Of a stretch of 64,000 bases of DNA, positions 1-64,000 are shown piece after piece. Location of the stretch: assembly GCF_001006005.1 (NCBI RefSeq), contig NZ_CP011254.1, positions 4,774,001 through 4,838,000 on the forward strand, in the 5' to 3' direction. Positions within the stretch are counted from its first letter, which is position 1. Each line of letters starts with the position of its first letter. The position numbers were made by a program, and so were the translations under genes. Below the pieces are notes generated by a model that ran no database searches, had not been told where the DNA came from, and worked only from the letters and a program-made list of their open reading frames with translations. Source of the DNA: Serratia fonticola. Lineage in GTDB: Bacteria > Pseudomonadota > Gammaproteobacteria > Enterobacterales > Enterobacteriaceae.

Positions 1-879
1 ATCGTCGGTTACCTGATTGTCTCGACCACTGCCGACGTGCTGATTTCACAGTTCACCGATCAGAAGATGGGCTATGTGTTTGCCGTCAGCTGCTTTAGCC
101 TGTTGGCCACCTTCTTCTTCCTGGCCTGCTTTGGCATGACCAAAGAGCGAGTGAAAAGCCTGCCAGATCAAAAGGCCCCCACGCTAAAAGAGATGATCAC
201 CGCCGTTTCCGGCAACCTGCCGTTAATCCATCTTTCCCTGTTCACGGTGTTTTTCTATATCGCCTATACGGTATGGATGGCTATTGCGATCTACTTCATC
301 AAATACACCCTGGGGGATGAAAGCTTTACCGCCAAGTTCTTCATGATCCAATCTGCGGCCTATGTGGCGGGTACGGTGATCTCAGAAAAGATCATCAGCC
401 TGATGGGCAAAAAGAAAATGGTCCTGTTGGGGCTGCTGATCGGGATTGTCGGCTTACTGTTCCAATACTTCCTGGCGGGAGATAACGCCTACCTGATTAT
501 GACCGGCGTGTGCCTGTACAGCATTACCCTGGGGATGGGCTTTGTCGCGATGTGGTCGATGATTGCCGATACCGTTGAGTATGCCGAATGGAAACACGGC
601 GTACGTACCGAAGGGGCCATTTACGGCTTCTTTAATTTCATCACCAAAATTGCCATGGCGATTGGCGGCGGCTGTGCTGGCCTGATGCTCGATTACTTTG
701 ACTATTCGTCCGAGCATATCAGCGCCAATGCGCTCAACGGCATCAATATGATGATGACGCTGTTCCCTGGCCTGATGTTTGCCCTGGGGATGCTGTTTAT
801 CTTCTTCTACAAGCTGGATGAGCACACCTACCGAAATATCATCAAAGACATTGAATTGCGCAAAGCTAGCGCGCAGTAA
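1..879 (+). CDS. GPH-family sugar/cation symporter, 5' end outside window
   Basis: The reading frame is open from base 1, so this is the C-terminal ~292 residues of a larger protein. It shows about seven to eight hydrophobic helices separated by short basic loops, and a stretch with a conserved-looking Trp-Ser-Met-Ile-Ala-Asp followed by an acidic/Glu-Trp patch, typical of the glycoside-pentoside-hexuronide (melibiose/glucuronide-type) symporters of the inner membrane. The stop codon lies 15 bp upstream of the GH3 beta-glucosidase, so the two are almost certainly one operon: the symporter imports a glycoside and the next enzyme cleaves it. The substrate is inferred from the neighbour only. 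Family assignment is by recognition, not search. Confidence 0.85.
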   Translation: MVGYLIVSTTADVLISQFTDQKMGYVFAVSCFSLLATFFFLACFGMTKERVKSLPDQKAPTLKEMITAVSGNLPLIHLSLFTVFFYIAYTVWMAIAIYFIKYTLGDESFTAKFFMIQSAAYVAGTVISEKIISLMGKKKMVLLGLLIGIVGLLFQYFLAGDNAYLIMTGVCLYSITLGMGFVAMWSMIADTVEYAEWKHGVRTEGAIYGFFNFITKIAMAIGGGCAGLMLDYFDYSSEHISANALNGINMMMTLFPGLMFALGMLFIFFYKLDEHTYRNIIKDIELRKASAQ

Positions 880-894
880 CCAGCAGGTATCAAT

Positions 895-3246
895 ATGAAA
901 AAAGATTTCCACGCCATCATTGCCACCATGACTGCCGAAGAGAAAGTGGCGTTACTCAGCGGTAGCGGTTTGTGGCGCACGGCCAGCTTCCCGCAGCATG
1001 GTATTAGCGACATTGTGATGACGGATGGCACCTACGGCGTCCGTTACAGCACCAGCCAGATCGAACAGGGGGAAAATTGGCACATTAGCGATTTTCTGGC
1101 CGTGATTGGCCAAAGCGCAGGCGAGGTGGAGCAGGAAGAACAAAAAGGCGGCTCTGAGGCGCTGTTCAGCAAATCCAAACCGGCCACCTGCTTCCCGAAT
1201 GGTTCCACCCTGGCCTGTAGCTGGGACGTAGATCTGGTGTATCAAATGGGCGAGGCGTTGGCCAAAGAGTGCCAGGAGTTGGGCGTCGGCATTCTGCTTG
1301 GGCCAGGGATCAATATTCGCCGCACGCCTTTGGCAGGCCGTGGTTATGAATATTACTCGGAAGATCCGGTAGTCAGCGGTGACGTGGCCGCAGCCTTGAT
1401 CAACGGGCTGCAGGACGGTGGCGTGGGGGCCAGCCTGAAGCACTTTGCCGCCAACAATTCAGAATACCGCCGCACCGAGATGGACTCGGTGGTGGAAGAA
1501 CGGGCGCTGCGCGAGATTTACCTCTCGGGATTCAAGCGAGCGATCGACAAATCCAACCCCTGGACGGTGATGTCGTCCTATAACCGGCTCAATGGGGTGC
1601 AAACGTCGCAACACCACTGGCTGCTGACCGAAGTGCTGCGCAATGAGTGGCGCTATGATGGGCTGGTGATGTCCGACTGGTACGGCATCAAAGACCGCCC
1701 CGCTTCCTTGCTGGCGGGTAACGATCTGGCCATGCCGGAAACCCAGCGTGATAAACAGGAGCTGTTGCAGGCGATCGAACGCGGAGAGATCCCTTCAGAG
1801 GTTCTCGATACTGCCTGCTTGCGGATGTTAACCCTGATCGACAAGGTGCAGCGCCACCGCAAGCCAGGGACCAAGGCCAATTACCCGCAACATCACCGGT
1901 TAGCACAGCAACTGGCCGCCGAATCGATAGTGTTATTGAAAAACGAAGGTAATATCCTGCCGCTGCAAGCCGGCAAGAAAACCACCATCGCCGTATTGGG
2001 CAAACCGGCGCAGGAGCCGGTGATCCAGGGCTCAGGTTGTGCTACCACCGTACCTTACATGCTCGATCGTCCGCTGGACGAAATTTTCGAGGTGGCCGGT
2101 AACGACTTCCAGATCGATTATGCCATCGGCACCCCGGATGATAATCACGTAGATCCGCAAGCGCAGGCACATGCGGTTGAGCTAGCCAGCAAGGCAGACG
2201 TTGCCGTGGTGTTCGTCAGCACCGCCATTGGCGAAGATGGCGAAAATGGCGATCGCCGGGATTTGAATATCTTGCCTAGCCATGAAGCGCTGATCCGCGC
2301 GGTAGCCAAACGACAGCCCAATGTGGTGGTGGTGTTGGCTAACAGCGATGCGGTGGTGATGCCTTGGCTATCAGACTGCAAAGCCCTGCTGGAGACCTTC
2401 TTTGCGGGCCAAGGTATGGGCCGCGCGGTGGCGGATATTCTGTTTGGCCGGGCCAACCCCTGTGGCAAGCTGACGGTAACGGTGCCCAACACTCTGGAAG
2501 AAACTCCGGCCTGGCTCGATTACCCAGGGGAAAACCTGCGCCATCACTACAGCGAAGGATTGTATGTAGGTTATCGCTACTACGACCGACGTAAGTTGAC
2601 GCCGCAGTTCCCATTCGGTTTTGGCCTGAGCTATAGCCAGTTTAGCTATGCCAAGCTGGCGACTTCGGTCACTGAACTTGAGGAGGGGCAACCCTTAACC
2701 GTCAGCGTTGAGGTGACCAACCGTGGCGATCGGGCCGGTAAAGAGATCGTACAGCTTTACCTGACTGCACCACGGGGAGATCTGGCACGTGAAGTGCTGG
2801 CGTTGAAAGCCTTCGCCAAAGTGCACCTTGAGGCGGGTGAAAGCAAAACGGTGACCATGACGCTGGAATGGCAGGATTTTGCCTGTTTCCACCCAGGCAT
2901 GGCCGATTGGGTGGTCGATCCTGGCGAGTATCAGCTTCACGTGGCGCGTTCTTCGCGGGATATCGCGCTGAGCACGGTGGTCAAGCTGTGCGCCACGCCC
3001 TATTATTTACCGCTAAAGGCGGACAATTCGCTGCAGCAGTTGATCGCTACCCCACCGGCTTTTGACCGAGTGGTGAAGCTATTGGTCAGCAAAAACGGCT
3101 TGCCGGAGGCGCTGATGCGCGAAAAGCTCATCGCGATTGCTCCAGATCTGTTCTGCGGCCTGTTTATCGCCCTGACGGAGTTCTTGGCTATTGATATTAC
3201 TCAGCAGGAGTTAGAGGCTGCATTGGCGGAACCTGCCACCGTGTGA
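895..3246 (+). CDS. GH3-family beta-glucosidase, cytoplasmic
   Basis: This 783-residue protein has the layout of three-domain GH3 beta-glucosidases: an N-terminal TIM barrel, an alpha/beta sandwich, and a fibronectin-III-like C-terminal domain at roughly residues 640-710. The barrel carries the KHFAANNSE motif and the VMSDWYG motif, whose Asp (about residue 261) is the expected nucleophile. The second domain has a Glu-rich GEDGENGDRRDL loop in the position of the usual acid/base region. There is no signal peptide, consistent with intracellular hydrolysis of a glycoside imported by the upstream symporter. Expected reaction: release of terminal non-reducing beta-D-glucose. About 70 C-terminal residues follow the FnIII domain. 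Regulation is probably through the AraC-type gene downstream. Confidence 0.92.
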   Translation: MKKDFHAIIATMTAEEKVALLSGSGLWRTASFPQHGISDIVMTDGTYGVRYSTSQIEQGENWHISDFLAVIGQSAGEVEQEEQKGGSEALFSKSKPATCFPNGSTLACSWDVDLVYQMGEALAKECQELGVGILLGPGINIRRTPLAGRGYEYYSEDPVVSGDVAAALINGLQDGGVGASLKHFAANNSEYRRTEMDSVVEERALREIYLSGFKRAIDKSNPWTVMSSYNRLNGVQTSQHHWLLTEVLRNEWRYDGLVMSDWYGIKDRPASLLAGNDLAMPETQRDKQELLQAIERGEIPSEVLDTACLRMLTLIDKVQRHRKPGTKANYPQHHRLAQQLAAESIVLLKNEGNILPLQAGKKTTIAVLGKPAQEPVIQGSGCATTVPYMLDRPLDEIFEVAGNDFQIDYAIGTPDDNHVDPQAQAHAVELASKADVAVVFVSTAIGEDGENGDRRDLNILPSHEALIRAVAKRQPNVVVVLANSDAVVMPWLSDCKALLETFFAGQGMGRAVADILFGRANPCGKLTVTVPNTLEETPAWLDYPGENLRHHYSEGLYVGYRYYDRRKLTPQFPFGFGLSYSQFSYAKLATSVTELEEGQPLTVSVEVTNRGDRAGKEIVQLYLTAPRGDLAREVLALKAFAKVHLEAGESKTVTMTLEWQDFACFHPGMADWVVDPGEYQLHVARSSRDIALSTVVKLCATPYYLPLKADNSLQQLIATPPAFDRVVKLLVSKNGLPEALMREKLIAIAPDLFCGLFIALTEFLAIDITQQELEAALAEPATV

Positions 3247-3500
3247 CCCCTCACCCCAACCCTCTCCCACAGGGAGAGGGAGCTGGTACGGTGATGTGAA
3301 TAAGTACGTAATTCAATTTATGGCATTTTAAATTTAGGCACAGGTATAAAGTTGTAGCACGGACAGTCCCCTTTTCTTAGGGAGCGGTATGGCGATGTAG
3401 TTAGGCCAGATTGTCGCATTCACCTGAGATCAGATTGATGCTGAGCTTACAGGTGGAACGGGCTGTCCCCTCTCCTTGGGGAGAGGGTTAGGGTGAGGGA
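3247..3500. repeat. MITE-like intergenic element with terminal inverted repeats
   Basis: The gap after the beta-glucosidase opens with a CCCTCACCCCAACCCTCTCC-type sequence followed by its own short hairpin (CTCTCCC / GGGAGAG), and closes at about 3470-3500 with the inverted counterpart (GGAGAGGGTTAGGGTGAGGG). The roughly 200 bp between them encode nothing recognisable. The same termini bound another element near 16.3-16.7 kb. This looks like a non-autonomous repeat of the REP/MITE type. It could also affect transcript ends between the glucosidase and the AraC gene. Confidence 0.7.
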
Positions 3501-3553
3501 GAAAGATCCCACACCCGTATTTTCATCACCAACCTCTGGGGATAAATAAGCCG

Positions 3554-4528
3554 ATGTTTCCTTTCTCTGTTACGCGACAACTCAAGCCGCAATCCCATCG
3601 GCAGGCGCAAGCAGCGATCCATGAAGGCAGCGGCTATGAGCTGATCTCGTTTGACGCCGAAAAGCTCAACGTCTTCGCCGCCGAGGTTTACTACTGCGAG
3701 CCCCATTGGCACTCGGCCCCTGAGCTGATCTGCATCTTGTCCGGCGAATTTTCCGTGACACTAGGCCATGCCACCTCGGTGGCCAGCGCGGGCAGCATGC
3801 TGTATATCAACCCGGAAGAAATTCATTCCCTTGAAGCTCGCGCCCCAAACAGCCAACTGCTGACCATCCAGTTTTCCCCCCATCTGTTTGATGAAACCCA
3901 TCCGGCCCCGCTGATGTTTAATCAGCGCGATCGCGCAGCAGAGCAGCAGATTAGCAACGCCGTGATCGCCCTGCTCGATAACCTGGTCACCGCACAACCT
4001 TCGTTTACCCGCATAGCCCTGGTTTATCACCTGTTGGGCACGCTTGCCGCCGCTGCGCCAAACCAGGCCGACCAACAGCAGGTTAGCGTCCGGAAAAAAG
4101 ACCAACAGTTGGTCAAATACGGCATTGAGTTTATCAACCAGCATTTTGACGATGAGCTCAACCTGGCCACCATTGCCGAGCACGCTGGCGTCAGCTACCA
4201 CCACTTTTCCCGTATCTTCAAAAAGATCAGCGGCTACAACTTTAAAGAATATCTGACCATGATCAGAATTAATAAGGCCAAACTGCTGCTGAAAGATACC
4301 AACATCCCGATCACCGACATCAGCTACACCTGCGGTTTCAGCGGCCACAAACAGCTGATCTTTGCCTTTAACAAATATTGCCGCATGACGCCAACCGAGT
4401 TCCGGAAAAGCTACGTCACCGCCATCAATTCGGCGGCCGAGCTGCAGATCATGACCGATTTCCGCTGTCTGCCACTGGATCGGCAGATCGTTGCACGTTT
4501 ACAGAGCTTCAACGCTGACCCGCAATAG
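3554..4528 (+). CDS. AraC-family transcriptional regulator (beta-glucoside operon)
   Basis: A 324-residue protein with an N-terminal cupin-like sensor (His-Trp-His near residue 57, a GSMLYINPEEIHSLEA segment) and a C-terminal double helix-turn-helix of the AraC/XylS type at about residues 195-295 (HHFSRIFKKISG and the second helix ending in TPTEFRKSY). It is codirectional with and just downstream of the symporter and beta-glucosidase, so it probably senses a glycoside and activates that operon. The start codon is preceded by only a weak Shine-Dalgarno. A repeat element separates it from the glucosidase, so it may have its own promoter. Confidence 0.85.
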   Translation: MFPFSVTRQLKPQSHRQAQAAIHEGSGYELISFDAEKLNVFAAEVYYCEPHWHSAPELICILSGEFSVTLGHATSVASAGSMLYINPEEIHSLEARAPNSQLLTIQFSPHLFDETHPAPLMFNQRDRAAEQQISNAVIALLDNLVTAQPSFTRIALVYHLLGTLAAAAPNQADQQQVSVRKKDQQLVKYGIEFINQHFDDELNLATIAEHAGVSYHHFSRIFKKISGYNFKEYLTMIRINKAKLLLKDTNIPITDISYTCGFSGHKQLIFAFNKYCRMTPTEFRKSYVTAINSAAELQIMTDFRCLPLDRQIVARLQSFNADPQ

Positions 4529-4639
4529 TGAAAATAATCATTACCCTATGCCGCCCATGGCTATACTTACCGCAGTAGCTACCGCAGGTATCGCCGTTGC
4601 CTGAACTCTCCTGTCTTAACTGTCTGTGGAGCAGTGCCC

Positions 4640-6145
4640 ATGAGCAAACCAGCTAAAACGCCCCGCCCTGTTAAAGCCCCAAGCTATCTGGATGCTCTAC
4701 TGCCAATAGTCACGTTGATTTTGCTGGTTGGATCTTCCGTTGCTCTGTTTGGCCTTGAAGCCGTCAACGGCCCTCTGCAGGTGGCCATCATCCTCAGCAC
4801 CATGATCACCGCTATGGTCATCCTGAAGAATGGCCATAGCTGGGAGGAGGTTTCCGAGTCCGGCCGCAAAGGCATTGCCACCATCTCGGGGGCCATTTTT
4901 ATCCTGTTTTCCGTCGGGGCGTTGATTGGCACCTGGAACATGTCCGGTACCATTCCTACCATGGTGTATTACGGTATTATATTGATCACCCCCAACTGGT
5001 TTTATCCGATAGCCTTTTTGGTCTGCGTTGGCGTTTCTTTAAGTATTGGCAGTTCCTGGACCACGGCGGGCACCTTGGGAGTCGGATTGGTCGGGCTGGC
5101 CAATATGCTGGGGTTATCACCAGAAATTACGGCTGGGGCCGTGATTTCAGGGGCTTACGTTGGTGACAAAATCTCGCCGCTGTCTGAAAGCACCGTATTG
5201 GCCGCTCAGCTTAACGGCGTTGAATTGTATAAACATATCCGCACCCAGCTTTGGACCACCGTTCCAGCGGCGGTCATTGCCCTGCTCGCTTTCATCCTGC
5301 TAGGACTCAATCAGCATAGTGCCTTTGATGCCACCGTCACCAACAACGAACTGACACGCTTTAACGAACTGTTCCACATCACACCGTGGAACCTGTTGCC
5401 ACTGATTTTCCTGTTGGCGTTATCGGTCGCCAAGGTGCCTGCATCATTGGCTATCATGTGCTCGGCCCTAATGGCTGGGATCATGACCTCCTTCATGCAG
5501 CCGCAGGTGATCGATCGCTTTATTGTCGAGCCCGATCTTGCCAGCCCACTGTTGGCCATCAAGGCGGTCTGGATTGCGATGGCGACCGGTTTCCAGGAGA
5601 ACTCCGGTATCGAGCAGATCGACGCCCTGCTGTCACGCGGCGGTATGGACAGCATGTTGCTGACGATCTGGCTGATCATCGGAGCGGTGACGTTTGGCAT
5701 TATGGTGGATGACTTCGGCCTGCTGAACAAACTGGTAACCCCGCTGCTGCTGCGGGCCAGAACCGTGGGCAAGCTGTTTACCTCGGTGGTTGCTACCGCG
5801 ATTGGGCTGAATATTGCCGCGGGCGATCAGTATATTGCGCTGCTGCTCCCCACCCGGCTGTACCGTGCCGAATTTGCCAAGCGAGGGCTGGCGCCAGAGA
5901 ACCTGTCGCGCATCGTTTCGGATGCTGGGATTGTCACCTCCCCGCTGATCCCCTGGAACTCTTGCGGAGCTTATATGGCTGCGGTACTGGGTGTCTCGAC
6001 TATGGCCTACATGCCATTTGCCATCTTTAATATTGCCGCCCCGCTGATCACTCTGGCACTAGGCATTACCGGTTTTAATGTTCGACATATCCCGGTGGCT
6101 GCCCCGTCAGAAGGAGATAATCCGAGCCGTAAAGCGGTTGAGTAG
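4640..6145 (+). CDS. NhaC-family Na+/H+ antiporter
   Basis: A 501-residue inner-membrane protein with about eleven hydrophobic segments. Family hallmarks are the repeated SPLSEST / SPLIPWNSCGAYMA elements in re-entrant regions and a GSSWTTAGTLG loop. NhaC-type proteins exchange Na+ (or Na+-coupled organic acids) for protons. I chose ATG at 4640 because GGAG at 4628-4631 is spaced 8 nt from it, whereas the in-frame GTG six bases upstream would be too close. The 3' end overlaps the convergent acyltransferase gene by about 39 bp. No regulatory partner is apparent. A specific role such as malate/lactate exchange cannot be decided from sequence. Confidence 0.85.
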   Translation: MSKPAKTPRPVKAPSYLDALLPIVTLILLVGSSVALFGLEAVNGPLQVAIILSTMITAMVILKNGHSWEEVSESGRKGIATISGAIFILFSVGALIGTWNMSGTIPTMVYYGIILITPNWFYPIAFLVCVGVSLSIGSSWTTAGTLGVGLVGLANMLGLSPEITAGAVISGAYVGDKISPLSESTVLAAQLNGVELYKHIRTQLWTTVPAAVIALLAFILLGLNQHSAFDATVTNNELTRFNELFHITPWNLLPLIFLLALSVAKVPASLAIMCSALMAGIMTSFMQPQVIDRFIVEPDLASPLLAIKAVWIAMATGFQENSGIEQIDALLSRGGMDSMLLTIWLIIGAVTFGIMVDDFGLLNKLVTPLLLRARTVGKLFTSVVATAIGLNIAAGDQYIALLLPTRLYRAEFAKRGLAPENLSRIVSDAGIVTSPLIPWNSCGAYMAAVLGVSTMAYMPFAIFNIAAPLITLALGITGFNVRHIPVAAPSEGDNPSRKAVE

Positions 6146-7075
6146 TAACAACCGTGAAACCAATACCGAGGCGATAAAGACCAGGACCAGTAAGGTAAAT
6201 TTAAGCGTGGCGTCGTTGAAGTCATACAGCGTAGTAATGAAATAGAACACGCTGTAGTGAACGATATAGACGCCCACCATCGCCGGGCTAATAAACTCCA
6301 CGACGCGGGTCAGCAATCGGCTCTTGATGGCGATATTATCAAACAGGATAAACAGCGCCAGGCTCATGCCAAGCAAGTGCAAATGCTCCAACACAAACCA
6401 GCCGGCGACGCTGATCTGGGTATGGGTTGATAGATAAAGCTCGTAGAAATACATGGAGATACCGATGGGGATCACCAGCAGCCTGGCGGCCCACAGCACG
6501 CTGGTTTTTTTGGTGAACCTGCGACCCGGAGCCTCCCCCAGAACATGGCCAATAATGTAGTAGCCGCCCCAGACCCAAATAAACGAATAGCTGGAGATAA
6601 ACAGCGGATCATCTTGGGTATCGAGCGGGCTGAAAATATCCAACAGGGCAATCACGGCAACCAACCCGGCAAACACGGCCGCAGTGATTTTCAAATGTTT
6701 AATGCCCTTGAGGATGATGGGGTAAATTAAATAAATGATCCCCATATTCAATAAGATGCCGTTTTGTAGAATATATCCCTGATGAATGTATTGGGTTTTA
6801 ATCAAGGATGAAACAATGTTCCAGAAAATCATGATCAGGATAATGGATTTGATTTTCACCACAATCTCCCGCCTGGTGAGTTTTTCCACCTCATCCATAT
6901 AGCCGATAATGATAAAAAACAACGGTTTGGCGATAATAGACACAAAGTACAATACCCCCATGGTATTCGCATGGAGGAAACACTCGAAATCGCACATTTG
7001 ACTGGTCGAGAAGAAGGTGACGGCGGCAAAACAACTCAAACTCTTTAATGCCTGCTGGTTGACACTGTTGATCAT
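6107..7075 (-). CDS. Acyltransferase-3 family integral membrane protein
   Basis: About 322 residues with eight to ten hydrophobic segments, resembling the acyltransferase-3 / WecH-OafA type of membrane O-acyltransferases that modify surface glycans. The usual N-terminal catalytic His motif (R-x-x-A-x-x-x-V-x-x-H) is not evident. The N-terminus instead reads ALKSLSCFAAVTFFSTSQ, so catalytic competence is uncertain. I prefer the ATG at 7075, since GGA lies about 7 nt upstream, over an upstream in-frame start at 7108. It converges on and overlaps the end of the nhaC gene by 39 bp. No glycan genes are adjacent, so the substrate is unknown. Confidence 0.65.
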   Translation of the reverse strand: MINSVNQQALKSLSCFAAVTFFSTSQMCDFECFLHANTMGVLYFVSIIAKPLFFIIIGYMDEVEKLTRREIVVKIKSIILIMIFWNIVSSLIKTQYIHQGYILQNGILLNMGIIYLIYPIILKGIKHLKITAAVFAGLVAVIALLDIFSPLDTQDDPLFISSYSFIWVWGGYYIIGHVLGEAPGRRFTKKTSVLWAARLLVIPIGISMYFYELYLSTHTQISVAGWFVLEHLHLLGMSLALFILFDNIAIKSRLLTRVVEFISPAMVGVYIVHYSVFYFITTLYDFNDATLKFTLLVLVFIASVLVSRLLLLNRFTARIISF

Positions 7076-7641
7076 GGTTTTCCATCCATCACCGGGTTGA
7101 TGTAACACACCCTACTGTTTTTTATAAAAATAATCTTAGTACATTAACACCCACTGCACAACGCGCATATTTAACCCTAAGCCGAACGATTATTCATATC
7201 ATAAGAGTATTCTTAGAAGCCAATGGGCAAGTTTTTTATATATTAACTATTTTTATGCAACCTGCGTTTTTATGCTTAAAGCAAGTGATTCCCACTAGCC
7301 AGCAACAGTCTGCTGTCTTTTTATAACCTATTGATTTAATTTAACAAAGAAAAAGAAACCACTCTATATGCAAATTGAAAAACGCCAAAATCAAGCATTG
7401 CCGCTGATTTCATTATCTTTAAAGGATTGTTAATCAAGAATATTCCCATGCGTAGTTTTTTATTCCGTTAGGCAACGGTATTTCTCTCCTGTTTGCAATC
7501 AACTGTGCAGGTGTTGAAGAAAAAGTTATTTGCGACAGGCAAATTTTCCGGTTGTGACTATGATTTAATCGTAAGTCGGTTGGTAACGTTATCCTTTAAT
7601 TACGCAATACTTTATTTGACTCGGTGTCAGTAAGGAAAACC
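7076..7641. promoter_or_regulatory. AT-rich intergenic region upstream of the arginine antiporter
   Basis: This 566-bp gap separates divergent genes and must hold promoters for both. It is clearly AT-richer than its flanks. A sequence TTGATTTAATTTAA at 7331-7344 matches the FNR/ANR consensus (TTGAT-N4-ATCAA) at eight of ten positions, which would fit anaerobic control of arginine deiminase genes, but one such match in AT-rich DNA is weak. AAGGA just upstream of 7642 is the ribosome binding site for the antiporter. No open reading frame or RNA gene is seen. Confidence 0.3.
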
Positions 7642-9162
7642 ATGACGAGCTCATCAACGAATAAACTGTCCCTATGGTCACTCACCGCACTGGTAGTGGG
7701 CTCCATGATAGGGGCTGGTATATTTTCTTTACCGGCCACCTTTGGGCGCGCTACGGGAGGGTTTGGTGCCATTATCGCCTGGTGTATTGCGGGCGGCGGG
7801 ATGCTAATGCTGGCCTTTGTGTTTCAAACGCTGGCGCAACGTAAACCCGATCTCGATTCCGGCGTATTTATCTATGCCAAAGCCGGATTCGGTGATTATC
7901 TGGGCTTTGCCGCTGCACTTGGCTTCTGGGCCGGGACCTGTATTGGTAACGTCTCTTACTTTGTGCTGATAAAATCTACTCTGGGGGCCTTCTTCCCGAT
8001 ATTTGGCGACGGTAATACCATTCCCGCGGTGTTGTTCGCCTCGGTTATTCTTTGGGGATTCCACATTCTGGTACTGCGCGGGGTGAAAAGCGCCGCAGCT
8101 ATCAACACCATTGCCACCATCGCCAAAATCCTGCCGATCCTCATCTTTGTCATTGTGCTGATCTTTGCCTTCAAAAGTGACGTGTTTGCACTCAACTTCT
8201 GGGGAACGCCAGAGACCGCAGCCTCTTTGGCTAGCGTGGGGGATCTCTCTCATCTTAACGATTACGGTTATGTTGGCCATGCGGCTGCCGCTATCGTCCC
8301 TACCGCGGAACCTGAATCCCTGTTCAGCCAGGTGCGCAGCACCATGCTGGTGACGGTATTCGTGTTCCTGGGGATTGAAGGTGCCAGCGTCTATTCCCGC
8401 TATGCCAAAGAACGCAGCCACGTGGGGATTGCCACGGTGCTGGGGTTCATCGGGGTGCTGTGCCTGTTGGTGCTGATCACCATGCTGTCTTACGGCGTGC
8501 TGCTCCGTCCCGATCTGGCGGCGTTGCGCCAACCTTCGATGGCGGGCGTGTTGGAAGCTATCGTGGGGCGCTGGGGGGCAATCTTCATCAGCGTGGGCCT
8601 GATTGTTTCGGTGCTGGGTGCCTATCTCTCCTGGTCTTTGCTGGCGGCAGAAGTGCTGTTTTCCGCCGCGAAAAGCAAGAGTATGCCGAAGGTGTTCGCC
8701 ACCGAAAACAGCAATGCGGTGCCCTCTTCCGCCGTCTGGCTGACCAACATCACCATTCAGGTGTTCTTAATCCTGACGCTGTTTAGTGATTACGCCTTCC
8801 AGCTGGCGCTCGAACTGACCAGCTCCCTGACGTTGATCCCTTATCTGTTGGTAGGTGCCTATGGGCTGAAGCTGGCCCTGACCGGCGAAACCTACGAAAC
8901 CGATAAACGCGATCATAAAAAGGATCTGATCTTCGCGCTGATCGCCACCTTCTACGCACTGCTGATGCTGTATGCCGGTGGTATGAAATATCTGCTGCTC
9001 TCCGCCATCATCTATGGCCCAGGTACGCTGCTTTACATTATGGCCAAACGTGAACAGCACGCAAAAGTGTTCACCCCGGCCGAGATGGGGCTCTTTGTAA
9101 TCGTTATGGTCGCCGCCGTTGCTGCAATCTACAGCATTGCCACTGGCGTTATCACAATCTGA
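7642..9162 (+). CDS. arcD: Basic amino acid antiporter (arginine/ornithine type, APC family)
   Basis: A 506-residue APC-superfamily transporter with about twelve to thirteen membrane segments. The first helix carries the GSMIGAGIFSLPA signature typical of basic amino-acid/polyamine antiporters. It sits 15 bp upstream of an arginine deiminase gene, which supports an arginine-importing antiport function (classically arginine for ornithine). ATG 7642 is chosen over the upstream GTG at 7624 because AAGGA precedes it at about 5 nt. Because no arcB or arcC follows, the exported partner may be citrulline rather than ornithine; that is inference. Confidence 0.85.
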   Translation: MTSSSTNKLSLWSLTALVVGSMIGAGIFSLPATFGRATGGFGAIIAWCIAGGGMLMLAFVFQTLAQRKPDLDSGVFIYAKAGFGDYLGFAAALGFWAGTCIGNVSYFVLIKSTLGAFFPIFGDGNTIPAVLFASVILWGFHILVLRGVKSAAAINTIATIAKILPILIFVIVLIFAFKSDVFALNFWGTPETAASLASVGDLSHLNDYGYVGHAAAAIVPTAEPESLFSQVRSTMLVTVFVFLGIEGASVYSRYAKERSHVGIATVLGFIGVLCLLVLITMLSYGVLLRPDLAALRQPSMAGVLEAIVGRWGAIFISVGLIVSVLGAYLSWSLLAAEVLFSAAKSKSMPKVFATENSNAVPSSAVWLTNITIQVFLILTLFSDYAFQLALELTSSLTLIPYLLVGAYGLKLALTGETYETDKRDHKKDLIFALIATFYALLMLYAGGMKYLLLSAIIYGPGTLLYIMAKREQHAKVFTPAEMGLFVIVMVAAVAAIYSIATGVITI

Positions 9163-9177
9163 TCGAGGCAAGTCATT

Positions 9178-10452
9178 ATGTCGACTAAAAAAAAGACGCA
9201 GTCCAAGTTTGGTGTTCATTCAGAAGTAGGGAAATTGCATAAAGTCATGGTCTGCGCCCCTGGCAAGGCGCATAACCGGCTGACGCCGAGTAATTGTGAT
9301 GAGCTGTTGTTTGATGACGTGCTGTGGGTTGAGCGCGCCAAACGTGACCATTTTGACTTTATGACCAAGATGCGCGAACACGGCGTAGACGTGGTTGAAA
9401 TGCACAACCTGCTGGCGGAAACCCTGGCGTTGCCCGAAGCCAGAAAGTGGATACTGGATCAGCAGATTGTGCCTAATGAAGTGTCGCTGGGGATCTTGAA
9501 TGAAACCCGCAGCTTCCTGGATGGCCTGGCACCACGGGCGTTGGCGGAGGTACTGATCGGTGGCCTTTCCACTACCGAGCTGGCTAAAGAAGGTTATGCC
9601 GACCACGAAGAGCTGAAGCTGATCCGTGAAGCGGTAGGCATTACCGAATATCTGCTGCCACCGCTGCCGAATACCTTATATACCCGTGATACCACCTGCT
9701 GGATCTACGGCGGCGTGACCTTGAACCCACTGTATTGGCCTGCCCGTCACGAAGAGACCATTTTGACCACGGCGATCTATAAGTTCCACCCAGACTTTGG
9801 CGAAGCCAATGTTAACGTCTGGTGGGGGGATCCAACCGTACACCACGGTACTGCCACGCTCGAAGGCGGGGACGTGATGCCGATCGGCAACAAAACGGTG
9901 CTGATTGGGATGAGTGAGCGTACTTCGCATCAGGCGATCACCCAACTGGCCGCCGCGCTGTTTGCCAACAAACATTCCGGCGTTGAACGGGTGATGATTG
10001 CCGCCATGCCGAAACTGCGTGCCGCCATGCACCTGGATACGGTATTTACCTTCTGCGACCGTGATGTGGTGACGCTCTACCCGGCTATCGTCAATCAGAT
10101 CAAAACCTTCTCACTGCGCCCGGATGATGGCCCAACCGGCATGAAGCTGAGCCGCGATAAAGGCACCTTTGTTGAAGCCATTGCCGGAGCACTGAACCTG
10201 AAAAAACTGCGGGTGGTGGAAACCGAAGGCAATGACTACGACACCGAACGCCAACAGTGGGACAGCGGCAACAACATGGTGGCGCTCTCTCCTGGGGTGG
10301 TGCTGGCTTACGACCGTAATACCAAAACCAATACCCAACTGCGCAAAGAAGGGGTTGAGGTGATTGAGATTGTCGGTAGTGAGCTGGGCCGTGGCCGTGG
10401 CGGCGGCCACTGTATGACCTGCCCGATTATCCGCGATGCGATAGACTATTAA
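9178..10452 (+). CDS. arcA: Arginine deiminase
   Basis: A 424-residue cytoplasmic enzyme converting L-arginine to L-citrulline plus ammonia. It has the family's five-bladed guanidino-group-modifying fold landmarks: an N-terminal GVHSEVGKL start, LEGGDVM, an MHLDT(V)F catalytic His segment, and the catalytic Cys in GGHCMTCP at about residue 412. It is translationally close to arcD. Unlike a full arginine deiminase operon there is no ornithine carbamoyltransferase (arcB) or carbamate kinase (arcC) here; a terminator follows directly. The pair could still produce ammonia and consume protons for acid tolerance, or rely on arcBC elsewhere. Confidence 0.97.
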
Positions 10453-10462
10453 TACTTACGAT

Positions 10463-10489
10463 AAAAGGGCACGCCTTTGGTGCCCTTTT
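10463..10489 (+). terminator. Rho-independent terminator of arcDA
   Basis: Perfect 9-bp stem AAAAGGGCA / TGCCCTTTT with a 9-nt loop, ending in a T-rich tail (TTTTATATCTTT), 11 bp past the arcA stop codon. Confidence 0.85.
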
Positions 10490-10608
10490 ATATCTTTCGC
10501 ATAATTTCTTGCCGTTTGTGCGATTACGTGTGCGCACAGGAAAATGAGCCAGAGGTACAGTTTAAAGAAAACCATAATCAAGTCATATAGTTAACCTGAG
10601 AGGTTCAC

Positions 10609-11712
10609 ATGCTCTATGTAGACATTCCTAGCCGTGAAGAATACTGTTACTTAACCGATATTCGTGCGGATGCATGTATCTCGATTTATATTCAGACCTC
10701 CCCTTTACACCAACAATTAGAAGCCAGCAAAATTCAACTGGGTAATTTCATCAAGGAAGCCTTGTTGCTGGTGAACGACAGCGGTGTCGATAAACGACGT
10801 ATCGCGTTGTTGGAAGAAGAGCTTTATTCCGTGTTGGAAGATGAATCATTTTGGGATTTGCATGCCCGCAGCCTGGCAGTGTTTGCAACACCAGACAGCA
10901 TCAGGACTTACCGACTGGCAAATGAATTATCTAATCGACTCGAGGTCGGAGATCGTTTCTACCTTAAGCCATTATTGCGTGCGTTAACCTTCCCACATTC
11001 AGCCTACATCTTGGCGCTGTCTGAAAACCAGACACGCCTGATCGAATTTTTTGCCGATGCACCAGCAGAAGAGATGAAAGTACCCAACATGCCTGCGCGC
11101 TTAAAGGACGCGATGGGAGATGCAGCATTGAATGATCGCCATCATGGGGCAGTTCATCATAAAGTAAGATTGGCACAATATACACGCAAAATTGACCAGG
11201 CGTTACGCCCACTATTTGCCAGACATGAATCTCCTCTGATCCTTGTCGGTACCGAACCTCTTGTCTCTATCTATCGTTTAACCAATTCGTTGCCTAACCT
11301 GACAGAGGAGGCGTTATTCAAGAATGCCGAACACCTTGGTACCTCTGAGTTAGTCTCTTTGGTGCGGCCATTAATGGATAACTATTATCAGGCACAATTG
11401 AACGCATTGGCATCACGCTTTGAAACACGCTCAGGGGAGCGTCGTGTTACGCAGGATCTGTCCGATGCGGCAAGAGCAGCCTCATTTGGAGCCATTGACC
11501 TGTTACTTGTTAACCTCGACAGTACGCAAAGCGGTACCATCGATGAGCAAGGATTAATCACGTTTAGTGGCAGCAATAATGAGAATACCTATAGCCTGGT
11601 TGACGAAATTGCAAAGCGCGCGATGGTTAGTGGTGCCAGAATTTTCGCTGTACGCAGTGAAGATTTGCCGCCAGGTGCCGATCTTAACGCCATATTACGT
11701 TACCCACTATAG
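10609..11712 (+). CDS. baeRF-like protein (bacterial archaeo-eukaryotic release factor family)
   Basis: This 367-residue soluble protein resembles the baeRF families, which share the eRF1/Pelota/Vms1-like fold: a central segment with a His-rich linker (NDRHHGAVHHKV), then a C-terminal Rossmann-like domain containing RFETRSGERRVTQDLSDAARAA followed by GAIDLLLVNLDS and a final ARIFAV strand. A GGQ peptidyl-hydrolysis motif is not evident, so any ribosome-associated hydrolase role is doubtful. GAGAGG precedes the ATG. It is separated from arcA by a terminator and about 120 bp, so it probably has its own promoter. Its physiological function is unknown; baeRF genes are often linked to stress loci. 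Confidence 0.6.
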   Translation: MLYVDIPSREEYCYLTDIRADACISIYIQTSPLHQQLEASKIQLGNFIKEALLLVNDSGVDKRRIALLEEELYSVLEDESFWDLHARSLAVFATPDSIRTYRLANELSNRLEVGDRFYLKPLLRALTFPHSAYILALSENQTRLIEFFADAPAEEMKVPNMPARLKDAMGDAALNDRHHGAVHHKVRLAQYTRKIDQALRPLFARHESPLILVGTEPLVSIYRLTNSLPNLTEEALFKNAEHLGTSELVSLVRPLMDNYYQAQLNALASRFETRSGERRVTQDLSDAARAASFGAIDLLLVNLDSTQSGTIDEQGLITFSGSNNENTYSLVDEIAKRAMVSGARIFAVRSEDLPPGADLNAILRYPL

Positions 11713-11714
11713 GG

Positions 11715-11751
11715 AAGCACTGGCCGGTGAACTTGTCGAAGACCAGTGCTT
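11715..11751 (+). terminator. Stem-loop after the baeRF-like gene
   Basis: A 9-bp perfect stem AAGCACTGG / CCAGTGCTT with a 19-nt loop, immediately after the stop codon. There is no clear T-tract, so its function as an intrinsic terminator is tentative. Confidence 0.45.
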
Positions 11752-11824
11752 ATTGAGGGTTGTCACTGCTGCTATGCTCAGTTGCAACTTTAGATGCTAA
11801 ATAGTGTAATAAAATCAAGTGGTA

Positions 11825-11843
11825 GGGCGCAACATGTGCGCCC
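11825..11843. repeat. Short dispersed palindrome, copy 1
   Basis: GGGCGCAACATGTGCGCCC is an almost perfect palindrome between the convergent baeRF-like and beta-lactamase genes. It belongs to a family seen at least four more times in intergenic positions of this window, and may serve as a transcription end for one or both genes. Confidence 0.7.
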
Positions 11844-11899
11844 ATCTTGATAAGCAACAGCGCTCTAAACAGGTACCCATACACAGTGACATCCCCGAT

Positions 11900-12787
11900 T
11901 TAAAGACCTTCGGTAACAATTTTAGCAGCCGCAGCCAACACGTCTTTGCGGGCTTCGGCATTCTGCTGTGGCTGCGTGAAATAGGTCACCAACACCAACG
12001 GTGCGTGGTTAGCTGGCCAAATCACGGCGATATCGTTAGTGGTACCGTAATCACCGCTGCCGGTTTTATCACCGACTATCCACGTGGTTGGCAGACCTGC
12101 GCGAATGCTGGCTCCGCCGGTAGTATTCCCCTTCATCCATTCAACCAGTTGAGCACGCTGTGGTTCACCCAGCGCCTTGCCCAAGGTCAGGTTTTGCAGG
12201 CTTTTTGCCATCGCCAGCGGCGAACTCGTGTCACGTTCATCACCCGGAATGGCGGTATTCAAGGTGGGCTCGGTACGATCAAGACGGAAGGTTTTATCGC
12301 CGATGGTACGCGCAAATTCTGTTACTTTTGCCGGGCCGCCAAGATGCTCAAGGATTTTGTTCATCGCCGTGTTGTCACTGTACTGGATGGTGGCGGCGCT
12401 GAACTCGGCCAGGGTCATCCCGGTATCCAGGTGTTTTTCGGCGATCGGGTTGTAGTTGACCAGATCGGATTGCTTGATTTCCATCCGCTTAGCCAAAAGA
12501 TTTTTATCCGTCTCGCTCTGTTTTAACAACGCCGACACCGCCATCACCTTGCTGGTGCTGCACATAGGAAAACGTTCATCCCCGCGATACAGGATCTGCG
12601 AATTATCGGCGGTATCGATCAGCGCCACGCCCAGGCGGCCACCGGAGCTTTTCTCCAGCTCAGACAGTTGCTGCTGAATATTCGCCTTGGCATTAGCAGT
12701 TTGCGCCCATAGCGGTGCGCTACCGAACAGCAACGGCATAACCGTAGCCACCATCAGGGTGGTTTTACGTAGTGTATTTTTAATCAT
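11900..12787 (-). CDS. blaFONA: Class A extended-spectrum-type beta-lactamase (FONA/SFO-1 group, CTX-M-like)
   Basis: A 295-residue periplasmic serine beta-lactamase with a cleavable signal peptide (basic start, hydrophobic core, cut near APLWAQ). All class A motifs are intact: S70-x-x-K in CSTSKV, the S130-D-N loop in YSDNTA, E166 in RTEPTLN, and K234-T-G in [13 protein letters not shown]; the Ser after KTG is shared with CTX-M enzymes, which hydrolyse cefotaxime efficiently. The sequence fits the chromosomal FONA enzymes of Serratia fonticola and plasmid-borne SFO-1. ATG 12787 is chosen because GAGG lies about 6 nt upstream; an in-frame ATG four codons earlier lacks this. It is divergent from an ampR-type regulator, predicting induction by beta-lactams. 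Confidence 0.95.
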
Positions 12788-12880
12788 GTTTTGCCTCACA
12801 TAAAATGGATTAACGCAGTAGGTCGTCCTTCAGTTGGCGGGAAATATCCTCTGTTAGGCCGTGATTGACAAGCGACAAGA

Positions 12881-12903
12881 ATTTTCTCTAGCATAAAGAA
12901 AAT
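12881..12903. promoter_or_regulatory. Candidate AmpR operator between bla and ampR
   Basis: Perfect 7-bp inverted repeat ATTTTCT / AGAAAAT with a 9-nt spacer, ending 17 bp before ampR and lying about 95-115 bp upstream of the bla start. The position suits a LysR-type activator that represses its own gene and activates the divergent beta-lactamase. Binding is inferred from symmetry and location. Confidence 0.55.
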
Positions 12904-12919
12904 CTTTTGGATAACACCC

Positions 12920-13795
12920 ATGCGCTCTAATCTTCCCCTGAATGCCCTACGTGCTTTTGAAGCCTCTGCCAGACATTTGAGTTTCACACGGGCAGCGCTG
13001 GAGCTCTATGTTACCCAGGCCGCCGTTAGCCAACAGGTTCGGCTGCTTGAAGAGCGCCTGGGTATGGTGCTGTTTAAACGCTTACCCCGTGGTTTAGAAA
13101 TGACGGAGGAATCGCGGGCGCTGTTTGCCGTGTTAACCGACGCCTTTGGCCATATTGAAAAAGCCTTTCGGCAGTTTGAAGGGGGGCAATTTCAGGAGGT
13201 GCTCACCGTTGCCGCCGTTGGCACCTTTGCCGTGGGTTGGCTGTTGCCGCGTCTTGAGCGGTTCAGGCAAGAGCATCCTTTTGTCGAACTGCGGCTGCGC
13301 ACCAACAATAACGTCGTCAATCTGGCCGCCGAAGGGCTGGATTTCGCCATCCGTTTTGGTACGGGTTTGTGGCCATCAACCCATAACGAAATGCTGTTTG
13401 AGGCGCCGCTGACCGTGTTGTGTACGCCCGCTACGGCTAAACGGCTCGTTACTCCAGCCGATCTGCTGCAAGAGGATTTACTGCGTTCTTACCGTGCTGA
13501 AGAGTGGGAAAACTGGTTTGCTGCCGCTGGCCTGCAGGCAGTGAGAGTTAATGGCGCCATCTTTGATTCATCCCGTCTGATGATCGAGAGCGCTATCCAT
13601 TCCGGTGGTGTGGCATTAGCCCCAGCGAAAATGTTTACCCGGGAACTCGCTACCGCGCAGCTGGTGCGCCCTTTTGCTACCGAAATCAACATGGGCAGTT
13701 ACTGGTTAACCCATTTAAAATCGAAGGCAATGACCCCGGCGATGGAAATATTTAGCGAGTGGCTACTGAAGGAAGCAGCAGAAGATAATACGTAG
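12920..13795 (+). CDS. ampR: AmpR-type LysR-family regulator of the beta-lactamase
   Basis: A 291-residue LysR-type protein: N-terminal winged helix (residues ~6-65, NALRAFEASARHLSFTRAA then VTQAAVSQQVRLLE), then an effector domain. The segment AAVGTFAVGWLLPRL and the LDFAIRFG strand (Asp near 135 in AmpR numbering) match the muropeptide-binding region of AmpR/CumR/PenR proteins. These regulators respond to cell-wall recycling products: 1,6-anhydro-muropeptides activate, UDP-MurNAc-pentapeptide represses. Being divergent from a class A bla with only 132 bp between them, it is the cognate regulator, as described for SFO-1, CumA and CdiA. Confidence 0.9.
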   Translation: MRSNLPLNALRAFEASARHLSFTRAALELYVTQAAVSQQVRLLEERLGMVLFKRLPRGLEMTEESRALFAVLTDAFGHIEKAFRQFEGGQFQEVLTVAAVGTFAVGWLLPRLERFRQEHPFVELRLRTNNNVVNLAAEGLDFAIRFGTGLWPSTHNEMLFEAPLTVLCTPATAKRLVTPADLLQEDLLRSYRAEEWENWFAAAGLQAVRVNGAIFDSSRLMIESAIHSGGVALAPAKMFTRELATAQLVRPFATEINMGSYWLTHLKSKAMTPAMEIFSEWLLKEAAEDNT

Positions 13796-13816
13796 GGGCA
13801 CAGCATGCTGCGCCCC
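13795..13816. repeat. Short dispersed palindrome, copy 2
   Basis: A 22-bp near-palindrome with the GCAGCATGCTGCGCCCC core abuts the last base of ampR and separates it from the convergent rbtK gene. It is the same family as the copies near 11.8, 27.9, 60.6 and 61.2 kb. Confidence 0.75.
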
Positions 13817-13830
13817 TCGAGTTTCCAGAC

Positions 13831-15450
13831 TTATTGCAGCTCCTCACGGATCCGTTTGGCCGCACTTTGCAACAGCTTATAGGCCTCATAGCGATTGGCG
13901 TGCAACTGGCGGAAATCCGCATTCGGTTGGTATTGGCTATCCAACTCGGAAAACTGCGCCATCGCCTGCTCCACCGAGGTGGCAACCTTCCCCGCCACTG
14001 CACCCAGGATCGCCGACCCCAGCAATACCGGCTCCTCCGCCTTGGTTGTCACTACCGTGCAGCCACAGCTATCCGCCAGCAACTGCCGTACCAACGGATG
14101 ACGGCCAGCCCCGCCGCTGATCACGATCTGCTCAACGGTGACGCCCATCTGGGACTGGGCATCGAGGATTTGCCTGAGCCCATAGCCAATCCCGCAAATT
14201 CCGGCAACATACAGGGCCACCAGGTTATCGAGGTTGCTCTCCATACCCAACCCGGCAACCACGGCACGGGAATGAGGATCGGCAAACGGGGCGCGGTTAC
14301 CAAGGAACTCGGGAACCACATGCAGACCATTGGCGAGTTTTGCCGCTTCCGACGCAGAAACCATTTTGGCCAGCGCCAAATCGGCCAACAAGGTTGGCAG
14401 TGAAATACCCAATGCCTTAGCCTGCTCCGCAGCCTCTGGTGCCGCGGGGTGGAACGAGACCAACTGCTTGATCGCCGCCCCCGCCGCGCTCTGCCCACCT
14501 TCATTCAACCAAAATCCCGGCACCATTGCAGAGTAATATGGCCCCCAAACGCCTGGGACAAACGCCGGGTTTTGCGTGGTGGTCATCGTGCAGGACGACG
14601 TGCCAAACACGTAAGCCAGGTTATTGGTGACGCCACCGCCAACACCGACAGTACCAATCCCGCCAGCATGGGCATCAATCAAGCCCACGGCGACAGGCGT
14701 GCCCACTACTAATCCCATTTCTTTGGCCGCTTCTGCCGTCAGGCCATTGCCACAAGGCGTACCAGGTTCTTTGATATGTTCCCCAATGCGGCGGAACGCT
14801 TCGTCTGCCAACTCTTCAAGGCCGATGGTACGGAAATAGTCCGGGTCCCAACGTTTCTCATGGGCCAGATAGGTCCATTTGCAGGTCACCGTACAGACGG
14901 AACGAGCCAGATCCCCTGTGGCGCGCCAGGTCAGGAAATCGGCCAGGTCGAAGAACTGCCAGGCGCTATCGTAGACCGCACGACGGTTCTCCTTCAGCCA
15001 AAGCAGCTTGGGCGTTTCCATTTCTGGGGAGATTTTTCCGCCAACGTAGTTAAGTACAGGATGCCCGGTAGCGTTGATTCGCTCGGCCTGCTCCGTTGCC
15101 CGATGGTCCATCCACACGATAATGTTTCGGTCGGGATCTTCAGATGGCCCTACTGCCAGGGGGTTGCCGTCTGCATCGAGTACCACCAGGGAGCAGGTGG
15201 CATCAAAGCCGATGCCTGCCACGTTACTTGGGGAAATGCCGGATGCGGCAACCGCCTGCTTGATGCTGGTGCACACCGCTTGCCATATCTCACGGCTGGA
15301 TTGTTCAACATAATTTTCTGGGCCGCGGAACAGGGTAATCTCTTGGCTGGCATGCGCCAACATAGTACCGGAGAGATCAAAAACCCCTGCCCGTGCGCTG
15401 CCTGAACCTACATCGACACCGATAACGACCTGTTGTTGATTGTTCATCAT
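13831..15450 (-). CDS. rbtK: D-ribulokinase, FGGY family
   Basis: A 539-residue cytoplasmic kinase of the FGGY carbohydrate-kinase family. The N-terminal GVDVGSGSARAGVFD phosphate-1 loop, the WMDHRA motif, DAHAGGIGTVG, and the C-terminal ISGGAGRHPLVRQLLAD segment are all present. It should phosphorylate D-ribulose to D-ribulose 5-phosphate, the second step of ribitol catabolism. It lies 9 bp downstream of the ribitol dehydrogenase gene in one operon. ATG 15450 is favoured because AGG is 5 nt upstream; a GTG two codons earlier overlaps that site. No ribitol transporter is present in the window. Confidence 0.88.
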   Translation of the reverse strand: MMNNQQQVVIGVDVGSGSARAGVFDLSGTMLAHASQEITLFRGPENYVEQSSREIWQAVCTSIKQAVAASGISPSNVAGIGFDATCSLVVLDADGNPLAVGPSEDPDRNIIVWMDHRATEQAERINATGHPVLNYVGGKISPEMETPKLLWLKENRRAVYDSAWQFFDLADFLTWRATGDLARSVCTVTCKWTYLAHEKRWDPDYFRTIGLEELADEAFRRIGEHIKEPGTPCGNGLTAEAAKEMGLVVGTPVAVGLIDAHAGGIGTVGVGGGVTNNLAYVFGTSSCTMTTTQNPAFVPGVWGPYYSAMVPGFWLNEGGQSAAGAAIKQLVSFHPAAPEAAEQAKALGISLPTLLADLALAKMVSASEAAKLANGLHVVPEFLGNRAPFADPHSRAVVAGLGMESNLDNLVALYVAGICGIGYGLRQILDAQSQMGVTVEQIVISGGAGRHPLVRQLLADSCGCTVVTTKAEEPVLLGSAILGAVAGKVATSVEQAMAQFSELDSQYQPNADFRQLHANRYEAYKLLQSAAKRIREELQ

Positions 15451-15459
15451 TTTCACCTA

Positions 15460-16206
15460 TCAGAGATCGACACTGTTTGGCAGGATCACCAGGTCACGTA
15501 CGGTGACATGCTTCGAGCGCGTTACCATAAACAACACCGCTTCGGCCACTTCCCTTGGCTGCATTAGGCTGCCGTTGGCCAAAGCCTCATCCATCTTGGC
15601 TTTTGGCCAATCGTCCAGCAGCGCGGTAACCACCGGCCCTGGCAACACGGCACCCACCCGCACGCCATACTGCGCTACCTGGCGGCGCGTGGAGTGCACA
15701 AACGCCTGAACGGCAAATTTTGAGGCGGTATAAATCGGCTCCCAGATCACCGGAACGACCCCGGCAATCGAGCTAGTAAACAGAATATCACCGGATTTTT
15801 GCTCGATCAGATGCGGCAGTACCGCCTGTACCGAACGAAACGCGGCGTTAATATTGAGATTAAGTACGCGATCCCAAACGTCCGGATCCCCTTCAGCCAC
15901 CGGGCCGCCAATATAGGCGCCGGCATTGGCGTGAAAAATATCGAGGCGTCCGGCAGCAGCCAGAATGCCGGACAGCATGCCGGAAACCTGCTGTGGGTTG
16001 AGCAAATCGATGACTAGTGGATAGGCGTTTTCACCAAGTTCATCGGTCAGGCGCCGCAGCTTTTCCTGGTTACGGTCGATCAGCACCACTTTAGCCCCGG
16101 CCTGCAGGAAAATACGCGCGCACTCCAGGCCGATACCCGAGGCCGCACCGGTGATCGCCGCGACCTTACCTTTGAGAGAGAAATTCAATTGGGTGAAATC
16201 TGTCAT
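15460..16206 (-). CDS. rbtD: Ribitol 2-dehydrogenase (SDR family)
   Basis: A 248-residue short-chain dehydrogenase oxidising ribitol to D-ribulose with NAD+. It carries the [10 protein letters not shown] cofactor loop, the NAG motif ([10 protein letters not shown]), a catalytic Ser (SSIAG), and the YTASK catalytic Tyr-Lys. Long stretches are nearly identical to my memory of the Klebsiella/Serratia enzyme ([39 protein letters not shown]). AAGGA precedes the ATG. It is the first gene of the rbtD-rbtK operon and is divergent from a LacI-family regulator, the classical rbt arrangement. Confidence 0.95.
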
Positions 16207-16300
16207 GGTTGGGTTCCTTTATTAAACAAGAGATCAAATCGTCCCGATGAAGTCACTGAGTGTGAGTTCATCGCGTTAAGAATTTGGCTGTCGATATTGC

Positions 16301-16675
16301 CCCTCACCCTAACCCTCTCCCAAAGGGAGAGGGAACCGAGCGTGCCACGGATTAGCTCCCGATCCTGACTTAAGCACCGAATTCGCAAGGGCTAAAGCGT
16401 GCAACTGTTCCTGACCCAGCTTTATATTTGCAAGGGTTGGAAACGCACCACCGCACCTGACCTCAACGCCGTACCAGCCTCTCTCCCTGTGGGAACCAAG
16501 CGTGCCACGGATTAGCTCCCAAGCATGGCTTAAGCACCAAATTCGCAAGGGCTAAAGCGTGCAGCTGTTCCTGACCTCAGCTTTATATTTGCAAGGGTTG
16601 GAAACGCACCACCGCACCTGACCTCAACGCCGTGCCAGCCCCCTCTCCCTGTGGGAGAGGGTTGGGGTGAGGGGA
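16301..16675. repeat. Composite MITE-like element with a 160-bp tandem duplication
   Basis: Between rbtD and its regulator lies a block bounded by CCCTCACCCTAACCCTCTCC-type sequence (16301-16333) and its inverted version (about 16641-16675, ending GGGTTGGGGTGAGGGG). Inside, a unit starting GGGAACCGAGCGTGCCACGG at 16331 recurs at 16491 (GGGAACCAAGCGTGCCACGG) with a 160-bp period and only scattered differences, plus one single-base insertion. No coding sequence is present. Same end type as the element at 3247-3500. It sits between the rbt operon and the start of the divergent regulator, so it lengthens the shared promoter region. Confidence 0.8.
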
Positions 16676-16783
16676 AGTTTACGCCCCCTATCACACCCTT
16701 TGCTCACAACGCTCAATCGATTGAGCATAATTGCTACTTTTTATTTTTACTGTCAAGATATAGAAAATTGGGGAGCGAAATTT

Positions 16784-17800
16784 GTGACTGGGTTCAAAGC
16801 AAAAAAAACGACGATTTACGATCTGGCCGAACTGGCCGGAGCCTCCTCAAGCGCGGTCAGCGCCGTGCTCAATGGCAGTTGGAAAAAACGCCGCATCGGC
16901 GCCCAACTGGCAGAAAAAATCCTGCGCCTGGCCGAAGAACAAGGCTATACCGTCAATCAGCAGGCCAGCCTGCTGCGCCGCCGCAAATCGACGATGATCG
17001 GCATGATCGTCCCCAAGTATGACAACCGTTACTTTGGTTCGATCGTCGAGCTGTTCGAGTCTATGGCCCGTGAACGCGGCCTGTTCCCGGTGATCACCTG
17101 TACCAGCCGCGATCCTGAACTGGAAATCGAAGCGGCGCGCACCATGCTTTCCTATCAGGTTGACTGGATCATCTCTACCGGTGCTACCGCCCCCGACAAT
17201 ATCACCGAGATCTGCGCCGCCTCCGGTATTTCAACGCTAAATCTCGATCTGCCTGGCACCCTCGCCCCTTCGGTGATCACCGATAACTATGCCGGGGCCA
17301 AAGAGCTGACGTTAAGAATTCTGGCCAACTGTGAAAAACGGCTGGGCTACCTCAAGCCGCTGATCTTCGTGGGGGGACGCGGGGTTGACCATAACACCAC
17401 GGAACGCCTGCGCGGCTTCAGAGATGCCCACCGGCAGTTAGGCCTTGAGGTCATTGAAGAGAACCTGTTGGCCTGCGGCTATTCCCCAGACAAGGCCGAG
17501 CTGGCGATGAAAACGTTTATTGCTCAAGGCGGCGATCTGCAAACCGGGCTGTTCGTCAACTCGACGATCTCGCTTGAAGGCGTGATGCGCTGGTTGGTGG
17601 CGTCTGGCTATCGCGGTGATAAACAGCCGGCGATGGGCTGTTTTGACTGGGACCCTTTCGTACTGCTGTTAGGCCATGACATCGTGATGGTGAAGCAGGA
17701 CGTCAACAAGATGTTGCAGGCGGCGTTTGCGCTGATCGATGCCAACTCGCAAGAAAAGCAACTGATTGAAATACCGCCGATCTTCCCAGAGATGATTTGA
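16784..17800 (+). CDS. rbtR: LacI-family repressor of ribitol catabolism (RbtR-like)
   Basis: A 338-residue LacI/GalR-type regulator: N-terminal helix-turn-helix (TIYDLAELAGASSSAVSAVLNGSWKKRR), a hinge region, then a periplasmic-binding-protein-like ligand domain. I start it at GTG 16784 because GGGGAG at 16770-16775 is an ideal 8 nt away; the longer frame from 16667 would add about 39 residues unlike LacI N-termini and runs into repeat DNA. It is divergent from rbtD, so it very likely represses the ribitol operon until ribitol or ribulose is present. Assignment as RbtR is by context plus family. Confidence 0.82.
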   Translation: MTGFKAKKTTIYDLAELAGASSSAVSAVLNGSWKKRRIGAQLAEKILRLAEEQGYTVNQQASLLRRRKSTMIGMIVPKYDNRYFGSIVELFESMARERGLFPVITCTSRDPELEIEAARTMLSYQVDWIISTGATAPDNITEICAASGISTLNLDLPGTLAPSVITDNYAGAKELTLRILANCEKRLGYLKPLIFVGGRGVDHNTTERLRGFRDAHRQLGLEVIEENLLACGYSPDKAELAMKTFIAQGGDLQTGLFVNSTISLEGVMRWLVASGYRGDKQPAMGCFDWDPFVLLLGHDIVMVKQDVNKMLQAAFALIDANSQEKQLIEIPPIFPEMI

Positions 17801-17879
17801 GTTAACTACGCCGGTATTGTTCGATCCGGGGCTTCAGATAAACGTTTTGGCCGTCCTTTCGACATAAACAAAAGTAAAT

Positions 17880-17905
17880 CCCCTGCAGCTCTGAAGCCGC
17901 AGGGG
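17880..17905 (-). terminator. Terminator for the alkyl sulfatase gene
   Basis: CCCCTGC / GCAGGGG stem with a 12-nt loop directly beyond the sulfatase stop codon. On the minus strand it is followed by ATTTACTTTTG. It could also end the convergent rbtR transcript. Confidence 0.7.
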
Positions 17906-17911
17906 AACTAT

Positions 17912-19891
17912 TTACGGTGTAACGATGTTGAACCAGAACTCAAACTTGTCCATGTAGCCCAGCATCTCATCGAGTTTCGCACCGTTACCGGTTACTTTCA
18001 CTTCGCCTTTATCTACAGCCTGCTTCAGGGTTTCTTCTTTCAGGATGATCTTATTCAGCGTTTCGCGGTTGAGCGTAATGGTCGCATCCGCGTCTTTCGC
18101 TTCAGCACCAGCAGTATGGTTCAGTACGCCATTTTCCAGCTCCAGCTTGTACTTACCGCCGTCGCTGCCGAGGTCGATATTGAATACCGCTTTGGCGTTT
18201 GCCGCTTTTTCACCGTCGATATGTACTCCGAGGTAGTCGAAGAACATCTCAGGTGACATGGCTTTCACCGTATCTGGACTTGCGGTATTTGGCGTAGGTA
18301 ATTTCTGAACCCCATTACGCAACTCCTGCGCGCCGGTCAGGTAGAAGTTACGCCATGGTCCAGATTCAGCCTGGTACCCCAATTGCTCGAGTGCATCCGC
18401 TTCCAGATGACGTGCCGCCTCGTTGTTGGGGTCGGCAAACACGACTTTACTGACAACCTGGGCAACCCAGCGATAGTTCCCCTGATCAAAATCAGTTTTC
18501 GCTTTTTGCAGGATGTTATCGGCACCGCCCATGTACTCGACGAATTTCTTCGCTGCCTCTTCTGGCGGCAGTTCATCCAGGGTTGCCGGGTTGCCATCGA
18601 ACCAGCCGAGGTAAAGCACGTAGGTAGCTTTAACATCGTGGCTCACCGAACCGTAATAGCCACGGCTTGCCCAGGTTTTTGCCAGGCCGTCTGGAAGTTT
18701 GAAGTTGGCAGCAATTTCATCACGTGTCAGACCGGTATTAGCAAGACGTAATGTCTGGTCGTTGATATAGCGATACATATCACGCTGACCTTTCATCAGG
18801 TTAACAACGTTTTCATTGCCCCACGTTGGCCAGTGGTGTTGAGCCATAATGATTTCGGCCTTATCACCCCAGCGGTTAATGGCATCGTTGATATATTTCG
18901 ACCATGCCAGCGGATCACGAATTTTCGCCCCGCGCAGCGAGTAAGTATTGTGCAGAGTGTGAGTCACATCTTCCGCAGCTTCGATGAGTTTTTTCTCTTC
19001 GATATACCACAGCATTTCGGACGGTGCTTCAGAGCCTGGCGCCATCATGAAATCGTAGGTCAGGCCATCAATAGTCTCTTTTTGTCCGGTTTTGGTGATG
19101 TAGTTAGTCGGGGCGATTAATGTCACCGTCCCTGCAGAAGTCGTTGTCCCAAGACCGGCACCAACCTGGCCTTTTTCATCAGGCTTCAGCAGGTTGCCGT
19201 ACATGTAACTGGCGCGGCGGCTCATGACGTTACCCGCCATAATGTTCTCGGACACGGCTTCGTCCATAAAGCCCGCCGGGGCGTAAATCTTCACTTTGCC
19301 TGATTTCACATCTGCTTCGTCGACGACTCCGCGAACGCCACCGTAATGGTCAACGTGACTGTGGGTGTAAATCACCGCGACAACGGGTTTATTGCCACGA
19401 TTTTTGAAGTATAAATCCATGCCGACTTTTGCTGTTTCTGCAGAAACGAGGGGATCAACAACAGTAATCCCCTCTTTACCCTCAATAATGGTCATATTGG
19501 ATAAGTCGAGATTACGGATCTGGTATACACCCTCGGTCACTTCAAAAAGGCCGCTGATGTTGATTAATTGGGACTGACGCCACAGGCTAGGGTTCACACT
19601 ATCCGGCGATTTATCACCCTCTTTGATAAAGGCATATTTCTGCGGATCCCAGACCACATTCCCCTGCTCACCTTTTATGACATCAGTGGGGATTGCAGCA
19701 ATAAAGCCTTTGTGCGCGTTGGTAAAATCAGTGTTATCAGAGAAGGGAAGTTGGTTATAGAGTGCGTCGTTGGCTTGTTTGGTTGAAGCCGTCGCCTCTT
19801 TGGGGGCTTCCTGCGCAAACAGCGGAGTCAGTGCCGTGGATGAAAGCAGCCCTGCCAGAGCAAGACTCTTGACGATTAACTTAAGCCTCAT
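17912..19891 (-). CDS. yjcS: Periplasmic alkyl sulfatase, metallo-beta-lactamase fold (SdsA/YjcS type)
   Basis: A 659-residue exported enzyme with a signal peptide (LKLIVKSLALAGLLSSTALTPLFAQ). The metallo-beta-lactamase domain (about residues 100-380) carries the two-metal motif THSHVDHYGG near 175-185 and further metal ligands including Glu-Asp in EAAEDVTHTLHN. It is followed by a helical dimerisation domain and a C-terminal SCP2-like domain (about 540-659, with NIDLGSDGGKYKLELENG) that binds the alkyl chain. The family hydrolyses primary alkyl sulfates such as dodecyl sulfate to alcohol and sulfate. Length equals known members. It is monocistronic, with repeated GTTACAT motifs upstream that may be operator sites. 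Confidence 0.92.
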   Translation of the reverse strand: MRLKLIVKSLALAGLLSSTALTPLFAQEAPKEATASTKQANDALYNQLPFSDNTDFTNAHKGFIAAIPTDVIKGEQGNVVWDPQKYAFIKEGDKSPDSVNPSLWRQSQLINISGLFEVTEGVYQIRNLDLSNMTIIEGKEGITVVDPLVSAETAKVGMDLYFKNRGNKPVVAVIYTHSHVDHYGGVRGVVDEADVKSGKVKIYAPAGFMDEAVSENIMAGNVMSRRASYMYGNLLKPDEKGQVGAGLGTTTSAGTVTLIAPTNYITKTGQKETIDGLTYDFMMAPGSEAPSEMLWYIEEKKLIEAAEDVTHTLHNTYSLRGAKIRDPLAWSKYINDAINRWGDKAEIIMAQHHWPTWGNENVVNLMKGQRDMYRYINDQTLRLANTGLTRDEIAANFKLPDGLAKTWASRGYYGSVSHDVKATYVLYLGWFDGNPATLDELPPEEAAKKFVEYMGGADNILQKAKTDFDQGNYRWVAQVVSKVVFADPNNEAARHLEADALEQLGYQAESGPWRNFYLTGAQELRNGVQKLPTPNTASPDTVKAMSPEMFFDYLGVHIDGEKAANAKAVFNIDLGSDGGKYKLELENGVLNHTAGAEAKDADATITLNRETLNKIILKEETLKQAVDKGEVKVTGNGAKLDEMLGYMDKFEFWFNIVTP

Positions 19892-20262
19892 TTCTATTCC
19901 TCATATGTAACCCCTCAAACTACTCAGACTATCCAAATAGTTACATCTAGTAATTATTCAATGGATCAAATAACGATAATAACCTTGATGCGTTATCGTT
20001 TTTAAATATAACCAAAGAGTTACATTTCGCCATGTTGGCATACAAAAATTGATAATTTAAATTTTTGCCGATTCGAAGTTGCTGAGAGTGAGAGGGGGTA
20101 CTACGAGGTAGGATAGTACAGCACGAAAGTGGGGGCGTTCGACTTGAGAATAGATCGATCATCTTGGGTAAAGGATGTTAAGAAGTGTTCACCATGTCTT
20201 TGAACACTTGTCTACCATGCCCCCGGTTGTACATGAGTCTGGTGTGATGAATAACTTGCCGA
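19892..20262 (-). promoter_or_regulatory. Upstream region of the alkyl sulfatase with inverted and repeated motifs
   Basis: A 371-bp non-coding gap. It contains a perfect 8-bp inverted repeat AACGATAA / TTATCGTT (19972-19979 and 19993-20000) and three copies of a GTTACAT heptamer (19905-19911 inverted, 19940-19946, 20019-20025). These are plausible sites for a regulator of the sulfatase gene, but no regulator gene is adjacent. The half nearest the cyclase (20026-20262) shows nothing recognisable. Confidence 0.35.
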
Positions 20263-21234
20263 TTAACTCCGCATACACTTGGATTTCTTGATCCGGTACA
20301 TGGTGGAGTCCCCCTCTGCCAGCAAGGTTTCCAGGCTATGAGGTGCGGCGGGATCAAACTCGACAATGCCGTAGGAGAACGCCAGTTGGTAAGGGGTGAT
20401 CTGAGAGGCATTATGTTCATCCACGTAGCGTTGCAGGGCTAAAATCCCCTGTTCGGCTTCGCTTTTGGTCCGGTTGCCCATCAGCGCGACAAACTCGTCA
20501 CCGCCCAACCGGGCTATCACGTCAAAATAGCCAAACACCTGTTTCATCAGCTCGGAAAAGTAGACTAACGCCCGGTCACCTTCCCCATGGCCGTAGGTGT
20601 CGTTAATCAACTTGAATTTGTCGAGGTCGATAAATACCAGGCTGGCCTTAACCCCTTTCATCTGACAATGGTGCAGCATATGACCTGCCAGAGAGATAAA
20701 GCCACGGCGATTGGATATTTGCGTCAGTTCGTCAGAGGTTGATGCCTGAAAGGCACGTAGTTCATCCTCCACCATCGAGGCCAGATCGCGCAGCGCCACC
20801 GCATCTTCGGCATCAAACAGCCGAGGTTTATCATCAATCAGACACAGGGTACCCATCTTGAGATTGCCGGAGAAACTCAGTGGACAACCGGCATAGAATC
20901 GGACGTGTGGCGCATCTTTGACAAACGGGTTATCCGCAAAGCGCGCATCCTGCAATGTATCAGGAACCAAAAGAATATCGTTGCCCAGGATCGCGTGACC
21001 GCACAATGAGAGATCCCTTGGCGTTTCGGTAGCCGCCCCCAATCCACAGCTGGATTTGAACCATTGGCGATTTTCATCGATCAGGCTCACCAAGGCAATG
21101 GGGACACCAAACAGCCGGCGGGCCATACGTGTCACCCGATCGAAGCGCTCTTCTGGCAGAGTATCCAACAGATGCAGGGAACGCAGAGCCTTCAATCGCT
21201 GTACTTCATTCGCAGGTATCTCTGGCGTTTTCAT
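20263..21234 (-). CDS. GAF-domain diguanylate cyclase (GGDEF)
   Basis: A 323-residue cytoplasmic protein with an N-terminal GAF sensor domain (about residues 25-165; includes SLCGHAIL and FYAGCPL, typical of the GAF-GGDEF subgroup) and a C-terminal GGDEF domain with an intact LGGDEFV active site, predicting synthesis of cyclic-di-GMP from two GTP. The product-inhibition I-site (RxxD before the active loop) is not conserved: the Arg position is Gly (GYFD), so feedback control may be relaxed. Start ATG 21234 is preceded by a GGAG at a rather long 11 nt. It is unlinked to its neighbours functionally as far as can be seen. Confidence 0.9.
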   Translation of the reverse strand: MKTPEIPANEVQRLKALRSLHLLDTLPEERFDRVTRMARRLFGVPIALVSLIDENRQWFKSSCGLGAATETPRDLSLCGHAILGNDILLVPDTLQDARFADNPFVKDAPHVRFYAGCPLSFSGNLKMGTLCLIDDKPRLFDAEDAVALRDLASMVEDELRAFQASTSDELTQISNRRGFISLAGHMLHHCQMKGVKASLVFIDLDKFKLINDTYGHGEGDRALVYFSELMKQVFGYFDVIARLGGDEFVALMGNRTKSEAEQGILALQRYVDEHNASQITPYQLAFSYGIVEFDPAAPHSLETLLAEGDSTMYRIKKSKCMRS

Positions 21235-21402
21235 GACTACATCCACTCCAATTAAACCCAAGGTCTTTCTCGGGAAAGCAAAACAGCAAGTTGCAGGATA
21301 ATAGCGTTCGCCACCGCTGGCAATCCGATGCACAAAACAGATGCCACTTTGCCCCTGTTTTCAGCCGTTTGATTAGGCTATAGCCACTTAAACTAGGCGT
21401 TT

Positions 21403-21526
21403 TACCCGTCGTCTTTCAAGCTGCAGCGGTGTTAACTGCACTTACCCACCCCAGTCACTTACCAAAAGTAAGCTCCTGGGGATGAGTAAGTTTGTTGCCT
21501 AGCTGCAGCTTGAAATCCATAGGGTA
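21403..21526. repeat. 124-bp long hairpin repeat element
   Basis: The gap before srfA holds an imperfect long palindrome: outer arms TACCC / GGGTA, then CTTTCAAGCTGCAGC paired with GCTGCAGCTTGAAA, and a centre with CCCAGTCACTTAC / GTAAGCTCCTGGG. This architecture matches a non-coding dispersed repeat often found between genes in Serratia and Yersinia (from memory). It could form a strong RNA hairpin ahead of the srf transcript. Confidence 0.7.
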
Positions 21527-21550
21527 TCGCTAACAAGCAAGGCATCCGGT

Positions 21551-22744
21551 GTGGCAAAACCCTTTTTACGCAGTGGCAATCTAGATGACGTTCTTACATT
21601 GGGCGAAAATGGGCAACCTGTTTATGCGTTGGCGTCGCAGTTACGTGAGGCGTTGCGCCTCCAGCAACAGCCAGCCGTAGCGGATTGCCTGGCGATCCCG
21701 ATCCCCAACGCGCAAGGCGACCGCATTGACTGGTATGCGCCCATTGCTGGACGGGCGATCTCCTGGCATGCGGCCGATGACGATGCACGGGCAGCCGCCT
21801 TGCCGCTTTTGGAACATTTCCAGATCACCGCAGAAGCCATCAGTCTACGCGCTCGCCACAGCGGTAAAGCCAACCTGCAAATGTTTGCGACGCTGCTCAG
21901 CAAGGCCATGCAGTTCCCGGATCAGAACGCCGTTTTCCTGGTGGATGGCAAACCGGTGATCACCTTCTGGGGCTGCGTGAAAGCCGATGGCAAGATCCGC
22001 ACCGCGCCTTTGGATTGCCTGCGCCCGAAAGATCGCCCTGCTCCCCCCATCGCACCACCCATTATTGAACCCGTTGCTGAGCCCATTGCTGAACCGCAAC
22101 CGCCTGCACCTCTGCCACCCGTCGCGGAGGACAAGTCTCACCACGTCTGGTGGCTGCTGCTACTGCCTGCTGCTTTCATTCTGGCCGCCGCGATCTGGTT
22201 GTTGCTCCCGAAGCCAACCCCTCAGGAAGCAATAAAAACGGTTGAGCCGGTCAAGGTACAACCCAAGCCGGTTATTACTCCCGCCGCTCTACAGTTGCCA
22301 TTAGGCTATGCGGAGGTGCTGCCTCCGCCGGTCATCACGCCGGTGGTGGTGGATAAACTGGCGCTGACGCTACCCGCCGAAGCGGTAAAGATCGGTTCTA
22401 CCGCCTTCCTCAACGGTAAATGGCGCGTCACCTTGGCGATCAAGGATCCGCTGACCGGCAAACCACCGAGCCTGCTGTATCAGTTTAACCGTGGCAAGGG
22501 CACCGCCAGGATCGTTCAAGGTGACAAAGTCACCTGTCGGGTCGAGGTCAACGCCGGTCTGATGCAGTCCGGCAATCTGGTGATCAACAGCCGTACCAAG
22601 GCCCGTTGCAGCGACGGCTCCCGTTATCAAATGCCGGAACTGGTGTGTAAGCAAGGTGAAGCTGGCACCGCCGCAGAATGCACCGGTCGTTACGGCAACA
22701 ACGAAACGGTATTCCCTATGACGATCAAGCGCGAGAGTAAATAA
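21551..22744 (+). CDS. srfA: SrfA-family virulence-associated protein
   Basis: A 397-residue protein starting MAKPFLRSG with a GTG codon preceded by AAGG at 8 nt. Residues ~1-165 form a soluble domain, ~170-195 is Pro-rich, and a single membrane helix lies at ~197-222 (VWWLLLLPAAFILAAAIWLLL). The C-terminal ~170 residues would be periplasmic and have paired Cys residues. First gene of the srfABC operon; its stop codon overlaps the srfB start by one base. srfA was first described as an SsrB-regulated gene in Salmonella. Its biochemical role is not established; here it looks like the membrane anchor of the set. Confidence 0.85.
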   Translation: MAKPFLRSGNLDDVLTLGENGQPVYALASQLREALRLQQQPAVADCLAIPIPNAQGDRIDWYAPIAGRAISWHAADDDARAAALPLLEHFQITAEAISLRARHSGKANLQMFATLLSKAMQFPDQNAVFLVDGKPVITFWGCVKADGKIRTAPLDCLRPKDRPAPPIAPPIIEPVAEPIAEPQPPAPLPPVAEDKSHHVWWLLLLPAAFILAAAIWLLLPKPTPQEAIKTVEPVKVQPKPVITPAALQLPLGYAEVLPPPVITPVVVDKLALTLPAEAVKIGSTAFLNGKWRVTLAIKDPLTGKPPSLLYQFNRGKGTARIVQGDKVTCRVEVNAGLMQSGNLVINSRTKARCSDGSRYQMPELVCKQGEAGTAAECTGRYGNNETVFPMTIKRESK

Positions 22745-25674
22745 TGTTGGCGACCCCCATCGCATATCCGCAGCGCGTTACGCTGATACCCAACAGCGGG
22801 GTCCAATTTCTGGACTTCTCCCTTACGCCGGTAATGGATGCTGAGCGCCCAGGCAAATTTGTCCGCCAGACTGCCAACGGCCCACTGCTGCGGCTGAACT
22901 ATCACGCGGCCAAAGATCGCTATTTCCTGCCGGTAGCCCCAGGCGAACCGGCCGAAATGGTGCGCCCGGAATTCAGCTTTCCTTTGGAGCAGTCATTGCG
23001 GCTGCTAGATCGCGTTTGGTTACCGCTGCCGTTCTTGCGCTTCAACCCGCCAAACAGTTTTCTCAGCGGGCCGGACAACTGGGCGCGTATACAAATCATA
23101 CGTTTGGATCAGCCGGATCGGCAAGGCCACACGCTGCGCATCACGCTGGCATTTGATACCCAAGTCTATCCAGCAGGACATGAAAACCAACAGTTGGCTC
23201 CTAATCAGCAGGACATCGCCACCGGGCTGAGCTTTGCGCTAGCGCACCATAGCCAGGATTTGGGTGATTTCCTGGATGCCACCTGGGTGGACGGCTGGCT
23301 ACGCGAGGCTTTTACCCAACAGGCCATCGCCCTGGAGCAGCGCCCGGAACGCAACATCAACGCTTCACTGCGTGAATTTGAATATCAGGCACACTACCTG
23401 AACCTGCTGGAACTGCTGGCCAGCCAGCTAAACGTGCCGAATATCACCCTAGGCAGCGATGTGCAGCAACCCGCAGTGAATGTGGATTTGATCCTCGATG
23501 TCGGCAACTCCCATACCTGCGGCATCCTGGTAGAAGATCACCCGGCGGAACGCAACGGCTTGAAACACAGCTATGAACTACAACTGCGCGATCTCAGCGA
23601 ACCGCATTATCTGCACCAAGGCCTGTTTTCCAGCCGCACTGAGTTCGCCCCCGCCAACTTTGGCAAGGCAAATTACTCGTTTGAAAGTGGCCGCGACGAT
23701 GCGTTCCTCTGGCCCTCGATGACCCGGGTGGGCCATGAAGCCTGCCGCTTGGCACTTCAGAGGCAAGGCGATACGGCATCTACCGGCCTGTCCAGCCCAC
23801 GGCGCTATCTGTGGGATGAGGAGAGTTATGCCCCCGGCTGGCGTTTCAACCGTACGGCAGAGCATAGCCTACAAGAACCGCCTGCATTCGCGACTCCGCT
23901 GGCTCAGTTAATCAATGACCAAGGGCAGCCGTTATCCAGCCTGCCACCGGAAGAGCGCCTGCCGGTTTTCACCCCAAACTACAGCCGCAGTTCGCTGATG
24001 GCTTTAATGCTTAGCGAGCTGTTGGCTCAGGCGCTGATGCAGATCAACAGCGTTGCCCAGCGCCTCTCTTTGCGTGACGGGGCAGCACCTCGCCGTTTGC
24101 GTAATATCATTCTGACCCTGCCTTCCGCTATGCCGGTACCGGAACGTGAAATCTTCCGCCTGCGGATGCATGAGGCGATCGCGCTAGTGTGGCAAGGCAT
24201 GGGGTGGCATTCGGCAGATGAAGATTTGAACGGCATAGCCAGTTCGGTGCCGGTCCCCGCCGTACAGATGGAGTGGGATGAGGCCACCTGCGGCCAGATG
24301 GTCTATCTGTATAACGAAATCCAGGTCAACTTCGCGGGCCAGGCTGAGGCGTTCTTTAGCGCCATGGCACGTCCGGACTCCGCTGAGCCGGGGAAAACGT
24401 TGCGTATTGCCTCAGTGGATATCGGCGGCGGCACCACCGATCTGGCAATTACCCAGTACCGTCTGGAAGAGACGGCTGGCAACAACGTCAAGGTGACCCC
24501 GCATCTGTTATTCCGTGAAGGCTTCAAGGTGGCGGGCGATGACATTCTGCTGGAGGTGATCCGCCTGTATCTGCTGCCCGCCCTACAGGCCGAATTCAAA
24601 CGCGTCGGCGTGTCAGAACCGGCAGCACTGATGGCCGAACTGTTTGGCCAGGAAGAGAGCCCAGTATTGCAGCAACAAGTGACACTGCAACTTTTCATCC
24701 CACTCGCTCAGGCGATCCTGGAACGCTATGAAAGCTTCACCCCGGTGCAGACTCGCAGCGAGATCGACGCCGTGCTGGGCGAACTGTTGACGCAAAAACC
24801 CACCGATAACGTATTGAAATATATCAATGCGGCGGTGCAACGCGGTTTACCGGCAGAGGCAGAACTGTTCGACGTTTTGCAGACGCCGCTAATCCTGCGG
24901 CTGAGCGACTTGCACGCCGAATTCCTTTCACCGCGCATGGCGCTTACCCGCAATCTGCGGTTGCTGACCGAGGTGATCGCCCTGCACAACTGCGACGTGC
25001 TGTTGCTCACTGGCCGCCCTTCTCGTTTCCCTGGCATTCAGGCCCTGTTCCGGCAGCTACAGCCGGTGCCGATCAACCGCATCGTTTCGCTGGATGGTTA
25101 TCACACCAGCGGCTGGTATCCTTTCAGCCAACAAGGGCGGATCGACAATCCCAAATCCACTGCGGCGGTGGGTGCAATGCTGTGTCTGTTAGCATTGGAG
25201 TTGCGCTTACCGGGCGTTTACTTCAAAGCGGCCGATTTCCGCCCTTATTCAACGGTGCGTTATCTGGGGCGCCTGGATGCAGACAACCGCCTGCCTGCCA
25301 ATCAGGTTTTCTATGCAGATCTCGATCTGGATACCCCAGATGGCGGCTTGGACAGCAGCGTCAGCTTTGCCCTCAACGGTGCGTTGTGCCTGGGATTCCG
25401 TCAGTTAGATAACGAACACTGGCCCGCCGCGCCGCTGTTTACCCTGACGATTATCGATCCGCAGCTGGCGCGTAACCTGGCTGGCGATAACCTGTTACGG
25501 GTTAAAATTGCTCCGCAGCCGGGCTCTCCCGCTCGCTGGAGCATCACCAGCGCCGAACTGGAAGACGGTACCCCGGTGCCCACCGAACATCTGCAACTCA
25601 AATTGAATACGCTGATCGACAGTGCCACCGGGGCTACCCACTATTGGATCGACAGCGGGAGCATTTTTGCATGA
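22744..25674 (+). CDS. srfB: SrfB-family protein with an actin/Hsp70-like ATPase core
   Basis: A 976-residue protein of the SrfB family. After ~245 residues of unique sequence it shows the ASKHA nucleotide-binding signatures: phosphate-1-like ILDVGNSHTCGIL (about 250-262), phosphate-2 DIGGGTTDLA (about 559-568), and an adenosine-like LLTGRPSRFPGIQ (about 754-766). This predicts ATP binding with an actin/Hsp70-type fold, interrupted by large insertions. No signal peptide or membrane segment. It overlaps srfA by one base and srfC by four (ATGA), so the three products are probably made in proportion and act together. Historic label: virulence factor; true function unknown. Confidence 0.88.
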   Translation: MLATPIAYPQRVTLIPNSGVQFLDFSLTPVMDAERPGKFVRQTANGPLLRLNYHAAKDRYFLPVAPGEPAEMVRPEFSFPLEQSLRLLDRVWLPLPFLRFNPPNSFLSGPDNWARIQIIRLDQPDRQGHTLRITLAFDTQVYPAGHENQQLAPNQQDIATGLSFALAHHSQDLGDFLDATWVDGWLREAFTQQAIALEQRPERNINASLREFEYQAHYLNLLELLASQLNVPNITLGSDVQQPAVNVDLILDVGNSHTCGILVEDHPAERNGLKHSYELQLRDLSEPHYLHQGLFSSRTEFAPANFGKANYSFESGRDDAFLWPSMTRVGHEACRLALQRQGDTASTGLSSPRRYLWDEESYAPGWRFNRTAEHSLQEPPAFATPLAQLINDQGQPLSSLPPEERLPVFTPNYSRSSLMALMLSELLAQALMQINSVAQRLSLRDGAAPRRLRNIILTLPSAMPVPEREIFRLRMHEAIALVWQGMGWHSADEDLNGIASSVPVPAVQMEWDEATCGQMVYLYNEIQVNFAGQAEAFFSAMARPDSAEPGKTLRIASVDIGGGTTDLAITQYRLEETAGNNVKVTPHLLFREGFKVAGDDILLEVIRLYLLPALQAEFKRVGVSEPAALMAELFGQEESPVLQQQVTLQLFIPLAQAILERYESFTPVQTRSEIDAVLGELLTQKPTDNVLKYINAAVQRGLPAEAELFDVLQTPLILRLSDLHAEFLSPRMALTRNLRLLTEVIALHNCDVLLLTGRPSRFPGIQALFRQLQPVPINRIVSLDGYHTSGWYPFSQQGRIDNPKSTAAVGAMLCLLALELRLPGVYFKAADFRPYSTVRYLGRLDADNRLPANQVFYADLDLDTPDGGLDSSVSFALNGALCLGFRQLDNEHWPAAPLFTLTIIDPQLARNLAGDNLLRVKIAPQPGSPARWSITSAELEDGTPVPTEHLQLKLNTLIDSATGATHYWIDSGSIFA

Positions 25675-27893
25675 AGTCAGCCATTCCCCCAATCTCCCCG
25701 CTTACCCAGCGCTGGCCGTTATTAAATCAAGGTATCGCTCAGGCACTGGCCTGGGCGGATAATACCCGCCTGCAGACGCCCCGTTTTGCAATGGAAGCGC
25801 CTACCTTAATGCTTAACCTGCGCCGATGTCGTATCCGGCTTCAGCGGTTGGCGGTTGCCGCCACCCAACGGGGAGCGCTGGGCTTTTATGGCCGTTCGCA
25901 AGCGGCAAAAGATTATCTGATCGCCTCACTGGCCTCGGCAGAAGCGGGCTGTCTGGCGACCACCTTCGCCGGTAAAACGCTTGATTACCTGACGCATATC
26001 CGCCCAGGGCACTCCGCCGTAGGGATAGCGATCCGCTTTAGCCACGCCGTACCTCAACAAGATCCTGATTATCCGGTGCAGCTTCAGCTGCTGACGGCGG
26101 TGGAGTTAGTGTGCATGCTGGCGCGTAGCAGTCATACGCAACAGGCAATAGAAAAAACAGAGTTCGAAGAACTTATCGCCTCGTTGACAAAACGTTGCCA
26201 ACCTCAGGCGGTGCCGGGTATCGGTGCCGATGATATCGTCACCCTCTGGGATAGCTTGCGCACAGACGACCCTCGGTTACAACAGTGCTGGGACAGCGAA
26301 TACTGGCCAAACGCCTTGGCTATCGCTCCCTATCTTTCCATTGATGACCGGGCGGATCTGTTTGCTCCGCTGTGGGGGGAAGAACCGGCATTAACCGCAT
26401 GTTATCGCCGTCTGGCTTACCGGCTGGAGCAGTTGGGGGGCGCAGCAAGCGTGCTGGCTCCGCTCAGCCTGCTGACGGATGAAAATCAGCAGCCCAGCTA
26501 CGGTATCCTGACGCCAGCAATGCTGGAAGAGACCGGTGACAAGGTTCAGCTCAAACTCAATAACGGCGTGATGACGATGCCCTTGGCAGAGCTGAGGTTA
26601 TTGGCCGCAGAGTTGCTGATCCCTTTACAGAGCCACCCGGCCCACAGCGGCTTTGCGTCAACCGATTATCTGGATCTGCCTGCCTATACGACAGACGACG
26701 AGAGTCTGCAACAGGCCAAAAGCCTCACGTTGCTACAACGTTATAGCGACCAACAAGCTATGCAAGCTTTGATCGTCTGCCATGCTGCGGCCTGCCGTGA
26801 AGAAGCAACAATGGTCGGCCAGGCGCTGGATCATTGGGCACAACAACATCAGGAAGCCGATAGCCGTGGCCATCCCGAGTTGATCTGGGCATTTACCCCG
26901 TACGATCGGCGTTCGTCGGCCCATTTTGACCAAGCCGTACAACGTTACGTTGGCCATCCCGGCGAGGTTTGGGGAACGCTGCTGGCGATGAATGAAGATG
27001 AAGTCCGGCGTATGACCGACTACCTGCTCACTTCGGTGAATGTTGCCGCCCGTCATAATCGCCTGCAACAACGTTTCGATCGTCATGAGCAAGAGTTACG
27101 GCACAACCTGCTTGGCCGCTGGCTCAACGTAGCAACCGAGGATAAAGCGCCTCTCGCCAAGGCCACGGTAAAAGCGTTGCAAGACCGCACCACTCTGCAC
27201 GGTGAACTACTGGAGCACCTGTTGCCAGACCGCGACGCCCTACTGCCACTCTTTTGCCAACAGCAGCAAGATCGCCCGCACAACGACGATCCCTTGGCGA
27301 TCGCGTTAGATCTGTTTGACGAGCAACCTACTGTGGTATCTCCACTGGAGTCTGGCGCTAACGTGGTTTTGCAGGTGCAACAGCTATGGATCACCCAATT
27401 GCGTAATCTGGCTGAACATCGTGCGTTAATCGACCTGCTGGCGGTGGAAACAGCCACCTTGACCACGCTGGCCGATGAGTTGATCACCGCCAGTTTCCGG
27501 TTGGATATCTGGCAACGCCTAGGGAATGCCCTGGCCGACCCGGGACACGCGGGTCACAACAGAGAAAATCACGTCGAGCGGCAGATCGCCTGTACCTTGA
27601 CGGTGCTGGGGGATTTTGTCGCCTGGCTTGGCTTCCAACTGCGTCCGCAGGCGCAACGGCCAGAAAGCCGCATTAACCGTGGCCATAAGATCTTTACCAA
27701 ACCCAGCCAGAGCGCCGATCTACGCATGACCGCATTACCTGTCGAACCGATCAATAATACGGCGTTGTACATCTACGATTGGCTGGTGGGGTTATATCAA
27801 TTAATTGCTGAGAATGCGGGCCACGGCGGTGCGCAAACACTCAGTGAACAGCAGCGTGAAAAGTTGGGTCGGATTATTCAAGAGATGGGTTAA
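25671..27893 (+). CDS. srfC: SrfC-family protein
   Basis: A 740-residue, largely helical cytoplasmic protein of the SrfC family. Its start ATG overlaps the srfB stop (ATGA); an earlier in-frame start inside srfB has no such support. A GFYGRSQAAKDYLI segment at about residues 71-84 sits where a Walker A loop would be expected in a P-loop GTPase-like domain, but the second Gly is Ala and the Ser/Thr is Asp, so nucleotide binding may be lost. The remainder is long amphipathic helices. Last gene of srfABC; a palindrome and a hairpin follow. Called a putative effector in Salmonella, but no secretion signal is visible. Confidence 0.85.
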   Translation: MKSAIPPISPLTQRWPLLNQGIAQALAWADNTRLQTPRFAMEAPTLMLNLRRCRIRLQRLAVAATQRGALGFYGRSQAAKDYLIASLASAEAGCLATTFAGKTLDYLTHIRPGHSAVGIAIRFSHAVPQQDPDYPVQLQLLTAVELVCMLARSSHTQQAIEKTEFEELIASLTKRCQPQAVPGIGADDIVTLWDSLRTDDPRLQQCWDSEYWPNALAIAPYLSIDDRADLFAPLWGEEPALTACYRRLAYRLEQLGGAASVLAPLSLLTDENQQPSYGILTPAMLEETGDKVQLKLNNGVMTMPLAELRLLAAELLIPLQSHPAHSGFASTDYLDLPAYTTDDESLQQAKSLTLLQRYSDQQAMQALIVCHAAACREEATMVGQALDHWAQQHQEADSRGHPELIWAFTPYDRRSSAHFDQAVQRYVGHPGEVWGTLLAMNEDEVRRMTDYLLTSVNVAARHNRLQQRFDRHEQELRHNLLGRWLNVATEDKAPLAKATVKALQDRTTLHGELLEHLLPDRDALLPLFCQQQQDRPHNDDPLAIALDLFDEQPTVVSPLESGANVVLQVQQLWITQLRNLAEHRALIDLLAVETATLTTLADELITASFRLDIWQRLGNALADPGHAGHNRENHVERQIACTLTVLGDFVAWLGFQLRPQAQRPESRINRGHKIFTKPSQSADLRMTALPVEPINNTALYIYDWLVGLYQLIAENAGHGGAQTLSEQQREKLGRIIQEMG

Positions 27894-27895
27894 AC

Positions 27896-27916
27896 GGGCG
27901 CAGCATGCGGCGGCCC
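27896..27916. repeat. Short dispersed palindrome, copy 3
   Basis: GGGCGCAGCATGCGGCGGCCC, three bases after the srfC stop codon; a slightly degenerate member of the GGGCGCAGCATGC family. Confidence 0.65.
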
Positions 27917-27958
27917 TACGGTCGAACATGTGAATTCAGCAGTCAGCAACTATAAGAA

Positions 27959-27982
27959 CCTCTCTCCCAACGAGGAGAGAGG
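27959..27982. terminator. Stem-loop between convergent srfC and nitroreductase genes
   Basis: Perfect 9-bp stem CCTCTCTCC / GGAGAGAGG with a 6-nt loop, 8 bp past the nitroreductase stop. The T-content beyond it is modest on either strand; a bidirectional terminator is likely. Confidence 0.6.
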
Positions 27983-27990
27983 CAATTCAA

Positions 27991-28596
27991 TTAAAAACGG
28001 TCAATCTGTACAATCTCATCAACCGGCAGTTTACCAATGCGTGGGTAAGGCTGGCTGATACCTTTGCCAATCGCCACCATCAGCGCAATCTGGTAGTGCT
28101 CTGGCTTATTGATGATCTTGCCCACGGCGTCAAAATCAAAGCCGTCCATTGGGCAAGAGTCATAACCTTGAGCCTTGGCCGCCAGCATCAACGTCTGAGC
28201 AAACAGACCGCTGCTGCGCATCACTTCATCACGCTGTACCTGGGCCTTGCCGCGGTAATATTGGTCAACAGCAGGCAACATAAACTGTTGCACCGGCTCT
28301 GCCGCTTCACGCCAGATGTTTTTCACCTGGGATTCCCAGCTGGACAGATCGCCACACAGCACAACCAGCATAGAGGCATCGGTTACCTGCGCCTGGCCCC
28401 AAGCCACTTCGCGGATATGTTCACGCTGGGCACGATCTTCAATCAGCAGCGGGCGCCAATGTTGCAGGTTGAAAGCACTAGGGGTGTTTTGCAGGGCAAT
28501 ATTGAGTAGCGCCTTCTTCTCATCCAGCGTCATCACATGCTGGGTATCAAACTGTTTGGTCGCGCGGCGTTGCTCAATAGCGTCAAGTGTATGCAT
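27991..28596 (-). CDS. Nitroreductase-family FMN-dependent oxidoreductase
   Basis: A 201-residue cytoplasmic flavoprotein of the nitroreductase fold. It opens with the family's RRATKQFD FMN-phosphate-binding Arg motif, has the TPSAFNLQHWRPLLI flavin-contacting segment, and closes with the usual DEIVQIDRF tail. Members reduce nitroaromatics, quinones or flavins with NAD(P)H. Closest in feel to the oxygen-insensitive YdgI/NfnB-like small nitroreductases. Monocistronic; the natural substrate cannot be told from sequence. Confidence 0.85.
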   Translation of the reverse strand: MHTLDAIEQRRATKQFDTQHVMTLDEKKALLNIALQNTPSAFNLQHWRPLLIEDRAQREHIREVAWGQAQVTDASMLVVLCGDLSSWESQVKNIWREAAEPVQQFMLPAVDQYYRGKAQVQRDEVMRSSGLFAQTLMLAAKAQGYDSCPMDGFDFDAVGKIINKPEHYQIALMVAIGKGISQPYPRIGKLPVDEIVQIDRF

Positions 28597-29015
28597 TACT
28601 TCATGTCCTTTGATTAAGTTAACCCGCTTATTGTCGCTTTTTCGCAGCCTCTGTCCACCGGGATTTGTGATCCATTCGCGTCAGGCATCCTCTGCCGCCT
28701 TCAAGTAAATAGCGACTTCTGTTTTCGCAATTTAACCTGCACTAATCAGGCACAGATAAAAGCGTCAATAACATATATTTTTATAATGAAACAATGGACT
28801 GACATTTTAATTTTGAATAATAGAAACTGCAACACATGCGTTTTTATAGACAACCCCAGTTATTTATAGGTAATCTGCATTATTACCGAGGTGAAATTTA
28901 CGGATTCAAGCGGTGAACATTTTCGGTTTACGCTCCAACTTACGGTGCCCTCAGCGCCGCCATAGCGACACTGATCGTGTTTTTAATGAAGGTATGGACT
29001 ACATAAGGAAGCGAT
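28597..29015 (+). promoter_or_regulatory. Intergenic region upstream of hcp
   Basis: A 419-bp gap between the divergent nitroreductase and hcp genes. The central part is AT-rich. AAGGA lies 6 nt before the hcp ATG. I found no convincing sigma-54 element or other known operator, and no small open reading frame worth calling. Confidence 0.4.
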
Positions 29016-29495
29016 ATGTCTAATTTGATTTACGCAAGTATTAACGGCAAGAGACAGGGCCTAATCTCCGCCGGATGCTCATCGCTGGACTCTATTGGCA
29101 ACCGGTGCCAGGCTGGCCATGAAAATCAGGTGCAGGTATTAGGCTTAAATCATAGCATCAGCCGCGAACAGAACGTCTCCCACCACCCGGTACATTTTAT
29201 TAAACCAATCGATAAGTCATCTCCTTTACTAGGTGTGGCAATAACGGAAAATGAACCGATAGACATCATTTTTTACTTTTACCGCGTCAATCCCGCTGGC
29301 CAGTTAGAGCTTTACTACGAAGTTAAATTGACCGAAGCAACCCTTGTCGACATCACCTGTATCTACCCCCATTCCATCGATGAGGGTGACAAAATGCCGT
29401 TTGAAAAGGTGCAGGTAAAGTATAAGTCCATTAGCTGGAGCCATAAGAGCGCGGGCACTTCGGGTTATAGCATCTGGGATGACAGGGTATACTGA
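29016..29495 (+). CDS. hcp: Type VI secretion tube protein Hcp (orphan)
   Basis: A 159-residue Hcp-family protein. The N-terminal QGLISAGCSS, HSISREQNVSHHPV, KPIDKSSPLL, and the C-terminal GTSGYSIWDDRVY are the hallmark segments of the enterobacterial Hcp group that assembles as hexameric rings in the T6SS tube. No other T6SS structural gene is nearby, so this is an orphan copy relying on a T6SS elsewhere. It is convergent with a membrane-protein module that could be effector and immunity, which Hcp could carry. RBS AAGGA is optimal. Confidence 0.96.
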   Translation: MSNLIYASINGKRQGLISAGCSSLDSIGNRCQAGHENQVQVLGLNHSISREQNVSHHPVHFIKPIDKSSPLLGVAITENEPIDIIFYFYRVNPAGQLELYYEVKLTEATLVDITCIYPHSIDEGDKMPFEKVQVKYKSISWSHKSAGTSGYSIWDDRVY

Positions 29496-29503
29496 TCCTA
29501 AAG

Positions 29504-29532
29504 ACCAGGCACTCTTTATTGGAGTGTCTGGT
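29504..29532. terminator. Stem-loop between hcp and the convergent membrane-protein gene
   Basis: An 11-bp stem ACCAGGCACTC / GAGTGTCTGGT (one G-U pair) with a 7-nt AT-rich loop, 8 bp after the hcp stop and touching the stop codon of the minus-strand gene. Probably a bidirectional terminator. Confidence 0.75.
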
Positions 29533-29940
29533 TTATGATTGTCCGCATAGTTTTATGTCTTTTACATACTTATTAGGGAGCATCAGCGATTTACTTGGGC
29601 AAACCTTATAATCGTTATTTATTAGGTTTTGATCTATATATGTAGATGAGAGCATGCCAAATACAATGCCAAGCACTGGAAGAATGCCCAAGGTATTACC
29701 TAGTTTAGTATTCATTTTTACAAACTCGTTTTTTACCACACTACAAACTATCAAATATACAAAATACAAAATGAAAGGAACTACAAATATCATGAACCCA
29801 GACTTCCAAGAGTAGTTCACGACATCATTTAATGTGAAAAATTCTATAAATCCACTTAAAGGTATCCAGCACCCTAAAAAAGCAAAGAGTAAAAGAAAGG
29901 CTGCAAAAAAACCATATAGCCCTCTAGTTACGTCATCCAT
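29533..29940 (-). CDS. DUF1240-like four-helix membrane protein, candidate immunity protein 2
   Basis: A 135-residue inner-membrane protein with four predicted helices and a short polar C-terminus containing a Cys pair (KVCPSKS...IKLC). It is clearly paralogous to the gene just upstream: shared WIPLSGFIEFFTLNDVV/ WVSLSGYLSFFKLSDVI, SSTYID/SSIYIG, DYKVC/GYKVC and KYVKDIKLC/EYVRDLKLC. AAGGGG precedes the ATG. It resembles the small DUF1240 family found near toxin loci in enterics (recognition, not search). Tandem diverged copies beside a putative pore-former suggest duplicated immunity. Confidence 0.6.
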   Translation of the reverse strand: MDDVTRGLYGFFAAFLLLFAFLGCWIPLSGFIEFFTLNDVVNYSWKSGFMIFVVPFILYFVYLIVCSVVKNEFVKMNTKLGNTLGILPVLGIVFGMLSSTYIDQNLINNDYKVCPSKSLMLPNKYVKDIKLCGQS

Positions 29941-30014
29941 GTTTTCCCCTTGCGTTAAAAACCAATATCATCCATGACTAAGTCCCTTTAACTACTGAAG
30001 AAATAACAATTTCA

Positions 30015-30416
30015 CTACGGACAGAGCTTTAGATCTCTTACGTATTCATTAGGCGCTACCCAAGACGCTTTTGAGCATACTTTATACCCTCTCTCTTTGA
30101 GATTATGCCCAATGTATATGGAGGAAAATAAGCTTATTATAGCGCCAAATACAGCGAATAAAGTTAATGAATTAGCGAGTTTGTTATTCATGGCTGGAAC
30201 CTTGTTTTTTATTACGCACAAAACCGCCAAATATGAAAAGTAGAACAGCAAAGGGGTTCCGAATATGAACACACCTACTTTCCAAGAGAAAATAATGACA
30301 TCGCTTAATTTAAAAAAAGACAAATACCCACTTAGCGAAACCCAGCTAAGCCAGCATGATAGTAAAAAAACAAAGACTCCAAATAATCCAACTAGCGGTC
30401 TATTTATTTTAACCAC
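30015..30416 (-). CDS. DUF1240-like four-helix membrane protein, candidate immunity protein 1
   Basis: A 133-residue, four-helix membrane protein, paralogue of the next gene downstream. It starts at a GTG that overlaps the end of the putative effector gene by 8 bp, with GGGGGAG about 8 nt upstream inside that gene. Such overlap implies coupled expression, as expected for toxin and immunity. The base composition is notably AT-rich against its chromosomal surroundings, a sign of transfer. Function is inferred only from context and topology. Confidence 0.65.
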   Translation of the reverse strand: MVKINRPLVGLFGVFVFLLSCWLSWVSLSGYLSFFKLSDVIIFSWKVGVFIFGTPLLFYFSYLAVLCVIKNKVPAMNNKLANSLTLFAVFGAIISLFSSIYIGHNLKERGYKVCSKASWVAPNEYVRDLKLCP

Positions 30417-31266
30417 GGCTATATCTCCCCCAAGTGTTAAAAAATTGATCTGGATGATACGGGGCGTTATGCTCTTTATATGATTTCAGATGCTTAATAA
30501 TTCTTTCACTTATTTTTAATTCGCTATCCAACCGGTATAAACCATAACTAATACCAAGCCCAAGTAAAAATATACCACCAGCTATAGCAATAACACTGCC
30601 TCCAGTAATCATAAGACTGGTAGCTATCGTTTTTGCTCCCCAAGCAATCCCCACAGATACCGCCAATTTAGCCATATCCATGGTTAAATTCACAAAAAAA
30701 TCGGTTAAACCATACTCATCTTTTAGCAATAGCTCAACGGCTCGATAAGCTGCGGCAAACACAATACAGAATCTTGCCCCACCAATAATGCCATTCTCTA
30801 TACCTCTGGTCCCGATGCCTATATCTAATATTCTCTGGTTATCAATCAGGTAGCGGGTAGCATTTAAATACCTTCTGATACCAGGGTATCCCGACAAACG
30901 GATGTAGCGATTGCCATTCCTCCCCACGTATTCGGTTGCCGTGACGCCAAACCCTCTCAGCTCCATCGCGATCCTGCCCACGGACAGTGACTCGGCGATA
31001 TTGCCAGCAAAAGACGACATCGGGTCGGTGCAGGAAAACATCGCGTCCTTCCACGACTGGTTGGCATTGGGATCGCATAAGGTTTTTAAGAAATACTGTG
31101 CCTCCTCTACCGTGAGTAAGGCATACATATTCTCATCTTTCATTTCGTTGAGCTGAGCGTGCAACTTTTGATAGTTGATATCCGCGTGTTGCCGCTTAAA
31201 ATCAAGGTGATCTTGCAGGCGGTAGTCATCTTCAACAAAAGTTTGCGAAACCGGATCGTATCTCAT
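30409..31266 (-). CDS. Putative membrane-active effector with C-terminal hydrophobic hairpin
   Basis: A 285-residue protein of unrecognised family. Residues 1-60 are charged and helical, 60-140 mixed, ~157-180 moderately hydrophobic, and ~198-243 form two strongly hydrophobic helices joined by a short Gly turn (VSVGIAWGAKTIATS, then GSVIAIAGGIFLLGLGISYG), followed by a basic tail. No signal peptide. This colicin-like hydrophobic hairpin, the overlap with a four-helix membrane protein, and the neighbouring orphan hcp suggest a T6SS pore-forming or membrane-disrupting effector. Alternatives: a membrane-anchored housekeeping protein or phage-type toxin. AT-rich, unlike flanking genes. Confidence 0.5.
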   Translation of the reverse strand: MRYDPVSQTFVEDDYRLQDHLDFKRQHADINYQKLHAQLNEMKDENMYALLTVEEAQYFLKTLCDPNANQSWKDAMFSCTDPMSSFAGNIAESLSVGRIAMELRGFGVTATEYVGRNGNRYIRLSGYPGIRRYLNATRYLIDNQRILDIGIGTRGIENGIIGGARFCIVFAAAYRAVELLLKDEYGLTDFFVNLTMDMAKLAVSVGIAWGAKTIATSLMITGGSVIAIAGGIFLLGLGISYGLYRLDSELKISERIIKHLKSYKEHNAPYHPDQFFNTWGRYSRG

Positions 31267-31490
31267 AAGCCTTCAGTCCCTCGATTTAGCCTAAGTCAAC
31301 ACAGTATATGAGTTTGTTTGTCACAATCCCATAAATTTCTCTCACCAATGCGAGAGACGTCAGTTTTTCTCAGCGTGGTGGAAACCATGCTATATAGTTG
31401 CACGTTAGTGGGTTACATAACGGGAAATAGGATTTTGCAGTCAATTTACGTTTTCCATTACATTCATAAAGTGAATGAATAGCACTGTAT

Positions 31491-31781
31491 TTGGCGGCAG
31501 CCATCACGCTGTGCCGTCTGCTGGTACAACCCGTGTATACGGAGTATCTGACCTCGGTGTGGAATAGTGACGTTGTCACCTTCCCTCATCAACCGTTGGA
31601 CGCCTTTGCTCAGTTGGCCAGCCTGCGTTTAGCCTCGTGGGTCGTATTGATCGCTGGCGTGTGCGCGCTGGCACTCTGCTGGCGTTCCCAACGTATCAAC
31701 AAGCGGTTGCTTACCTTGGGCAGCGGGTTGATTGTGGTCGCTGAAGTGCTGCTGCGCGTTGGCTTCTTCAATATCCAATAA
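31491..31781 (+). pseudogene. C-terminal remnant resembling a DmsC/NrfD-type membrane anchor subunit
   Basis: An open frame of about 96 codons with no proper start: an in-frame TGA at 31476 precedes it, and the first usable codon is a TTG without a ribosome binding site. The sequence holds two membrane helices and ends LASLRLASWVVLIAG...GSGLIVVAEVLLRVGFF, matching the pattern of the last part of DMSO reductase anchor subunit DmsC (LxLAGExxGRxxFY). No dmsA or dmsB is present. It is probably the tail left after the AT-rich hcp-side DNA replaced the rest of the gene. Family call is moderate. Confidence 0.5.
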
Positions 31782-31803
31782 CTGCAGACTTCTCTAGTCA
31801 CAT

Positions 31804-31822
31804 GGGGGCGCCAGGAGCCCCC
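31804..31822. terminator. Stem-loop at the end of the lipid-synthesis cluster
   Basis: GGGGGC / GCCCCC stem with a 7-nt loop, 6 bp beyond the last stop codon of the 16-gene cluster and 22 bp beyond the convergent remnant. No T-tract on either side, so termination efficiency is uncertain. Confidence 0.45.
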
Positions 31823-31828
31823 TATGAA

Positions 31829-32875
31829 TTACTTCATCGTTTTGGCATCGTTATTGGCATACACCTGATGGCGTTTGTGCATTTCCAGCGCGTCGTTGTA
31901 GTTGCTATACAAGGTCTGATAGCGCTCCAGGCAGTAAACGACCAGTAGCGGCAACAATGCACAAAGGTATAGCGGGATAAATTGCGGAGTGATCTGCAAT
32001 ACCGCAAACACCAGGCAGATCGCAATAGCCCACAGCTGCGAAGCCAGCAACCAGAGCAGACCACGCTGCCAACGTGTCAGCTTGCCGGTGAACGCCCAGG
32101 GAGCAGCAGGCGCAGAGTTGGCGTCCAGCGTGCCATTGAGTAACTCCCCAAACAACACATAGCGCCGCGTCCGGCTGGCAAACGCCAGCATAAACAGCGT
32201 CACCGCCCCCATCAGGATCATAAACGCGACGATAAAGGCAGGATCGGCGTAGCCGGGAGCCAGGCTAAATGCAGGCTTACGGGCAATCGGCAAGACCAGG
32301 GCGAAATTGGTTAACAGATTCAATAGCAAATCTTCGGCCACCAATCTTGGCAAACGGCGCTGCCGAGGTCGATAGGTTTCGGGCTCACTATAGGACTTCA
32401 AGGCCAGCAGGATATTGAACGGCGTTGATTTGCCTAGCTGAACCACCATTAATGCTGGCAGCACCAAGACACCAAGCAGCCCAATCAAGGGATAATGCCA
32501 GTTTGGGCCGCATAGCCATATCAGCCCGCTCAGTGCTGCCGCGAGGCACAGTATGACCAAAGAAGCCCAGCCAGGCTGGTACAGCAATTTCGCCATTCCT
32601 GCTATTTTACGCTCTTTATACTGCCCCGCGATCGCTTGCGGGTTTTTAAACACCCTCAAGGTAAATACGCTGTACGCCCAGTAGCCTTGACCATCGCGCA
32701 TCATACTCCAGACAATCGACAGACAGATTGCCCCCAACCCGGCGATCATCTCCGGCAGAGTAATATCAATGACGTTGCGGATCAGTGACGAGGTGAGAAT
32801 AGCCGAGACCAATACCACGGGGATCACGGCTCCTCGCATGTATCTTTGGCTGAAAGTAGTCAATGTTGGCATCAT
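31829..32875 (-). CDS. Polytopic membrane protein of the acyl-synthesis cluster
   Basis: A 348-residue protein with about eight hydrophobic helices and a basic cytoplasmic loop (PETYRPRQRRLPR). I do not recognise the family. The start is at one of two adjacent ATG codons (32875/32872), with AAGGG 4-7 nt upstream and only 7 bp after the malonyltransferase stop; the longer open frame reading into that gene is a shadow. As the final gene of the cluster, it could act in export of the product or as a membrane-bound transferase. No catalytic motif is visible. Confidence 0.7.
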   Translation of the reverse strand: MMPTLTTFSQRYMRGAVIPVVLVSAILTSSLIRNVIDITLPEMIAGLGAICLSIVWSMMRDGQGYWAYSVFTLRVFKNPQAIAGQYKERKIAGMAKLLYQPGWASLVILCLAAALSGLIWLCGPNWHYPLIGLLGVLVLPALMVVQLGKSTPFNILLALKSYSEPETYRPRQRRLPRLVAEDLLLNLLTNFALVLPIARKPAFSLAPGYADPAFIVAFMILMGAVTLFMLAFASRTRRYVLFGELLNGTLDANSAPAAPWAFTGKLTRWQRGLLWLLASQLWAIAICLVFAVLQITPQFIPLYLCALLPLLVVYCLERYQTLYSNYNDALEMHKRHQVYANNDAKTMK

Positions 32876-32882
32876 ATCGCCC

Positions 32883-33866
32883 TTATCCCGCATGCTTAAC
32901 ACTGCTGCCAACGAGATGGTAATAGTGTTGGATATGGTAATCCTCGTCAGCCCCGTAGTGCTCCGCCAACAGGTGGCTGAGGATTTTCTTGTTGCTGATC
33001 TCCAGATAGCGGCGATGTCCCATCTGGGCCCACCGATCCATACTTTCACGCCAGCGCACGGTATGGATAAGGTGCAACGCCAAATTTTCCTTGATCTGTG
33101 CCACGTCGTATTCCGCTTTACCACTGCTGTTCATGATCAGCGGGCAAACCGGCGAAGAGAATGGTAGGTCGGCCAATGCCTGGCGCATCTGTGCCACCCC
33201 ATCCTGCATCAACGGTGTATGCCAGGCACCATTGACGCCCAACTTGATGGTATTTACCCCAAGGCGCGCCAGATGATTAACCAGGGTTTTAACGGCGGTC
33301 AGTTCCCCTCCTACCACTTGCTGTTGGTGCCCGTTGTCACAGCACACGTTGAGTACGGTTCCCAACCCAAGATTGTCGATCTGCTCGCGCAGCGCATCAT
33401 GGCTGTAGGGCTTGACCACATACATCGCCCCTTTGCGCTGTTCGGCCAGGTTTTGCATGATGGTCGCGCGCAGCGTGATCGCACGGAACAGCGTTTCCAG
33501 ATCCATCACCCCGGCGGCATACAGCGCGGTATATTCACCTGCGCTATGCCCGGCATAACCGGTTTCCAACACGGGAGTCCGTTCGCGTAACAACGTCAGC
33601 ATGGCGGCGTTAACGGTGGTGACGGCCAACTGCTGATAAAGGGTTTTAGTCAGGCGTGTCATCGGCCCTTTCTGGCACAGCTTGCGTACATCCAGCCCGG
33701 AAACATCGCTGGCACAATCCCACACCGCCTTGGTGCCCGGTGAAACATCACAGACATCGCTGCCCATGCCGAGCGCCGGGGATCCTTGTCCTGGGAAAAT
33801 CATCATCCAACCGTCCGCGACGTTAGTTGCGGCCGGTGTATTACCAATTGATTCGCATACCTGCAT
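32883..33866 (-). CDS. Malonyl-CoA:ACP transacylase (FabD-like)
   Basis: A 327-residue acyltransferase. IFPGQGSPALGMG near the N-terminus, the nucleophile Ser108 in GHSAGEY, and His216 in GAWHTPLM form the expected malonyltransferase catalytic set. It loads extender units on the cluster's ACP. Longer than E. coli FabD by a C-terminal tail with several His residues. ATG 33866 is chosen since AAGGA lies 8-9 nt upstream; this makes it overlap the preceding beta-barrel gene by 26 bp. A second, cluster-specific FabD alongside the housekeeping one is typical of dedicated type II synthase loci. Confidence 0.9.
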   Translation of the reverse strand: MQVCESIGNTPAATNVADGWMMIFPGQGSPALGMGSDVCDVSPGTKAVWDCASDVSGLDVRKLCQKGPMTRLTKTLYQQLAVTTVNAAMLTLLRERTPVLETGYAGHSAGEYTALYAAGVMDLETLFRAITLRATIMQNLAEQRKGAMYVVKPYSHDALREQIDNLGLGTVLNVCCDNGHQQQVVGGELTAVKTLVNHLARLGVNTIKLGVNGAWHTPLMQDGVAQMRQALADLPFSSPVCPLIMNSSGKAEYDVAQIKENLALHLIHTVRWRESMDRWAQMGHRRYLEISNKKILSHLLAEHYGADEDYHIQHYYHLVGSSVKHAG

Positions 33867-35250
33867 AGATATTTCCTTTTTCTCCGAAGGTGCCAAACTC
33901 ACTCTCTTTACTGCCGAAGCTGGCGGCAACGCCGCTATAAGCCTCAATGTTGTTTTTGAGCGGCGTGCTCAGGTGCAGATTCAGCACGTTGCTGCCATCC
34001 ACCAGGTTGACCATGCCGGAGACCGACCAGTCGATACTGCCGACCTGCTCTTTATTGGTACGCGTATAGAGGGTGAGGTAGTGTTTGCCGAGCAGGTCGC
34101 CGCCCCGCCCGACGTTATCGGTTTCTGCCGCCATCATGCGGGAGTACTGCTGATAGCCGTTACGGATATCCGCCATGAACGATGGCGGTAGCGGTGGCAA
34201 TGACTGACCGTAACCCCCATTGACGAAGCGAATGGTGTCGACGTTGTCCTGCCACTCACTGCGGCTGTAGCCCTGGCTCTGACCATAATATTCCGCGCCG
34301 TATTCACTTTGATCGCCAGTGGTGTAACGCAGGCCAACACCGATATCCGCTTGCGCACCATTGGCGCGCACCTTGTACGGCTCCTGCACATTGGCAAGTT
34401 GGCGCATGGCACGTGCGGAAGCCATGTCCAGGTGACGCCAGGTCTGCCCATGGGAAATCGACCCCTCAACGCTGAGGATCAGCATATCCGTCAGGTTGCC
34501 ACTAGTGCCTAGCGCCACGGTTTTCCGATCGCCAGCCAGTAGCGAAAAAGTCGGGTTGAAGGCCTTCAGACCTGTCGCGGTATAACTGGCATAGTATCTG
34601 TCGGTACTGTTGGTGCGCAGGATCGCGTCCCATTCCGAGGCGGCTTCCTGACGCTGGTGGTTGCGCTTGAGGCGCGGAAAGGCCGCTAACGTGAAGGTCC
34701 CTTCGTTGCGGTACCATGAGCTGCTGATGCCATACGCCCCTTCATCATAGAAATTGCGCCCGCGCTCCCCCAAGCCAAATACCCGTACGCTACGCATATT
34801 GCCGTTGATATTGCGCAGCAGGTCGAGCGGCGCAACCGAGAACAGATAACCACTGGTTTTACGTACCTTACCGGCATCAATATACCCACTGTCGCTGACC
34901 GCCCAACTGGCAGTGGCTTCGTTGAGTATGCCCAGCCCCTGGCGGCGCTGATCTTCCAGGGCTCCCGGCTGACCTGCCTGGAGAGCGTATTCACCACTGG
35001 CCTGCGCCTTGACGCTGAGGGTCTCGGTCAACGTACAGCGGGCCACGCCGGAAAGGTACAGATTGGCAATAGCGTTGTTACGAAATGCCGGGTCGTCAAA
35101 CTGCCATAATGAGTCCGAGGTATGGGACGATATCCCCTCCATACCCGCGTAACCGCGTTGGATAAGACAGTCAACCGCCCAGCTGCTGCTACTATAGGCG
35201 CCCACCAGCAGCAGAACCCCGCTAATCGGGGATCGCCTGCTCGCCATCAA
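33841..35250 (-). CDS. Putative outer-membrane beta-barrel protein
   Basis: A 469-residue exported protein with a signal peptide (ISGVLLLVGAYSSSSWA) and long runs of alternating hydrophobic/polar strands rich in Tyr, Gly, Ser and Asn; it ends in GMRINW, with the terminal aromatic residue typical of barrels inserted by the Bam machinery. It overlaps the LolA-like gene by four bases (ATGA). In this context it may be the outer-membrane acceptor or transporter of the cluster product. It shares the pairing LolA-like plus barrel seen in some lipid-export loci. Family not identified. Confidence 0.7.
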   Translation of the reverse strand: MMASRRSPISGVLLLVGAYSSSSWAVDCLIQRGYAGMEGISSHTSDSLWQFDDPAFRNNAIANLYLSGVARCTLTETLSVKAQASGEYALQAGQPGALEDQRRQGLGILNEATASWAVSDSGYIDAGKVRKTSGYLFSVAPLDLLRNINGNMRSVRVFGLGERGRNFYDEGAYGISSSWYRNEGTFTLAAFPRLKRNHQRQEAASEWDAILRTNSTDRYYASYTATGLKAFNPTFSLLAGDRKTVALGTSGNLTDMLILSVEGSISHGQTWRHLDMASARAMRQLANVQEPYKVRANGAQADIGVGLRYTTGDQSEYGAEYYGQSQGYSRSEWQDNVDTIRFVNGGYGQSLPPLPPSFMADIRNGYQQYSRMMAAETDNVGRGGDLLGKHYLTLYTRTNKEQVGSIDWSVSGMVNLVDGSNVLNLHLSTPLKNNIEAYSGVAASFGSKESEFGTFGEKGNIYAGMRINW

Positions 35251-36065
35251 CCGTTCAACCTCAGCAGATACTCTTTCTGGAAGTTACTTTCCGGCAACGA
35301 TTCCAACCGGATGTCGCTGTAACGCATGGTGGTGTAGTTATCCTTGCGCAGCGCGTCTTCCACCACGATGGTGGTGGGCCGCATCTGGCCTAACACCTGC
35401 TGATAATCGCGATAGTACGAGCGCTTGATCGGCACACCGTCGGCGGAAAGGAAGTCGGCCCGGCTAGGGAAACCGGTATCTTTTTCCACCCAGTAACTGA
35501 TCGCTGGATAAGTGACATAGGGCCAACGGCGCTGTAACGAAAGTTTGTAGCAGATCGTCTGGCCACAGGCCTCTTCACCCACCAGCCGGGAGATATAGGA
35601 GTAATCAAAGTCTGCGGCAACCACGTCACCGTTGGAGATCTGCCCCACCAGGCGTTGCTGGCGGGAAATGGGGATCGGACGCCGCAGGTCTGGAGCGTAA
35701 TACCACATTTTGTCCAGATCGGAGAGTAAGGCTTTGCCTTTGTCGCGTACCGGGGAGATAAAACGCACCAACGCACGCGCATCCCCTTTCTCTACCTGCT
35801 CCGAAGGCTTATAGAAGCGCATGGAAATATCCAGTACCTGCTGGTTTTCCGTGACATCACGCCCTCCCTTATGTTCCAGCAGTGTCAGCGTATAGCGGAA
35901 AGGCCGGTCGGGTGCCCTCACGCGATCGGCACGACGGATAATCTCACGGGCCTGCTGATCTTCCTGGGTCAGGCTGTTCAGTTGATGACGATCCAACAGA
36001 TCTGCCGCCTGAGCCACACCCGACAGACCCAGTAACACCAGGCATCCAGCTAATTGATATTTCAT
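35247..36065 (-). CDS. LolA-like periplasmic carrier / outer membrane lipoprotein-sorting protein
   Basis: A 272-residue protein with a clear signal peptide (MKYQLAGCLVLLGLSGVAQA) and the sequence pattern of the LolA-like sorting family (an early RVRAPDRPFRYTLTL strand, MWYYAPDLRRPIPIS, and a late ESLPESNFQKEYLLRL strand). The fold is an incomplete barrel with a hydrophobic cavity that shuttles acyl chains through the periplasm. The neighbouring LolD-like ATPase and LolE-like permease make a dedicated Lol-type route likely. Starts 23 bp after the enoyl-reductase gene. Confidence 0.8.
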   Translation of the reverse strand: MKYQLAGCLVLLGLSGVAQAADLLDRHQLNSLTQEDQQAREIIRRADRVRAPDRPFRYTLTLLEHKGGRDVTENQQVLDISMRFYKPSEQVEKGDARALVRFISPVRDKGKALLSDLDKMWYYAPDLRRPIPISRQQRLVGQISNGDVVAADFDYSYISRLVGEEACGQTICYKLSLQRRWPYVTYPAISYWVEKDTGFPSRADFLSADGVPIKRSYYRDYQQVLGQMRPTTIVVEDALRKDNYTTMRYSDIRLESLPESNFQKEYLLRLNG

Positions 36066-36088
36066 GGGAACGGTCCTTGTTTATGGGG

Positions 36089-36841
36089 CTATATATCCAG
36101 CATCATGCCAAGATCGGCAATAAGGGTGGAGCCACGTATGGCGCTCGACTGCTCAGAGACCAGAAACGCGGTAATGTTGGCCACTTCTTCCGGCTCCACC
36201 TTCCAGCGGCGCGGCGCGTTATTCCAACGTTCGAACATTGCTGACCACAGCTCGTCCAGGTACGGCAGCATATCGGTGTTCACCACCCCGGCGCAGATGC
36301 CGTTGACCCGGATATTGCGGTCATACAGTTCCACCTCCAGGTAGCTCACCAGATTTTCCAGTGCCGATTTAGCGATGCCGAGCGGGTATTTTTCCAATAC
36401 GCGCTGGCTGCCTAGACTGGAAATCACGCAGATCGTACCGCCCTGGGGCATCATCGGTACCACTTCTTGTACGCAGGCGGTGTTGCCGATCAGGTTGGTA
36501 TTGAGCAACAGCTTCCAGTCGCTGCGCGTCATGTCCATAAAGGCTTTGAACGGCGCGGCGGCGGCATTCAGCACCAGATGATCGATACGTTCGATCCCCT
36601 GCTGTCTGAGCTTTTTCATCATTTCACTGATATCGCGCGGTTCGGCGATATCCGCTTTGGCCAAAGTCACCTTCACGCGGGTTTCTGCTGCGACAAAGCG
36701 TTGCAGATTGGCCGCACTTTTCCCCTGATCCTTGCGGTAGTTGAGGATCAGGTCATAGCCCTCTTGCGCCAGTTTTTCGGCGATCGCCATACCAATGCCA
36801 CGGCCTGCGCCGGTAATGAGTACGGTTTGTCCCTTTGACAT
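36089..36841 (-). CDS. SDR enoyl-ACP reductase-like protein (FabL type)
   Basis: A 250-residue short-chain dehydrogenase with TGAGRGIGMAIAEKL cofactor loop and LVLNAAA in place of the classic NAG. The active-site region, ISSLGSQRVLEKYPLGIAKSA, resembles FabL enoyl reductases (wide Tyr-to-Lys spacing) rather than the YxxxK of ketoreductases; here the spacing is Y-x5-K. The C-terminal half (VRNIRVNG-like, IRGSTLIAD) also fits. It would saturate the 2-enoyl-ACP intermediate, completing a reductive elongation cycle. A ketoreductase role is an alternative. Confidence 0.65.
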   Translation of the reverse strand: MSKGQTVLITGAGRGIGMAIAEKLAQEGYDLILNYRKDQGKSAANLQRFVAAETRVKVTLAKADIAEPRDISEMMKKLRQQGIERIDHLVLNAAAAPFKAFMDMTRSDWKLLLNTNLIGNTACVQEVVPMMPQGGTICVISSLGSQRVLEKYPLGIAKSALENLVSYLEVELYDRNIRVNGICAGVVNTDMLPYLDELWSAMFERWNNAPRRWKVEPEEVANITAFLVSEQSSAIRGSTLIADLGMMLDI

Positions 36842-36862
36842 GTCTCTTCTCTCCCTGAGGGG

Positions 36863-38188
36863 TTAAACAAAGCGGAACGCTTGCGCTATAACCAGTTTCG
36901 ATGCCCGGCGTGCCGGGATAATGGACGCTATCAATGCCGTCACCAGCGGCAACGCGCAGGAGAACCAGAACAGATTGAAGTCCTGATCCCACAGCACAAA
37001 GGCCAGATAGCCCTGGGTATAACCAGGCGAAGGCGGCATCGGTATGCCGTTGATATTGATCAGTGCAGCGATAAGAATGCCGAAGCTGACGCTCAGCGCC
37101 GAGCCAATAATGCCAATGATGATCCCTTCCAACACAAACAAGCGGCCAATATAGGCTTGGTTAAGACCGAGTGCGCGCAGCGTAGCGATTTCGCGGGTAC
37201 GCTCAATGACGTTCATCATCAACGTGTTGCCAATCATGAACACCACGATGACGCTGACGATGGATTTGATAAACAGGAAGATCCCTTCAAACAGATTCAC
37301 CACCTGATGATAGAAAATGGCCAACTCATCCCATGAGCGCGCCTCCAGCTTGAGCTGATGCTGGTCAATAAGCTGGTTGATCCGCGCTAACACTTCTTCG
37401 GTTTGGTTGGTGTCCTGCAGCATGATGATGATTTTACTGACATCCTGGGTCTGCAACAGACGCTGGGCCGTTTGCAGCGGCATCTTGATCGCCGTATCGT
37501 CGTATTCTTTGATGCCGGACTGGAAGACGCCGCGCACCTGAGAAGACATGGCGTTTTGCCCACCTTGCGGGTTGACCACCAACATATCGACCCAGTCGCC
37601 ATAGCCCGCCGACAAGGCATTGGCGATACCAGAACCCAGGGTGATGTCCTGCTGCTCAACCCGCGACAGGTCGCTACCAGAAATGATTTTATCCAGCGAG
37701 CCCAATACCAACGAGGTTAGAGGTTCGATCCCCACGCCGGTAAAGAAGGTGGAAGCCCCCTTGTCATACTGGGAAATGATGCCGGTAAACGCCAGTTGCC
37801 CGGTAATGGTGGCGATCTTCGGGGCAATCACCGGATCGGCCTGCAGGAGCTGTTTCACCTCATCGTAATTATCGATGGTGTACTGCAGCGAATTGTTGGC
37901 TCCACTGCTGAGGTAGCCTTGCTGATAAAGTTGAATATGCCCCAGGTTGGTGCGGATGGTTTGTTCTCGCAGCGCCCAGAACGAGTAATCGACAAACCCG
38001 CCAAAGATAAAGACCGCCACCCCTCCCAGAGTGATCGCCAGTAGCGTCACCCCGGAACGACGGCGCTGGCGAAACAGATTGAGGAAGGTGTAACGGATAT
38101 CGGTAGGTTTACGGATCGCCGTCACGATCACCACCAACAAGGCGTAAATGATAATTATGTTGGCAACCCAGAACAGGATATTCATCAT
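36863..38188 (-). CDS. ABC transporter permease, FtsX/LolE-MacB type
   Basis: A 441-residue inner-membrane protein: one N-terminal helix (FGGFVDYSFWALR region preceded by RRRSGVTLLAITLGGVAVFIF), a large periplasmic domain (about residues 75-305), then three C-terminal helices with the FtsX-type NVIERTREIATLRALG signature and the closing ASKLVIAQAFR. Such permeases pull lipids or lipoproteins from the inner membrane without transporting across it. It overlaps the preceding gene by four bases and pairs with the ATPase two genes upstream. Confidence 0.88.
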   Translation of the reverse strand: MMNILFWVANIIIIYALLVVIVTAIRKPTDIRYTFLNLFRQRRRSGVTLLAITLGGVAVFIFGGFVDYSFWALREQTIRTNLGHIQLYQQGYLSSGANNSLQYTIDNYDEVKQLLQADPVIAPKIATITGQLAFTGIISQYDKGASTFFTGVGIEPLTSLVLGSLDKIISGSDLSRVEQQDITLGSGIANALSAGYGDWVDMLVVNPQGGQNAMSSQVRGVFQSGIKEYDDTAIKMPLQTAQRLLQTQDVSKIIIMLQDTNQTEEVLARINQLIDQHQLKLEARSWDELAIFYHQVVNLFEGIFLFIKSIVSVIVVFMIGNTLMMNVIERTREIATLRALGLNQAYIGRLFVLEGIIIGIIGSALSVSFGILIAALININGIPMPPSPGYTQGYLAFVLWDQDFNLFWFSCALPLVTALIASIIPARRASKLVIAQAFRFV

Positions 38189-38827
38189 AGCGGCACCTCC
38201 GACAGCGGCTGGATGATGGCTTTGAGTTCAGCAGGCGTCCATTCAGGTGCCGTACTTTGCTCGGACAGACGTTTCCCCTCTGCGCCCTGCTGTGCCAACG
38301 CCGCCCAGGCCGCCTTGGCATCGGCCACACGTTGGCAACTGGCCAGCGCATGCGCGGACATCAGCGTGATCATCGGTTTCAAATCAGCGGGCACCGCCGG
38401 GTTCTGCTGCAAATAGTCCAGGTCTTTCAAGGCCACGACGCAACGGCCATGGGTAGCTGGAACAAATGCATCCATCCGCACACGCAGAAAGCGCATCTGC
38501 CAGTCGCTCCCTTCGCTTTCCGCCGCTTCATCTATGTAGAAAAAGCCCAGTTTTGAGGTTTCTGCCGCACGCATATAATTCTTCTTGGCCAGAAAATCCG
38601 TGGCCATAAACAGTTGCGCGTAGCCATAAAACATTTTGGCAATGTGGCGTTCCGGGTGCTGTTGATACAAGGCTTGCAACTGGTTGGCCGCACGGGTCAA
38701 CGTACTCATTGGTGCTTGGGAATTAACCGTCAGGATCGCCTTTAAGCTGGGGTTGTCCTGCGCTTCCGGCAAACCAGTGGCCTGCGACAGCCCACTGGCC
38801 AACACCAATAAAGTGACAGCGTAACGC

Positions 38828-38847
<20 letters not shown>
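38185..38847 (-). CDS. Exported alpha-helical protein between ABC transporter subunits
   Basis: A 220-residue protein with a signal peptide (SSLKRYAVTLLVLASGLSQATG) and a helical body with TPR-like spacing (NQLQALYQQHPERHIAKMFYGYAQLFMATDFLAKKNYMRAAE). Four Cys residues could pair in the periplasm. The start at 38847 has GGAGAG 7 nt upstream; a GTG/ATG 15 bp earlier lacks one. It is nested between ATPase and permease genes with overlaps at both ends, so it is probably a periplasmic accessory of this transporter. Family not recognised. Confidence 0.65.
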
Positions 38848-39537
<690 letters not shown>

Positions 39538-39541
<4 letters not shown>

Positions 39542-40617
39542 GATGTTCCCCGCTGATTTGACGGTAAGTGACAGGCTTGCGGTACCCAGTTCTCCAGCAA
39601 CCAGGCTCCTCCCTCACCGTCGAGCACACTCAACAAGCTGTGCCCGGTGATATTGCTTTGCAGTAGATACTGCCAGGCCAACGCCGGATTCATGCAGCCG
39701 CTGTCGCCGTAGAGTTCACTGAGCGAGACGCAAGCCAGACCGGCAGGCAACTGTTCAAACGCTTGCCGCTGCACGGCGCGAAATGACAGTGCCGGTGGTG
39801 TTACGCCCAACACGGCCTGGGTATCCGTAGCCAGATACCGCTTACAGTGGTCGGCCAGCTGCAGCGCGCGCCGCTGGGTAGAACCCGACAAGGCTTGATA
39901 GTCACTCAAATGCAGAGCAACGCCCTGGCCTGGTTGCTTTTTGAGGATCAGGCAACCGACACGCTCAACGCTGAACTGACTGTTGGCAGGGATCGGCCCC
40001 CGTTTGCTGGATGAAGGAAAGTGTTCGGCCTCAGAGAAAACCAACGCTGGGAAGCTACGGAATTGGCCACAGATGATGACGTTATCGGCCATATTACTGT
40101 TCAGGCAGTCTTGCGCCATCCGCAACGCACTCACCAAACCGTTACGCTCACCGCGCAATTTGCAGGTGAAATCCTTGATACCGTAATCCCTCACGATACC
40201 TTTGGGCAGAATATCGACGCTCAATGAGTCTCGCCAGCTATTGACCCCTTCAAATACCGATGCCTCGCCCCAGGAATCACAATAAATCAACGCATTACGC
40301 TCATTGCGCAGGCGAAACTCCCCTTTACTCCCCAACTGAGCCACCGCCTGAGCACAGGCCGCACTCATATCGTTCAACCAGCCACGATAATTGGCTTTAC
40401 GCAGCGCCTCTTCAGGCAGCATTTCACTGTCAATGCCGAAACGACGGAACAACCACTGGTCGCTGCCCGCTTTGGCGTTGGCTTTTTTATGCAACCAGGC
40501 TTCCCACACGTTGTACCAGCTAGGAAAAAACCGTTGCATCGGCGTGCAGGGTTCCAGCAGGGAAAACCCCACCAGATTGATGGCTGCCGCCGGTATCACT
40601 TGTTTAACCGTGTTCAT
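39538..40617 (-). CDS. Divergent ketosynthase-like (thiolase-fold) protein
   Basis: A 359-residue protein that looks like a strongly diverged beta-ketoacyl synthase. An internal GERNGLVSALRMAQDCL followed by ADNVIICGQFRSFPA matches the helix-strand after the nucleophile in thiolase-fold enzymes. The canonical Cys position is hard to place (a Cys lies at residue 152 in DFTCKLRGE), and no His-Gly-Thr-Gly motif is seen. It overlaps the KS-like gene upstream by 14 bp and the ATPase downstream by four. It could be a non-catalytic partner of the other ketosynthases or a priming enzyme. Confidence 0.55.
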
Positions 40618-41839
40618 CTACATCCTCACTGTTAGCGGAGATCACCATGGCGATGGCCGAGCCATCGAGCCCGATGCCAGACTTGAGGATGTGCTGCCGT
40701 TTCAGTGCCAACGGCGGGCTATCGGCATGAACATGAATTTGCAGACTGTCGTTAATCGGGTAACGCGTGGTCAGCGCCAGCAGACGACGTTGTTGTAGCG
40801 CATCCGCCGCCAGCATCAGATCCAGCAAACCACAGCAGCTCTCCATATAACCGACCTGCCCCTTGTAACTGACCACCGGAACCCCGCATTTCCCCCAGAC
40901 TTTTTGCAGCGCCATGGCTTCTGCCTTGTCGCTGGCGATCACCCCATTGGCATGAGGGAAAACGCAGGCGATATCTTGCGCGGTGAGCCCGGCTTCCAGC
41001 AGTGCCCGCTCAAACGTCTGGGCGATGGTGCGGAAATCCGCCGTGAAGGAACTGCTACCCCTGGCACCGCTGCTCTGGCAAAACACTGAGCTGCGCAAAT
41101 TAACAGGCGAAGTAAAGTTGCGCTGACGAGCGTGTTGCTCGCTTTCAACGATCAGCGCCACGACACCGTTGGTGGGTAGAATGCAGCTGTTATGGCTGCT
41201 AAACGGTTGTGAACCCTCTTCCCCCAGCATGTCCTGGCCCCCCAGGAAGACAATGTCCTGCGTCATCGTTTCAAACCAGCCAACGACCAGCACCAAATCA
41301 ACCTCATTGGCAGCAATGGCCGAGTGGGCCAAATGGACCGCCGCTAAAGAAGAGTTGCTGGCGCAATAAAGTGAAACCGGTGGCCAACTGAGCTGATAAC
41401 TTTGCGTCAGCTGTCGCGCCAGCCGATCCTGACCGTAACTCTTGGCATGCAGCCGTTTGATTTTTGGAAATAACCGCAGCTCTTCCTGGTCGTTGCGCTC
41501 CTGATACCCCATAAAATCAGCAATGTCGGGCCGTTCACCATGGCCAACCAGATAAACTCGAACCCGCTTTCCCTGCAATTGATCCGTTGTCATCCCAGCT
41601 CCGGCAAGCGCCTGATTGATAACCGGTTGCAGGCGGGTAAACGTCGTACCGGCTGGCTGAGGGTCAGCAACATGGTGCGGGTTGCAACTCAAACGCAGAT
41701 CCTGCCATTCGCTTTCGGTGGCGAACCAGGGCTGTGTGCTGGCCAACCTGTTTTCGCTCAGGCCCTTGATCAGCGCCGGACAATCCGGCGCATAAGCACT
41801 GGTGACGCCCCAACCACTCAGGACGACATTCTGAATCAC
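40604..41839 (-). CDS. Ketosynthase-like protein with degenerate active site
   Basis: A 411-residue member of the beta-ketoacyl synthase fold (SGWGVTSAYAP start, SLAAVHLAHSAI after the nucleophile elbow, a FPHANGVIASDKAEA segment in place of the first catalytic His motif). When aligned to FabF the nucleophile position appears to be Ser161 (SLYCASNSSLA), with a Cys two residues earlier, and the second catalytic His (in GHxxGAAG) is Tyr (QVGYMESCCG). It is therefore probably a chain-length-factor-like or structural partner. It overlaps the KS-CLF fusion by four bases. Confidence 0.75.
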   Translation of the reverse strand: MIQNVVLSGWGVTSAYAPDCPALIKGLSENRLASTQPWFATESEWQDLRLSCNPHHVADPQPAGTTFTRLQPVINQALAGAGMTTDQLQGKRVRVYLVGHGERPDIADFMGYQERNDQEELRLFPKIKRLHAKSYGQDRLARQLTQSYQLSWPPVSLYCASNSSLAAVHLAHSAIAANEVDLVLVVGWFETMTQDIVFLGGQDMLGEEGSQPFSSHNSCILPTNGVVALIVESEQHARQRNFTSPVNLRSSVFCQSSGARGSSSFTADFRTIAQTFERALLEAGLTAQDIACVFPHANGVIASDKAEAMALQKVWGKCGVPVVSYKGQVGYMESCCGLLDLMLAADALQQRRLLALTTRYPINDSLQIHVHADSPPLALKRQHILKSGIGLDGSAIAMVISANSEDVDEHG

Positions 41840-44394
41840 GCCAGACTCCTCAGCACCACGGCATAGTGATTGCCGCCTTCCGTTGCGCCGAGCACCAGAG
41901 CGTTACGGACGATTTTCTTCAGCGGTTGGGTGACAAAGGCGATATCCTCCGCACAGAAGTTTTCGGTGTAAGGGATCGGCAGGATTTCACCCCGCTTCAT
42001 AATCTCCGTGACCACCGCGATATTGAGGATACCGACGCAGGACTCCACCAGACCAAACCAGGCGTTGTAGTTAACAAACGGCAGGTTACGGCGAGCCTCA
42101 CCGAAGGCGCTACGGATCGCCCCAATCTCAACGGCATCACGGGCGGCAGTACCATCACTGGTGCCACAGATCAGATCCACCTCTTGCGGCTCAATGTCGG
42201 CTTCGTGCAATGCCTGACGAATGGCCACCGCCATGGACTCGATCCGCGCTGGCATATCATCCTTGGCGAAGTAGCAGCCATCGCTGGATTTGCCATAGCC
42301 GACAATCTCGGCGTGAATGTGGGCGCCACGATCCTGGGCATGCTGTAAATCTTCAATCAGCAGCATGCCCGCACCTTCACCTGGGATATAGCCTTTGGCG
42401 TCCTTGCTGTAGATCTGGAAATCAGCTGGGTCGTGAGTCAGCAGCAGATCGCTGTTCAGCGCCTGCAGGCAGATGACGAAGGTGTTCATATTTTCATCCG
42501 CCCCCCCTACAATCATCTGCGGTTGCAGATCCTGGCGGACCAACTCGTAGCCGTAAGTCAATGCGCCCAAACCGGCATTGATACCTGTGGCCAGTGAGGT
42601 GTTATAGCCCTTGATCCCTTCAGAAATGGAACAGAAGGTCGAAATGGCATTCATCAGCGCACCTGGAAATTCGGAGGTCCGCACTTTGGTTGGGTCAGGG
42701 AACAGGCTTTGCAGGTAACGATCCACCGTCGAATGCGGCCCTTTGGACATGCCAAGGATCATGCCAATCGACTGACCGTCCCGTTTGATCTTACGCCCGG
42801 CGTCATTCATGGCTTGGGTAAGAGCCAGTAACGCAAAGGTACTGATGGTATTGGCTTTACGCGGGTCAAAGCGGCGTAGTGTCTTACGGGCATCCAACCC
42901 TTGCACCTGATGCACCCCGCCCGGTTTGTTCAGCTCATATTCCACATCCTGTGCGCCGAAGCGGTTACTCATGTAGTTAGCCACACCCTGGTTTTTCAGC
43001 ATGACATTGAGTAATTCACGAAATCCATGGCGTGTATCGTCATCGAGCTCCGGTGAGAAAAGTTGTGACAGTGGCTTCTGCGCCCACATTGTTTCCAGCA
43101 TGCTTTGCAAGGTGTGGCCCACCGAATTGACGGCCCCCATGCCGGTGATCGCGACGCGTTTGGGTTGATAATGCGTTACCGGACTTTGCTCAGGCTTGAC
43201 GCTGGCAATCACACAGCAGTTATTACCGCCAAAGGCATAGTTGTTCTTCATGAACATCTTGACTTCGGCTTCCTGGAACTCGTTGGGCACGTAGTTGAGA
43301 TCGCAGTTTGCGCGCGGCGTAGTGAAGTTGAGCGTTGGCAGGATCTTGTTTTCCGGCAAGGTCAGGAAGCAGGCGGTCAGCTCAATGATCCCGGCGGCGC
43401 CGATATTGTGCCCCACATAAGCCTTGGTTGAACTCACCGGAATAGCCATGATATTCGGGAAGACCTTCTTCATGGCCAGCGTTTCGCAGCGATCGTTAGC
43501 ATCTGTGCCGGTACCGTGGGCGTTGATATAATCAATATCCTGCGGCCCAATCTCGGCATTCTGCATCGCATGGCGCATCACCTGTACTGCCCCTTCGGCC
43601 CGAGGGTCTGGGGCAGTCTCGTGATAGGCATCGCAAGAGGTGGCGTAAGAGACCATCTCGCCATAGATCGTCGCGCCACGAGCGACGGCATGTTCATATT
43701 CCTCCAGCAACAAAGCGCCAGCACCTTCACCAACCGACATCCCTGGAGCACCGGAGAACGGGCTGGACGGCGTACGTTTCATGGCATGGAGAGCGTAAAA
43801 TCCGGCAAAGGTCGGCAGATAGACAGGCTCGGTACCAATCACCAACACCGTGGCATTCTTGCCGTTCTGGATCAGGTCATAACCAATCCCCATCGCATTG
43901 GTACTGGCCGTACAGGCGGTAGCGACCAGTTCAAAGCCCCCTTTCAGCCCCAGCAGTGAAGAGACAATGGCGCTACAGGAAGAAAAACTGCCGGAGACCA
44001 TGGCCTTCTTCAACGAGAAGCGCTCCGTTTGACGTTCGATCAGCGGCATAAAAGGCTCGGTACCGGCAGAGGAAACGCCGATGATCAGCCCGGTTCTATC
44101 CCGTAGTTCTCCGCGTGGTAACTGCCCTTGCTGCAAAGCCTCATGGCCAACCTTATAGGCCCACAACGAAGCATTATCCAAAGAGGCAACGGTATCAGCA
44201 GGGAGATCGGGCCAACTCAGAGGCTGTAATACCTCGGAGGCGTTCGCATCCTCGAACCATTCCAGGTACTTTTTACTGGGCTTGATCCCACAGGTTTTAT
44301 TCAGCAGTGCCTGTTTGAACTCGGCAACGTTAGTGGCAATGGAAGAGAGGTGACCCATACCGGTGATCACCACTCGTTTACGCGTGACTGTCAT
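41836..44394 (-). CDS. Fused ketosynthase / chain-length-factor-like protein
   Basis: An 852-residue protein made of two complete KS-fold halves. The N-terminal half (1-~410) is an intact FabF-type ketosynthase: nucleophile Cys161 in VATACTASTNAMG, His293 in NAHGTGTDAND, His329 in KAYVGHNIGAAG. The C-terminal half (~412-852) keeps the fold (AITGMGAVNSVG, IPGEGAGMLLIEDL) but its nucleophile is Ile605 (SLATGINAGL), and both His motifs are lost (LICGTSDGT and FGLVESCVG). This is the KS-alpha/KS-beta pairing of type II polyketide synthases fused in one chain. ATG 44394 (GGAAG upstream) is preferred to a longer frame starting inside the GcvT-like gene. Confidence 0.88.
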   Translation of the reverse strand: MTVTRKRVVITGMGHLSSIATNVAEFKQALLNKTCGIKPSKKYLEWFEDANASEVLQPLSWPDLPADTVASLDNASLWAYKVGHEALQQGQLPRGELRDRTGLIIGVSSAGTEPFMPLIERQTERFSLKKAMVSGSFSSCSAIVSSLLGLKGGFELVATACTASTNAMGIGYDLIQNGKNATVLVIGTEPVYLPTFAGFYALHAMKRTPSSPFSGAPGMSVGEGAGALLLEEYEHAVARGATIYGEMVSYATSCDAYHETAPDPRAEGAVQVMRHAMQNAEIGPQDIDYINAHGTGTDANDRCETLAMKKVFPNIMAIPVSSTKAYVGHNIGAAGIIELTACFLTLPENKILPTLNFTTPRANCDLNYVPNEFQEAEVKMFMKNNYAFGGNNCCVIASVKPEQSPVTHYQPKRVAITGMGAVNSVGHTLQSMLETMWAQKPLSQLFSPELDDDTRHGFRELLNVMLKNQGVANYMSNRFGAQDVEYELNKPGGVHQVQGLDARKTLRRFDPRKANTISTFALLALTQAMNDAGRKIKRDGQSIGMILGMSKGPHSTVDRYLQSLFPDPTKVRTSEFPGALMNAISTFCSISEGIKGYNTSLATGINAGLGALTYGYELVRQDLQPQMIVGGADENMNTFVICLQALNSDLLLTHDPADFQIYSKDAKGYIPGEGAGMLLIEDLQHAQDRGAHIHAEIVGYGKSSDGCYFAKDDMPARIESMAVAIRQALHEADIEPQEVDLICGTSDGTAARDAVEIGAIRSAFGEARRNLPFVNYNAWFGLVESCVGILNIAVVTEIMKRGEILPIPYTENFCAEDIAFVTQPLKKIVRNALVLGATEGGNHYAVVLRSLA

Positions 44395-44433
44395 AGTGTC
44401 TTCCGTGTCAGCAAACCAGAAATCGAATGTGAG

Positions 44434-44455
44434 TGCGCCATGCTGCCATGGCGCA
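44434..44455 (-). promoter_or_regulatory. Stem-loop in the 92-bp gap before the KS-CLF gene
   Basis: TGCGCCATG / CATGGCGCA, a perfect 9-bp stem with a 4-nt loop, in the only sizeable non-coding gap inside the cluster. It lacks a T-tract. It may be an RNA processing or stabilising hairpin, or an attenuator, that sets the ratio of ACP-side to ketosynthase-side products. Confidence 0.4.
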
Positions 44456-44486
44456 AAATAACGTGATGCTTTAGGGAGTGTTCGGC

Positions 44487-45683
44487 TTACTCGTTCTCTT
44501 CTCTCAGCTTTTGCCATTCAAGCTGTTGCAACAAATCGCGTGGGCGCGAGCTGTCGACATAACTGTGTTCAGAAGGATTAATCAGGAAGCTGTAGTTACG
44601 GGCAAAAGGCACCGCCGACGTAGTCACCGCCACCGGGCCATTAGCCGTCACCACGTGGTAGCCATCAATGTCTGCCCAAGCCCAGGCATCGGTCAGGAAC
44701 AAACGGCCAAGGCAGGCTTGCAGATCTGCCGAGTAATCGCAGACGATCACTTCACCGATGCAGTTACCGTCAAACATCACTTTGTCGCCGCGCTGCGGGA
44801 TGGCGTCCGGTTTCCCGGCAATGCTCATCCCCACGATACGGTGGCTGATGCCCTGCTCTACGCGTTCGTTCAAACTTGCCAGGCCGGTGAAAGCGTCTTT
44901 GTCGTAACGCACTGCCCACTGCATTTGCAATGCGATCGGGCAGCCGGTGTAGGCATTGAACATGCCAGGTTCCCAGCAAGGGTTTTCCAGGCGCACTTTC
45001 CGCTGGTAGTTCAGCCCACCGGTACGCATGTCGTACTTTTCGCCAGCCTCCAGCATCTGGGTCCAAACATCGGCCAGCAGATCCTGTGGCCCCATCAGTT
45101 TGTAAGAGTACTCGCCGTGTTTGCCGCTGCGCAGCAGGATCAGATCGTCCTCAACGTGCATATGTTCCTGGTATGGCAAGCCAATCACATCCATCCCATA
45201 AACTTCAGCAAGCAGTTCCCAGGCGTACGGCCCTTCAAAGTGCAACATGCCCCACTCTGGCGTCAGCGATTCGATCGAGTCGATTTCCTCAAACTCGTCT
45301 TCATTGCCAGCCAGCTTGGCACGCAGCATCTCGCACAGCGTTTCACCGCTGACCCACTCCGACAGCAACAGAAAACGTTCGTCATCACAGGCGATATACA
45401 GGTCGGTAATGATATTGCCAGCCTCATCGAGGATCAGACTGTACATGGCTTGCTCATCCCGGATCGATGAAACATCGCCGGAAACCAGCTGGTTAAGCAA
45501 CGACCAGGCGCTGTCACCGTTGATGGCCGCGATGCCAAAATGGGAGTAGTCGGACAACAGAATGTGTTGACGTACCGCCTTGTGCTCCTCTTCCGCTGCA
45601 AAATAACTCAGGGGAATGGCAGCGCCGTTACGCTCCCCCATTACCGCCCCGTGCTGCCGATGAATGTCAGTGAGTTTGGTCAT
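44487..45683 (-). CDS. GcvT-family (aminomethyltransferase-like) protein
   Basis: A 398-residue protein of the glycine-cleavage T-protein/YgfZ family: GIAAINGDSAWSLLNQLVSGDVSSI, the MYSLILDEAGNIITDLYI segment (folate-binding core, acidic residues kept) and a C-terminal barrel with QRGDKVMFDGNCIGEV and SADLQACLGRLFL. These proteins bind tetrahydrofolate and move one-carbon units or demethylate substrates. There is no gcvH/gcvP nearby; instead it overlaps the ACP gene by four bases, so it probably works on the cluster's acyl intermediate or its amine precursor. Such a partner for a type II synthase is unusual. Confidence 0.82.
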   Translation of the reverse strand: MTKLTDIHRQHGAVMGERNGAAIPLSYFAAEEEHKAVRQHILLSDYSHFGIAAINGDSAWSLLNQLVSGDVSSIRDEQAMYSLILDEAGNIITDLYIACDDERFLLLSEWVSGETLCEMLRAKLAGNEDEFEEIDSIESLTPEWGMLHFEGPYAWELLAEVYGMDVIGLPYQEHMHVEDDLILLRSGKHGEYSYKLMGPQDLLADVWTQMLEAGEKYDMRTGGLNYQRKVRLENPCWEPGMFNAYTGCPIALQMQWAVRYDKDAFTGLASLNERVEQGISHRIVGMSIAGKPDAIPQRGDKVMFDGNCIGEVIVCDYSADLQACLGRLFLTDAWAWADIDGYHVVTANGPVAVTTSAVPFARNYSFLINPSEHSYVDSSRPRDLLQQLEWQKLREENE

Positions 45684-46003
45684 TCCTTGTCCGCTCCTGT
45701 TGCTGATCCGTTGGTGGTTTCCCCCTGCTTGGCAATAACAAACGAAGTCAGGGTGTTGACGCTACGCATGTAGGAAGGATCGTCACCTTCTGTCACACGG
45801 ATGCCGAAGATTTCATCGAGCAACACGACGACCTCGGTGGCATCCACCGAATCCAGCTTCAACCCACTACCAAACAGCGGCGTGTCATCGTCAATCTGAC
45901 TGACTTTCTGATAGAGGTTCAGGCGTTCTATTAGCCCCGTTTTGATTTTCTCCAGCACAGACTTGCGCTGTTCAATCCTTGCAATAAGCGCGATGTTACT
46001 CAT
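45680..46003 (-). CDS. Acyl carrier protein
   Basis: A 107-residue carrier protein with a four-helix ACP pattern and the phosphopantetheine attachment Ser52 in LKLDSVDATEVVVLLDEIFGI. It has ~15 extra residues at the N-terminus and an unstructured tail. It overlaps the GcvT-like gene by four bases (ATGA). The cognate activating enzyme is probably the AcpS-type transferase encoded first in the cluster. It is not the housekeeping acpP, which differs in length and context. Confidence 0.93.
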   Translation of the reverse strand: MSNIALIARIEQRKSVLEKIKTGLIERLNLYQKVSQIDDDTPLFGSGLKLDSVDATEVVVLLDEIFGIRVTEGDDPSYMRSVNTLTSFVIAKQGETTNGSATGADKE

Positions 46004-46024
46004 AGCGGCATTACTCCCTGTTAG

Positions 46025-46612
46025 TTAAACGTACATACCTTTGCCTTCAGCCAGAATGCGATCGGTGCGAAAATTGACAATCCGCCCGGCGCACGCCACA
46101 TTCCGGCCAACCCGCGCCTCCACTTCGTAGTGGTGGAACCCGTTCATATCGGCGAACGCCAGGCGGCTATTGACTTCAATGGTGTCGCCCGGCGCGACCA
46201 TGCTTTTGTACTTGACGTCCTGAGAGGCCAGCACGCCTAACACGCGCGCCCGCTCGGCTATCACTCGTGCCGTGCCCTCTGGCGTCTGCAGCGCCCGCGA
46301 TACCTCATCAAATTTCTTCAAGGGTTGCTGGGTTTCTCGTTCATGCAACTGGCAAAAATCGTTCAGCAGACTCAGGTATTCACTAGACTGGCCGAAGATC
46401 TCGGCGATCATCACGCCAGGCATTACCGGATTGTCTGGAAAATGCCCCGGAATATAGGATTCATTAAAGGTGACGTGCTTGATCACGGTAATCGACCCTC
46501 TTTCTCCCGGTGAAAAGTCCACGATGCGGTCGACCATAAATATCGGTGCACGCCAGGACCCCATTTTCAGCAGCAGATTGGGCTGGACTAAGCTCTTGTT
46601 ATAATTCGCCAT
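46025..46612 (-). CDS. 3-hydroxyacyl-ACP dehydratase, FabZ-like hotdog protein
   Basis: A 195-residue hotdog-fold enzyme. The active-site helix reads GHFPDNPVMPGVMIAEIFGQ, giving the catalytic His57 and Glu71 of FabZ/FabA enzymes. It is about 45 residues longer than E. coli FabZ, with an insertion rich in Gln/Glu after the active site. It would dehydrate the 3-hydroxyacyl-ACP made by the adjacent ketoreductase. Seventeen bases separate it from that gene. Confidence 0.93.
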   Translation of the reverse strand: MANYNKSLVQPNLLLKMGSWRAPIFMVDRIVDFSPGERGSITVIKHVTFNESYIPGHFPDNPVMPGVMIAEIFGQSSEYLSLLNDFCQLHERETQQPLKKFDEVSRALQTPEGTARVIAERARVLGVLASQDVKYKSMVAPGDTIEVNSRLAFADMNGFHHYEVEARVGRNVACAGRIVNFRTDRILAEGKGMYV

Positions 46613-46628
46613 ACAACATTCCTGTCGG

Positions 46629-47384
46629 TTAACGCATCACCAGGCCGCCATCGGCCACCAAGGTCTGACCAACGATATAGCTGGATGCGTCTGAACTTAA
46701 GAAAGCCACCACGTTGGCGATCTCGTCGACACGACCAAGACGTTTCAACGGGATAGCGGACATTACGTTGCGCACTATCTGGCGCGGCACCTTTTTCACC
46801 ATTCTGGATTCAATCATCCCCGGTGCCACGGCATTGACGCGGATCCCCTTCGAGGCCATTTCGCTGGCCAGGGTGCGGGTAAGGCCAATAATGCCGGCCT
46901 TGGCGGCGCTGTAATTGCTCTGGCCAAAGCTGGAGGTGATGCCGGATATCGAAGATATATTCACCACCGTTGAATTGCGGGCGTGACGCAATAATGGCAG
47001 CAACCGTTTGGTCATGGTAAAGGTGCCATACAGATTGACCTTGATAACCTGATCAAACTCTTCATACGTCAGCGCAGAAAATACGTTGTCTTTGTAGATC
47101 CCGGCATTATTAATCAACACATGCACCTCATGAGCCTGTTTCTCAAGCTCATCGGCCAGGCTGGACACCTCGCTGACATCGGCAACATTGCACTGCAGGA
47201 TATGCAGATTTTCACCCTGCGGATGGGCGGATTTTAATTTTTCCAGACCGCTATTATCGTGATGGTAAATAGCGAATACCTTAGCCTGCTGTTCGAGATA
47301 CTTCTCACAAATGGCCAAGCCAATATCACCACTGGCGCCGGTGATAACTACATTTTTACCCCCGATATCGGGATAGTGAGACAT
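46629..47384 (-). CDS. 3-oxoacyl-ACP reductase, FabG-like
   Basis: A 251-residue SDR ketoreductase with ITGASGDIGLAI cofactor loop, INNAGIYKD, catalytic Ser (VNISSISG), and Tyr158/Lys162 in SNYSAAKAG. The C-terminus (YIVGQTLVADGGLVMR) is typical FabG. It reduces the 3-ketoacyl-ACP made by the ketosynthase using NADPH. Second gene of the cluster, 21 bp after the AcpS-type gene. Confidence 0.93.
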   Translation of the reverse strand: MSHYPDIGGKNVVITGASGDIGLAICEKYLEQQAKVFAIYHHDNSGLEKLKSAHPQGENLHILQCNVADVSEVSSLADELEKQAHEVHVLINNAGIYKDNVFSALTYEEFDQVIKVNLYGTFTMTKRLLPLLRHARNSTVVNISSISGITSSFGQSNYSAAKAGIIGLTRTLASEMASKGIRVNAVAPGMIESRMVKKVPRQIVRNVMSAIPLKRLGRVDEIANVVAFLSSDASSYIVGQTLVADGGLVMR

Positions 47385-47405
47385 AGATATTCCCTTACTT
47401 TATAA

Positions 47406-47774
47406 TTAACCCAATGCCGCTGCGGCAATGGCATGTGACTGACAATGAGAAATGCTCAGCGTGGCGTGAGTCAATTTTTTCTCCTGCATCAATCTGGCAA
47501 ATTCACCGCTGAAGAAATAATAAGGGCAGCCCAAATCATCGTGTCTTATTTCGATGTCGTGGAATAGGATCCCCAGGCGGAACCCGGTACCGAGCGCTTT
47601 CACCGCCGCCTCTTTGGCCGCCCAGAAGCCAGCCAGTCGTTCGACGTTTTCGGCCAAATCCCCCAGTGCCTGCTGCTCTAGCGGGGTTAACAAACGTTGT
47701 GACAGCCTATCGCCACTTCGCATTAACGCGGTGTTTACCCGTGCGATCTCAATAATGTCCACACCAAGATTCAT
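47406..47774 (-). CDS. AcpS-type holo-ACP synthase (4'-phosphopantetheinyl transferase)
   Basis: A 122-residue single-domain transferase with the magnesium-binding Asp in LGVDIIEIARV and the WAAKEAAVKALG motif of the AcpS group. It moves phosphopantetheine from CoA onto the ACP Ser. Being a second copy outside the usual pdxJ-acpS context and first in this operon, it is presumably specific for the cluster ACP. The upstream gap is long and AT-rich, the likely operon promoter. Confidence 0.93.
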   Translation of the reverse strand: MNLGVDIIEIARVNTALMRSGDRLSQRLLTPLEQQALGDLAENVERLAGFWAAKEAAVKALGTGFRLGILFHDIEIRHDDLGCPYYFFSGEFARLMQEKKLTHATLSISHCQSHAIAAAALG

Positions 47775-48655
47775 CCTTTCTGACTCCCATCGTCAAATCC
47801 ATTGAAGCAGCTTCGTGTGAAAGCGACATAATACCAAAATACAATATGGCAACAATGGCAGAACCTATAACGCAATAAAATTGCAATAGGGAATTGTCTG
47901 CATTGCTTAACGAGAATGTTATCGCGAAATGTTTAAAACAATCAATAAAGCCTCAGTAAAAAACACCATCAACAAATAAAATAGAACATTATTCTAATTA
48001 TGAAGTTAAAATGCAGAACAAAAACCCACAACATCATTTTGACTGGTCGGATATGTCATTTTTTTATTATTTAAACGGGATTTATTTTTGCAAGAATAAC
48101 CCTGCTTGTTAGGAGTATTCAAAATAATAAGGGATTTAATTGAGATTAATTCAAGAAATAACCTATTTTAAAGTATTTTTATCTTTCACCCTATTTAAAA
48201 AAATGGCCATTATTAAATTTCCACCCTCTCTGATTTATCTTGGTGATCGGTAAATGCCGAAGGATTTTGCATCATGTCCTTCATGGAGTTGGCGCATGAT
48301 TTTTAAACAGGAAGCGTTTTCAGACAATAATGCACCGCTGAAATTCAAATTCCGTCTCAAAAAGAGCCACTATCAAGCGAACATCACCTTTGGCAGGCCA
48401 GAGCTTCGGGAGACGCAACCTTCCTTTCCGCTTCGCTACTCATTTTTTAATCAATATTCTCTTCGGCATAGCAGGCCAGTCTGTTACTCTGCGACAGTGC
48501 TAGAGCCCAGATTCAGCAGCAGAATCGGCCAGACGATGAAAAATACCGTAATCAGGCTGAAATATCAGACTTATCCATGTTAGTTTCGTAGTTTAACAAG
48601 TTGAACTGACCATACTCTGCGGTGCAGAATACGCGCAGATGAAATGGAGGTTCGG
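47775..48655. promoter_or_regulatory. Long AT-rich region upstream of the acyl-synthesis cluster
   Basis: An 881-bp gap between the divergent cluster and the OmpA-like gene. About 47.8-48.25 kb is strongly AT-rich with many A/T runs, as in H-NS-silenced horizontally acquired DNA. It must carry the cluster promoter. The remainder (48.25-48.6 kb) has normal composition. An open frame at 48254-48583 (about 95-109 codons, with GGAG before an internal ATG at 48296) has no recognisable protein features and I do not call it. No JUMPstart motif, riboswitch or tRNA was seen. Confidence 0.5.
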
Positions 48656-49774
48656 ATGTACCAGATGGGAAATGTCATTAACCAGCAGATGGCGGCGATC
48701 TCGCCCCAGGTGCTGACGGTGTTGGAACAAAAGCTGGTAACGGCTAAAGAAAAGATCGCGTTGTGCCTTAACGGTATGGGGGCCTTGATCCTGCAAAAGA
48801 CCCGCGACTACCTGCATCGCAATGACAACTCCCTCCGTTTCCGCCAGTTGGTCGGGCGCACTCCCCCCTTTGAATTGGGCTTTCTGGATGAAGCTCTGGG
48901 CAAATTCAGCCCAGCGTTGCTGACGATGGTGCTTGGCCACAAAGTGAAGCGCCTCACCCAGCTGTTTGTGAGCTTTTATGTGCTGGAAAAACAGGTCGCC
49001 GAGCGGCTGTTTTCCGTGGCCTCCGCGGTGGTATTTGGCCTGTTGGGCCAATATCTGCGCCAGCGTTCCCTACAATCACCGTCGTTAAAAGGCTGGCTCG
49101 AGTGGCAGTTGCCGCAGATTGCCGCAGCCCAGCCAACGGCGGTACTCAACCAGCTACCTGCTCTTATCCCAGCCGATCCGGCCGTTTCCCGCACCGGATC
49201 GCTAGCGCCCCCCAAACGCCGTATCTGGCCGTGGTTAATGCTGGCGCTGCTATTGGTATCGCTGCTGTTCTCACTGCGCGGTTTTAGCGTGTTACAACCC
49301 ATGCAGGCTAGCGGTCAGAGCGATGTGACCTACCGCAGGTTGGCCGATGGCAAGCAGCTCCTGCTGTCACAGCGTAGCGTCGAGAACCTGCTGATCACCT
49401 ATATTGAGAGCAATGCCCCCACTAGCGAAAAGCGTTGGTTTACGCTGGATCGCATGCAGTTCGACACCAACCGCACCGAGTTAACCCCAGCATCACAAGA
49501 ACAGCTGAGGAATATCGTCGATATTCTGCGTGCTTACCCGGATGTGGAGATCCAGTTGGGGGGATATACCGATAAGTCCACCAACGAGCAGATGGACCGG
49601 CGTTTATCGCAGGATCGCGCCGATGCGGTACGCATGGCGTTGGTAAAAATGGGGATTGGGGAAAGCCGTATCAGCGCCGAAGGTTACGGCTCGGCTTACC
49701 CCTTGGTGCCTAACGATAGCGAAGCCAATCGCGCGAAAAACCGCAGAATCGATCTGCGGGTGGTTGAGAAGTAA
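48656..49774 (+). CDS. OmpA-family peptidoglycan-binding membrane protein
   Basis: A 372-residue protein with an unusual order: a soluble helical N-terminal half (~1-185) without signal peptide, one membrane helix at ~190-210 (IWPWLMLALLLVSLLFSLRGF), then a C-terminal OmpA/MotB domain (about 255-370: LGGYTDKSTNEQMDRRLSQDRADAVRMAL ... NRRIDLRV) in the periplasm. This topology resembles peptidoglycan anchors of motor or secretion systems more than an outer-membrane porin. GGAGG at 5 nt supports ATG 48656 over the ATG 12 bases earlier. Function unknown; convergent with the PBP3-like gene. Confidence 0.8.
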   Translation: MYQMGNVINQQMAAISPQVLTVLEQKLVTAKEKIALCLNGMGALILQKTRDYLHRNDNSLRFRQLVGRTPPFELGFLDEALGKFSPALLTMVLGHKVKRLTQLFVSFYVLEKQVAERLFSVASAVVFGLLGQYLRQRSLQSPSLKGWLEWQLPQIAAAQPTAVLNQLPALIPADPAVSRTGSLAPPKRRIWPWLMLALLLVSLLFSLRGFSVLQPMQASGQSDVTYRRLADGKQLLLSQRSVENLLITYIESNAPTSEKRWFTLDRMQFDTNRTELTPASQEQLRNIVDILRAYPDVEIQLGGYTDKSTNEQMDRRLSQDRADAVRMALVKMGIGESRISAEGYGSAYPLVPNDSEANRAKNRRIDLRVVEK

Positions 49775-49781
49775 TTGCCAC

Positions 49782-51500
49782 TCAGCCCTTGGCTACCGCT
49801 ACCACTTTCAACGGCTGGGCATCCGGCAAGATATTCATATGCTCCAGCACCTGGGCCATAATCTTGCCAAATACCGGCCCCGCCACCGAGCCACCAAAGT
49901 GTTTGCCTGCCTTGGGGTTATTGACCATCACCACCAGGGCCACCTGCGGATCGCTGGCCGGTGCCACGCCTGCGGTGTAGTTGATATAACCACCATCGTA
50001 CTTGCCGTTTGGTCCCATCTTTTCAGCAGTTCCCGTCTTGATTGCCAAGCGATAGCCAGGCACTGCGGCACTGAGGCCGCTCCCCCCAGGCAACGCATCG
50101 CTCTCCATCATGTGCACCACGGTTTTTACCACCTCAGCGGACATGACTTGCTGACCCATGACCGGCGGAGTGACTTTAGTGATGGAAAGCGGACGATAAA
50201 CACCGAATGAACCGATGGTGGCATATTCACGCACCATCTGCAGCGGCGTGACGCGTAAACCGTAGCCAAAGGAGAAGGTGGCTCGTTCAATATCGGCCCA
50301 GCGCGCGCGGTGAGCGGGCAGATAGCCACTACTTTCGTTGCCAATCCCCAGATCGGTTGGCCGACCAAGGCCAAAACTGCGATAAACGGCAGGCAACACC
50401 GTGGCAGGCAGTGCCAACGCAATATGCGAAACCGCAATATCGCTGGATTTTTGCAGCACGCCGGTAATGGTCAGTTTCGACCAATGGCCCACGTCTTTGA
50501 TCAGATGGCCGTTCACCGTATAAGGCGTAGTATCCAGCACGGTATCTGGCCGGATCAGCTTGTGATCCAACCCCACCATCACCACCACCGGTTTAACCGT
50601 CGAGCCAGGTTCAAAACTGTCGCTGCTGCAGACATTATGTATGTCTTTCACCGGCGTATTGGCGTAGTTGTTGGGGTTGAAAGAGGGATAGCTGGCCATG
50701 CCGAGGATCTCACCGGTATTCACCTTCACCAGCACCGCACAGCCGGAGTCGGCCTGGTTGGCGATCACCCCATCGCGGATCTGGGAAAACAGCACGTACT
50801 GAATAAATTTGTCGATGCTTAACGTCACGTTCGGTGGCGGCACTGGATCAACGCTTTTGATCACGCCGATAACCGCACCGCTGCCGTCTTTCTGATAGAC
50901 ACGCAGGCCGTTTTTACCCTGCAACAACGGGTTGAAACCCAGCTCAATCCCTTCCAGCCCCTGATTATCCTGCCCCACAATGCCAATCAGCCCGGCGGCG
51001 TCTTGCCCCATGGGATAGAAACGGCTGAAGTCCTGCTCGGTGCTAACGCCGGTCAGGTGCAGCTTGCTGATATAGGCCGCATTGTCATCCTCCACCTTGC
51101 GGGCCAGATAGACAAAGCGCTTACGGGCGTTGGCCTGGATCAGGTGCTGAACATCAGCAAGCGGCATTTTCAACACGTTGGCCAAACTCTGCCAGCGCTC
51201 GGTGCTGGTATCGGTTTGGGTATCGAGGATATGTTTGGGATCCAACACGATATCTTTGGAAGAGACGCTGACCGCCAGCGCCGCATCGTTACGGTCGGTG
51301 ATCATCGCTCGGTTGGTGGGCACCACCTGGGTACGAATGGAACGCTGGTCAGCCTGGTCGGCCAACTGTTGGTGTTCCAGCAACTGTAAATAACCGACCC
51401 GGAACATCAAGAGAAAAAAGCAGACCAAGATGCCTGCGCAAATCCAGCCAAAACGCGCCGTCGAGTAGTTTTTACCGTTTTTCTTGGTTGGAGGAGCCAC
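49782..51500 (-). CDS. PBP3-like class B penicillin-binding protein (FtsI paralogue)
   Basis: A 572-residue class B transpeptidase: cytoplasmic tail, membrane helix (~18-38), pedestal domain, and transpeptidase domain with SxxK in PGSTVKP (about residue 299), SxN-equivalent KSSDIAVS, and KTGTAEK. It cross-links septal peptidoglycan. It is not in a dcw cluster (no mraY/murE neighbours), so it is a second copy, like the acid-active PBP3 of Salmonella. A PBP2-like gene lies 101 bp upstream on the same strand. Its position here, alone with a PBP2 paralogue, suggests an alternative division/elongation pair. Confidence 0.88.
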   Translation of the reverse strand: MAPPTKKNGKNYSTARFGWICAGILVCFFLLMFRVGYLQLLEHQQLADQADQRSIRTQVVPTNRAMITDRNDAALAVSVSSKDIVLDPKHILDTQTDTSTERWQSLANVLKMPLADVQHLIQANARKRFVYLARKVEDDNAAYISKLHLTGVSTEQDFSRFYPMGQDAAGLIGIVGQDNQGLEGIELGFNPLLQGKNGLRVYQKDGSGAVIGVIKSVDPVPPPNVTLSIDKFIQYVLFSQIRDGVIANQADSGCAVLVKVNTGEILGMASYPSFNPNNYANTPVKDIHNVCSSDSFEPGSTVKPVVVMVGLDHKLIRPDTVLDTTPYTVNGHLIKDVGHWSKLTITGVLQKSSDIAVSHIALALPATVLPAVYRSFGLGRPTDLGIGNESSGYLPAHRARWADIERATFSFGYGLRVTPLQMVREYATIGSFGVYRPLSITKVTPPVMGQQVMSAEVVKTVVHMMESDALPGGSGLSAAVPGYRLAIKTGTAEKMGPNGKYDGGYINYTAGVAPASDPQVALVVMVNNPKAGKHFGGSVAGPVFGKIMAQVLEHMNILPDAQPLKVVAVAKG

Positions 51501-51601
51501 TGTTAAGCCTACGTTTTTAAACTGATTATTTATCCGCTCAGTCTAACCTGAGTCAGATTGCCAGAAGGTTGCAGTTTGTAAGAAAGTAAAAACAAACGCG
51601 T

Positions 51602-53527
51602 TTAATGTTGCACATCGTCACTGTCTCCAAACAACGTCTGGCTACCGTCGTTATGCCCCGGCGCTGGCACATTGGCCGGGTCGAAAATGTGGTCCAGGAT
51701 TGCCCTGGCCGTCGGCCCTGCAACTACGCCATCCCCACCGCCGTTTTCCAGAATTAGCGCCATCGCCACCCGCGGGTTTTTATACGGCGCAAACAGGGTG
51801 TAGAAAATGTGGTCACGCAGGCGTACCGGGGTCATTTTGGCATTGTAAGTCTGGTTTTCCTTCAGGCTGAAAACCTGTGAAGTCCCCGATTTGGCCGCTA
51901 TCTGGTAGGGCGCGGTATGGAACAGCTTATACCCGGTGCCGTTAGGCAGGTTCGCCATGCCATACATACCGTTGCGTACGATCCCCCAATATGGCGATTT
52001 GGGCTCGCCAATCTGCACGGCCTGCTCTGGTGGCTGGTAGCGTTCGACTTCCCGGCCCTGTTTCATCGAATACAGCAGATGCGGCGTTTTCACCCTGCCG
52101 CTGTTGATCAGCGTGGTCAGCGCTTTCACCATCTGGATCGGCGTAGCGACCCAATACCCCTGGCCAATACCCACCGAGATGGTATCACCTTGGTACCACC
52201 CTTTTTTATGTACTCGCTGCTTCCATTCCCGGCTCGGCAGCACGCCGCGATATTCCTCGTTCAGATCGATCCCCGTCGCCTTGCCATAACCAAACTGGCT
52301 GAGCCACTGATGGATCCGGTCGATCCCCATCTCATAGGCAACCTGATAGAAGAAGGTATCGGCCGACTCCTCGATCGCCTTGGTGACGTTCAGCAGGCCG
52401 TGCCCGGTTTTCAACCAGTCGCGATAGCGGCGCTGCGTTCCCGGCAAAGTCCAGGTGGGTGCGCCAAAGAAAGTGGTGGTTGGGGTGATGACACCAGCGA
52501 ACAGTGCCGATACCGCCATATAAGGTTTTACCGTTGAAGCCGGTGGGTATAACCCCTGCGTCACGCGGTTAATCAGAGGTAAATCCGGGTTGCTGAGCAG
52601 CGACTTGTAGGCCTGATAGCCAATACCTCTGACGAACGGGTTGGGATCGTAGCTAGGGCTGGAGACCATCGCCAGAATGCCTCCGTCGCGCGGATCGGCA
52701 ACCACCACCGCCGCCCGTTGCCCTTTGAGCAAGCCTTCGATGTACTGTTGCAGGTGCAGATCGAGCGTCAGATAAATATCTTTACCCGCCTGGGGCGGTT
52801 GTTCCTTCAGCAGGCGAACGATACGCCCGTGGTTATCCACCTCCACTTCCTGATAGCCAGTGGTACCGTGTAGCTGTTTCTCGTAATAGGCTTCCAACCC
52901 CTGTTTGCCAATATTGTGGTCGGCCGCATAGTTTTGCGCCTGGCCCTGCTGCTCCAGCTTTTTGACGTCGTTATCATTAATTCGCGAGACATACCCCACC
53001 ACGTGCGCCAACTGTGCCCCGTAAGGATATTGCCGCTGCTGGTAGGTATCGATGGTCACACCGTCAAAGCGATACTGGTTTACCGCAAAACGAGCCACCT
53101 CGGTTTCACTAAGCCCGGTCTTGAGGGTAACGGGCTTATAGCGACTATTGTGGTGCATATCATCACGAAAGGCGGCGATGTCATCCGGCGTCAGATCAAC
53201 AATGGGCGTCAGGTTTTGCAGCAGCCCTGCCATATCGGCAATCTTGCTGGGGGTCACTTCAATCTGATACAGCTGTATGTTGCGCACCAGCGGGATGCCG
53301 TTGCGATCGAAGATCAGGCCACGATGAGGGGCGATGGGCAACATTTTGATGTCGTTCTGATTAGAGCGCGTCTGGTAAAACGCATGCTGTTTGATCTGCA
53401 ACTGATACAGGTTGAAAACCAGCAAGCCAAAACAGGCGACGACCAGCACCATCGCCACGCAGGCACGGCGAATGAACAACGTTTCTTCGGCGGGATGGTC
53501 ACGGAAAGGATCTTTTAATTGGGCCAT
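51602..53527 (-). CDS. PBP2-like class B penicillin-binding protein (MrdA paralogue)
   Basis: A 641-residue class B transpeptidase with a membrane helix (~24-45), pedestal, and transpeptidase domain: SxxK in ASTVKPY (about Ser330, as in E. coli PBP2), ESADTFFYQVAYEMG, and KSGTSQVF. It normally works with RodA in lateral wall synthesis. No rodA, rlpA or dacA flanks it, so it is an extra copy, matching the Salmonella PBP2 paralogue concept. It has diverged at both ends from the housekeeping form. Followed at 101 bp by the PBP3 paralogue, likely cotranscribed. Confidence 0.88.
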   Translation of the reverse strand: MAQLKDPFRDHPAEETLFIRRACVAMVLVVACFGLLVFNLYQLQIKQHAFYQTRSNQNDIKMLPIAPHRGLIFDRNGIPLVRNIQLYQIEVTPSKIADMAGLLQNLTPIVDLTPDDIAAFRDDMHHNSRYKPVTLKTGLSETEVARFAVNQYRFDGVTIDTYQQRQYPYGAQLAHVVGYVSRINDNDVKKLEQQGQAQNYAADHNIGKQGLEAYYEKQLHGTTGYQEVEVDNHGRIVRLLKEQPPQAGKDIYLTLDLHLQQYIEGLLKGQRAAVVVADPRDGGILAMVSSPSYDPNPFVRGIGYQAYKSLLSNPDLPLINRVTQGLYPPASTVKPYMAVSALFAGVITPTTTFFGAPTWTLPGTQRRYRDWLKTGHGLLNVTKAIEESADTFFYQVAYEMGIDRIHQWLSQFGYGKATGIDLNEEYRGVLPSREWKQRVHKKGWYQGDTISVGIGQGYWVATPIQMVKALTTLINSGRVKTPHLLYSMKQGREVERYQPPEQAVQIGEPKSPYWGIVRNGMYGMANLPNGTGYKLFHTAPYQIAAKSGTSQVFSLKENQTYNAKMTPVRLRDHIFYTLFAPYKNPRVAMALILENGGGDGVVAGPTARAILDHIFDPANVPAPGHNDGSQTLFGDSDDVQH

Positions 53528-53834
53528 GCGTGGGGTCTTACCTGCCTGACTGATTGCTAAAAAGGGTGCGAAAAGCCGGCAAGCATAGCGTTAATAGCCC
53601 TGGCGCCACATTAAAAGGTTGCTAATGATTTGGCATAAATGTTTCAACATATTGGAATGTTGCTGTGATTTGTCAGACAGGCCATAACGACTATTGAGAC
53701 GCCAATTATTCCAATGCTACAATGTGACGCAGATCACACTAACAACCTAAACCACCGTCTATCCAATGCGCATTCTGCCCCAAGGTCTGATACCTGGAGC
53801 CGGCTGCGGCATTTGTAGCAAAGGATCACCTCCG

Positions 53835-54116
53835 ATGAGTACCATAGCCACTGGCTTTATTATGATGCGCTGGGAATTGCTGAGCGCAGTGATGATGTTT
53901 CTGGCCAGCCAACTGAATGTGGTGTGCCGTAAGGCCAGCCGTAACGGCATGGCGTTTGTGTTCAGCAGCCTGGGGCTGTTCACTAGCTGCTGGTTTGTGA
54001 TGGGGCTGATGGGCATGTCCTTCAACCTGGCTGGCATTATGCAGTTCTGGGCGTCATTCAAGGACGTTTTCATTGATGTCATGAGCCAAAACCCGACCGC
54101 CTTCCCCCTGCCATAA
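53835..54116 (+). CDS. yjcB: YjcB-like small inner-membrane protein
   Basis: A 93-residue protein with two or three membrane helices. The RWELLSAVMMFLASQLNVVCRKA and GLGVxxxCWFxMGL-like patterns match my memory of E. coli YjcB. ATG 53835 is chosen because AAGGA lies 9 nt upstream; the frame's earlier start gives an unlikely Pro/Gly/Cys-rich lead. The function of YjcB is unknown. Stands alone, divergent from the PBP2-like gene. Confidence 0.7.
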   Translation: MSTIATGFIMMRWELLSAVMMFLASQLNVVCRKASRNGMAFVFSSLGLFTSCWFVMGLMGMSFNLAGIMQFWASFKDVFIDVMSQNPTAFPLP

Positions 54117-54170
54117 CCACCGTTCCTGGCACCATCCGCCGATGGTGCTGCGCCATAGGTAGCCAGTAGG

Positions 54171-54614
54171 TTATGGGTTAGCCCGCATCCAGGGCGTTAA
54201 AGTCACGCCGACCAGCAAACCTTCCGGGCTTAGCAGACGGGTGACGCTCTGGCCCCACGGCTCCAGACGGTTGGCTACCAGCAGTTGATAGCCCTGATCC
54301 AGCAGCGTTTGGGTGGCCTTCGCCATATCTGCCACGTCAAACTCCATCCACGCCTGCGGCACCGGTAAATCTTGTGGCCATTGATCCTGACCAAAGCAGG
54401 ATTGGGCAGCCTGCGCCAAAGGCCACAGCGCAAAGTGCTTCACGCCGTTCAAGGCATCGTGCTCGGTCAGCAGATAGTCCTCATTCCCTTCCATTGGCTT
54501 TAGCGGCAACCCCAGCGCTTGCTGATAAAACGCAGCACTTTGGCTGGTGTTTTGGGTGATCGGGCCAAAACCCGCGACAAAAAGTACCTCAACACCACAA
54601 AATGGTTGTTCCAT
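54171..54614 (-). CDS. VOC-family (glyoxalase/bleomycin-resistance) protein
   Basis: A 147-residue protein with two beta-alpha-beta-beta-beta modules of the vicinal-oxygen-chelate fold (TQNTSQSAAFYQQALGLPL, then MEFDVADMAKATQTLLDQGYQLL and SPEGLLVGVTLTPW). The metal/ligand residues are not the complete glyoxalase I set, so the reaction is unclear: either small-molecule modification or binding. It lies 18 bp downstream of an AraC-type regulator gene on the same strand and is probably controlled by it. Confidence 0.85.
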   Translation of the reverse strand: MEQPFCGVEVLFVAGFGPITQNTSQSAAFYQQALGLPLKPMEGNEDYLLTEHDALNGVKHFALWPLAQAAQSCFGQDQWPQDLPVPQAWMEFDVADMAKATQTLLDQGYQLLVANRLEPWGQSVTRLLSPEGLLVGVTLTPWMRANP

Positions 54615-54632
54615 ATCCTTTCTCCTCAGGGA

Positions 54633-55502
54633 TTAACGGCTTTGCTGCCGCAGCCATATCGGCGTATGGCCATAGAATGCCTTGAAACGGTGGCTGAAAT
54701 GGCTGGCCGAGCTAAAGCCGCAATCCAGCGCAATCTGGGTTAGCGGCATCAGCGTGTTGCGCAGTAATTTCTCCGCCTGTTGCAAACGCACCTGCATCAC
54801 ATACTGATGCGGTGCCTGCCCGGTGCTGTGTTTAAACATGCGGGCAAAATGAAACTCACTCAATTCCGCCTGAGCGGCCAGATCGGCCAGCACCAGCGGT
54901 TGATCGAGATGGTGATAAATAAACTCTTGTACCCGCTTAAGCACGGCCGGTGCCAGCCCACCACGCACGCTAGGCAGCCGCCATTGCAACTGGGTGTAGC
55001 GCTGAAGCATATGCGACATCAACAGCGTGGAGGCGCTGCTCAGTGCCAGCTGGTTGGCGGTGTCTTGCCAATTGTGATTAAGTAAAAACTGGCGATACAG
55101 CAACGTGATCTGCGGATCTTCCGCAAACGACAGCGGCTCTACGTTGATGGACGCCGGGCTGCGATCCCAAGTCTGCTCCACCAAATGGCGCAAATGCTGG
55201 TCGGTACAATACAGATGAACAAAGGAGAGATTGCTGCGGACATCCCAGGTGGATTCGTAATGACGCGGCATGATGCAAAAACGATCCGGGCCGCCGCCGT
55301 TCTGCCACCCCCCGGGCACCTTCTGATAGCACTCATAACCATCCGCCACGTACAGGCTGAGGGTGTGGTGATCGGCACTTTCCTGGGTGATACGGTCGTT
55401 GCAGTTGGACCAGGCCGCCAGTTGCACGCCAGAGCCCAGTTGCACGCTGTTGTGCAACCGGGCTTTATGTTGGTGCAGTGTTTCAAATGCCAGGTATGCC
55501 AT
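54633..55502 (-). CDS. AraC-family transcriptional regulator
   Basis: A 289-residue regulator with an N-terminal sensor and a C-terminal AraC DNA-binding domain (~185-285: LADLAAQAELSEFHFARMFKHSTGQAPHQYV and CGFSSASHFSHRFKAFYG). ATG 55502 has AGGG at 5 nt, better than the frame's first ATG. It is divergent from the EamA-type exporter and upstream of the VOC gene, so it may control both, for example in response to a toxic compound. Ligand unknown. Confidence 0.85.
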   Translation of the reverse strand: MAYLAFETLHQHKARLHNSVQLGSGVQLAAWSNCNDRITQESADHHTLSLYVADGYECYQKVPGGWQNGGGPDRFCIMPRHYESTWDVRSNLSFVHLYCTDQHLRHLVEQTWDRSPASINVEPLSFAEDPQITLLYRQFLLNHNWQDTANQLALSSASTLLMSHMLQRYTQLQWRLPSVRGGLAPAVLKRVQEFIYHHLDQPLVLADLAAQAELSEFHFARMFKHSTGQAPHQYVMQVRLQQAEKLLRNTLMPLTQIALDCGFSSASHFSHRFKAFYGHTPIWLRQQSR

Positions 55503-55680
55503 AGCTGCCCTATTCCTGTGATCCAAGCCGTCTCAGTTTAAAGAGTGATGGCGCGGGATACCAGTTGCCACCGGGCGCTTTTAACAAAAAAAGCGCAAGA
55601 ATATGCAATTGGCCGCAAAAGGCTGAAAGCGTTACGGCGCTGAAAGATGAATACTCCCGTCATCATTCACAGGAGAATTT

Positions 55681-56586
55681 ATGAATACGCTGTTGTATCT
55701 TGCCGTGGTGCTGATTTGGGGCACCACCTGGATTGCGATTACCCTGCAACAAGGCACGGTGGCGATCCCCGTTTCGATCGGTTACCGCTTCCTGCTGGCT
55801 GCCGCAGTGATGTGGCTGGCCATGCTGGTGCTACGCCGTCTGCGGGCCATTAGCCTGCGGGACCACTTGTTCTGCATGTTGCAGGGCTGCTGTGTGTTTG
55901 GCTTTAACTTTTACTGTTTCTACCTGGCGGCGGCCTATATCAGCAGCGGGCTGGAATCGGTGATTTTCTCGATGGCGGTGTTGTTCAACGCGGTTAACAG
56001 CATGATTTTCTTCCGCCAACGCCCCAGCCCCAACCTGCTTCCTGCAGCGCTGTTAGGCATGATCGGCATCGTGGCACTGTTTTGGCAGGATCTGATGGCG
56101 ACCCAGATGGCGCCAGAATTGCTTAAAGGGATCGGGTTAAGCGCCCTGGGCACCTACGGTTTTTCGCTGGGGAATATGCTCAGCACTCGCCACCAACGCC
56201 GTGGGCTGGATATGCTTTCCACCAACACCTACGCCATGAGCTACGGCGCACTGCTGATGTTTGCCATCGCACTGGCACAGGGCGCTTCATTGCAGCTCGA
56301 ATTCACCACTCGCTATCTGGGATCGTTGTTCTATCTGGCGATCTTTGGCTCGGTGATCGCCTTTGCCGCCTATTTCACCCTGTTAGGCCGCATCGGTTCG
56401 GGCGCCGCTGCCTACAGCACCTTGCTGTTCCCATTGGTGGCGCTGACAATCTCCACTCTGTATGAGGGTTACCAGTGGCATCTGAATGCGGTGATTGGCC
56501 TGTGCCTGATCCTGTTGGGTAACCTGGTGATGTTCTCCAAGCCGGGGATGTTCAATCTATATCGATGGAAACGTGGGTTTCAGTGA
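55681..56586 (+). CDS. EamA/DMT-family transporter
   Basis: A 301-residue inner-membrane protein with ten hydrophobic helices in two EamA repeats (LYLAVVLIWGTTWIAI ... and ISALGTYGFSLGNML...). Ribosome binding site AGGAGA. The family exports small metabolites or drugs, e.g. amino acids. Divergence from the AraC regulator over ~180 bp suggests direct control. Substrate unknown. Confidence 0.87.
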   Translation: MNTLLYLAVVLIWGTTWIAITLQQGTVAIPVSIGYRFLLAAAVMWLAMLVLRRLRAISLRDHLFCMLQGCCVFGFNFYCFYLAAAYISSGLESVIFSMAVLFNAVNSMIFFRQRPSPNLLPAALLGMIGIVALFWQDLMATQMAPELLKGIGLSALGTYGFSLGNMLSTRHQRRGLDMLSTNTYAMSYGALLMFAIALAQGASLQLEFTTRYLGSLFYLAIFGSVIAFAAYFTLLGRIGSGAAAYSTLLFPLVALTISTLYEGYQWHLNAVIGLCLILLGNLVMFSKPGMFNLYRWKRGFQ

Positions 56587-56640
56587 CGGTATTAAAGATA
56601 AGCGTGGAGATACCGTTGCCCACTTAAGATAATCCACAAA

Positions 56641-56676
56641 AATCATTGAGGTGTGATGTAAACCACCTCAATGATT
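56641..56676 (-). terminator. Intrinsic terminator of the microcin-like operon
   Basis: Perfect 13-bp stem (AATCATTGAGGTG / CACCTCAATGATT) with a 10-nt loop, followed on the minus strand by five T residues. It lies 19 bp after the stop of the precursor-peptide gene. Confidence 0.88.
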
Positions 56677-56695
56677 GCCCCACTATCACGAAAGA

Positions 56696-57004
56696 TTACA
56701 GCCCATTGCAGTAGGATTCGTATTGACCTTGTTTACTCATGCATATTAATGGCTTATTAGGTCGACAAATTCCATTCCCGGCTGGCCCACTGGCTTTTGG
56801 GTTTCCTGCAGCATCATATAATGCGCCCACGGCAACCCCTGCGGCTAGTCCAATTGCCGGCCCTAATGGGCCAGCCAAACCCGTTCCGAATGCCGTGCCA
56901 GCGATTGTGGCTCCGCCAACGGCAACCTCTCTACCTGCTTGTTCCCAGTTTACATTTCCTGCACCTGAAACCAAATTAATTTCATCAAAGCTTAAGACTT
57001 TCAT
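56696..57004 (-). CDS. Class II microcin precursor, microcin V-like
   Basis: A 102-residue peptide with a 15-residue double-glycine-type leader (MKVLSFDEINLVSGA, hydrophobics at the usual L-x-x-x-E-x-x-V-S-G positions) like colicin V/microcin leaders (MRTLTLNELDSVSGG). Predicted cleavage after Ala15 gives an ~87-residue mature peptide: Gly/Ala-rich hydrophobic helices (AGTAFGTGLAGPLGPAIGLAAGVAVGALYDAAG) and a Cys-containing tail (three Cys). MccV has 88 residues and a similar GGAIYDYAS segment. Export would need a CvaB-type peptidase ABC transporter, not found in the window. Its first ATG overlaps the stop of the upstream small gene. Confidence 0.8.
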   Translation of the reverse strand: MKVLSFDEINLVSGAGNVNWEQAGREVAVGGATIAGTAFGTGLAGPLGPAIGLAAGVAVGALYDAAGNPKASGPAGNGICRPNKPLICMSKQGQYESYCNGL

Positions 57005-57165
57005 TTAAAAACTCCTGTTACTTGATAATAAATAAACATCACGATTGCTATGCCAGTAGAAATAGCCAAGGACTGAAATAACGGAGACGCGTTAAAGCTT
57101 CTCGCAATAGAACCTATGGCCACCCCAAGAAAAACACAAAAAAAGATAAATAGAATGTTTTTCAT
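57001..57165 (-). CDS. 54-residue two-helix membrane protein, probable microcin immunity protein
   Basis: A gene too short for the usual length cut-off. ATG at 57165 is preceded at 5 nt by an AGGGGGG ribosome binding site. The 54-residue product has two hydrophobic helices (~3-20, NILFIFFCVFLGVAIGSIA; ~32-47, SLAISTGIAIVMFIYY). Its TGA overlaps the microcin ATG (ATGA), so translation is coupled. In microcin V and L operons, the small membrane immunity gene likewise sits directly upstream of and overlaps the precursor gene. Function is inferred from this arrangement. Confidence 0.75.
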   Translation of the reverse strand: MKNILFIFFCVFLGVAIGSIARSFNASPLFQSLAISTGIAIVMFIYYQVTGVFK

Positions 57166-57187
57166 TAACCCCCCTAAAATGTAAGTA

Positions 57188-57406
57188 ATGAACTTTTTTA
57201 AAATTACAATATTGATTTCAATAAATCATAAAAACAAGAGAGATTGTTCAGGCATTATAAAAATGCCTGAAGGTGCTAAGGTTTGTGATATAACCTACCA
57301 ACTCATTTCTCAAATGATGTCATCACAGAATAACCATCCGGAAGTTGATAATGACTATCATTCTAAATTATTTTATCAAGGTCAAGTTATTTTTATTCGA
57401 CAGTAA
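57188..57406 (+). CDS. Hypothetical 72-residue open frame opposite the microcin promoter region
   Basis: An ATG-initiated 72-codon frame on the plus strand. It has no clear ribosome binding site, a hydrophobic start then a neutral-acidic body, and matches nothing I recognise. Its DNA contains a 10-bp hairpin (57247-57271) and a Fur-box-like sequence (57347-57365), which argues that the region is the regulatory leader of the microcin operon and the frame may be spurious. Confidence 0.25.
   Translation: MNFFKITILISINHKNKRDCSGIIKMPEGAKVCDITYQLISQMMSSQNNHPEVDNDYHSKLFYQGQVIFIRQ
57347..57365. promoter_or_regulatory. Candidate Fur box upstream of the microcin operon
   Basis: GATAATGACTATCATTCTA agrees with the 19-bp Fur consensus at 15 positions, and contains a TGATAAT-N-ACTATCA near-perfect 7-1-7 arrangement. 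It lies about 180 bp upstream of the immunity gene. Class II microcins of enterics are commonly induced by iron limitation through Fur. Binding is unproven. Confidence 0.4.
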
Positions 57407-57553
57407 ATGCCTATTCATCATTCCTATAATTAAAACCGTTAAAGCGATATACTAATTTTATTAGCAACAGTCAAAGTAAGCAGCGAAAAATAAATCGATA
57501 GCCATGGTCTAAAACCTTGTCATCCCCGAAGGCTTTTTAGCTGCGCTCAAAAT

Positions 57554-58363
57554 TCAGGCCTGTCGCAGGAAGCTCTCTATGCTCGTTGCCAGGGCAAGCG
57601 GTACTTCATTCATTGGGTAATGGCCTGCATTCTCAAGTATTTCCAGTTCAGCCCTTGGATACCATGCAAGGTAGGTAGAACGCATCAGATCCGTATTGAA
57701 TGTCGGATCATACTCCCCGATCAGCACCTTAACCCTGTGTGGTAAACCCTGTACCTCCGCGCTGAAATCGGTGTTACTCCATGCATTCAAGTAAGCGGCA
57801 AAAGCGGCTCTGGACGAACGCTCCATGGAATACTCAGCTTTCCAGTCGATCCACGATCGTGAAAGGCGCTGTCCAGTACTACGATTGATGATGATCCTTC
57901 TATTCTCGATGCTATCAGCCGCACCATTAAACAATGCTTGCCCTACAGGGTCGAAAACCACACCGCAGGAAGGAACCGGTGCGACAGGCACTAACATACG
58001 CACGCGCTCAGGAGCCAAAGTCGCTACACGTTCAATTGCCATTCCGCCCATCGAGTGGCCTACCAAGCTAAACGTGTCGAATCCAAGCTCATCAGCAAGG
58101 GATAAGGTATCCATCGCAATTTCATCCATGCTATAAGTGCCAGTTGCGGAGCTCATGCTCCCGTATCCACGGTAGTTCATAAAGATATAAGTAAATTCGT
58201 CGCGGCTAAGGGCGTCCTCCATTGGCGTGAAAGCATGACAATCGCCAAACCACCCGTGAAGAACGATGACAGGATGCGGACCACTACCTACTCGGTGAAA
58301 CGTGTTGGACATATCGACTCCTAATAAACTGAATGTGCCAGATGATTTCGTTACCGTGGCCAT
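57554..58363 (-). CDS. Alpha/beta-hydrolase
   Basis: A 269-residue soluble hydrolase: oxyanion region LHGWFGDC, nucleophile elbow GHSMGG, acidic residue in IGEYDPTFN, and catalytic His in NAGHYPMNE. No signal peptide. Divergent from a cupin-AraC regulator across only 61 bp, which probably controls it. The substrate class (ester, lactone or C-C bond) is undetermined. Confidence 0.88.
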   Translation of the reverse strand: MATVTKSSGTFSLLGVDMSNTFHRVGSGPHPVIVLHGWFGDCHAFTPMEDALSRDEFTYIFMNYRGYGSMSSATGTYSMDEIAMDTLSLADELGFDTFSLVGHSMGGMAIERVATLAPERVRMLVPVAPVPSCGVVFDPVGQALFNGAADSIENRRIIINRSTGQRLSRSWIDWKAEYSMERSSRAAFAAYLNAWSNTDFSAEVQGLPHRVKVLIGEYDPTFNTDLMRSTYLAWYPRAELEILENAGHYPMNEVPLALATSIESFLRQA

Positions 58364-58424
58364 TGTAGGATCCGCAGTACCAGCTCGCTTTCAATATTGA
58401 GTCAATTATTATAGAGTTTGGGCC

Positions 58425-59198
58425 ATGCGTAATACGTTACTCGACCCCTACGAAGACATCCCACGAATTGCCGTAGTCACCGCAAATGACTACCCGGCGT
58501 CTTCGACTTTTCCCTCCCATACACATCGTCGCAGCCAGTTTGCCTATGCCGCCTCTGGGACGATCAGCGTGTTCACGGCGCGCGAAAACTTGGTTGTTCC
58601 ACCACAGCGGGCATGCTGGATACCTGCCGGCATCGACCATGAGATGCATATGCGTGGCCCTGTCACCATGTTGAACGCATTTTTTACCCCGGACGCTGCC
58701 CGTGCCGCAGGACTACCCGATGACTGTCGGGTCATTGGAGTGTCCCCCCTGCTACAAAACCTGTTAGTACAGGCAGTGGATTTGCCAGCACTCTATGACC
58801 TGAATAATAGAGAAGGCAAGATTATGTCTCTGTTGCTTGATGAAATTGCCACTATGCCGTCGCTGTTGCTAAATACTCCGTTGCCCGACGAGCCTCGTTT
58901 AGCCAGACTGTGCCGTCAACTGATTGAAAATCCCTCGCTTTCTATCGATATCAACAAAATGGCTACTGAAGCAGGCATGAGTCGGCGCACTTTCACCAGA
59001 GTGTTCCGAGCTCAAACTGGGGTGAGTTTTAGCGAGTGGCGCCAACAAGCCTGTTTGCTGGCGGCTATCACCCGCCTCAACAATGGGGAATCGGTTACTC
59101 GCGTTGCGCTGGACCTTGGCTATGGGAGTTCAAGTGCCTTCACTGCACTATTCCGTCGGGTACTTGGCGTGCCACCCAGCCTATACCTTGAGAAATAG
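58425..59198 (+). CDS. AraC-family regulator with cupin sensor
   Basis: A 257-residue regulator with an N-terminal cupin (HTHRRSQFAYAASGTI, PPQRACWIPAGIDHEM) and a C-terminal AraC domain (INKMATEAGMSRRTFTRVFRAQTGVSFSEW and LDLGYGSSSAFTALFRRVLG). It resembles the NimR/YdiP-like small AraC group. The divergent hydrolase gene is the probable target. Confidence 0.88.
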   Translation: MRNTLLDPYEDIPRIAVVTANDYPASSTFPSHTHRRSQFAYAASGTISVFTARENLVVPPQRACWIPAGIDHEMHMRGPVTMLNAFFTPDAARAAGLPDDCRVIGVSPLLQNLLVQAVDLPALYDLNNREGKIMSLLLDEIATMPSLLLNTPLPDEPRLARLCRQLIENPSLSIDINKMATEAGMSRRTFTRVFRAQTGVSFSEWRQQACLLAAITRLNNGESVTRVALDLGYGSSSAFTALFRRVLGVPPSLYLEK

Positions 59199-59290
59199 CG
59201 AAAAATCAAAGGGGTAATATTGCTGGATAGATAGGAGCACCGTACCGTGCCCCTAGTGACTCCGGTGACTGAATTTCTGCACTGATATTG

Positions 59291-59887
59291 TCACTTCATT
59301 CCGCTTGGGCAAGTATCCGCGACGTCGTTAAGCCCTTCGGTTTGACGCTCGAATCGGATCTTGTTGACGGGTGCATCGTGGTTAATGGTCAGAACATAGA
59401 TACCGTCAAAATCACTCCCCGGCCATTTGGCCGCCAGTTGGGGATCGCCCCCTTCGGCGGTGATAATATTTTTTACCACCTGCACTAGGTTGTGATGTTC
59501 CCAAGAAACATACACCACGGCATTGCGGAAACGATCGTCCAGCAGAGCCGTCTGCAAATCAGCGATGTCATCGGCGTGATACTGGATATTCACCGGCAGC
59601 GAAAGCCGAATGGCCGTTGGGGTGATGGTGGTCAATGCCCGCATGGAGCTGCCCAGCTTATTTTTCTTGGGGCCAGCGGCATAAATGGCCTCCGGCTTAC
59701 CGAAGCGGGAGATCAAGACCTCCGGCAGTGCCAAGGCGCGGTTAAAACCTTTGCAGGTCAGTTGACCACTATTGTTGTCTGGCTTCTCGCCGTGGCGAAC
59801 GAAAACCAGGGTTTGCTCACTCCAGGCGGCCCCTGCCACGCAGGACAACAGTAACGCCAATACGCCATTTTTAAACGCTTGCTTCAT
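59291..59887 (-). CDS. Periplasmic histidine phosphatase-superfamily protein
   Basis: A 198-residue exported protein: signal peptide (KNGVLALLLSCVAGAAWS), then the phosphohistidine motif VRHGEKPDN and a second His in VSWEHHNLV. The fold is that of the phosphoglycerate-mutase-like phosphatases, so it is probably an acid phosphatase of the periplasm. ATG 59887 has GGAAAG upstream. Two Cys residues (LTCKG and DTCPS) may form a disulfide. Monocistronic. Confidence 0.8.
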   Translation of the reverse strand: MKQAFKNGVLALLLSCVAGAAWSEQTLVFVRHGEKPDNNSGQLTCKGFNRALALPEVLISRFGKPEAIYAAGPKKNKLGSSMRALTTITPTAIRLSLPVNIQYHADDIADLQTALLDDRFRNAVVYVSWEHHNLVQVVKNIITAEGGDPQLAAKWPGSDFDGIYVLTINHDAPVNKIRFERQTEGLNDVADTCPSGMK

Positions 59888-60105
59888 GGTACTTTCCACC
59901 AAAATTTGCTCTTAAGAATGCCGCCAGCTAAGGCCGCGTGCTTGCAGGTTATGACTGATGAATTATTTGCATAGGTGTATGCATATTTGGCTACCTTATC
60001 ATTGAATTGGCCCTGTAATACACTTCCCTCTGTCGGCCATAAGCACTTCGGCCACCCTTTTTGGTTGCTTCCTGAAAGCAGGCGTAATTTGACGGCGGAG
60101 ACAAA

Positions 60106-60513
60106 ATGAACGAGAAATTTGACGGTAACGGTATTTTCCCCAAAGGGCCGAAAAATGATGCCTATGCGCAATATTTCACCGGCACCAGCTACCTGAACAT
60201 GTTGACCACCGAAGGGGTAGCCATTGGCAATGTGGTGTTTGAACCAGGCTGTCGGAATAACTGGCATATTCACCATCAGGGCGGCCAGATCCTGCTGGTC
60301 ACCGGGGGGCGCGGCTGGTATCAGGAGTGGAATAAACCGGCTCGCCAACTTACCGCCGGAGACGTGGTCAATATCCCGGCAGGAGCCAAACACTGGCATG
60401 GTGCAGCCCAGGATAGCTGGTTTGCGCATATTGCCGTGGCGGTTCCGGCCGAAGGTTCCTCCAACGAGTGGTTGGAGCCGGTATCCGACGAAGATTATCG
60501 TCAGCTGCCTTGA
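60106..60513 (+). CDS. Cupin-domain protein
   Basis: A 135-residue single-domain cupin: metal motif 1 WHIHHQGGQILLV (two His plus Gln/Glu position) and motif 2 VNIPAGAKHWHGA with a third His. This small conserved group is often found beside carboxymuconolactone-decarboxylase-type genes, absent here. Probably a metal-dependent enzyme of small-molecule detoxification; reaction unknown. A hairpin follows. Confidence 0.85.
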   Translation: MNEKFDGNGIFPKGPKNDAYAQYFTGTSYLNMLTTEGVAIGNVVFEPGCRNNWHIHHQGGQILLVTGGRGWYQEWNKPARQLTAGDVVNIPAGAKHWHGAAQDSWFAHIAVAVPAEGSSNEWLEPVSDEDYRQLP

Positions 60514-60518
60514 TGAAA

Positions 60519-60544
60519 AAGCCACCTGCCAAAACGGGTGGCTT
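60519..60544 (+). terminator. Stem-loop after the cupin gene
   Basis: AAGCCACC / GGTGGCTT 8-bp stem with a 10-nt loop, starting 6 bp after the stop codon. Poor T-tract. Confidence 0.6.
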
Positions 60545-60559
60545 GAGATTAATGACCAA

Positions 60560-60580
60560 GGGCGCAGCATGCAGCGCCCC
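60560..60580. repeat. Short dispersed palindrome, copy 4
   Basis: GGGCGCAGCATGCAGCGCCC(C) between the cupin gene and the small membrane-protein frame. Confidence 0.75.
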
Positions 60581-60626
60581 TACGTGCTGAGCCGGTTAAT
60601 ATCTTTGGTATCGTAATTTCAACCCA

Positions 60627-60824
60627 CTACTTCGGGTAGAAATAGTCCACTACACAAAAAACCAATTTCGCCACTACATAACAGCACGAGAGAGAAACCA
60701 GTAAGTGAGAAATATTGGCTGGTGCAGCATACCAACCTAACGACCACACGCAGGCCCCTTTTAATAAAGCTGCAGCCAGATAAAAGCTAACCAAAGAGGC
60801 AAGTATACGTACCAGTATTTTCAT
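60627..60824 (-). CDS. Small two-helix membrane protein, hypothetical
   Basis: A 65-codon frame with two hydrophobic segments, several Cys and a charged C-terminus (DYFYPK). The codons look plausible, but there is no good Shine-Dalgarno before the ATG. Not recognised. Could be a genuine small membrane protein or a chance frame. Confidence 0.4.
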   Translation of the reverse strand: MKILVRILASLVSFYLAAALLKGACVWSLGWYAAPANISHLLVSLSCCYVVAKLVFCVVDYFYPK

Positions 60825-61245
60825 GAAGTAGGGCCAGAAAGATATAACCTGTGTGCTTTATTTAAAAGGTTAACTTTAGCCGATTACCATGAACATGAAT
60901 TTTTGCCACAGTAATCGGTACGGTCACCGCGATTATCCCCTCACCCACCAGACATCTGGCCAAAAAATGCAAGACCTAAGCGTTCCATAGACAATCCCCT
61001 TGTCATAGATAATGTAAGAGAGTACAACGAATTGATTATTACCCAATCACCATAAAGTGATCAATGTAAAATAAAAGCGGAATTTTTAATTTCCAGAGTC
61101 TAATCACAAAATCATTAAATGTTATTAGTCTTTTACTCGGATAATTAAATTAATTTAATTACTCCGCCGATTAATTAAAATAACTATAATGATCTACATC
61201 GCTACGCAGGGCGCTGCATGCTGCGCCCTCTAGATAATTAAGTGT
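60825..61245. other. Non-coding, AT-rich gap
   Basis: A 421-bp stretch between the small membrane-protein frame and the chromate transporter genes. It is AT-rich in its second half. Apart from the palindrome at 61209-61228 I see no gene, RNA or known site. Confidence 0.5.
61209..61228. repeat. Short dispersed palindrome, copy 5
   Basis: GGGCGCTGCATGCTGCGCCC, 18 bp beyond the stop of the second chromate-transporter gene; may end its transcript. Confidence 0.75.
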
Positions 61246-61767
61246 TTAACCCATCACTAATCCCAGCACCGCCCCGCCCGCCAGGATCCATAACGGATGG
61301 ATGCGCTTACTCATACTTAGTAATGTCGCTAACACTATTAATATCGCCAACCGCCAATTGGTCGCTGAAGCCTGGGCAATCAGCACGCCGCTGGCGGCAA
61401 CCAGCCCGACCGTGACCGGTACCAGCCCAACCTGCACGATACGCCGCCAGGGCTTATCTTTAAAACGCCGCCAAGCCCCCATCACCAGAATGGTGACAAT
61501 AGACGACGGCCCAAACTTAGCCACGGAGGAAACCAACAGCCCGGCCCAGCCCGCTACGTGCCAGCCAATCAGCGGCACGATCATCATATTCGGCCCCGGT
61601 GCCGCCTGTGCCATGGCGAACAGCGCGCTAAATTCCTGGGCGCTCATCCATTGATGCACCTCCACTACCTGGCGCTGCATTTCCGGCAGGATGGTATAGC
61701 CGCCGCCGAACGCCATCAGCGAAAGCTCGGTAAAAATAATCGCCAACGAGATTAACACCGCCATCAT
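61246..61767 (-). CDS. Chromate transporter, second short-chain subunit (ChrA half)
   Basis: A 173-residue membrane protein of the short-chain CHR family: ELSLMAFGGGYTILPEMQRQVV start, AQAAPGPNMMIVPLIGWHVAG core motif, and hydrophobic helices to the end. ATG 61767 has GGAGG at 8 nt and overlaps the stop of the first half by four bases; the longer frame upstream is a shadow of that gene. Paired halves form a heteromer that extrudes chromate or related anions. Confidence 0.9.
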   Translation of the reverse strand: MMAVLISLAIIFTELSLMAFGGGYTILPEMQRQVVEVHQWMSAQEFSALFAMAQAAPGPNMMIVPLIGWHVAGWAGLLVSSVAKFGPSSIVTILVMGAWRRFKDKPWRRIVQVGLVPVTVGLVAASGVLIAQASATNWRLAILIVLATLLSMSKRIHPLWILAGGAVLGLVMG

Positions 61768-62333
61768 GAAGGTTTCCTCCAGGCCAGCAGAATACTTAGC
61801 GGGGCCAGCACCAGCATGGTAGGCAGCAATGGCAGGCGTAACCAGGCAATCGCCACCAAAGCAATGGCGACAATCGCTAACGGCAACCATTTCCCCCACA
61901 GTGGCAACAACATTTTCAACGCGGTAGAGAGCAACAAACCCGCCGCCGCTGCGGCCAACCCGGCGAACACGTGTTGCACATGGGCATCGTCTTGGTAGCG
62001 GGCATAAATCACGCCCAGGCCAACCACAATTGCCGTTGGGGCGCAAATCAGCCCCAGCAAAGCACATAGCGCACCACGCAGCCCGCGAAACTCCATCCCC
62101 ACCGCCACGGAAAGGTTAATGACGTTGCCACCCGGCAGGAACTGGCACAATCCCAACAGTTCGGTGAACTGCTCAGCGGTTAACCAACGGCGTTGTTCCA
62201 CCAACATGCTGCGCGCCAGCGGCAGCACTCCGCCAAAACCAATCAAACCAAGCATAAGAAAACCTGAAAACAGTTGACCATTGCTCGGTGGCTGATTGAC
62301 TTCATGATCCTGTACCGCGTTAGAGTCAGACAT
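61764..62333 (-). CDS. Chromate transporter, first short-chain subunit (ChrA half)
   Basis: A 189-residue membrane protein of the CHR family with FLMLGLIGFGGVLPLARSM and LCQFLPGGNVINLSVAVG, the two family signatures. About 25 extra polar residues precede the first helix. AGGA is 7 nt before ATG 62333. Forms an operon with the second half. Divergent from a LysR gene 99 bp away, likely its regulator. Confidence 0.9.
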   Translation of the reverse strand: MSDSNAVQDHEVNQPPSNGQLFSGFLMLGLIGFGGVLPLARSMLVEQRRWLTAEQFTELLGLCQFLPGGNVINLSVAVGMEFRGLRGALCALLGLICAPTAIVVGLGVIYARYQDDAHVQHVFAGLAAAAAGLLLSTALKMLLPLWGKWLPLAIVAIALVAIAWLRLPLLPTMLVLAPLSILLAWRKPS

Positions 62334-62432
62334 TGCATTTCCTACATCACCCGAGTTGTTATCTCGCATGATGCGCGCGGCCATGTCATGATGTCTAATG
62401 CATTTCTAAACCAGTTTCGATACCTATAAGGT

Positions 62433-63344
62433 ATGAATATGATTGAGCTACGCCGCCTGCGGGCGTTCGTTACCGTGGTTGAAGAAGGAAATATCACCCG
62501 TGCCGCGGCTCGGTTGCACATTCAGCAACCGCCGCTGACCCGTTTGCTGCAAGGGTTGGAGGAAGAACTGGGCGTAAAATTGTTACAACGATTACCGCGT
62601 GGAGTGCGCACCACAGAGGCAGGAAGCGTGCTGTTTAACGAGGCAAGAGCTTTACTGACAAGAGCCGAGAAGTTGACCGAAGCGGTCCATCGTGCGGCAC
62701 GGGGTGAGCAAGGTCATTTGGCGATCGGCTTTACCAGTTCGGCGGCGCTGCATCCGTTTGTGCCCAATCTGTTACGCCGTTACCGCGATATTCTGCCCGG
62801 GATCACCACATTGCTGGAAGAGGCTGGCAGCGGAGAGCTAATGGAAGCCTTGGTAGATGAACGCCTGGATGTGGCTTTCGTACGCTCGCCGGTGAGCGGG
62901 ATACCAGGGTTGTTGATCGAACCTGTACTGCTTGAACCCATGCTGATCGCCTTGCCTGTTGGCCATCGTTTGGCGATAGACAGCAGCGAAAAGGTCCCCC
63001 TGACCGAACTGATCCACGAACCGCTGATCCTGTATCGCCGCCCGGCGGGCCAAGGTTTGTATGATGCCATTCTGGCCGCCTGCCACCGAGCCGGTTTCAG
63101 CCCGCGCATTGTGCAAGAGGCACCACGCCTGCCCGCCACGCTGAATCTGGTCGGTGCTGGCCTGGGATTGTCAATCGTACCGGCATCCATGCGGCGTCTA
63201 GGCGGCGACGGGATCGTTTTTCGCAACATTGCCGAGGAGGCTCAACTGAGCGCCCCGCTGTATCTGGCGCTGCGCGAAAACAGTCAGTCACCGCTGATTA
63301 CCCGGTTGCGGCAGTTGGTGGCAGAAACGGTGAACGCGCTGTAG
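62433..63344 (+). CDS. LysR-family transcriptional regulator
   Basis: A 303-residue LysR-type protein: N-terminal winged helix (LRRLRAFVTVVEEGNITRAAARLHIQQPPLTRLLQGLEEELG) then an effector-binding domain in two lobes. The QQPPLTR helix belongs to the BenM/CatM-like subgroup that often responds to aromatic or organic acids. Divergent from the chrA pair; probably controls it. Its end is 7 bp from the convergent antiterminator gene. Confidence 0.9.
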   Translation: MNMIELRRLRAFVTVVEEGNITRAAARLHIQQPPLTRLLQGLEEELGVKLLQRLPRGVRTTEAGSVLFNEARALLTRAEKLTEAVHRAARGEQGHLAIGFTSSAALHPFVPNLLRRYRDILPGITTLLEEAGSGELMEALVDERLDVAFVRSPVSGIPGLLIEPVLLEPMLIALPVGHRLAIDSSEKVPLTELIHEPLILYRRPAGQGLYDAILAACHRAGFSPRIVQEAPRLPATLNLVGAGLGLSIVPASMRRLGGDGIVFRNIAEEAQLSAPLYLALRENSQSPLITRLRQLVAETVNAL

Positions 63345-63351
63345 ACCGGGC

Positions 63352-64000
63352 CTAATCGTCCCGATCGACAATCCGCGTCAGGTGGATGACCAAGTACAGC
63401 AGCTCGTCGTTGGACATCTCCATTTGCAGCAGATTTTTCACATAGTCACGGATCACCAGTGCGCAACGATAGGCATCGGGATACTCTTTCGTCGCCTGCG
63501 AGAACAGGAAATCGTCTTTCGACTTCACCTGTTTGTTATCGATCATGCGTTGAATGAAAAACTGCATATGCAGCAGGAAACGCGAGTAATTGAGCGAGTC
63601 CGTGGCGATATCAATGCGGAAATGGTATTTGATGATGTTGAAGATATCCTTCAGCATCTTCACCGCCAACAGCGTGTGCTCCATACTCTGTACGTCGGTC
63701 TGGCCATTGACCAGATGAAAGGCAATATTCCCCGCCTCCGCTTCCGGCAACAGGATATCCAAACGCTCGTTGATCTGCGCCAGCGCCTGTAACGCCACGG
63801 CAAACTCCTGCGGATAAAAGCGTTTTACCTCATGCAACAGCCGGTTCTGAATGATGATGCCTTTACGGCAGCGCTCAATCGCAAAACTGAGATGATCCAC
63901 CAGGGTAAAAAAGATCTGTTCGTTGACCCGGCCGCCAAGCTGGCTGTTGGCCAGCCTGAGGATCATCTGCACCAGCTCGATATGCTGCTCCGGCGTGGCT
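63352..64000 (-). CDS. BglG-type transcriptional antiterminator, 5' end outside window
   Basis: The frame is open to the window edge, giving the last ~215 residues. It shows a PTS-regulation domain pattern: a first-domain tail, then PRD2 with conserved His (HLxRIVDRDD-like end: LLYLVIHLTRIVDRDD) and the KEYPDAY segment. The RNA-binding CAT domain would lie beyond base 64000. Such proteins bind an RNA antiterminator and are phosphorylated by a PTS sugar transporter, controlling beta-glucoside (bgl) operons. The partner genes are probably just outside the window. Confidence 0.9.
   Translation of the reverse strand, partial: ATPEQHIELVQMILRLANSQLGGRVNEQIFFTLVDHLSFAIERCRKGIIIQNRLLHEVKRFYPQEFAVALQALAQINERLDILLPEAEAGNIAFHLVNGQTDVQSMEHTLLAVKMLKDIFNIIKYHFRIDIATDSLNYSRFLLHMQFFIQRMIDNKQVKSKDDFLFSQATKEYPDAYRCALVIRDYVKNLLQMEMSNDELLYLVIHLTRIVDRDD

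What the first reader, a model, noticed from the sequence alone, without database searches (positions are those of the whole stretch)
31829..47774. Sixteen-gene cluster coupling a complete type II fatty-acid/polyketide synthase to a Lol-like envelope export system
Seen: sixteen minus-strand genes, almost all overlapping or within about 25 bp. They include AcpS, FabG-, FabZ- and FabL-like enzymes, ACP, a KS-CLF fusion, two KS-like proteins, a malonyltransferase, a GcvT-like protein, LolD-like ATPase, FtsX/LolE-like permease, an exported helical protein, a LolA-like carrier, a beta-barrel and a polytopic membrane protein. Known: aryl polyene/xanthomonadin loci pair a type II synthase with a LolA-like protein, but with an MMPL exporter and aromatic-primer genes, none of which I see. 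Inference: a novel acyl product, perhaps a surface lipid, is made and shipped to the outer membrane.
Basis: partly seen in the sequence, partly recalled or inferred. Interest (0 to 1): 0.88.

Follow-up and report, generated by a model that had tools for sequence, protein, structure and literature searches.

The report
Mobile lipid factory with dedicated exporter
A run of sixteen co-directed genes in a Serratia-like bacterium appears to build an unknown long-chain fat, probably with many double bonds, and carry it to the outer membrane; the same set sits in several hundred E. coli genomes and has left scraps in about two thousand more, yet its product is unknown.

Summary
In detail: sixteen intact minus-strand genes (31829-47774) encode a complete reducing type II synthase (PPTase, MAT, ACP, KR, DH, FabL-like SDR, KS-CLF fusion), a second KS/CLF-like pair, a GcvT-like protein and a LolD/FtsX/LolA-like/beta-barrel export set.

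It is a conserved, patchy cassette: all 31 named loci found (Serratia, Erwinia, Pantoea, Rahnella, Pseudomonas, Paraburkholderia, Acinetobacter and others) carry it, mostly in the same order. It covers 368 of 5,426 complete E. coli genomes; about 2,200 more, K-12 included, keep only its 3' end (ymdE-ycdU). I recall that EDL933's copy was noted in 2001 as a 'polyketide or fatty-acid' island; I found no characterised product.

Nearest in kind is the Gram-positive cyl (granadaene) group; a GcvT-like gene beside a fused KS-CLF is also found in Priestia megaterium. It is not an aryl polyene cluster. In 394 genomes sampled, close FtsX and LolA-like homologues occur only with the synthase, but distant FtsX-LolA pairs exist without it.

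Best reading: an outer-membrane-directed, probably polyenic acyl lipid. Polyene chemistry, the GcvT role and transport are inferred, not shown. New variant of a known kind.

The parts
47406..47774 (-). g01 AcpS-type phosphopantetheinyl transferase
   Evidence: PF01648, 65 bits
46629..47384 (-). g02 FabG-type ketoreductase
   Evidence: adh_short_C2 207 bits; 33% to ApeQ, 36% to Priestia FabG
46025..46612 (-). g03 FabZ/FabA-type dehydratase
   Evidence: PF07977 60 bits; FabZ model 81.6 bits, below its cut-off 113
45680..46003 (-). g04 acyl carrier protein
   Evidence: PF00550; Ser52 in 33 of 33 rows; 37% to Priestia ACP
44487..45683 (-). g05 GcvT-like (aminomethyltransferase-fold) protein with altered cofactor-site residues
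   Evidence: GCV_T 132 bits; residue survey
41836..44394 (-). g06 fused ketosynthase-chain length factor (longest ORF runs to 44517)
   Evidence: two ketoacyl synthase domains; C202, H334, H370 in 32 of 32 rows, Ala or Ser in place of Cys in the second half; start
40604..41839 (-). g07 KS-like protein: nucleophile position C/T/S, His296 kept, second His replaced by Tyr331
   Evidence: hhalign to the KS half 99.2%
39538..40617 (-). g08 KS/CLF-fold protein without Pfam family; C-terminus looks fused to the tail of a deleted accessory gene
   Evidence: no Pfam; AF2 and Foldseek; tails compared by eye
38828..39541 (-). g09 LolD-like ABC ATPase
   Evidence: TIGR02211 233.6 bits, below its cut-off 307.75
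38185..38862 (-). g10 helical protein with N-terminal signal-like sequence (judged by eye)
   Evidence: no significant family; found in 32 of 32 loci
36863..38188 (-). g11 FtsX/LolE-like permease
   Evidence: PF02687, PF12704; lolCE 114.8 bits, below its cut-off 362.45
36089..36841 (-). g12 SDR, FabL-like (putative enoyl reductase), absent in 10 of 32 loci
   Evidence: adh_short_C2 184 bits; presence; FabL likeness judged by eye from a recalled motif
35247..36065 (-). g13 LolA-like periplasmic carrier
   Evidence: PF17131 136 bits; only copy over the cut-off in the genome
33841..35250 (-). g14 outer-membrane-type beta-barrel with two Cys (C28, C72) invariant in 14 rows
   Evidence: AF2 pLDDT 73.8, porin/AlgE matches
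32883..33866 (-). g15 malonyl transferase (longest ORF runs to 33947)
   Evidence: PF00698 87 bits; Ser135 and His243 in 6 of 6 long rows
31829..32893 (-). g16 polytopic membrane protein of the YcdU family (longest ORF runs to 33124)
   Evidence: 22% to K-12 YcdU, 3e-11; hydropathy peaks

Best explanation
A horizontally spread operon for a surface lipid. AcpS charges the dedicated ACP; MAT loads malonate; the fused KS-CLF sets chain length by repeated condensation; FabG and FabZ reduce and dehydrate each beta-keto unit. The cassette's own enoyl reductase candidate (g12) is optional, so the core product is most likely a conjugated polyene acyl chain, partly saturated where g12 is present. The g07-g08 pair is read as a KS/CLF-fold dimer that is unlikely to be a classical decarboxylating KS (second His is Tyr, nucleophile is C, S or T); it most likely primes the chain or hands it to an acceptor. 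The GcvT-like protein modifies the starter, acceptor or ACP-bound chain in a one-carbon or amino-group reaction. LolD-FtsX extracts the lipid from the inner membrane, the LolA-like protein ferries it, and the barrel helps place it in or across the outer membrane. Shown: gene content, active-site residues, conserved order, co-occurrence. Inferred: polyene, g07-g08 pairing, roles of g05, g07 and g08, direction of transport.
For: Intact operon with a complete synthase set. g01-g11 in one order in 32 of 32 loci from Enterobacterales, Pseudomonas, Acinetobacter and Paraburkholderia. FtsX and LolA-like homologues above a wide gap in score occur in the six KS-CLF genomes and in none of the other 388 sampled. 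The KS half sits in a clade (SH-aLRT 97) with ApeO of aryl polyene, E. eligens and Gram-positive fused KS. Priestia megaterium has adjacent FabG-ACP-FabZ-GcvT-KS-CLF, and its KS-CLF relatives (best 120 of 1,238 listed) include Thermosporothrix, Paenisporosarcina, Clostridium and Bacillus, taxa named for cyl operons in PMC6985545 (section 7). Ten of 32 loci lack g12. Patchy distribution, 6 of 394 in the order and 4 of 7 in the genus; GcvT and KS-CLF of this kind lie on Rahnella and Enterobacter plasmids.
Against: No product is known; host FabI could supply the missing enoyl reduction and give a saturated chain (a cispentacin study invokes FabI in this way, passages of PMC10698177). I know of no pigment phenotype for carriers (recall, not searched). 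GcvT of Priestia is only 24% identical, barely nearer than canonical GcvT, and lacks the catalytic Asp. The fused KS-CLF clusters of E. eligens, Pseudalkalibacillus and two Streptomyces have no GcvT-like ORF in the stretches read (tblastn), so a fused KS-CLF alone does not imply this pathway. The tree is a quick one without bootstraps, ApeO sits on a long branch, and the CLF halves did not group as one origin. FtsX-LolA_like pairs also occur without the synthase. The KS-CLF ORF is shortened in 2 of 32 loci, L050 and L055.
Confidence: 0.6

Rival explanations
1. The cassette makes a special acyl group that is attached to a lipoprotein or glycolipid, and the LolDE/LolA-like set carries the acylated lipoprotein rather than a free lipid.
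For: LolD/FtsX/LolA-like families are best known for lipoproteins; g09 and g11 score to LolD and LolCE models below cut-off; g16 is an uncharacterised polytopic membrane protein that could be the acyltransferase.
Against: None of the 16 genes matches a lipoprotein family, though no lipoprotein-signal search was run. LolC/E over the cut-off are present elsewhere in the genome.
Confidence: 0.17
2. A saturated or hydroxylated secondary fatty acid (dedicated FAS), not a polyene.
For: FabL-like SDR in 22 of 32 loci; host FabI is available.
Against: Ten of 32 loci have no reductase of that kind; the synthase uses a KS-CLF fusion, and its KS half falls with ApeO and Gram-positive fused KS rather than with the genome's own FabF-like KS.
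Confidence: 0.17
3. An aryl polyene/xanthomonadin variant.
For: FabG, FabZ, ACP, KS and a LolA-like gene; the CFT073 aryl polyene locus lies in a dgcT-linked island like this cassette in EDL933.
Against: No MMPL exporter and no acyl-ACP synthetase; one ACP instead of two; own AcpS, GcvT and fused KS-CLF; ApeL (LolA family) gives no hit to g13 at 1e-3.
Confidence: 0.02
4. A cispentacin/coronafacate-like ring-forming synthase, with g07-g08 as a KS-CYF pair.
For: Best NCBIfam model for g07 is AmcF (69 bits, cut-off 325); g08 is a KS-fold protein without known motifs, like AmcG as described (passages of PMC10698177).
Against: No adenylating AmcH or aminotransferase AmcC among the 16; the main synthase is an elongating KS-CLF; the g07 Cys is Ser or Thr in 17 of the 32 rows that have a residue there.
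Confidence: 0.04

Closest known systems
E. coli O157:H7 EDL933 and O145:H28 locus acpS...ycdU (EDL933 O-island 47 by recall)
   Same: Same order of 15 genes, acpS to ycdU.
   Different: Lacks the FabL-like SDR; 22-64% protein identity to the window (O145 copy); sits in an island with fimbrial and two-partner secretion genes.
cyl operon (granadaene) of Gram-positive bacteria
   Same: PPTase, MAT, KR, ACP, DH, GcvT-like protein, KS, ABC exporter (PMC6985545: abstract and sections 7 and 8 read).
   Different: No CylE-like acyltransferase or glycosyltransferase recognised; Lol-like export with periplasmic and outer-membrane parts; extra KS/CLF-like pair. No cyl protein was compared directly.
Priestia megaterium pBM500 cluster
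   Same: FabG-ACP-FabZ-GcvT-KS/CLF fusion side by side, plus PPTase and MAT.
   Different: Thioesterase and MFS genes, no Lol-like set in the stretch read; GcvT lacks the catalytic Asp. Its product is unknown to me.
Aryl polyene cluster of E. coli CFT073
   Same: Reducing type II synthase plus a LolA-family carrier; also in a dgcT-linked island.
   Different: MMPL exporter, starter activation, two ACPs, separate KS and CLF, no GcvT.
Cispentacin AmcF-AmcG (KS-CYF)
   Same: A KS-like protein with a motif-less KS-fold partner.
   Different: Sequence similarity far below the family cut-off; other amc genes absent.

Membership tests
Highly reducing type II PKS | KS with Cys-His-His paired with a CLF lacking the Cys | tested here: met
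   32 of 32 rows; one further row (L050, short) was dropped
Highly reducing type II PKS | Discrete ACP, KR and DH | tested here: met
Highly reducing type II PKS | Polyene product | not testable with these tools
   no chemistry available
cyl (granadaene) operon | KR, ACP, DH and PPTase genes | tested here: met
   present by family; orthology to cyl genes not tested
cyl (granadaene) operon | CylF (aminomethyltransferase) orthologue | tested here: inconclusive
   same fold family and same neighbour as in Priestia, 24% identity; CylF itself was not compared
cyl (granadaene) operon | CylE acyltransferase, universal in cyl operons per PMC6985545 section 7 | tested here: inconclusive
   no such domain recognised in the 16 genes; CylE was not compared directly
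cyl (granadaene) operon | Glycosyltransferase | tested here: not met
   no gene assigned to such a family among the 16
Aryl polyene cluster | MMPL/RND exporter | tested here: not met
   absent from the 16 genes and from 30 other window ORFs scanned, not all of them
Aryl polyene cluster | Aromatic starter activation (ApeH-type ligase) | tested here: not met
Lol lipoprotein system | LolD and LolC/E at family cut-off | tested here: not met
   g09 233.6 of 307.75 and g11 114.8 of 362.45 bits; LolC/E over the cut-off lie elsewhere in the genome
Glycine cleavage T protein | Catalytic Asp and the other canonical site residues | tested here: not met
   Asp94 in 32 of 32, but Tyr188 is Lys in 30 of 32, Glu195 in 0 of 32, Arg227 is Gln in 30 of 32; Tyr, Glu and Arg in 12 of 12 canonical GcvTs; residue roles recalled

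The most novel reading that the evidence does not exclude
A third Gram-negative route to a surface polyene lipid, beside aryl polyenes and xanthomonadins, in which a remodelled GcvT works on a dedicated ACP (pantetheine taking the place of the lipoyl arm) to install or remove a one-carbon or amino group, and a non-decarboxylating KS/CLF-fold dimer hands the chain to its acceptor. Nearly half of complete E. coli genomes carry it or its remains (2,580 of 5,426 hold the ymdE-ycdU end), so many E. coli, K-12 included, would descend from producers.
Probability: 0.3. Interest if true: 0.82.

Novelty: new variant of a known kind. Interest (0 to 1): 0.62.

Why it matters
It joins three loose ends: an unexplained E. 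coli island, two K-12 genes of unknown function (ymdE and ycdU, reported as part of a mastitis-strain core genome in PMC4951805, passages), and the unexplained GcvT-like gene of the granadaene operon. If the product is an exported lipid, it would be a widespread envelope component or secreted lipid that standard annotation lists as separate fatty-acid and lipoprotein genes. It would also show that a Lol-like machine carries a polyketide-type lipid. The question is testable by one clean deletion and lipidomics in an environmental strain.

Tried and rejected
Aryl polyene membership: rejected on gene content. Common origin of the Gram-negative and Gram-positive KS-CLF fusion: tested by tree and left open, because the CLF halves sit on long branches. 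A first tree contained wrong-strand translations of own-genome KS genes and was discarded; a second attempt failed; one search replaced them. In one search three canonical GcvT translations (L015, L019, L027) were also wrong-strand; strands were set explicitly. hhalign of g08 to KS and CLF profiles gave no significant match; the fold search settled it. A 360-aa unnamed protein beside the Pseudalkalibacillus KS-CLF was checked as a possible GcvT and is an alpha/beta-hydrolase-like protein instead. Sigma-70 and terminator scans were near the shuffles. GC content of the cluster (52-56%) does not stand out. No tRNA in the window. Ten literature searches (open-licence PMC only, top rows listed) showed no paper on this cluster's product; that is the limit of the claim. 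Passages of a type II PKS catalogue (PMC10132072) and of a review of E. coli islands (PMC7545054) did not mention it. Perna 2001 is not held, so the O-island 47 description is recall.
Full report
What is there. Sixteen minus-strand genes run from 47774 down to 31829. With the likely starts they overlap by 4-35 bp or lie 16-23 bp apart, except for 92 bp between g05 and g06. In order: AcpS, FabG, FabZ-like dehydratase, ACP, GcvT-like protein, fused KS-CLF, KS-like g07, g08, LolD-like ATPase, exported helical protein, FtsX-like permease, FabL-like SDR, LolA-like carrier, beta-barrel, malonyl transferase and a polytopic membrane protein. Neighbours (Hcp and DUF1240 genes on one side, OmpA-family and penicillin-binding genes on the other) look unrelated. 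The genome is one 6.0 Mb contig.

Catalytic anatomy. In an alignment of 32 KS-CLF rows (window plus 31 loci; the short L050 row was dropped) Cys202, His334 and His370 are invariant, and the matching position in the second half is Ala (28) or Ser (4): an active-looking KS joined to a chain length factor. ACP Ser52 is invariant in 33 of 33 rows. The MAT Ser and His are kept in 6 of 6 long rows; the other MAT hits were short, mostly where loci end. g07 keeps one His (33 of 33), has Tyr instead of the second His (33 of 33), and has Cys 15, Thr 9, Ser 8 and one gap at the nucleophile position; so it is unlikely to be a decarboxylating KS but could be an acyltransferase. g08 has no Pfam family and no significant profile match to KS, but its predicted structure (pLDDT 87.9) matches KS, FabH, OleA and KS/CLF structures, with the ishigamide KS/CLF second. 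I read g07-g08 as a second condensing-fold pair, which is inference; g07's best NCBIfam model is AmcF of cispentacin, far below its cut-off.

The GcvT-like protein. The family (32 rows over 350 aa; L050 dropped) keeps the Asp that is catalytic in T-proteins (Asp94, aligned with Thermotoga position 96; role recalled). It has lost Tyr188, Glu195 and Arg227 of the canonical site, which are present in 12 of 12 canonical GcvTs. It is therefore probably not an ordinary glycine-cleavage enzyme. PMC6985545 (abstract and sections 7 and 8 read) calls CylF universally conserved in cyl operons and proposes ammonia supply; that is a proposal, not a test. Priestia megaterium pBM500 carries FabG, ACP, FabZ, GcvT and fused KS-CLF side by side, with 24-37% identity to the window proteins. 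Four other fused KS-CLF clusters read here (E. eligens, Pseudalkalibacillus, two Streptomyces) have no GcvT-like ORF in the stretches shown (tblastn at E 0.1). So the GcvT/KS-CLF pair marks a subset, which includes the Priestia type and, if their KS is of this kind, the cyl operons of the paper.

Distribution. One scan of the species-genome collection with a six-sequence GcvT profile gave 31 loci, all with the cassette: Serratia, Erwinia, Winslowiella, Pantoea, Kosakonia, Rahnella, Buttiauxella, Edaphovirga, Pseudomonas, Paraburkholderia, Acinetobacter and others, some of them MAGs. The scan needs one of two short peptides, so it misses distant relatives. In all 32 loci (31 plus E. coli L071) g01-g11 and g13 were found; in four Pseudomonas loci g13-g16 come first. 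g14 was found in 26, g15 in 14 and g16 in 4; many loci end before these genes, and g16 diverges. The KS-CLF ORF is short in L050 and L055. Within the order it is rare, 6 of 394 genomes, and 4 of 7 in the genus. GcvT and KS-CLF of this kind are on plasmids of Rahnella and Enterobacter.

E. coli. A 14.8-kb query from O145:H28 is covered to at least 80% in 368 of 5,426 complete genomes. The K-12 ymdE-ycdU stretch is found at 80% coverage or more in 2,580 of 5,426. K-12 YcdU is 99.7% identical to the last protein of the O145 cluster, and the ymdE pseudogene is identical to the last 100 residues of its MAT. So about 2,200 genomes (2,580 minus 368, if the 368 are all among them), K-12 included, carry only the 3' end. 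EDL933 carries the whole 15-gene set downstream of dgcT, beyond fimbrial and two-partner secretion genes. I recall, without having been able to read it, that the 2001 EDL933 paper listed O-island 47 as 'adhesin and polyketide or fatty-acid biosynthesis'. CFT073 carries its aryl polyene cluster in a dgcT-linked region with the same kinds of integrase and two-partner secretion genes, inside the interval that PMC7545054 lists as PAI-CFT073-serX (passages). PMC4951805 (passages) reports ymdE and ycdU as part of a mastitis-strain core genome and without known function; a later paper questions a mastitis pathotype (PMC5422975, title and passages).

Export. In the same 394 genomes the six with the KS-CLF are the only ones with a FtsX homologue at E<1e-140 and the only ones with a LolA-like homologue at E<1e-78. 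Against exclusivity: weaker FtsX homologues at E<=1e-30 are in 43 further genomes and weaker LolA-like ones at E<=1e-20 in five; in G354, G288, G180 and G114 the two lie next to each other (28-38% identity) without this KS-CLF. The module is thus probably older and was recruited. The genome has separate LolC/E genes over the family cut-off, and g13 is its only PF17131 protein over the cut-off.

Interpretation. The gene set, the KS tree (SH-aLRT 97 clade with ApeO and Gram-positive fused KS; quick tree, long branches) and the absence of g12 in 10 of 32 loci point to a reducing type II synthase whose core product is probably a polyene chain. The polyene, the acceptor, the role of GcvT and the transport step are inferences. 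The window's own copy seems to have lost an accessory gene: six relatives have a 630-900 bp space between g08 and g09, and the three of these that I read hold an ORF with a weak, below-cut-off match to DUF6134. The window's g08 ends in residues resembling the tail of that ORF in L040.

Noticed in passing
L074 10545-11830 (K-12 MG1655): ymdE and ycdU of E. coli K-12 are the 3' remains of this cassette; 2,580 of 5,426 complete E. coli genomes carry this stretch.
   Followed up: yes
L083, L084 (CFT073) and L090, L093 (EDL933): The aryl polyene cluster and this cassette each lie in a dgcT-linked island with two-partner secretion genes and the same kind of integrase, as if exchangeable.
   Followed up: partly
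window 39538-39600; L040 16144-16884: An ORF with a weak DUF6134 match present between g08 and g09 in some relatives is missing in the window; the g08 tail looks fused to its last residues.
   Followed up: partly
G000:C1 near 502560, 2741247 and 3503826: Three very similar KS genes elsewhere in the genome each lie about 1.5 kb from a hit to the lolCE permease model: another KS-ABC exporter association.
   Followed up: no
window 28001-32000: GC dip to 44% around an Hcp gene and two DUF1240 genes just downstream of the operon.
   Followed up: no
window 21551-27893: A gene without Pfam hit, SrfB and a Virul_Fac gene in a row, of unknown function here.
   Followed up: no
L046: A MAG labelled Paraburkholderia carries a version whose KS groups with Paraburkholderia caffeinitolerans and an Enterobacterales MAG; transfer or misbinning not resolved.
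   Followed up: no
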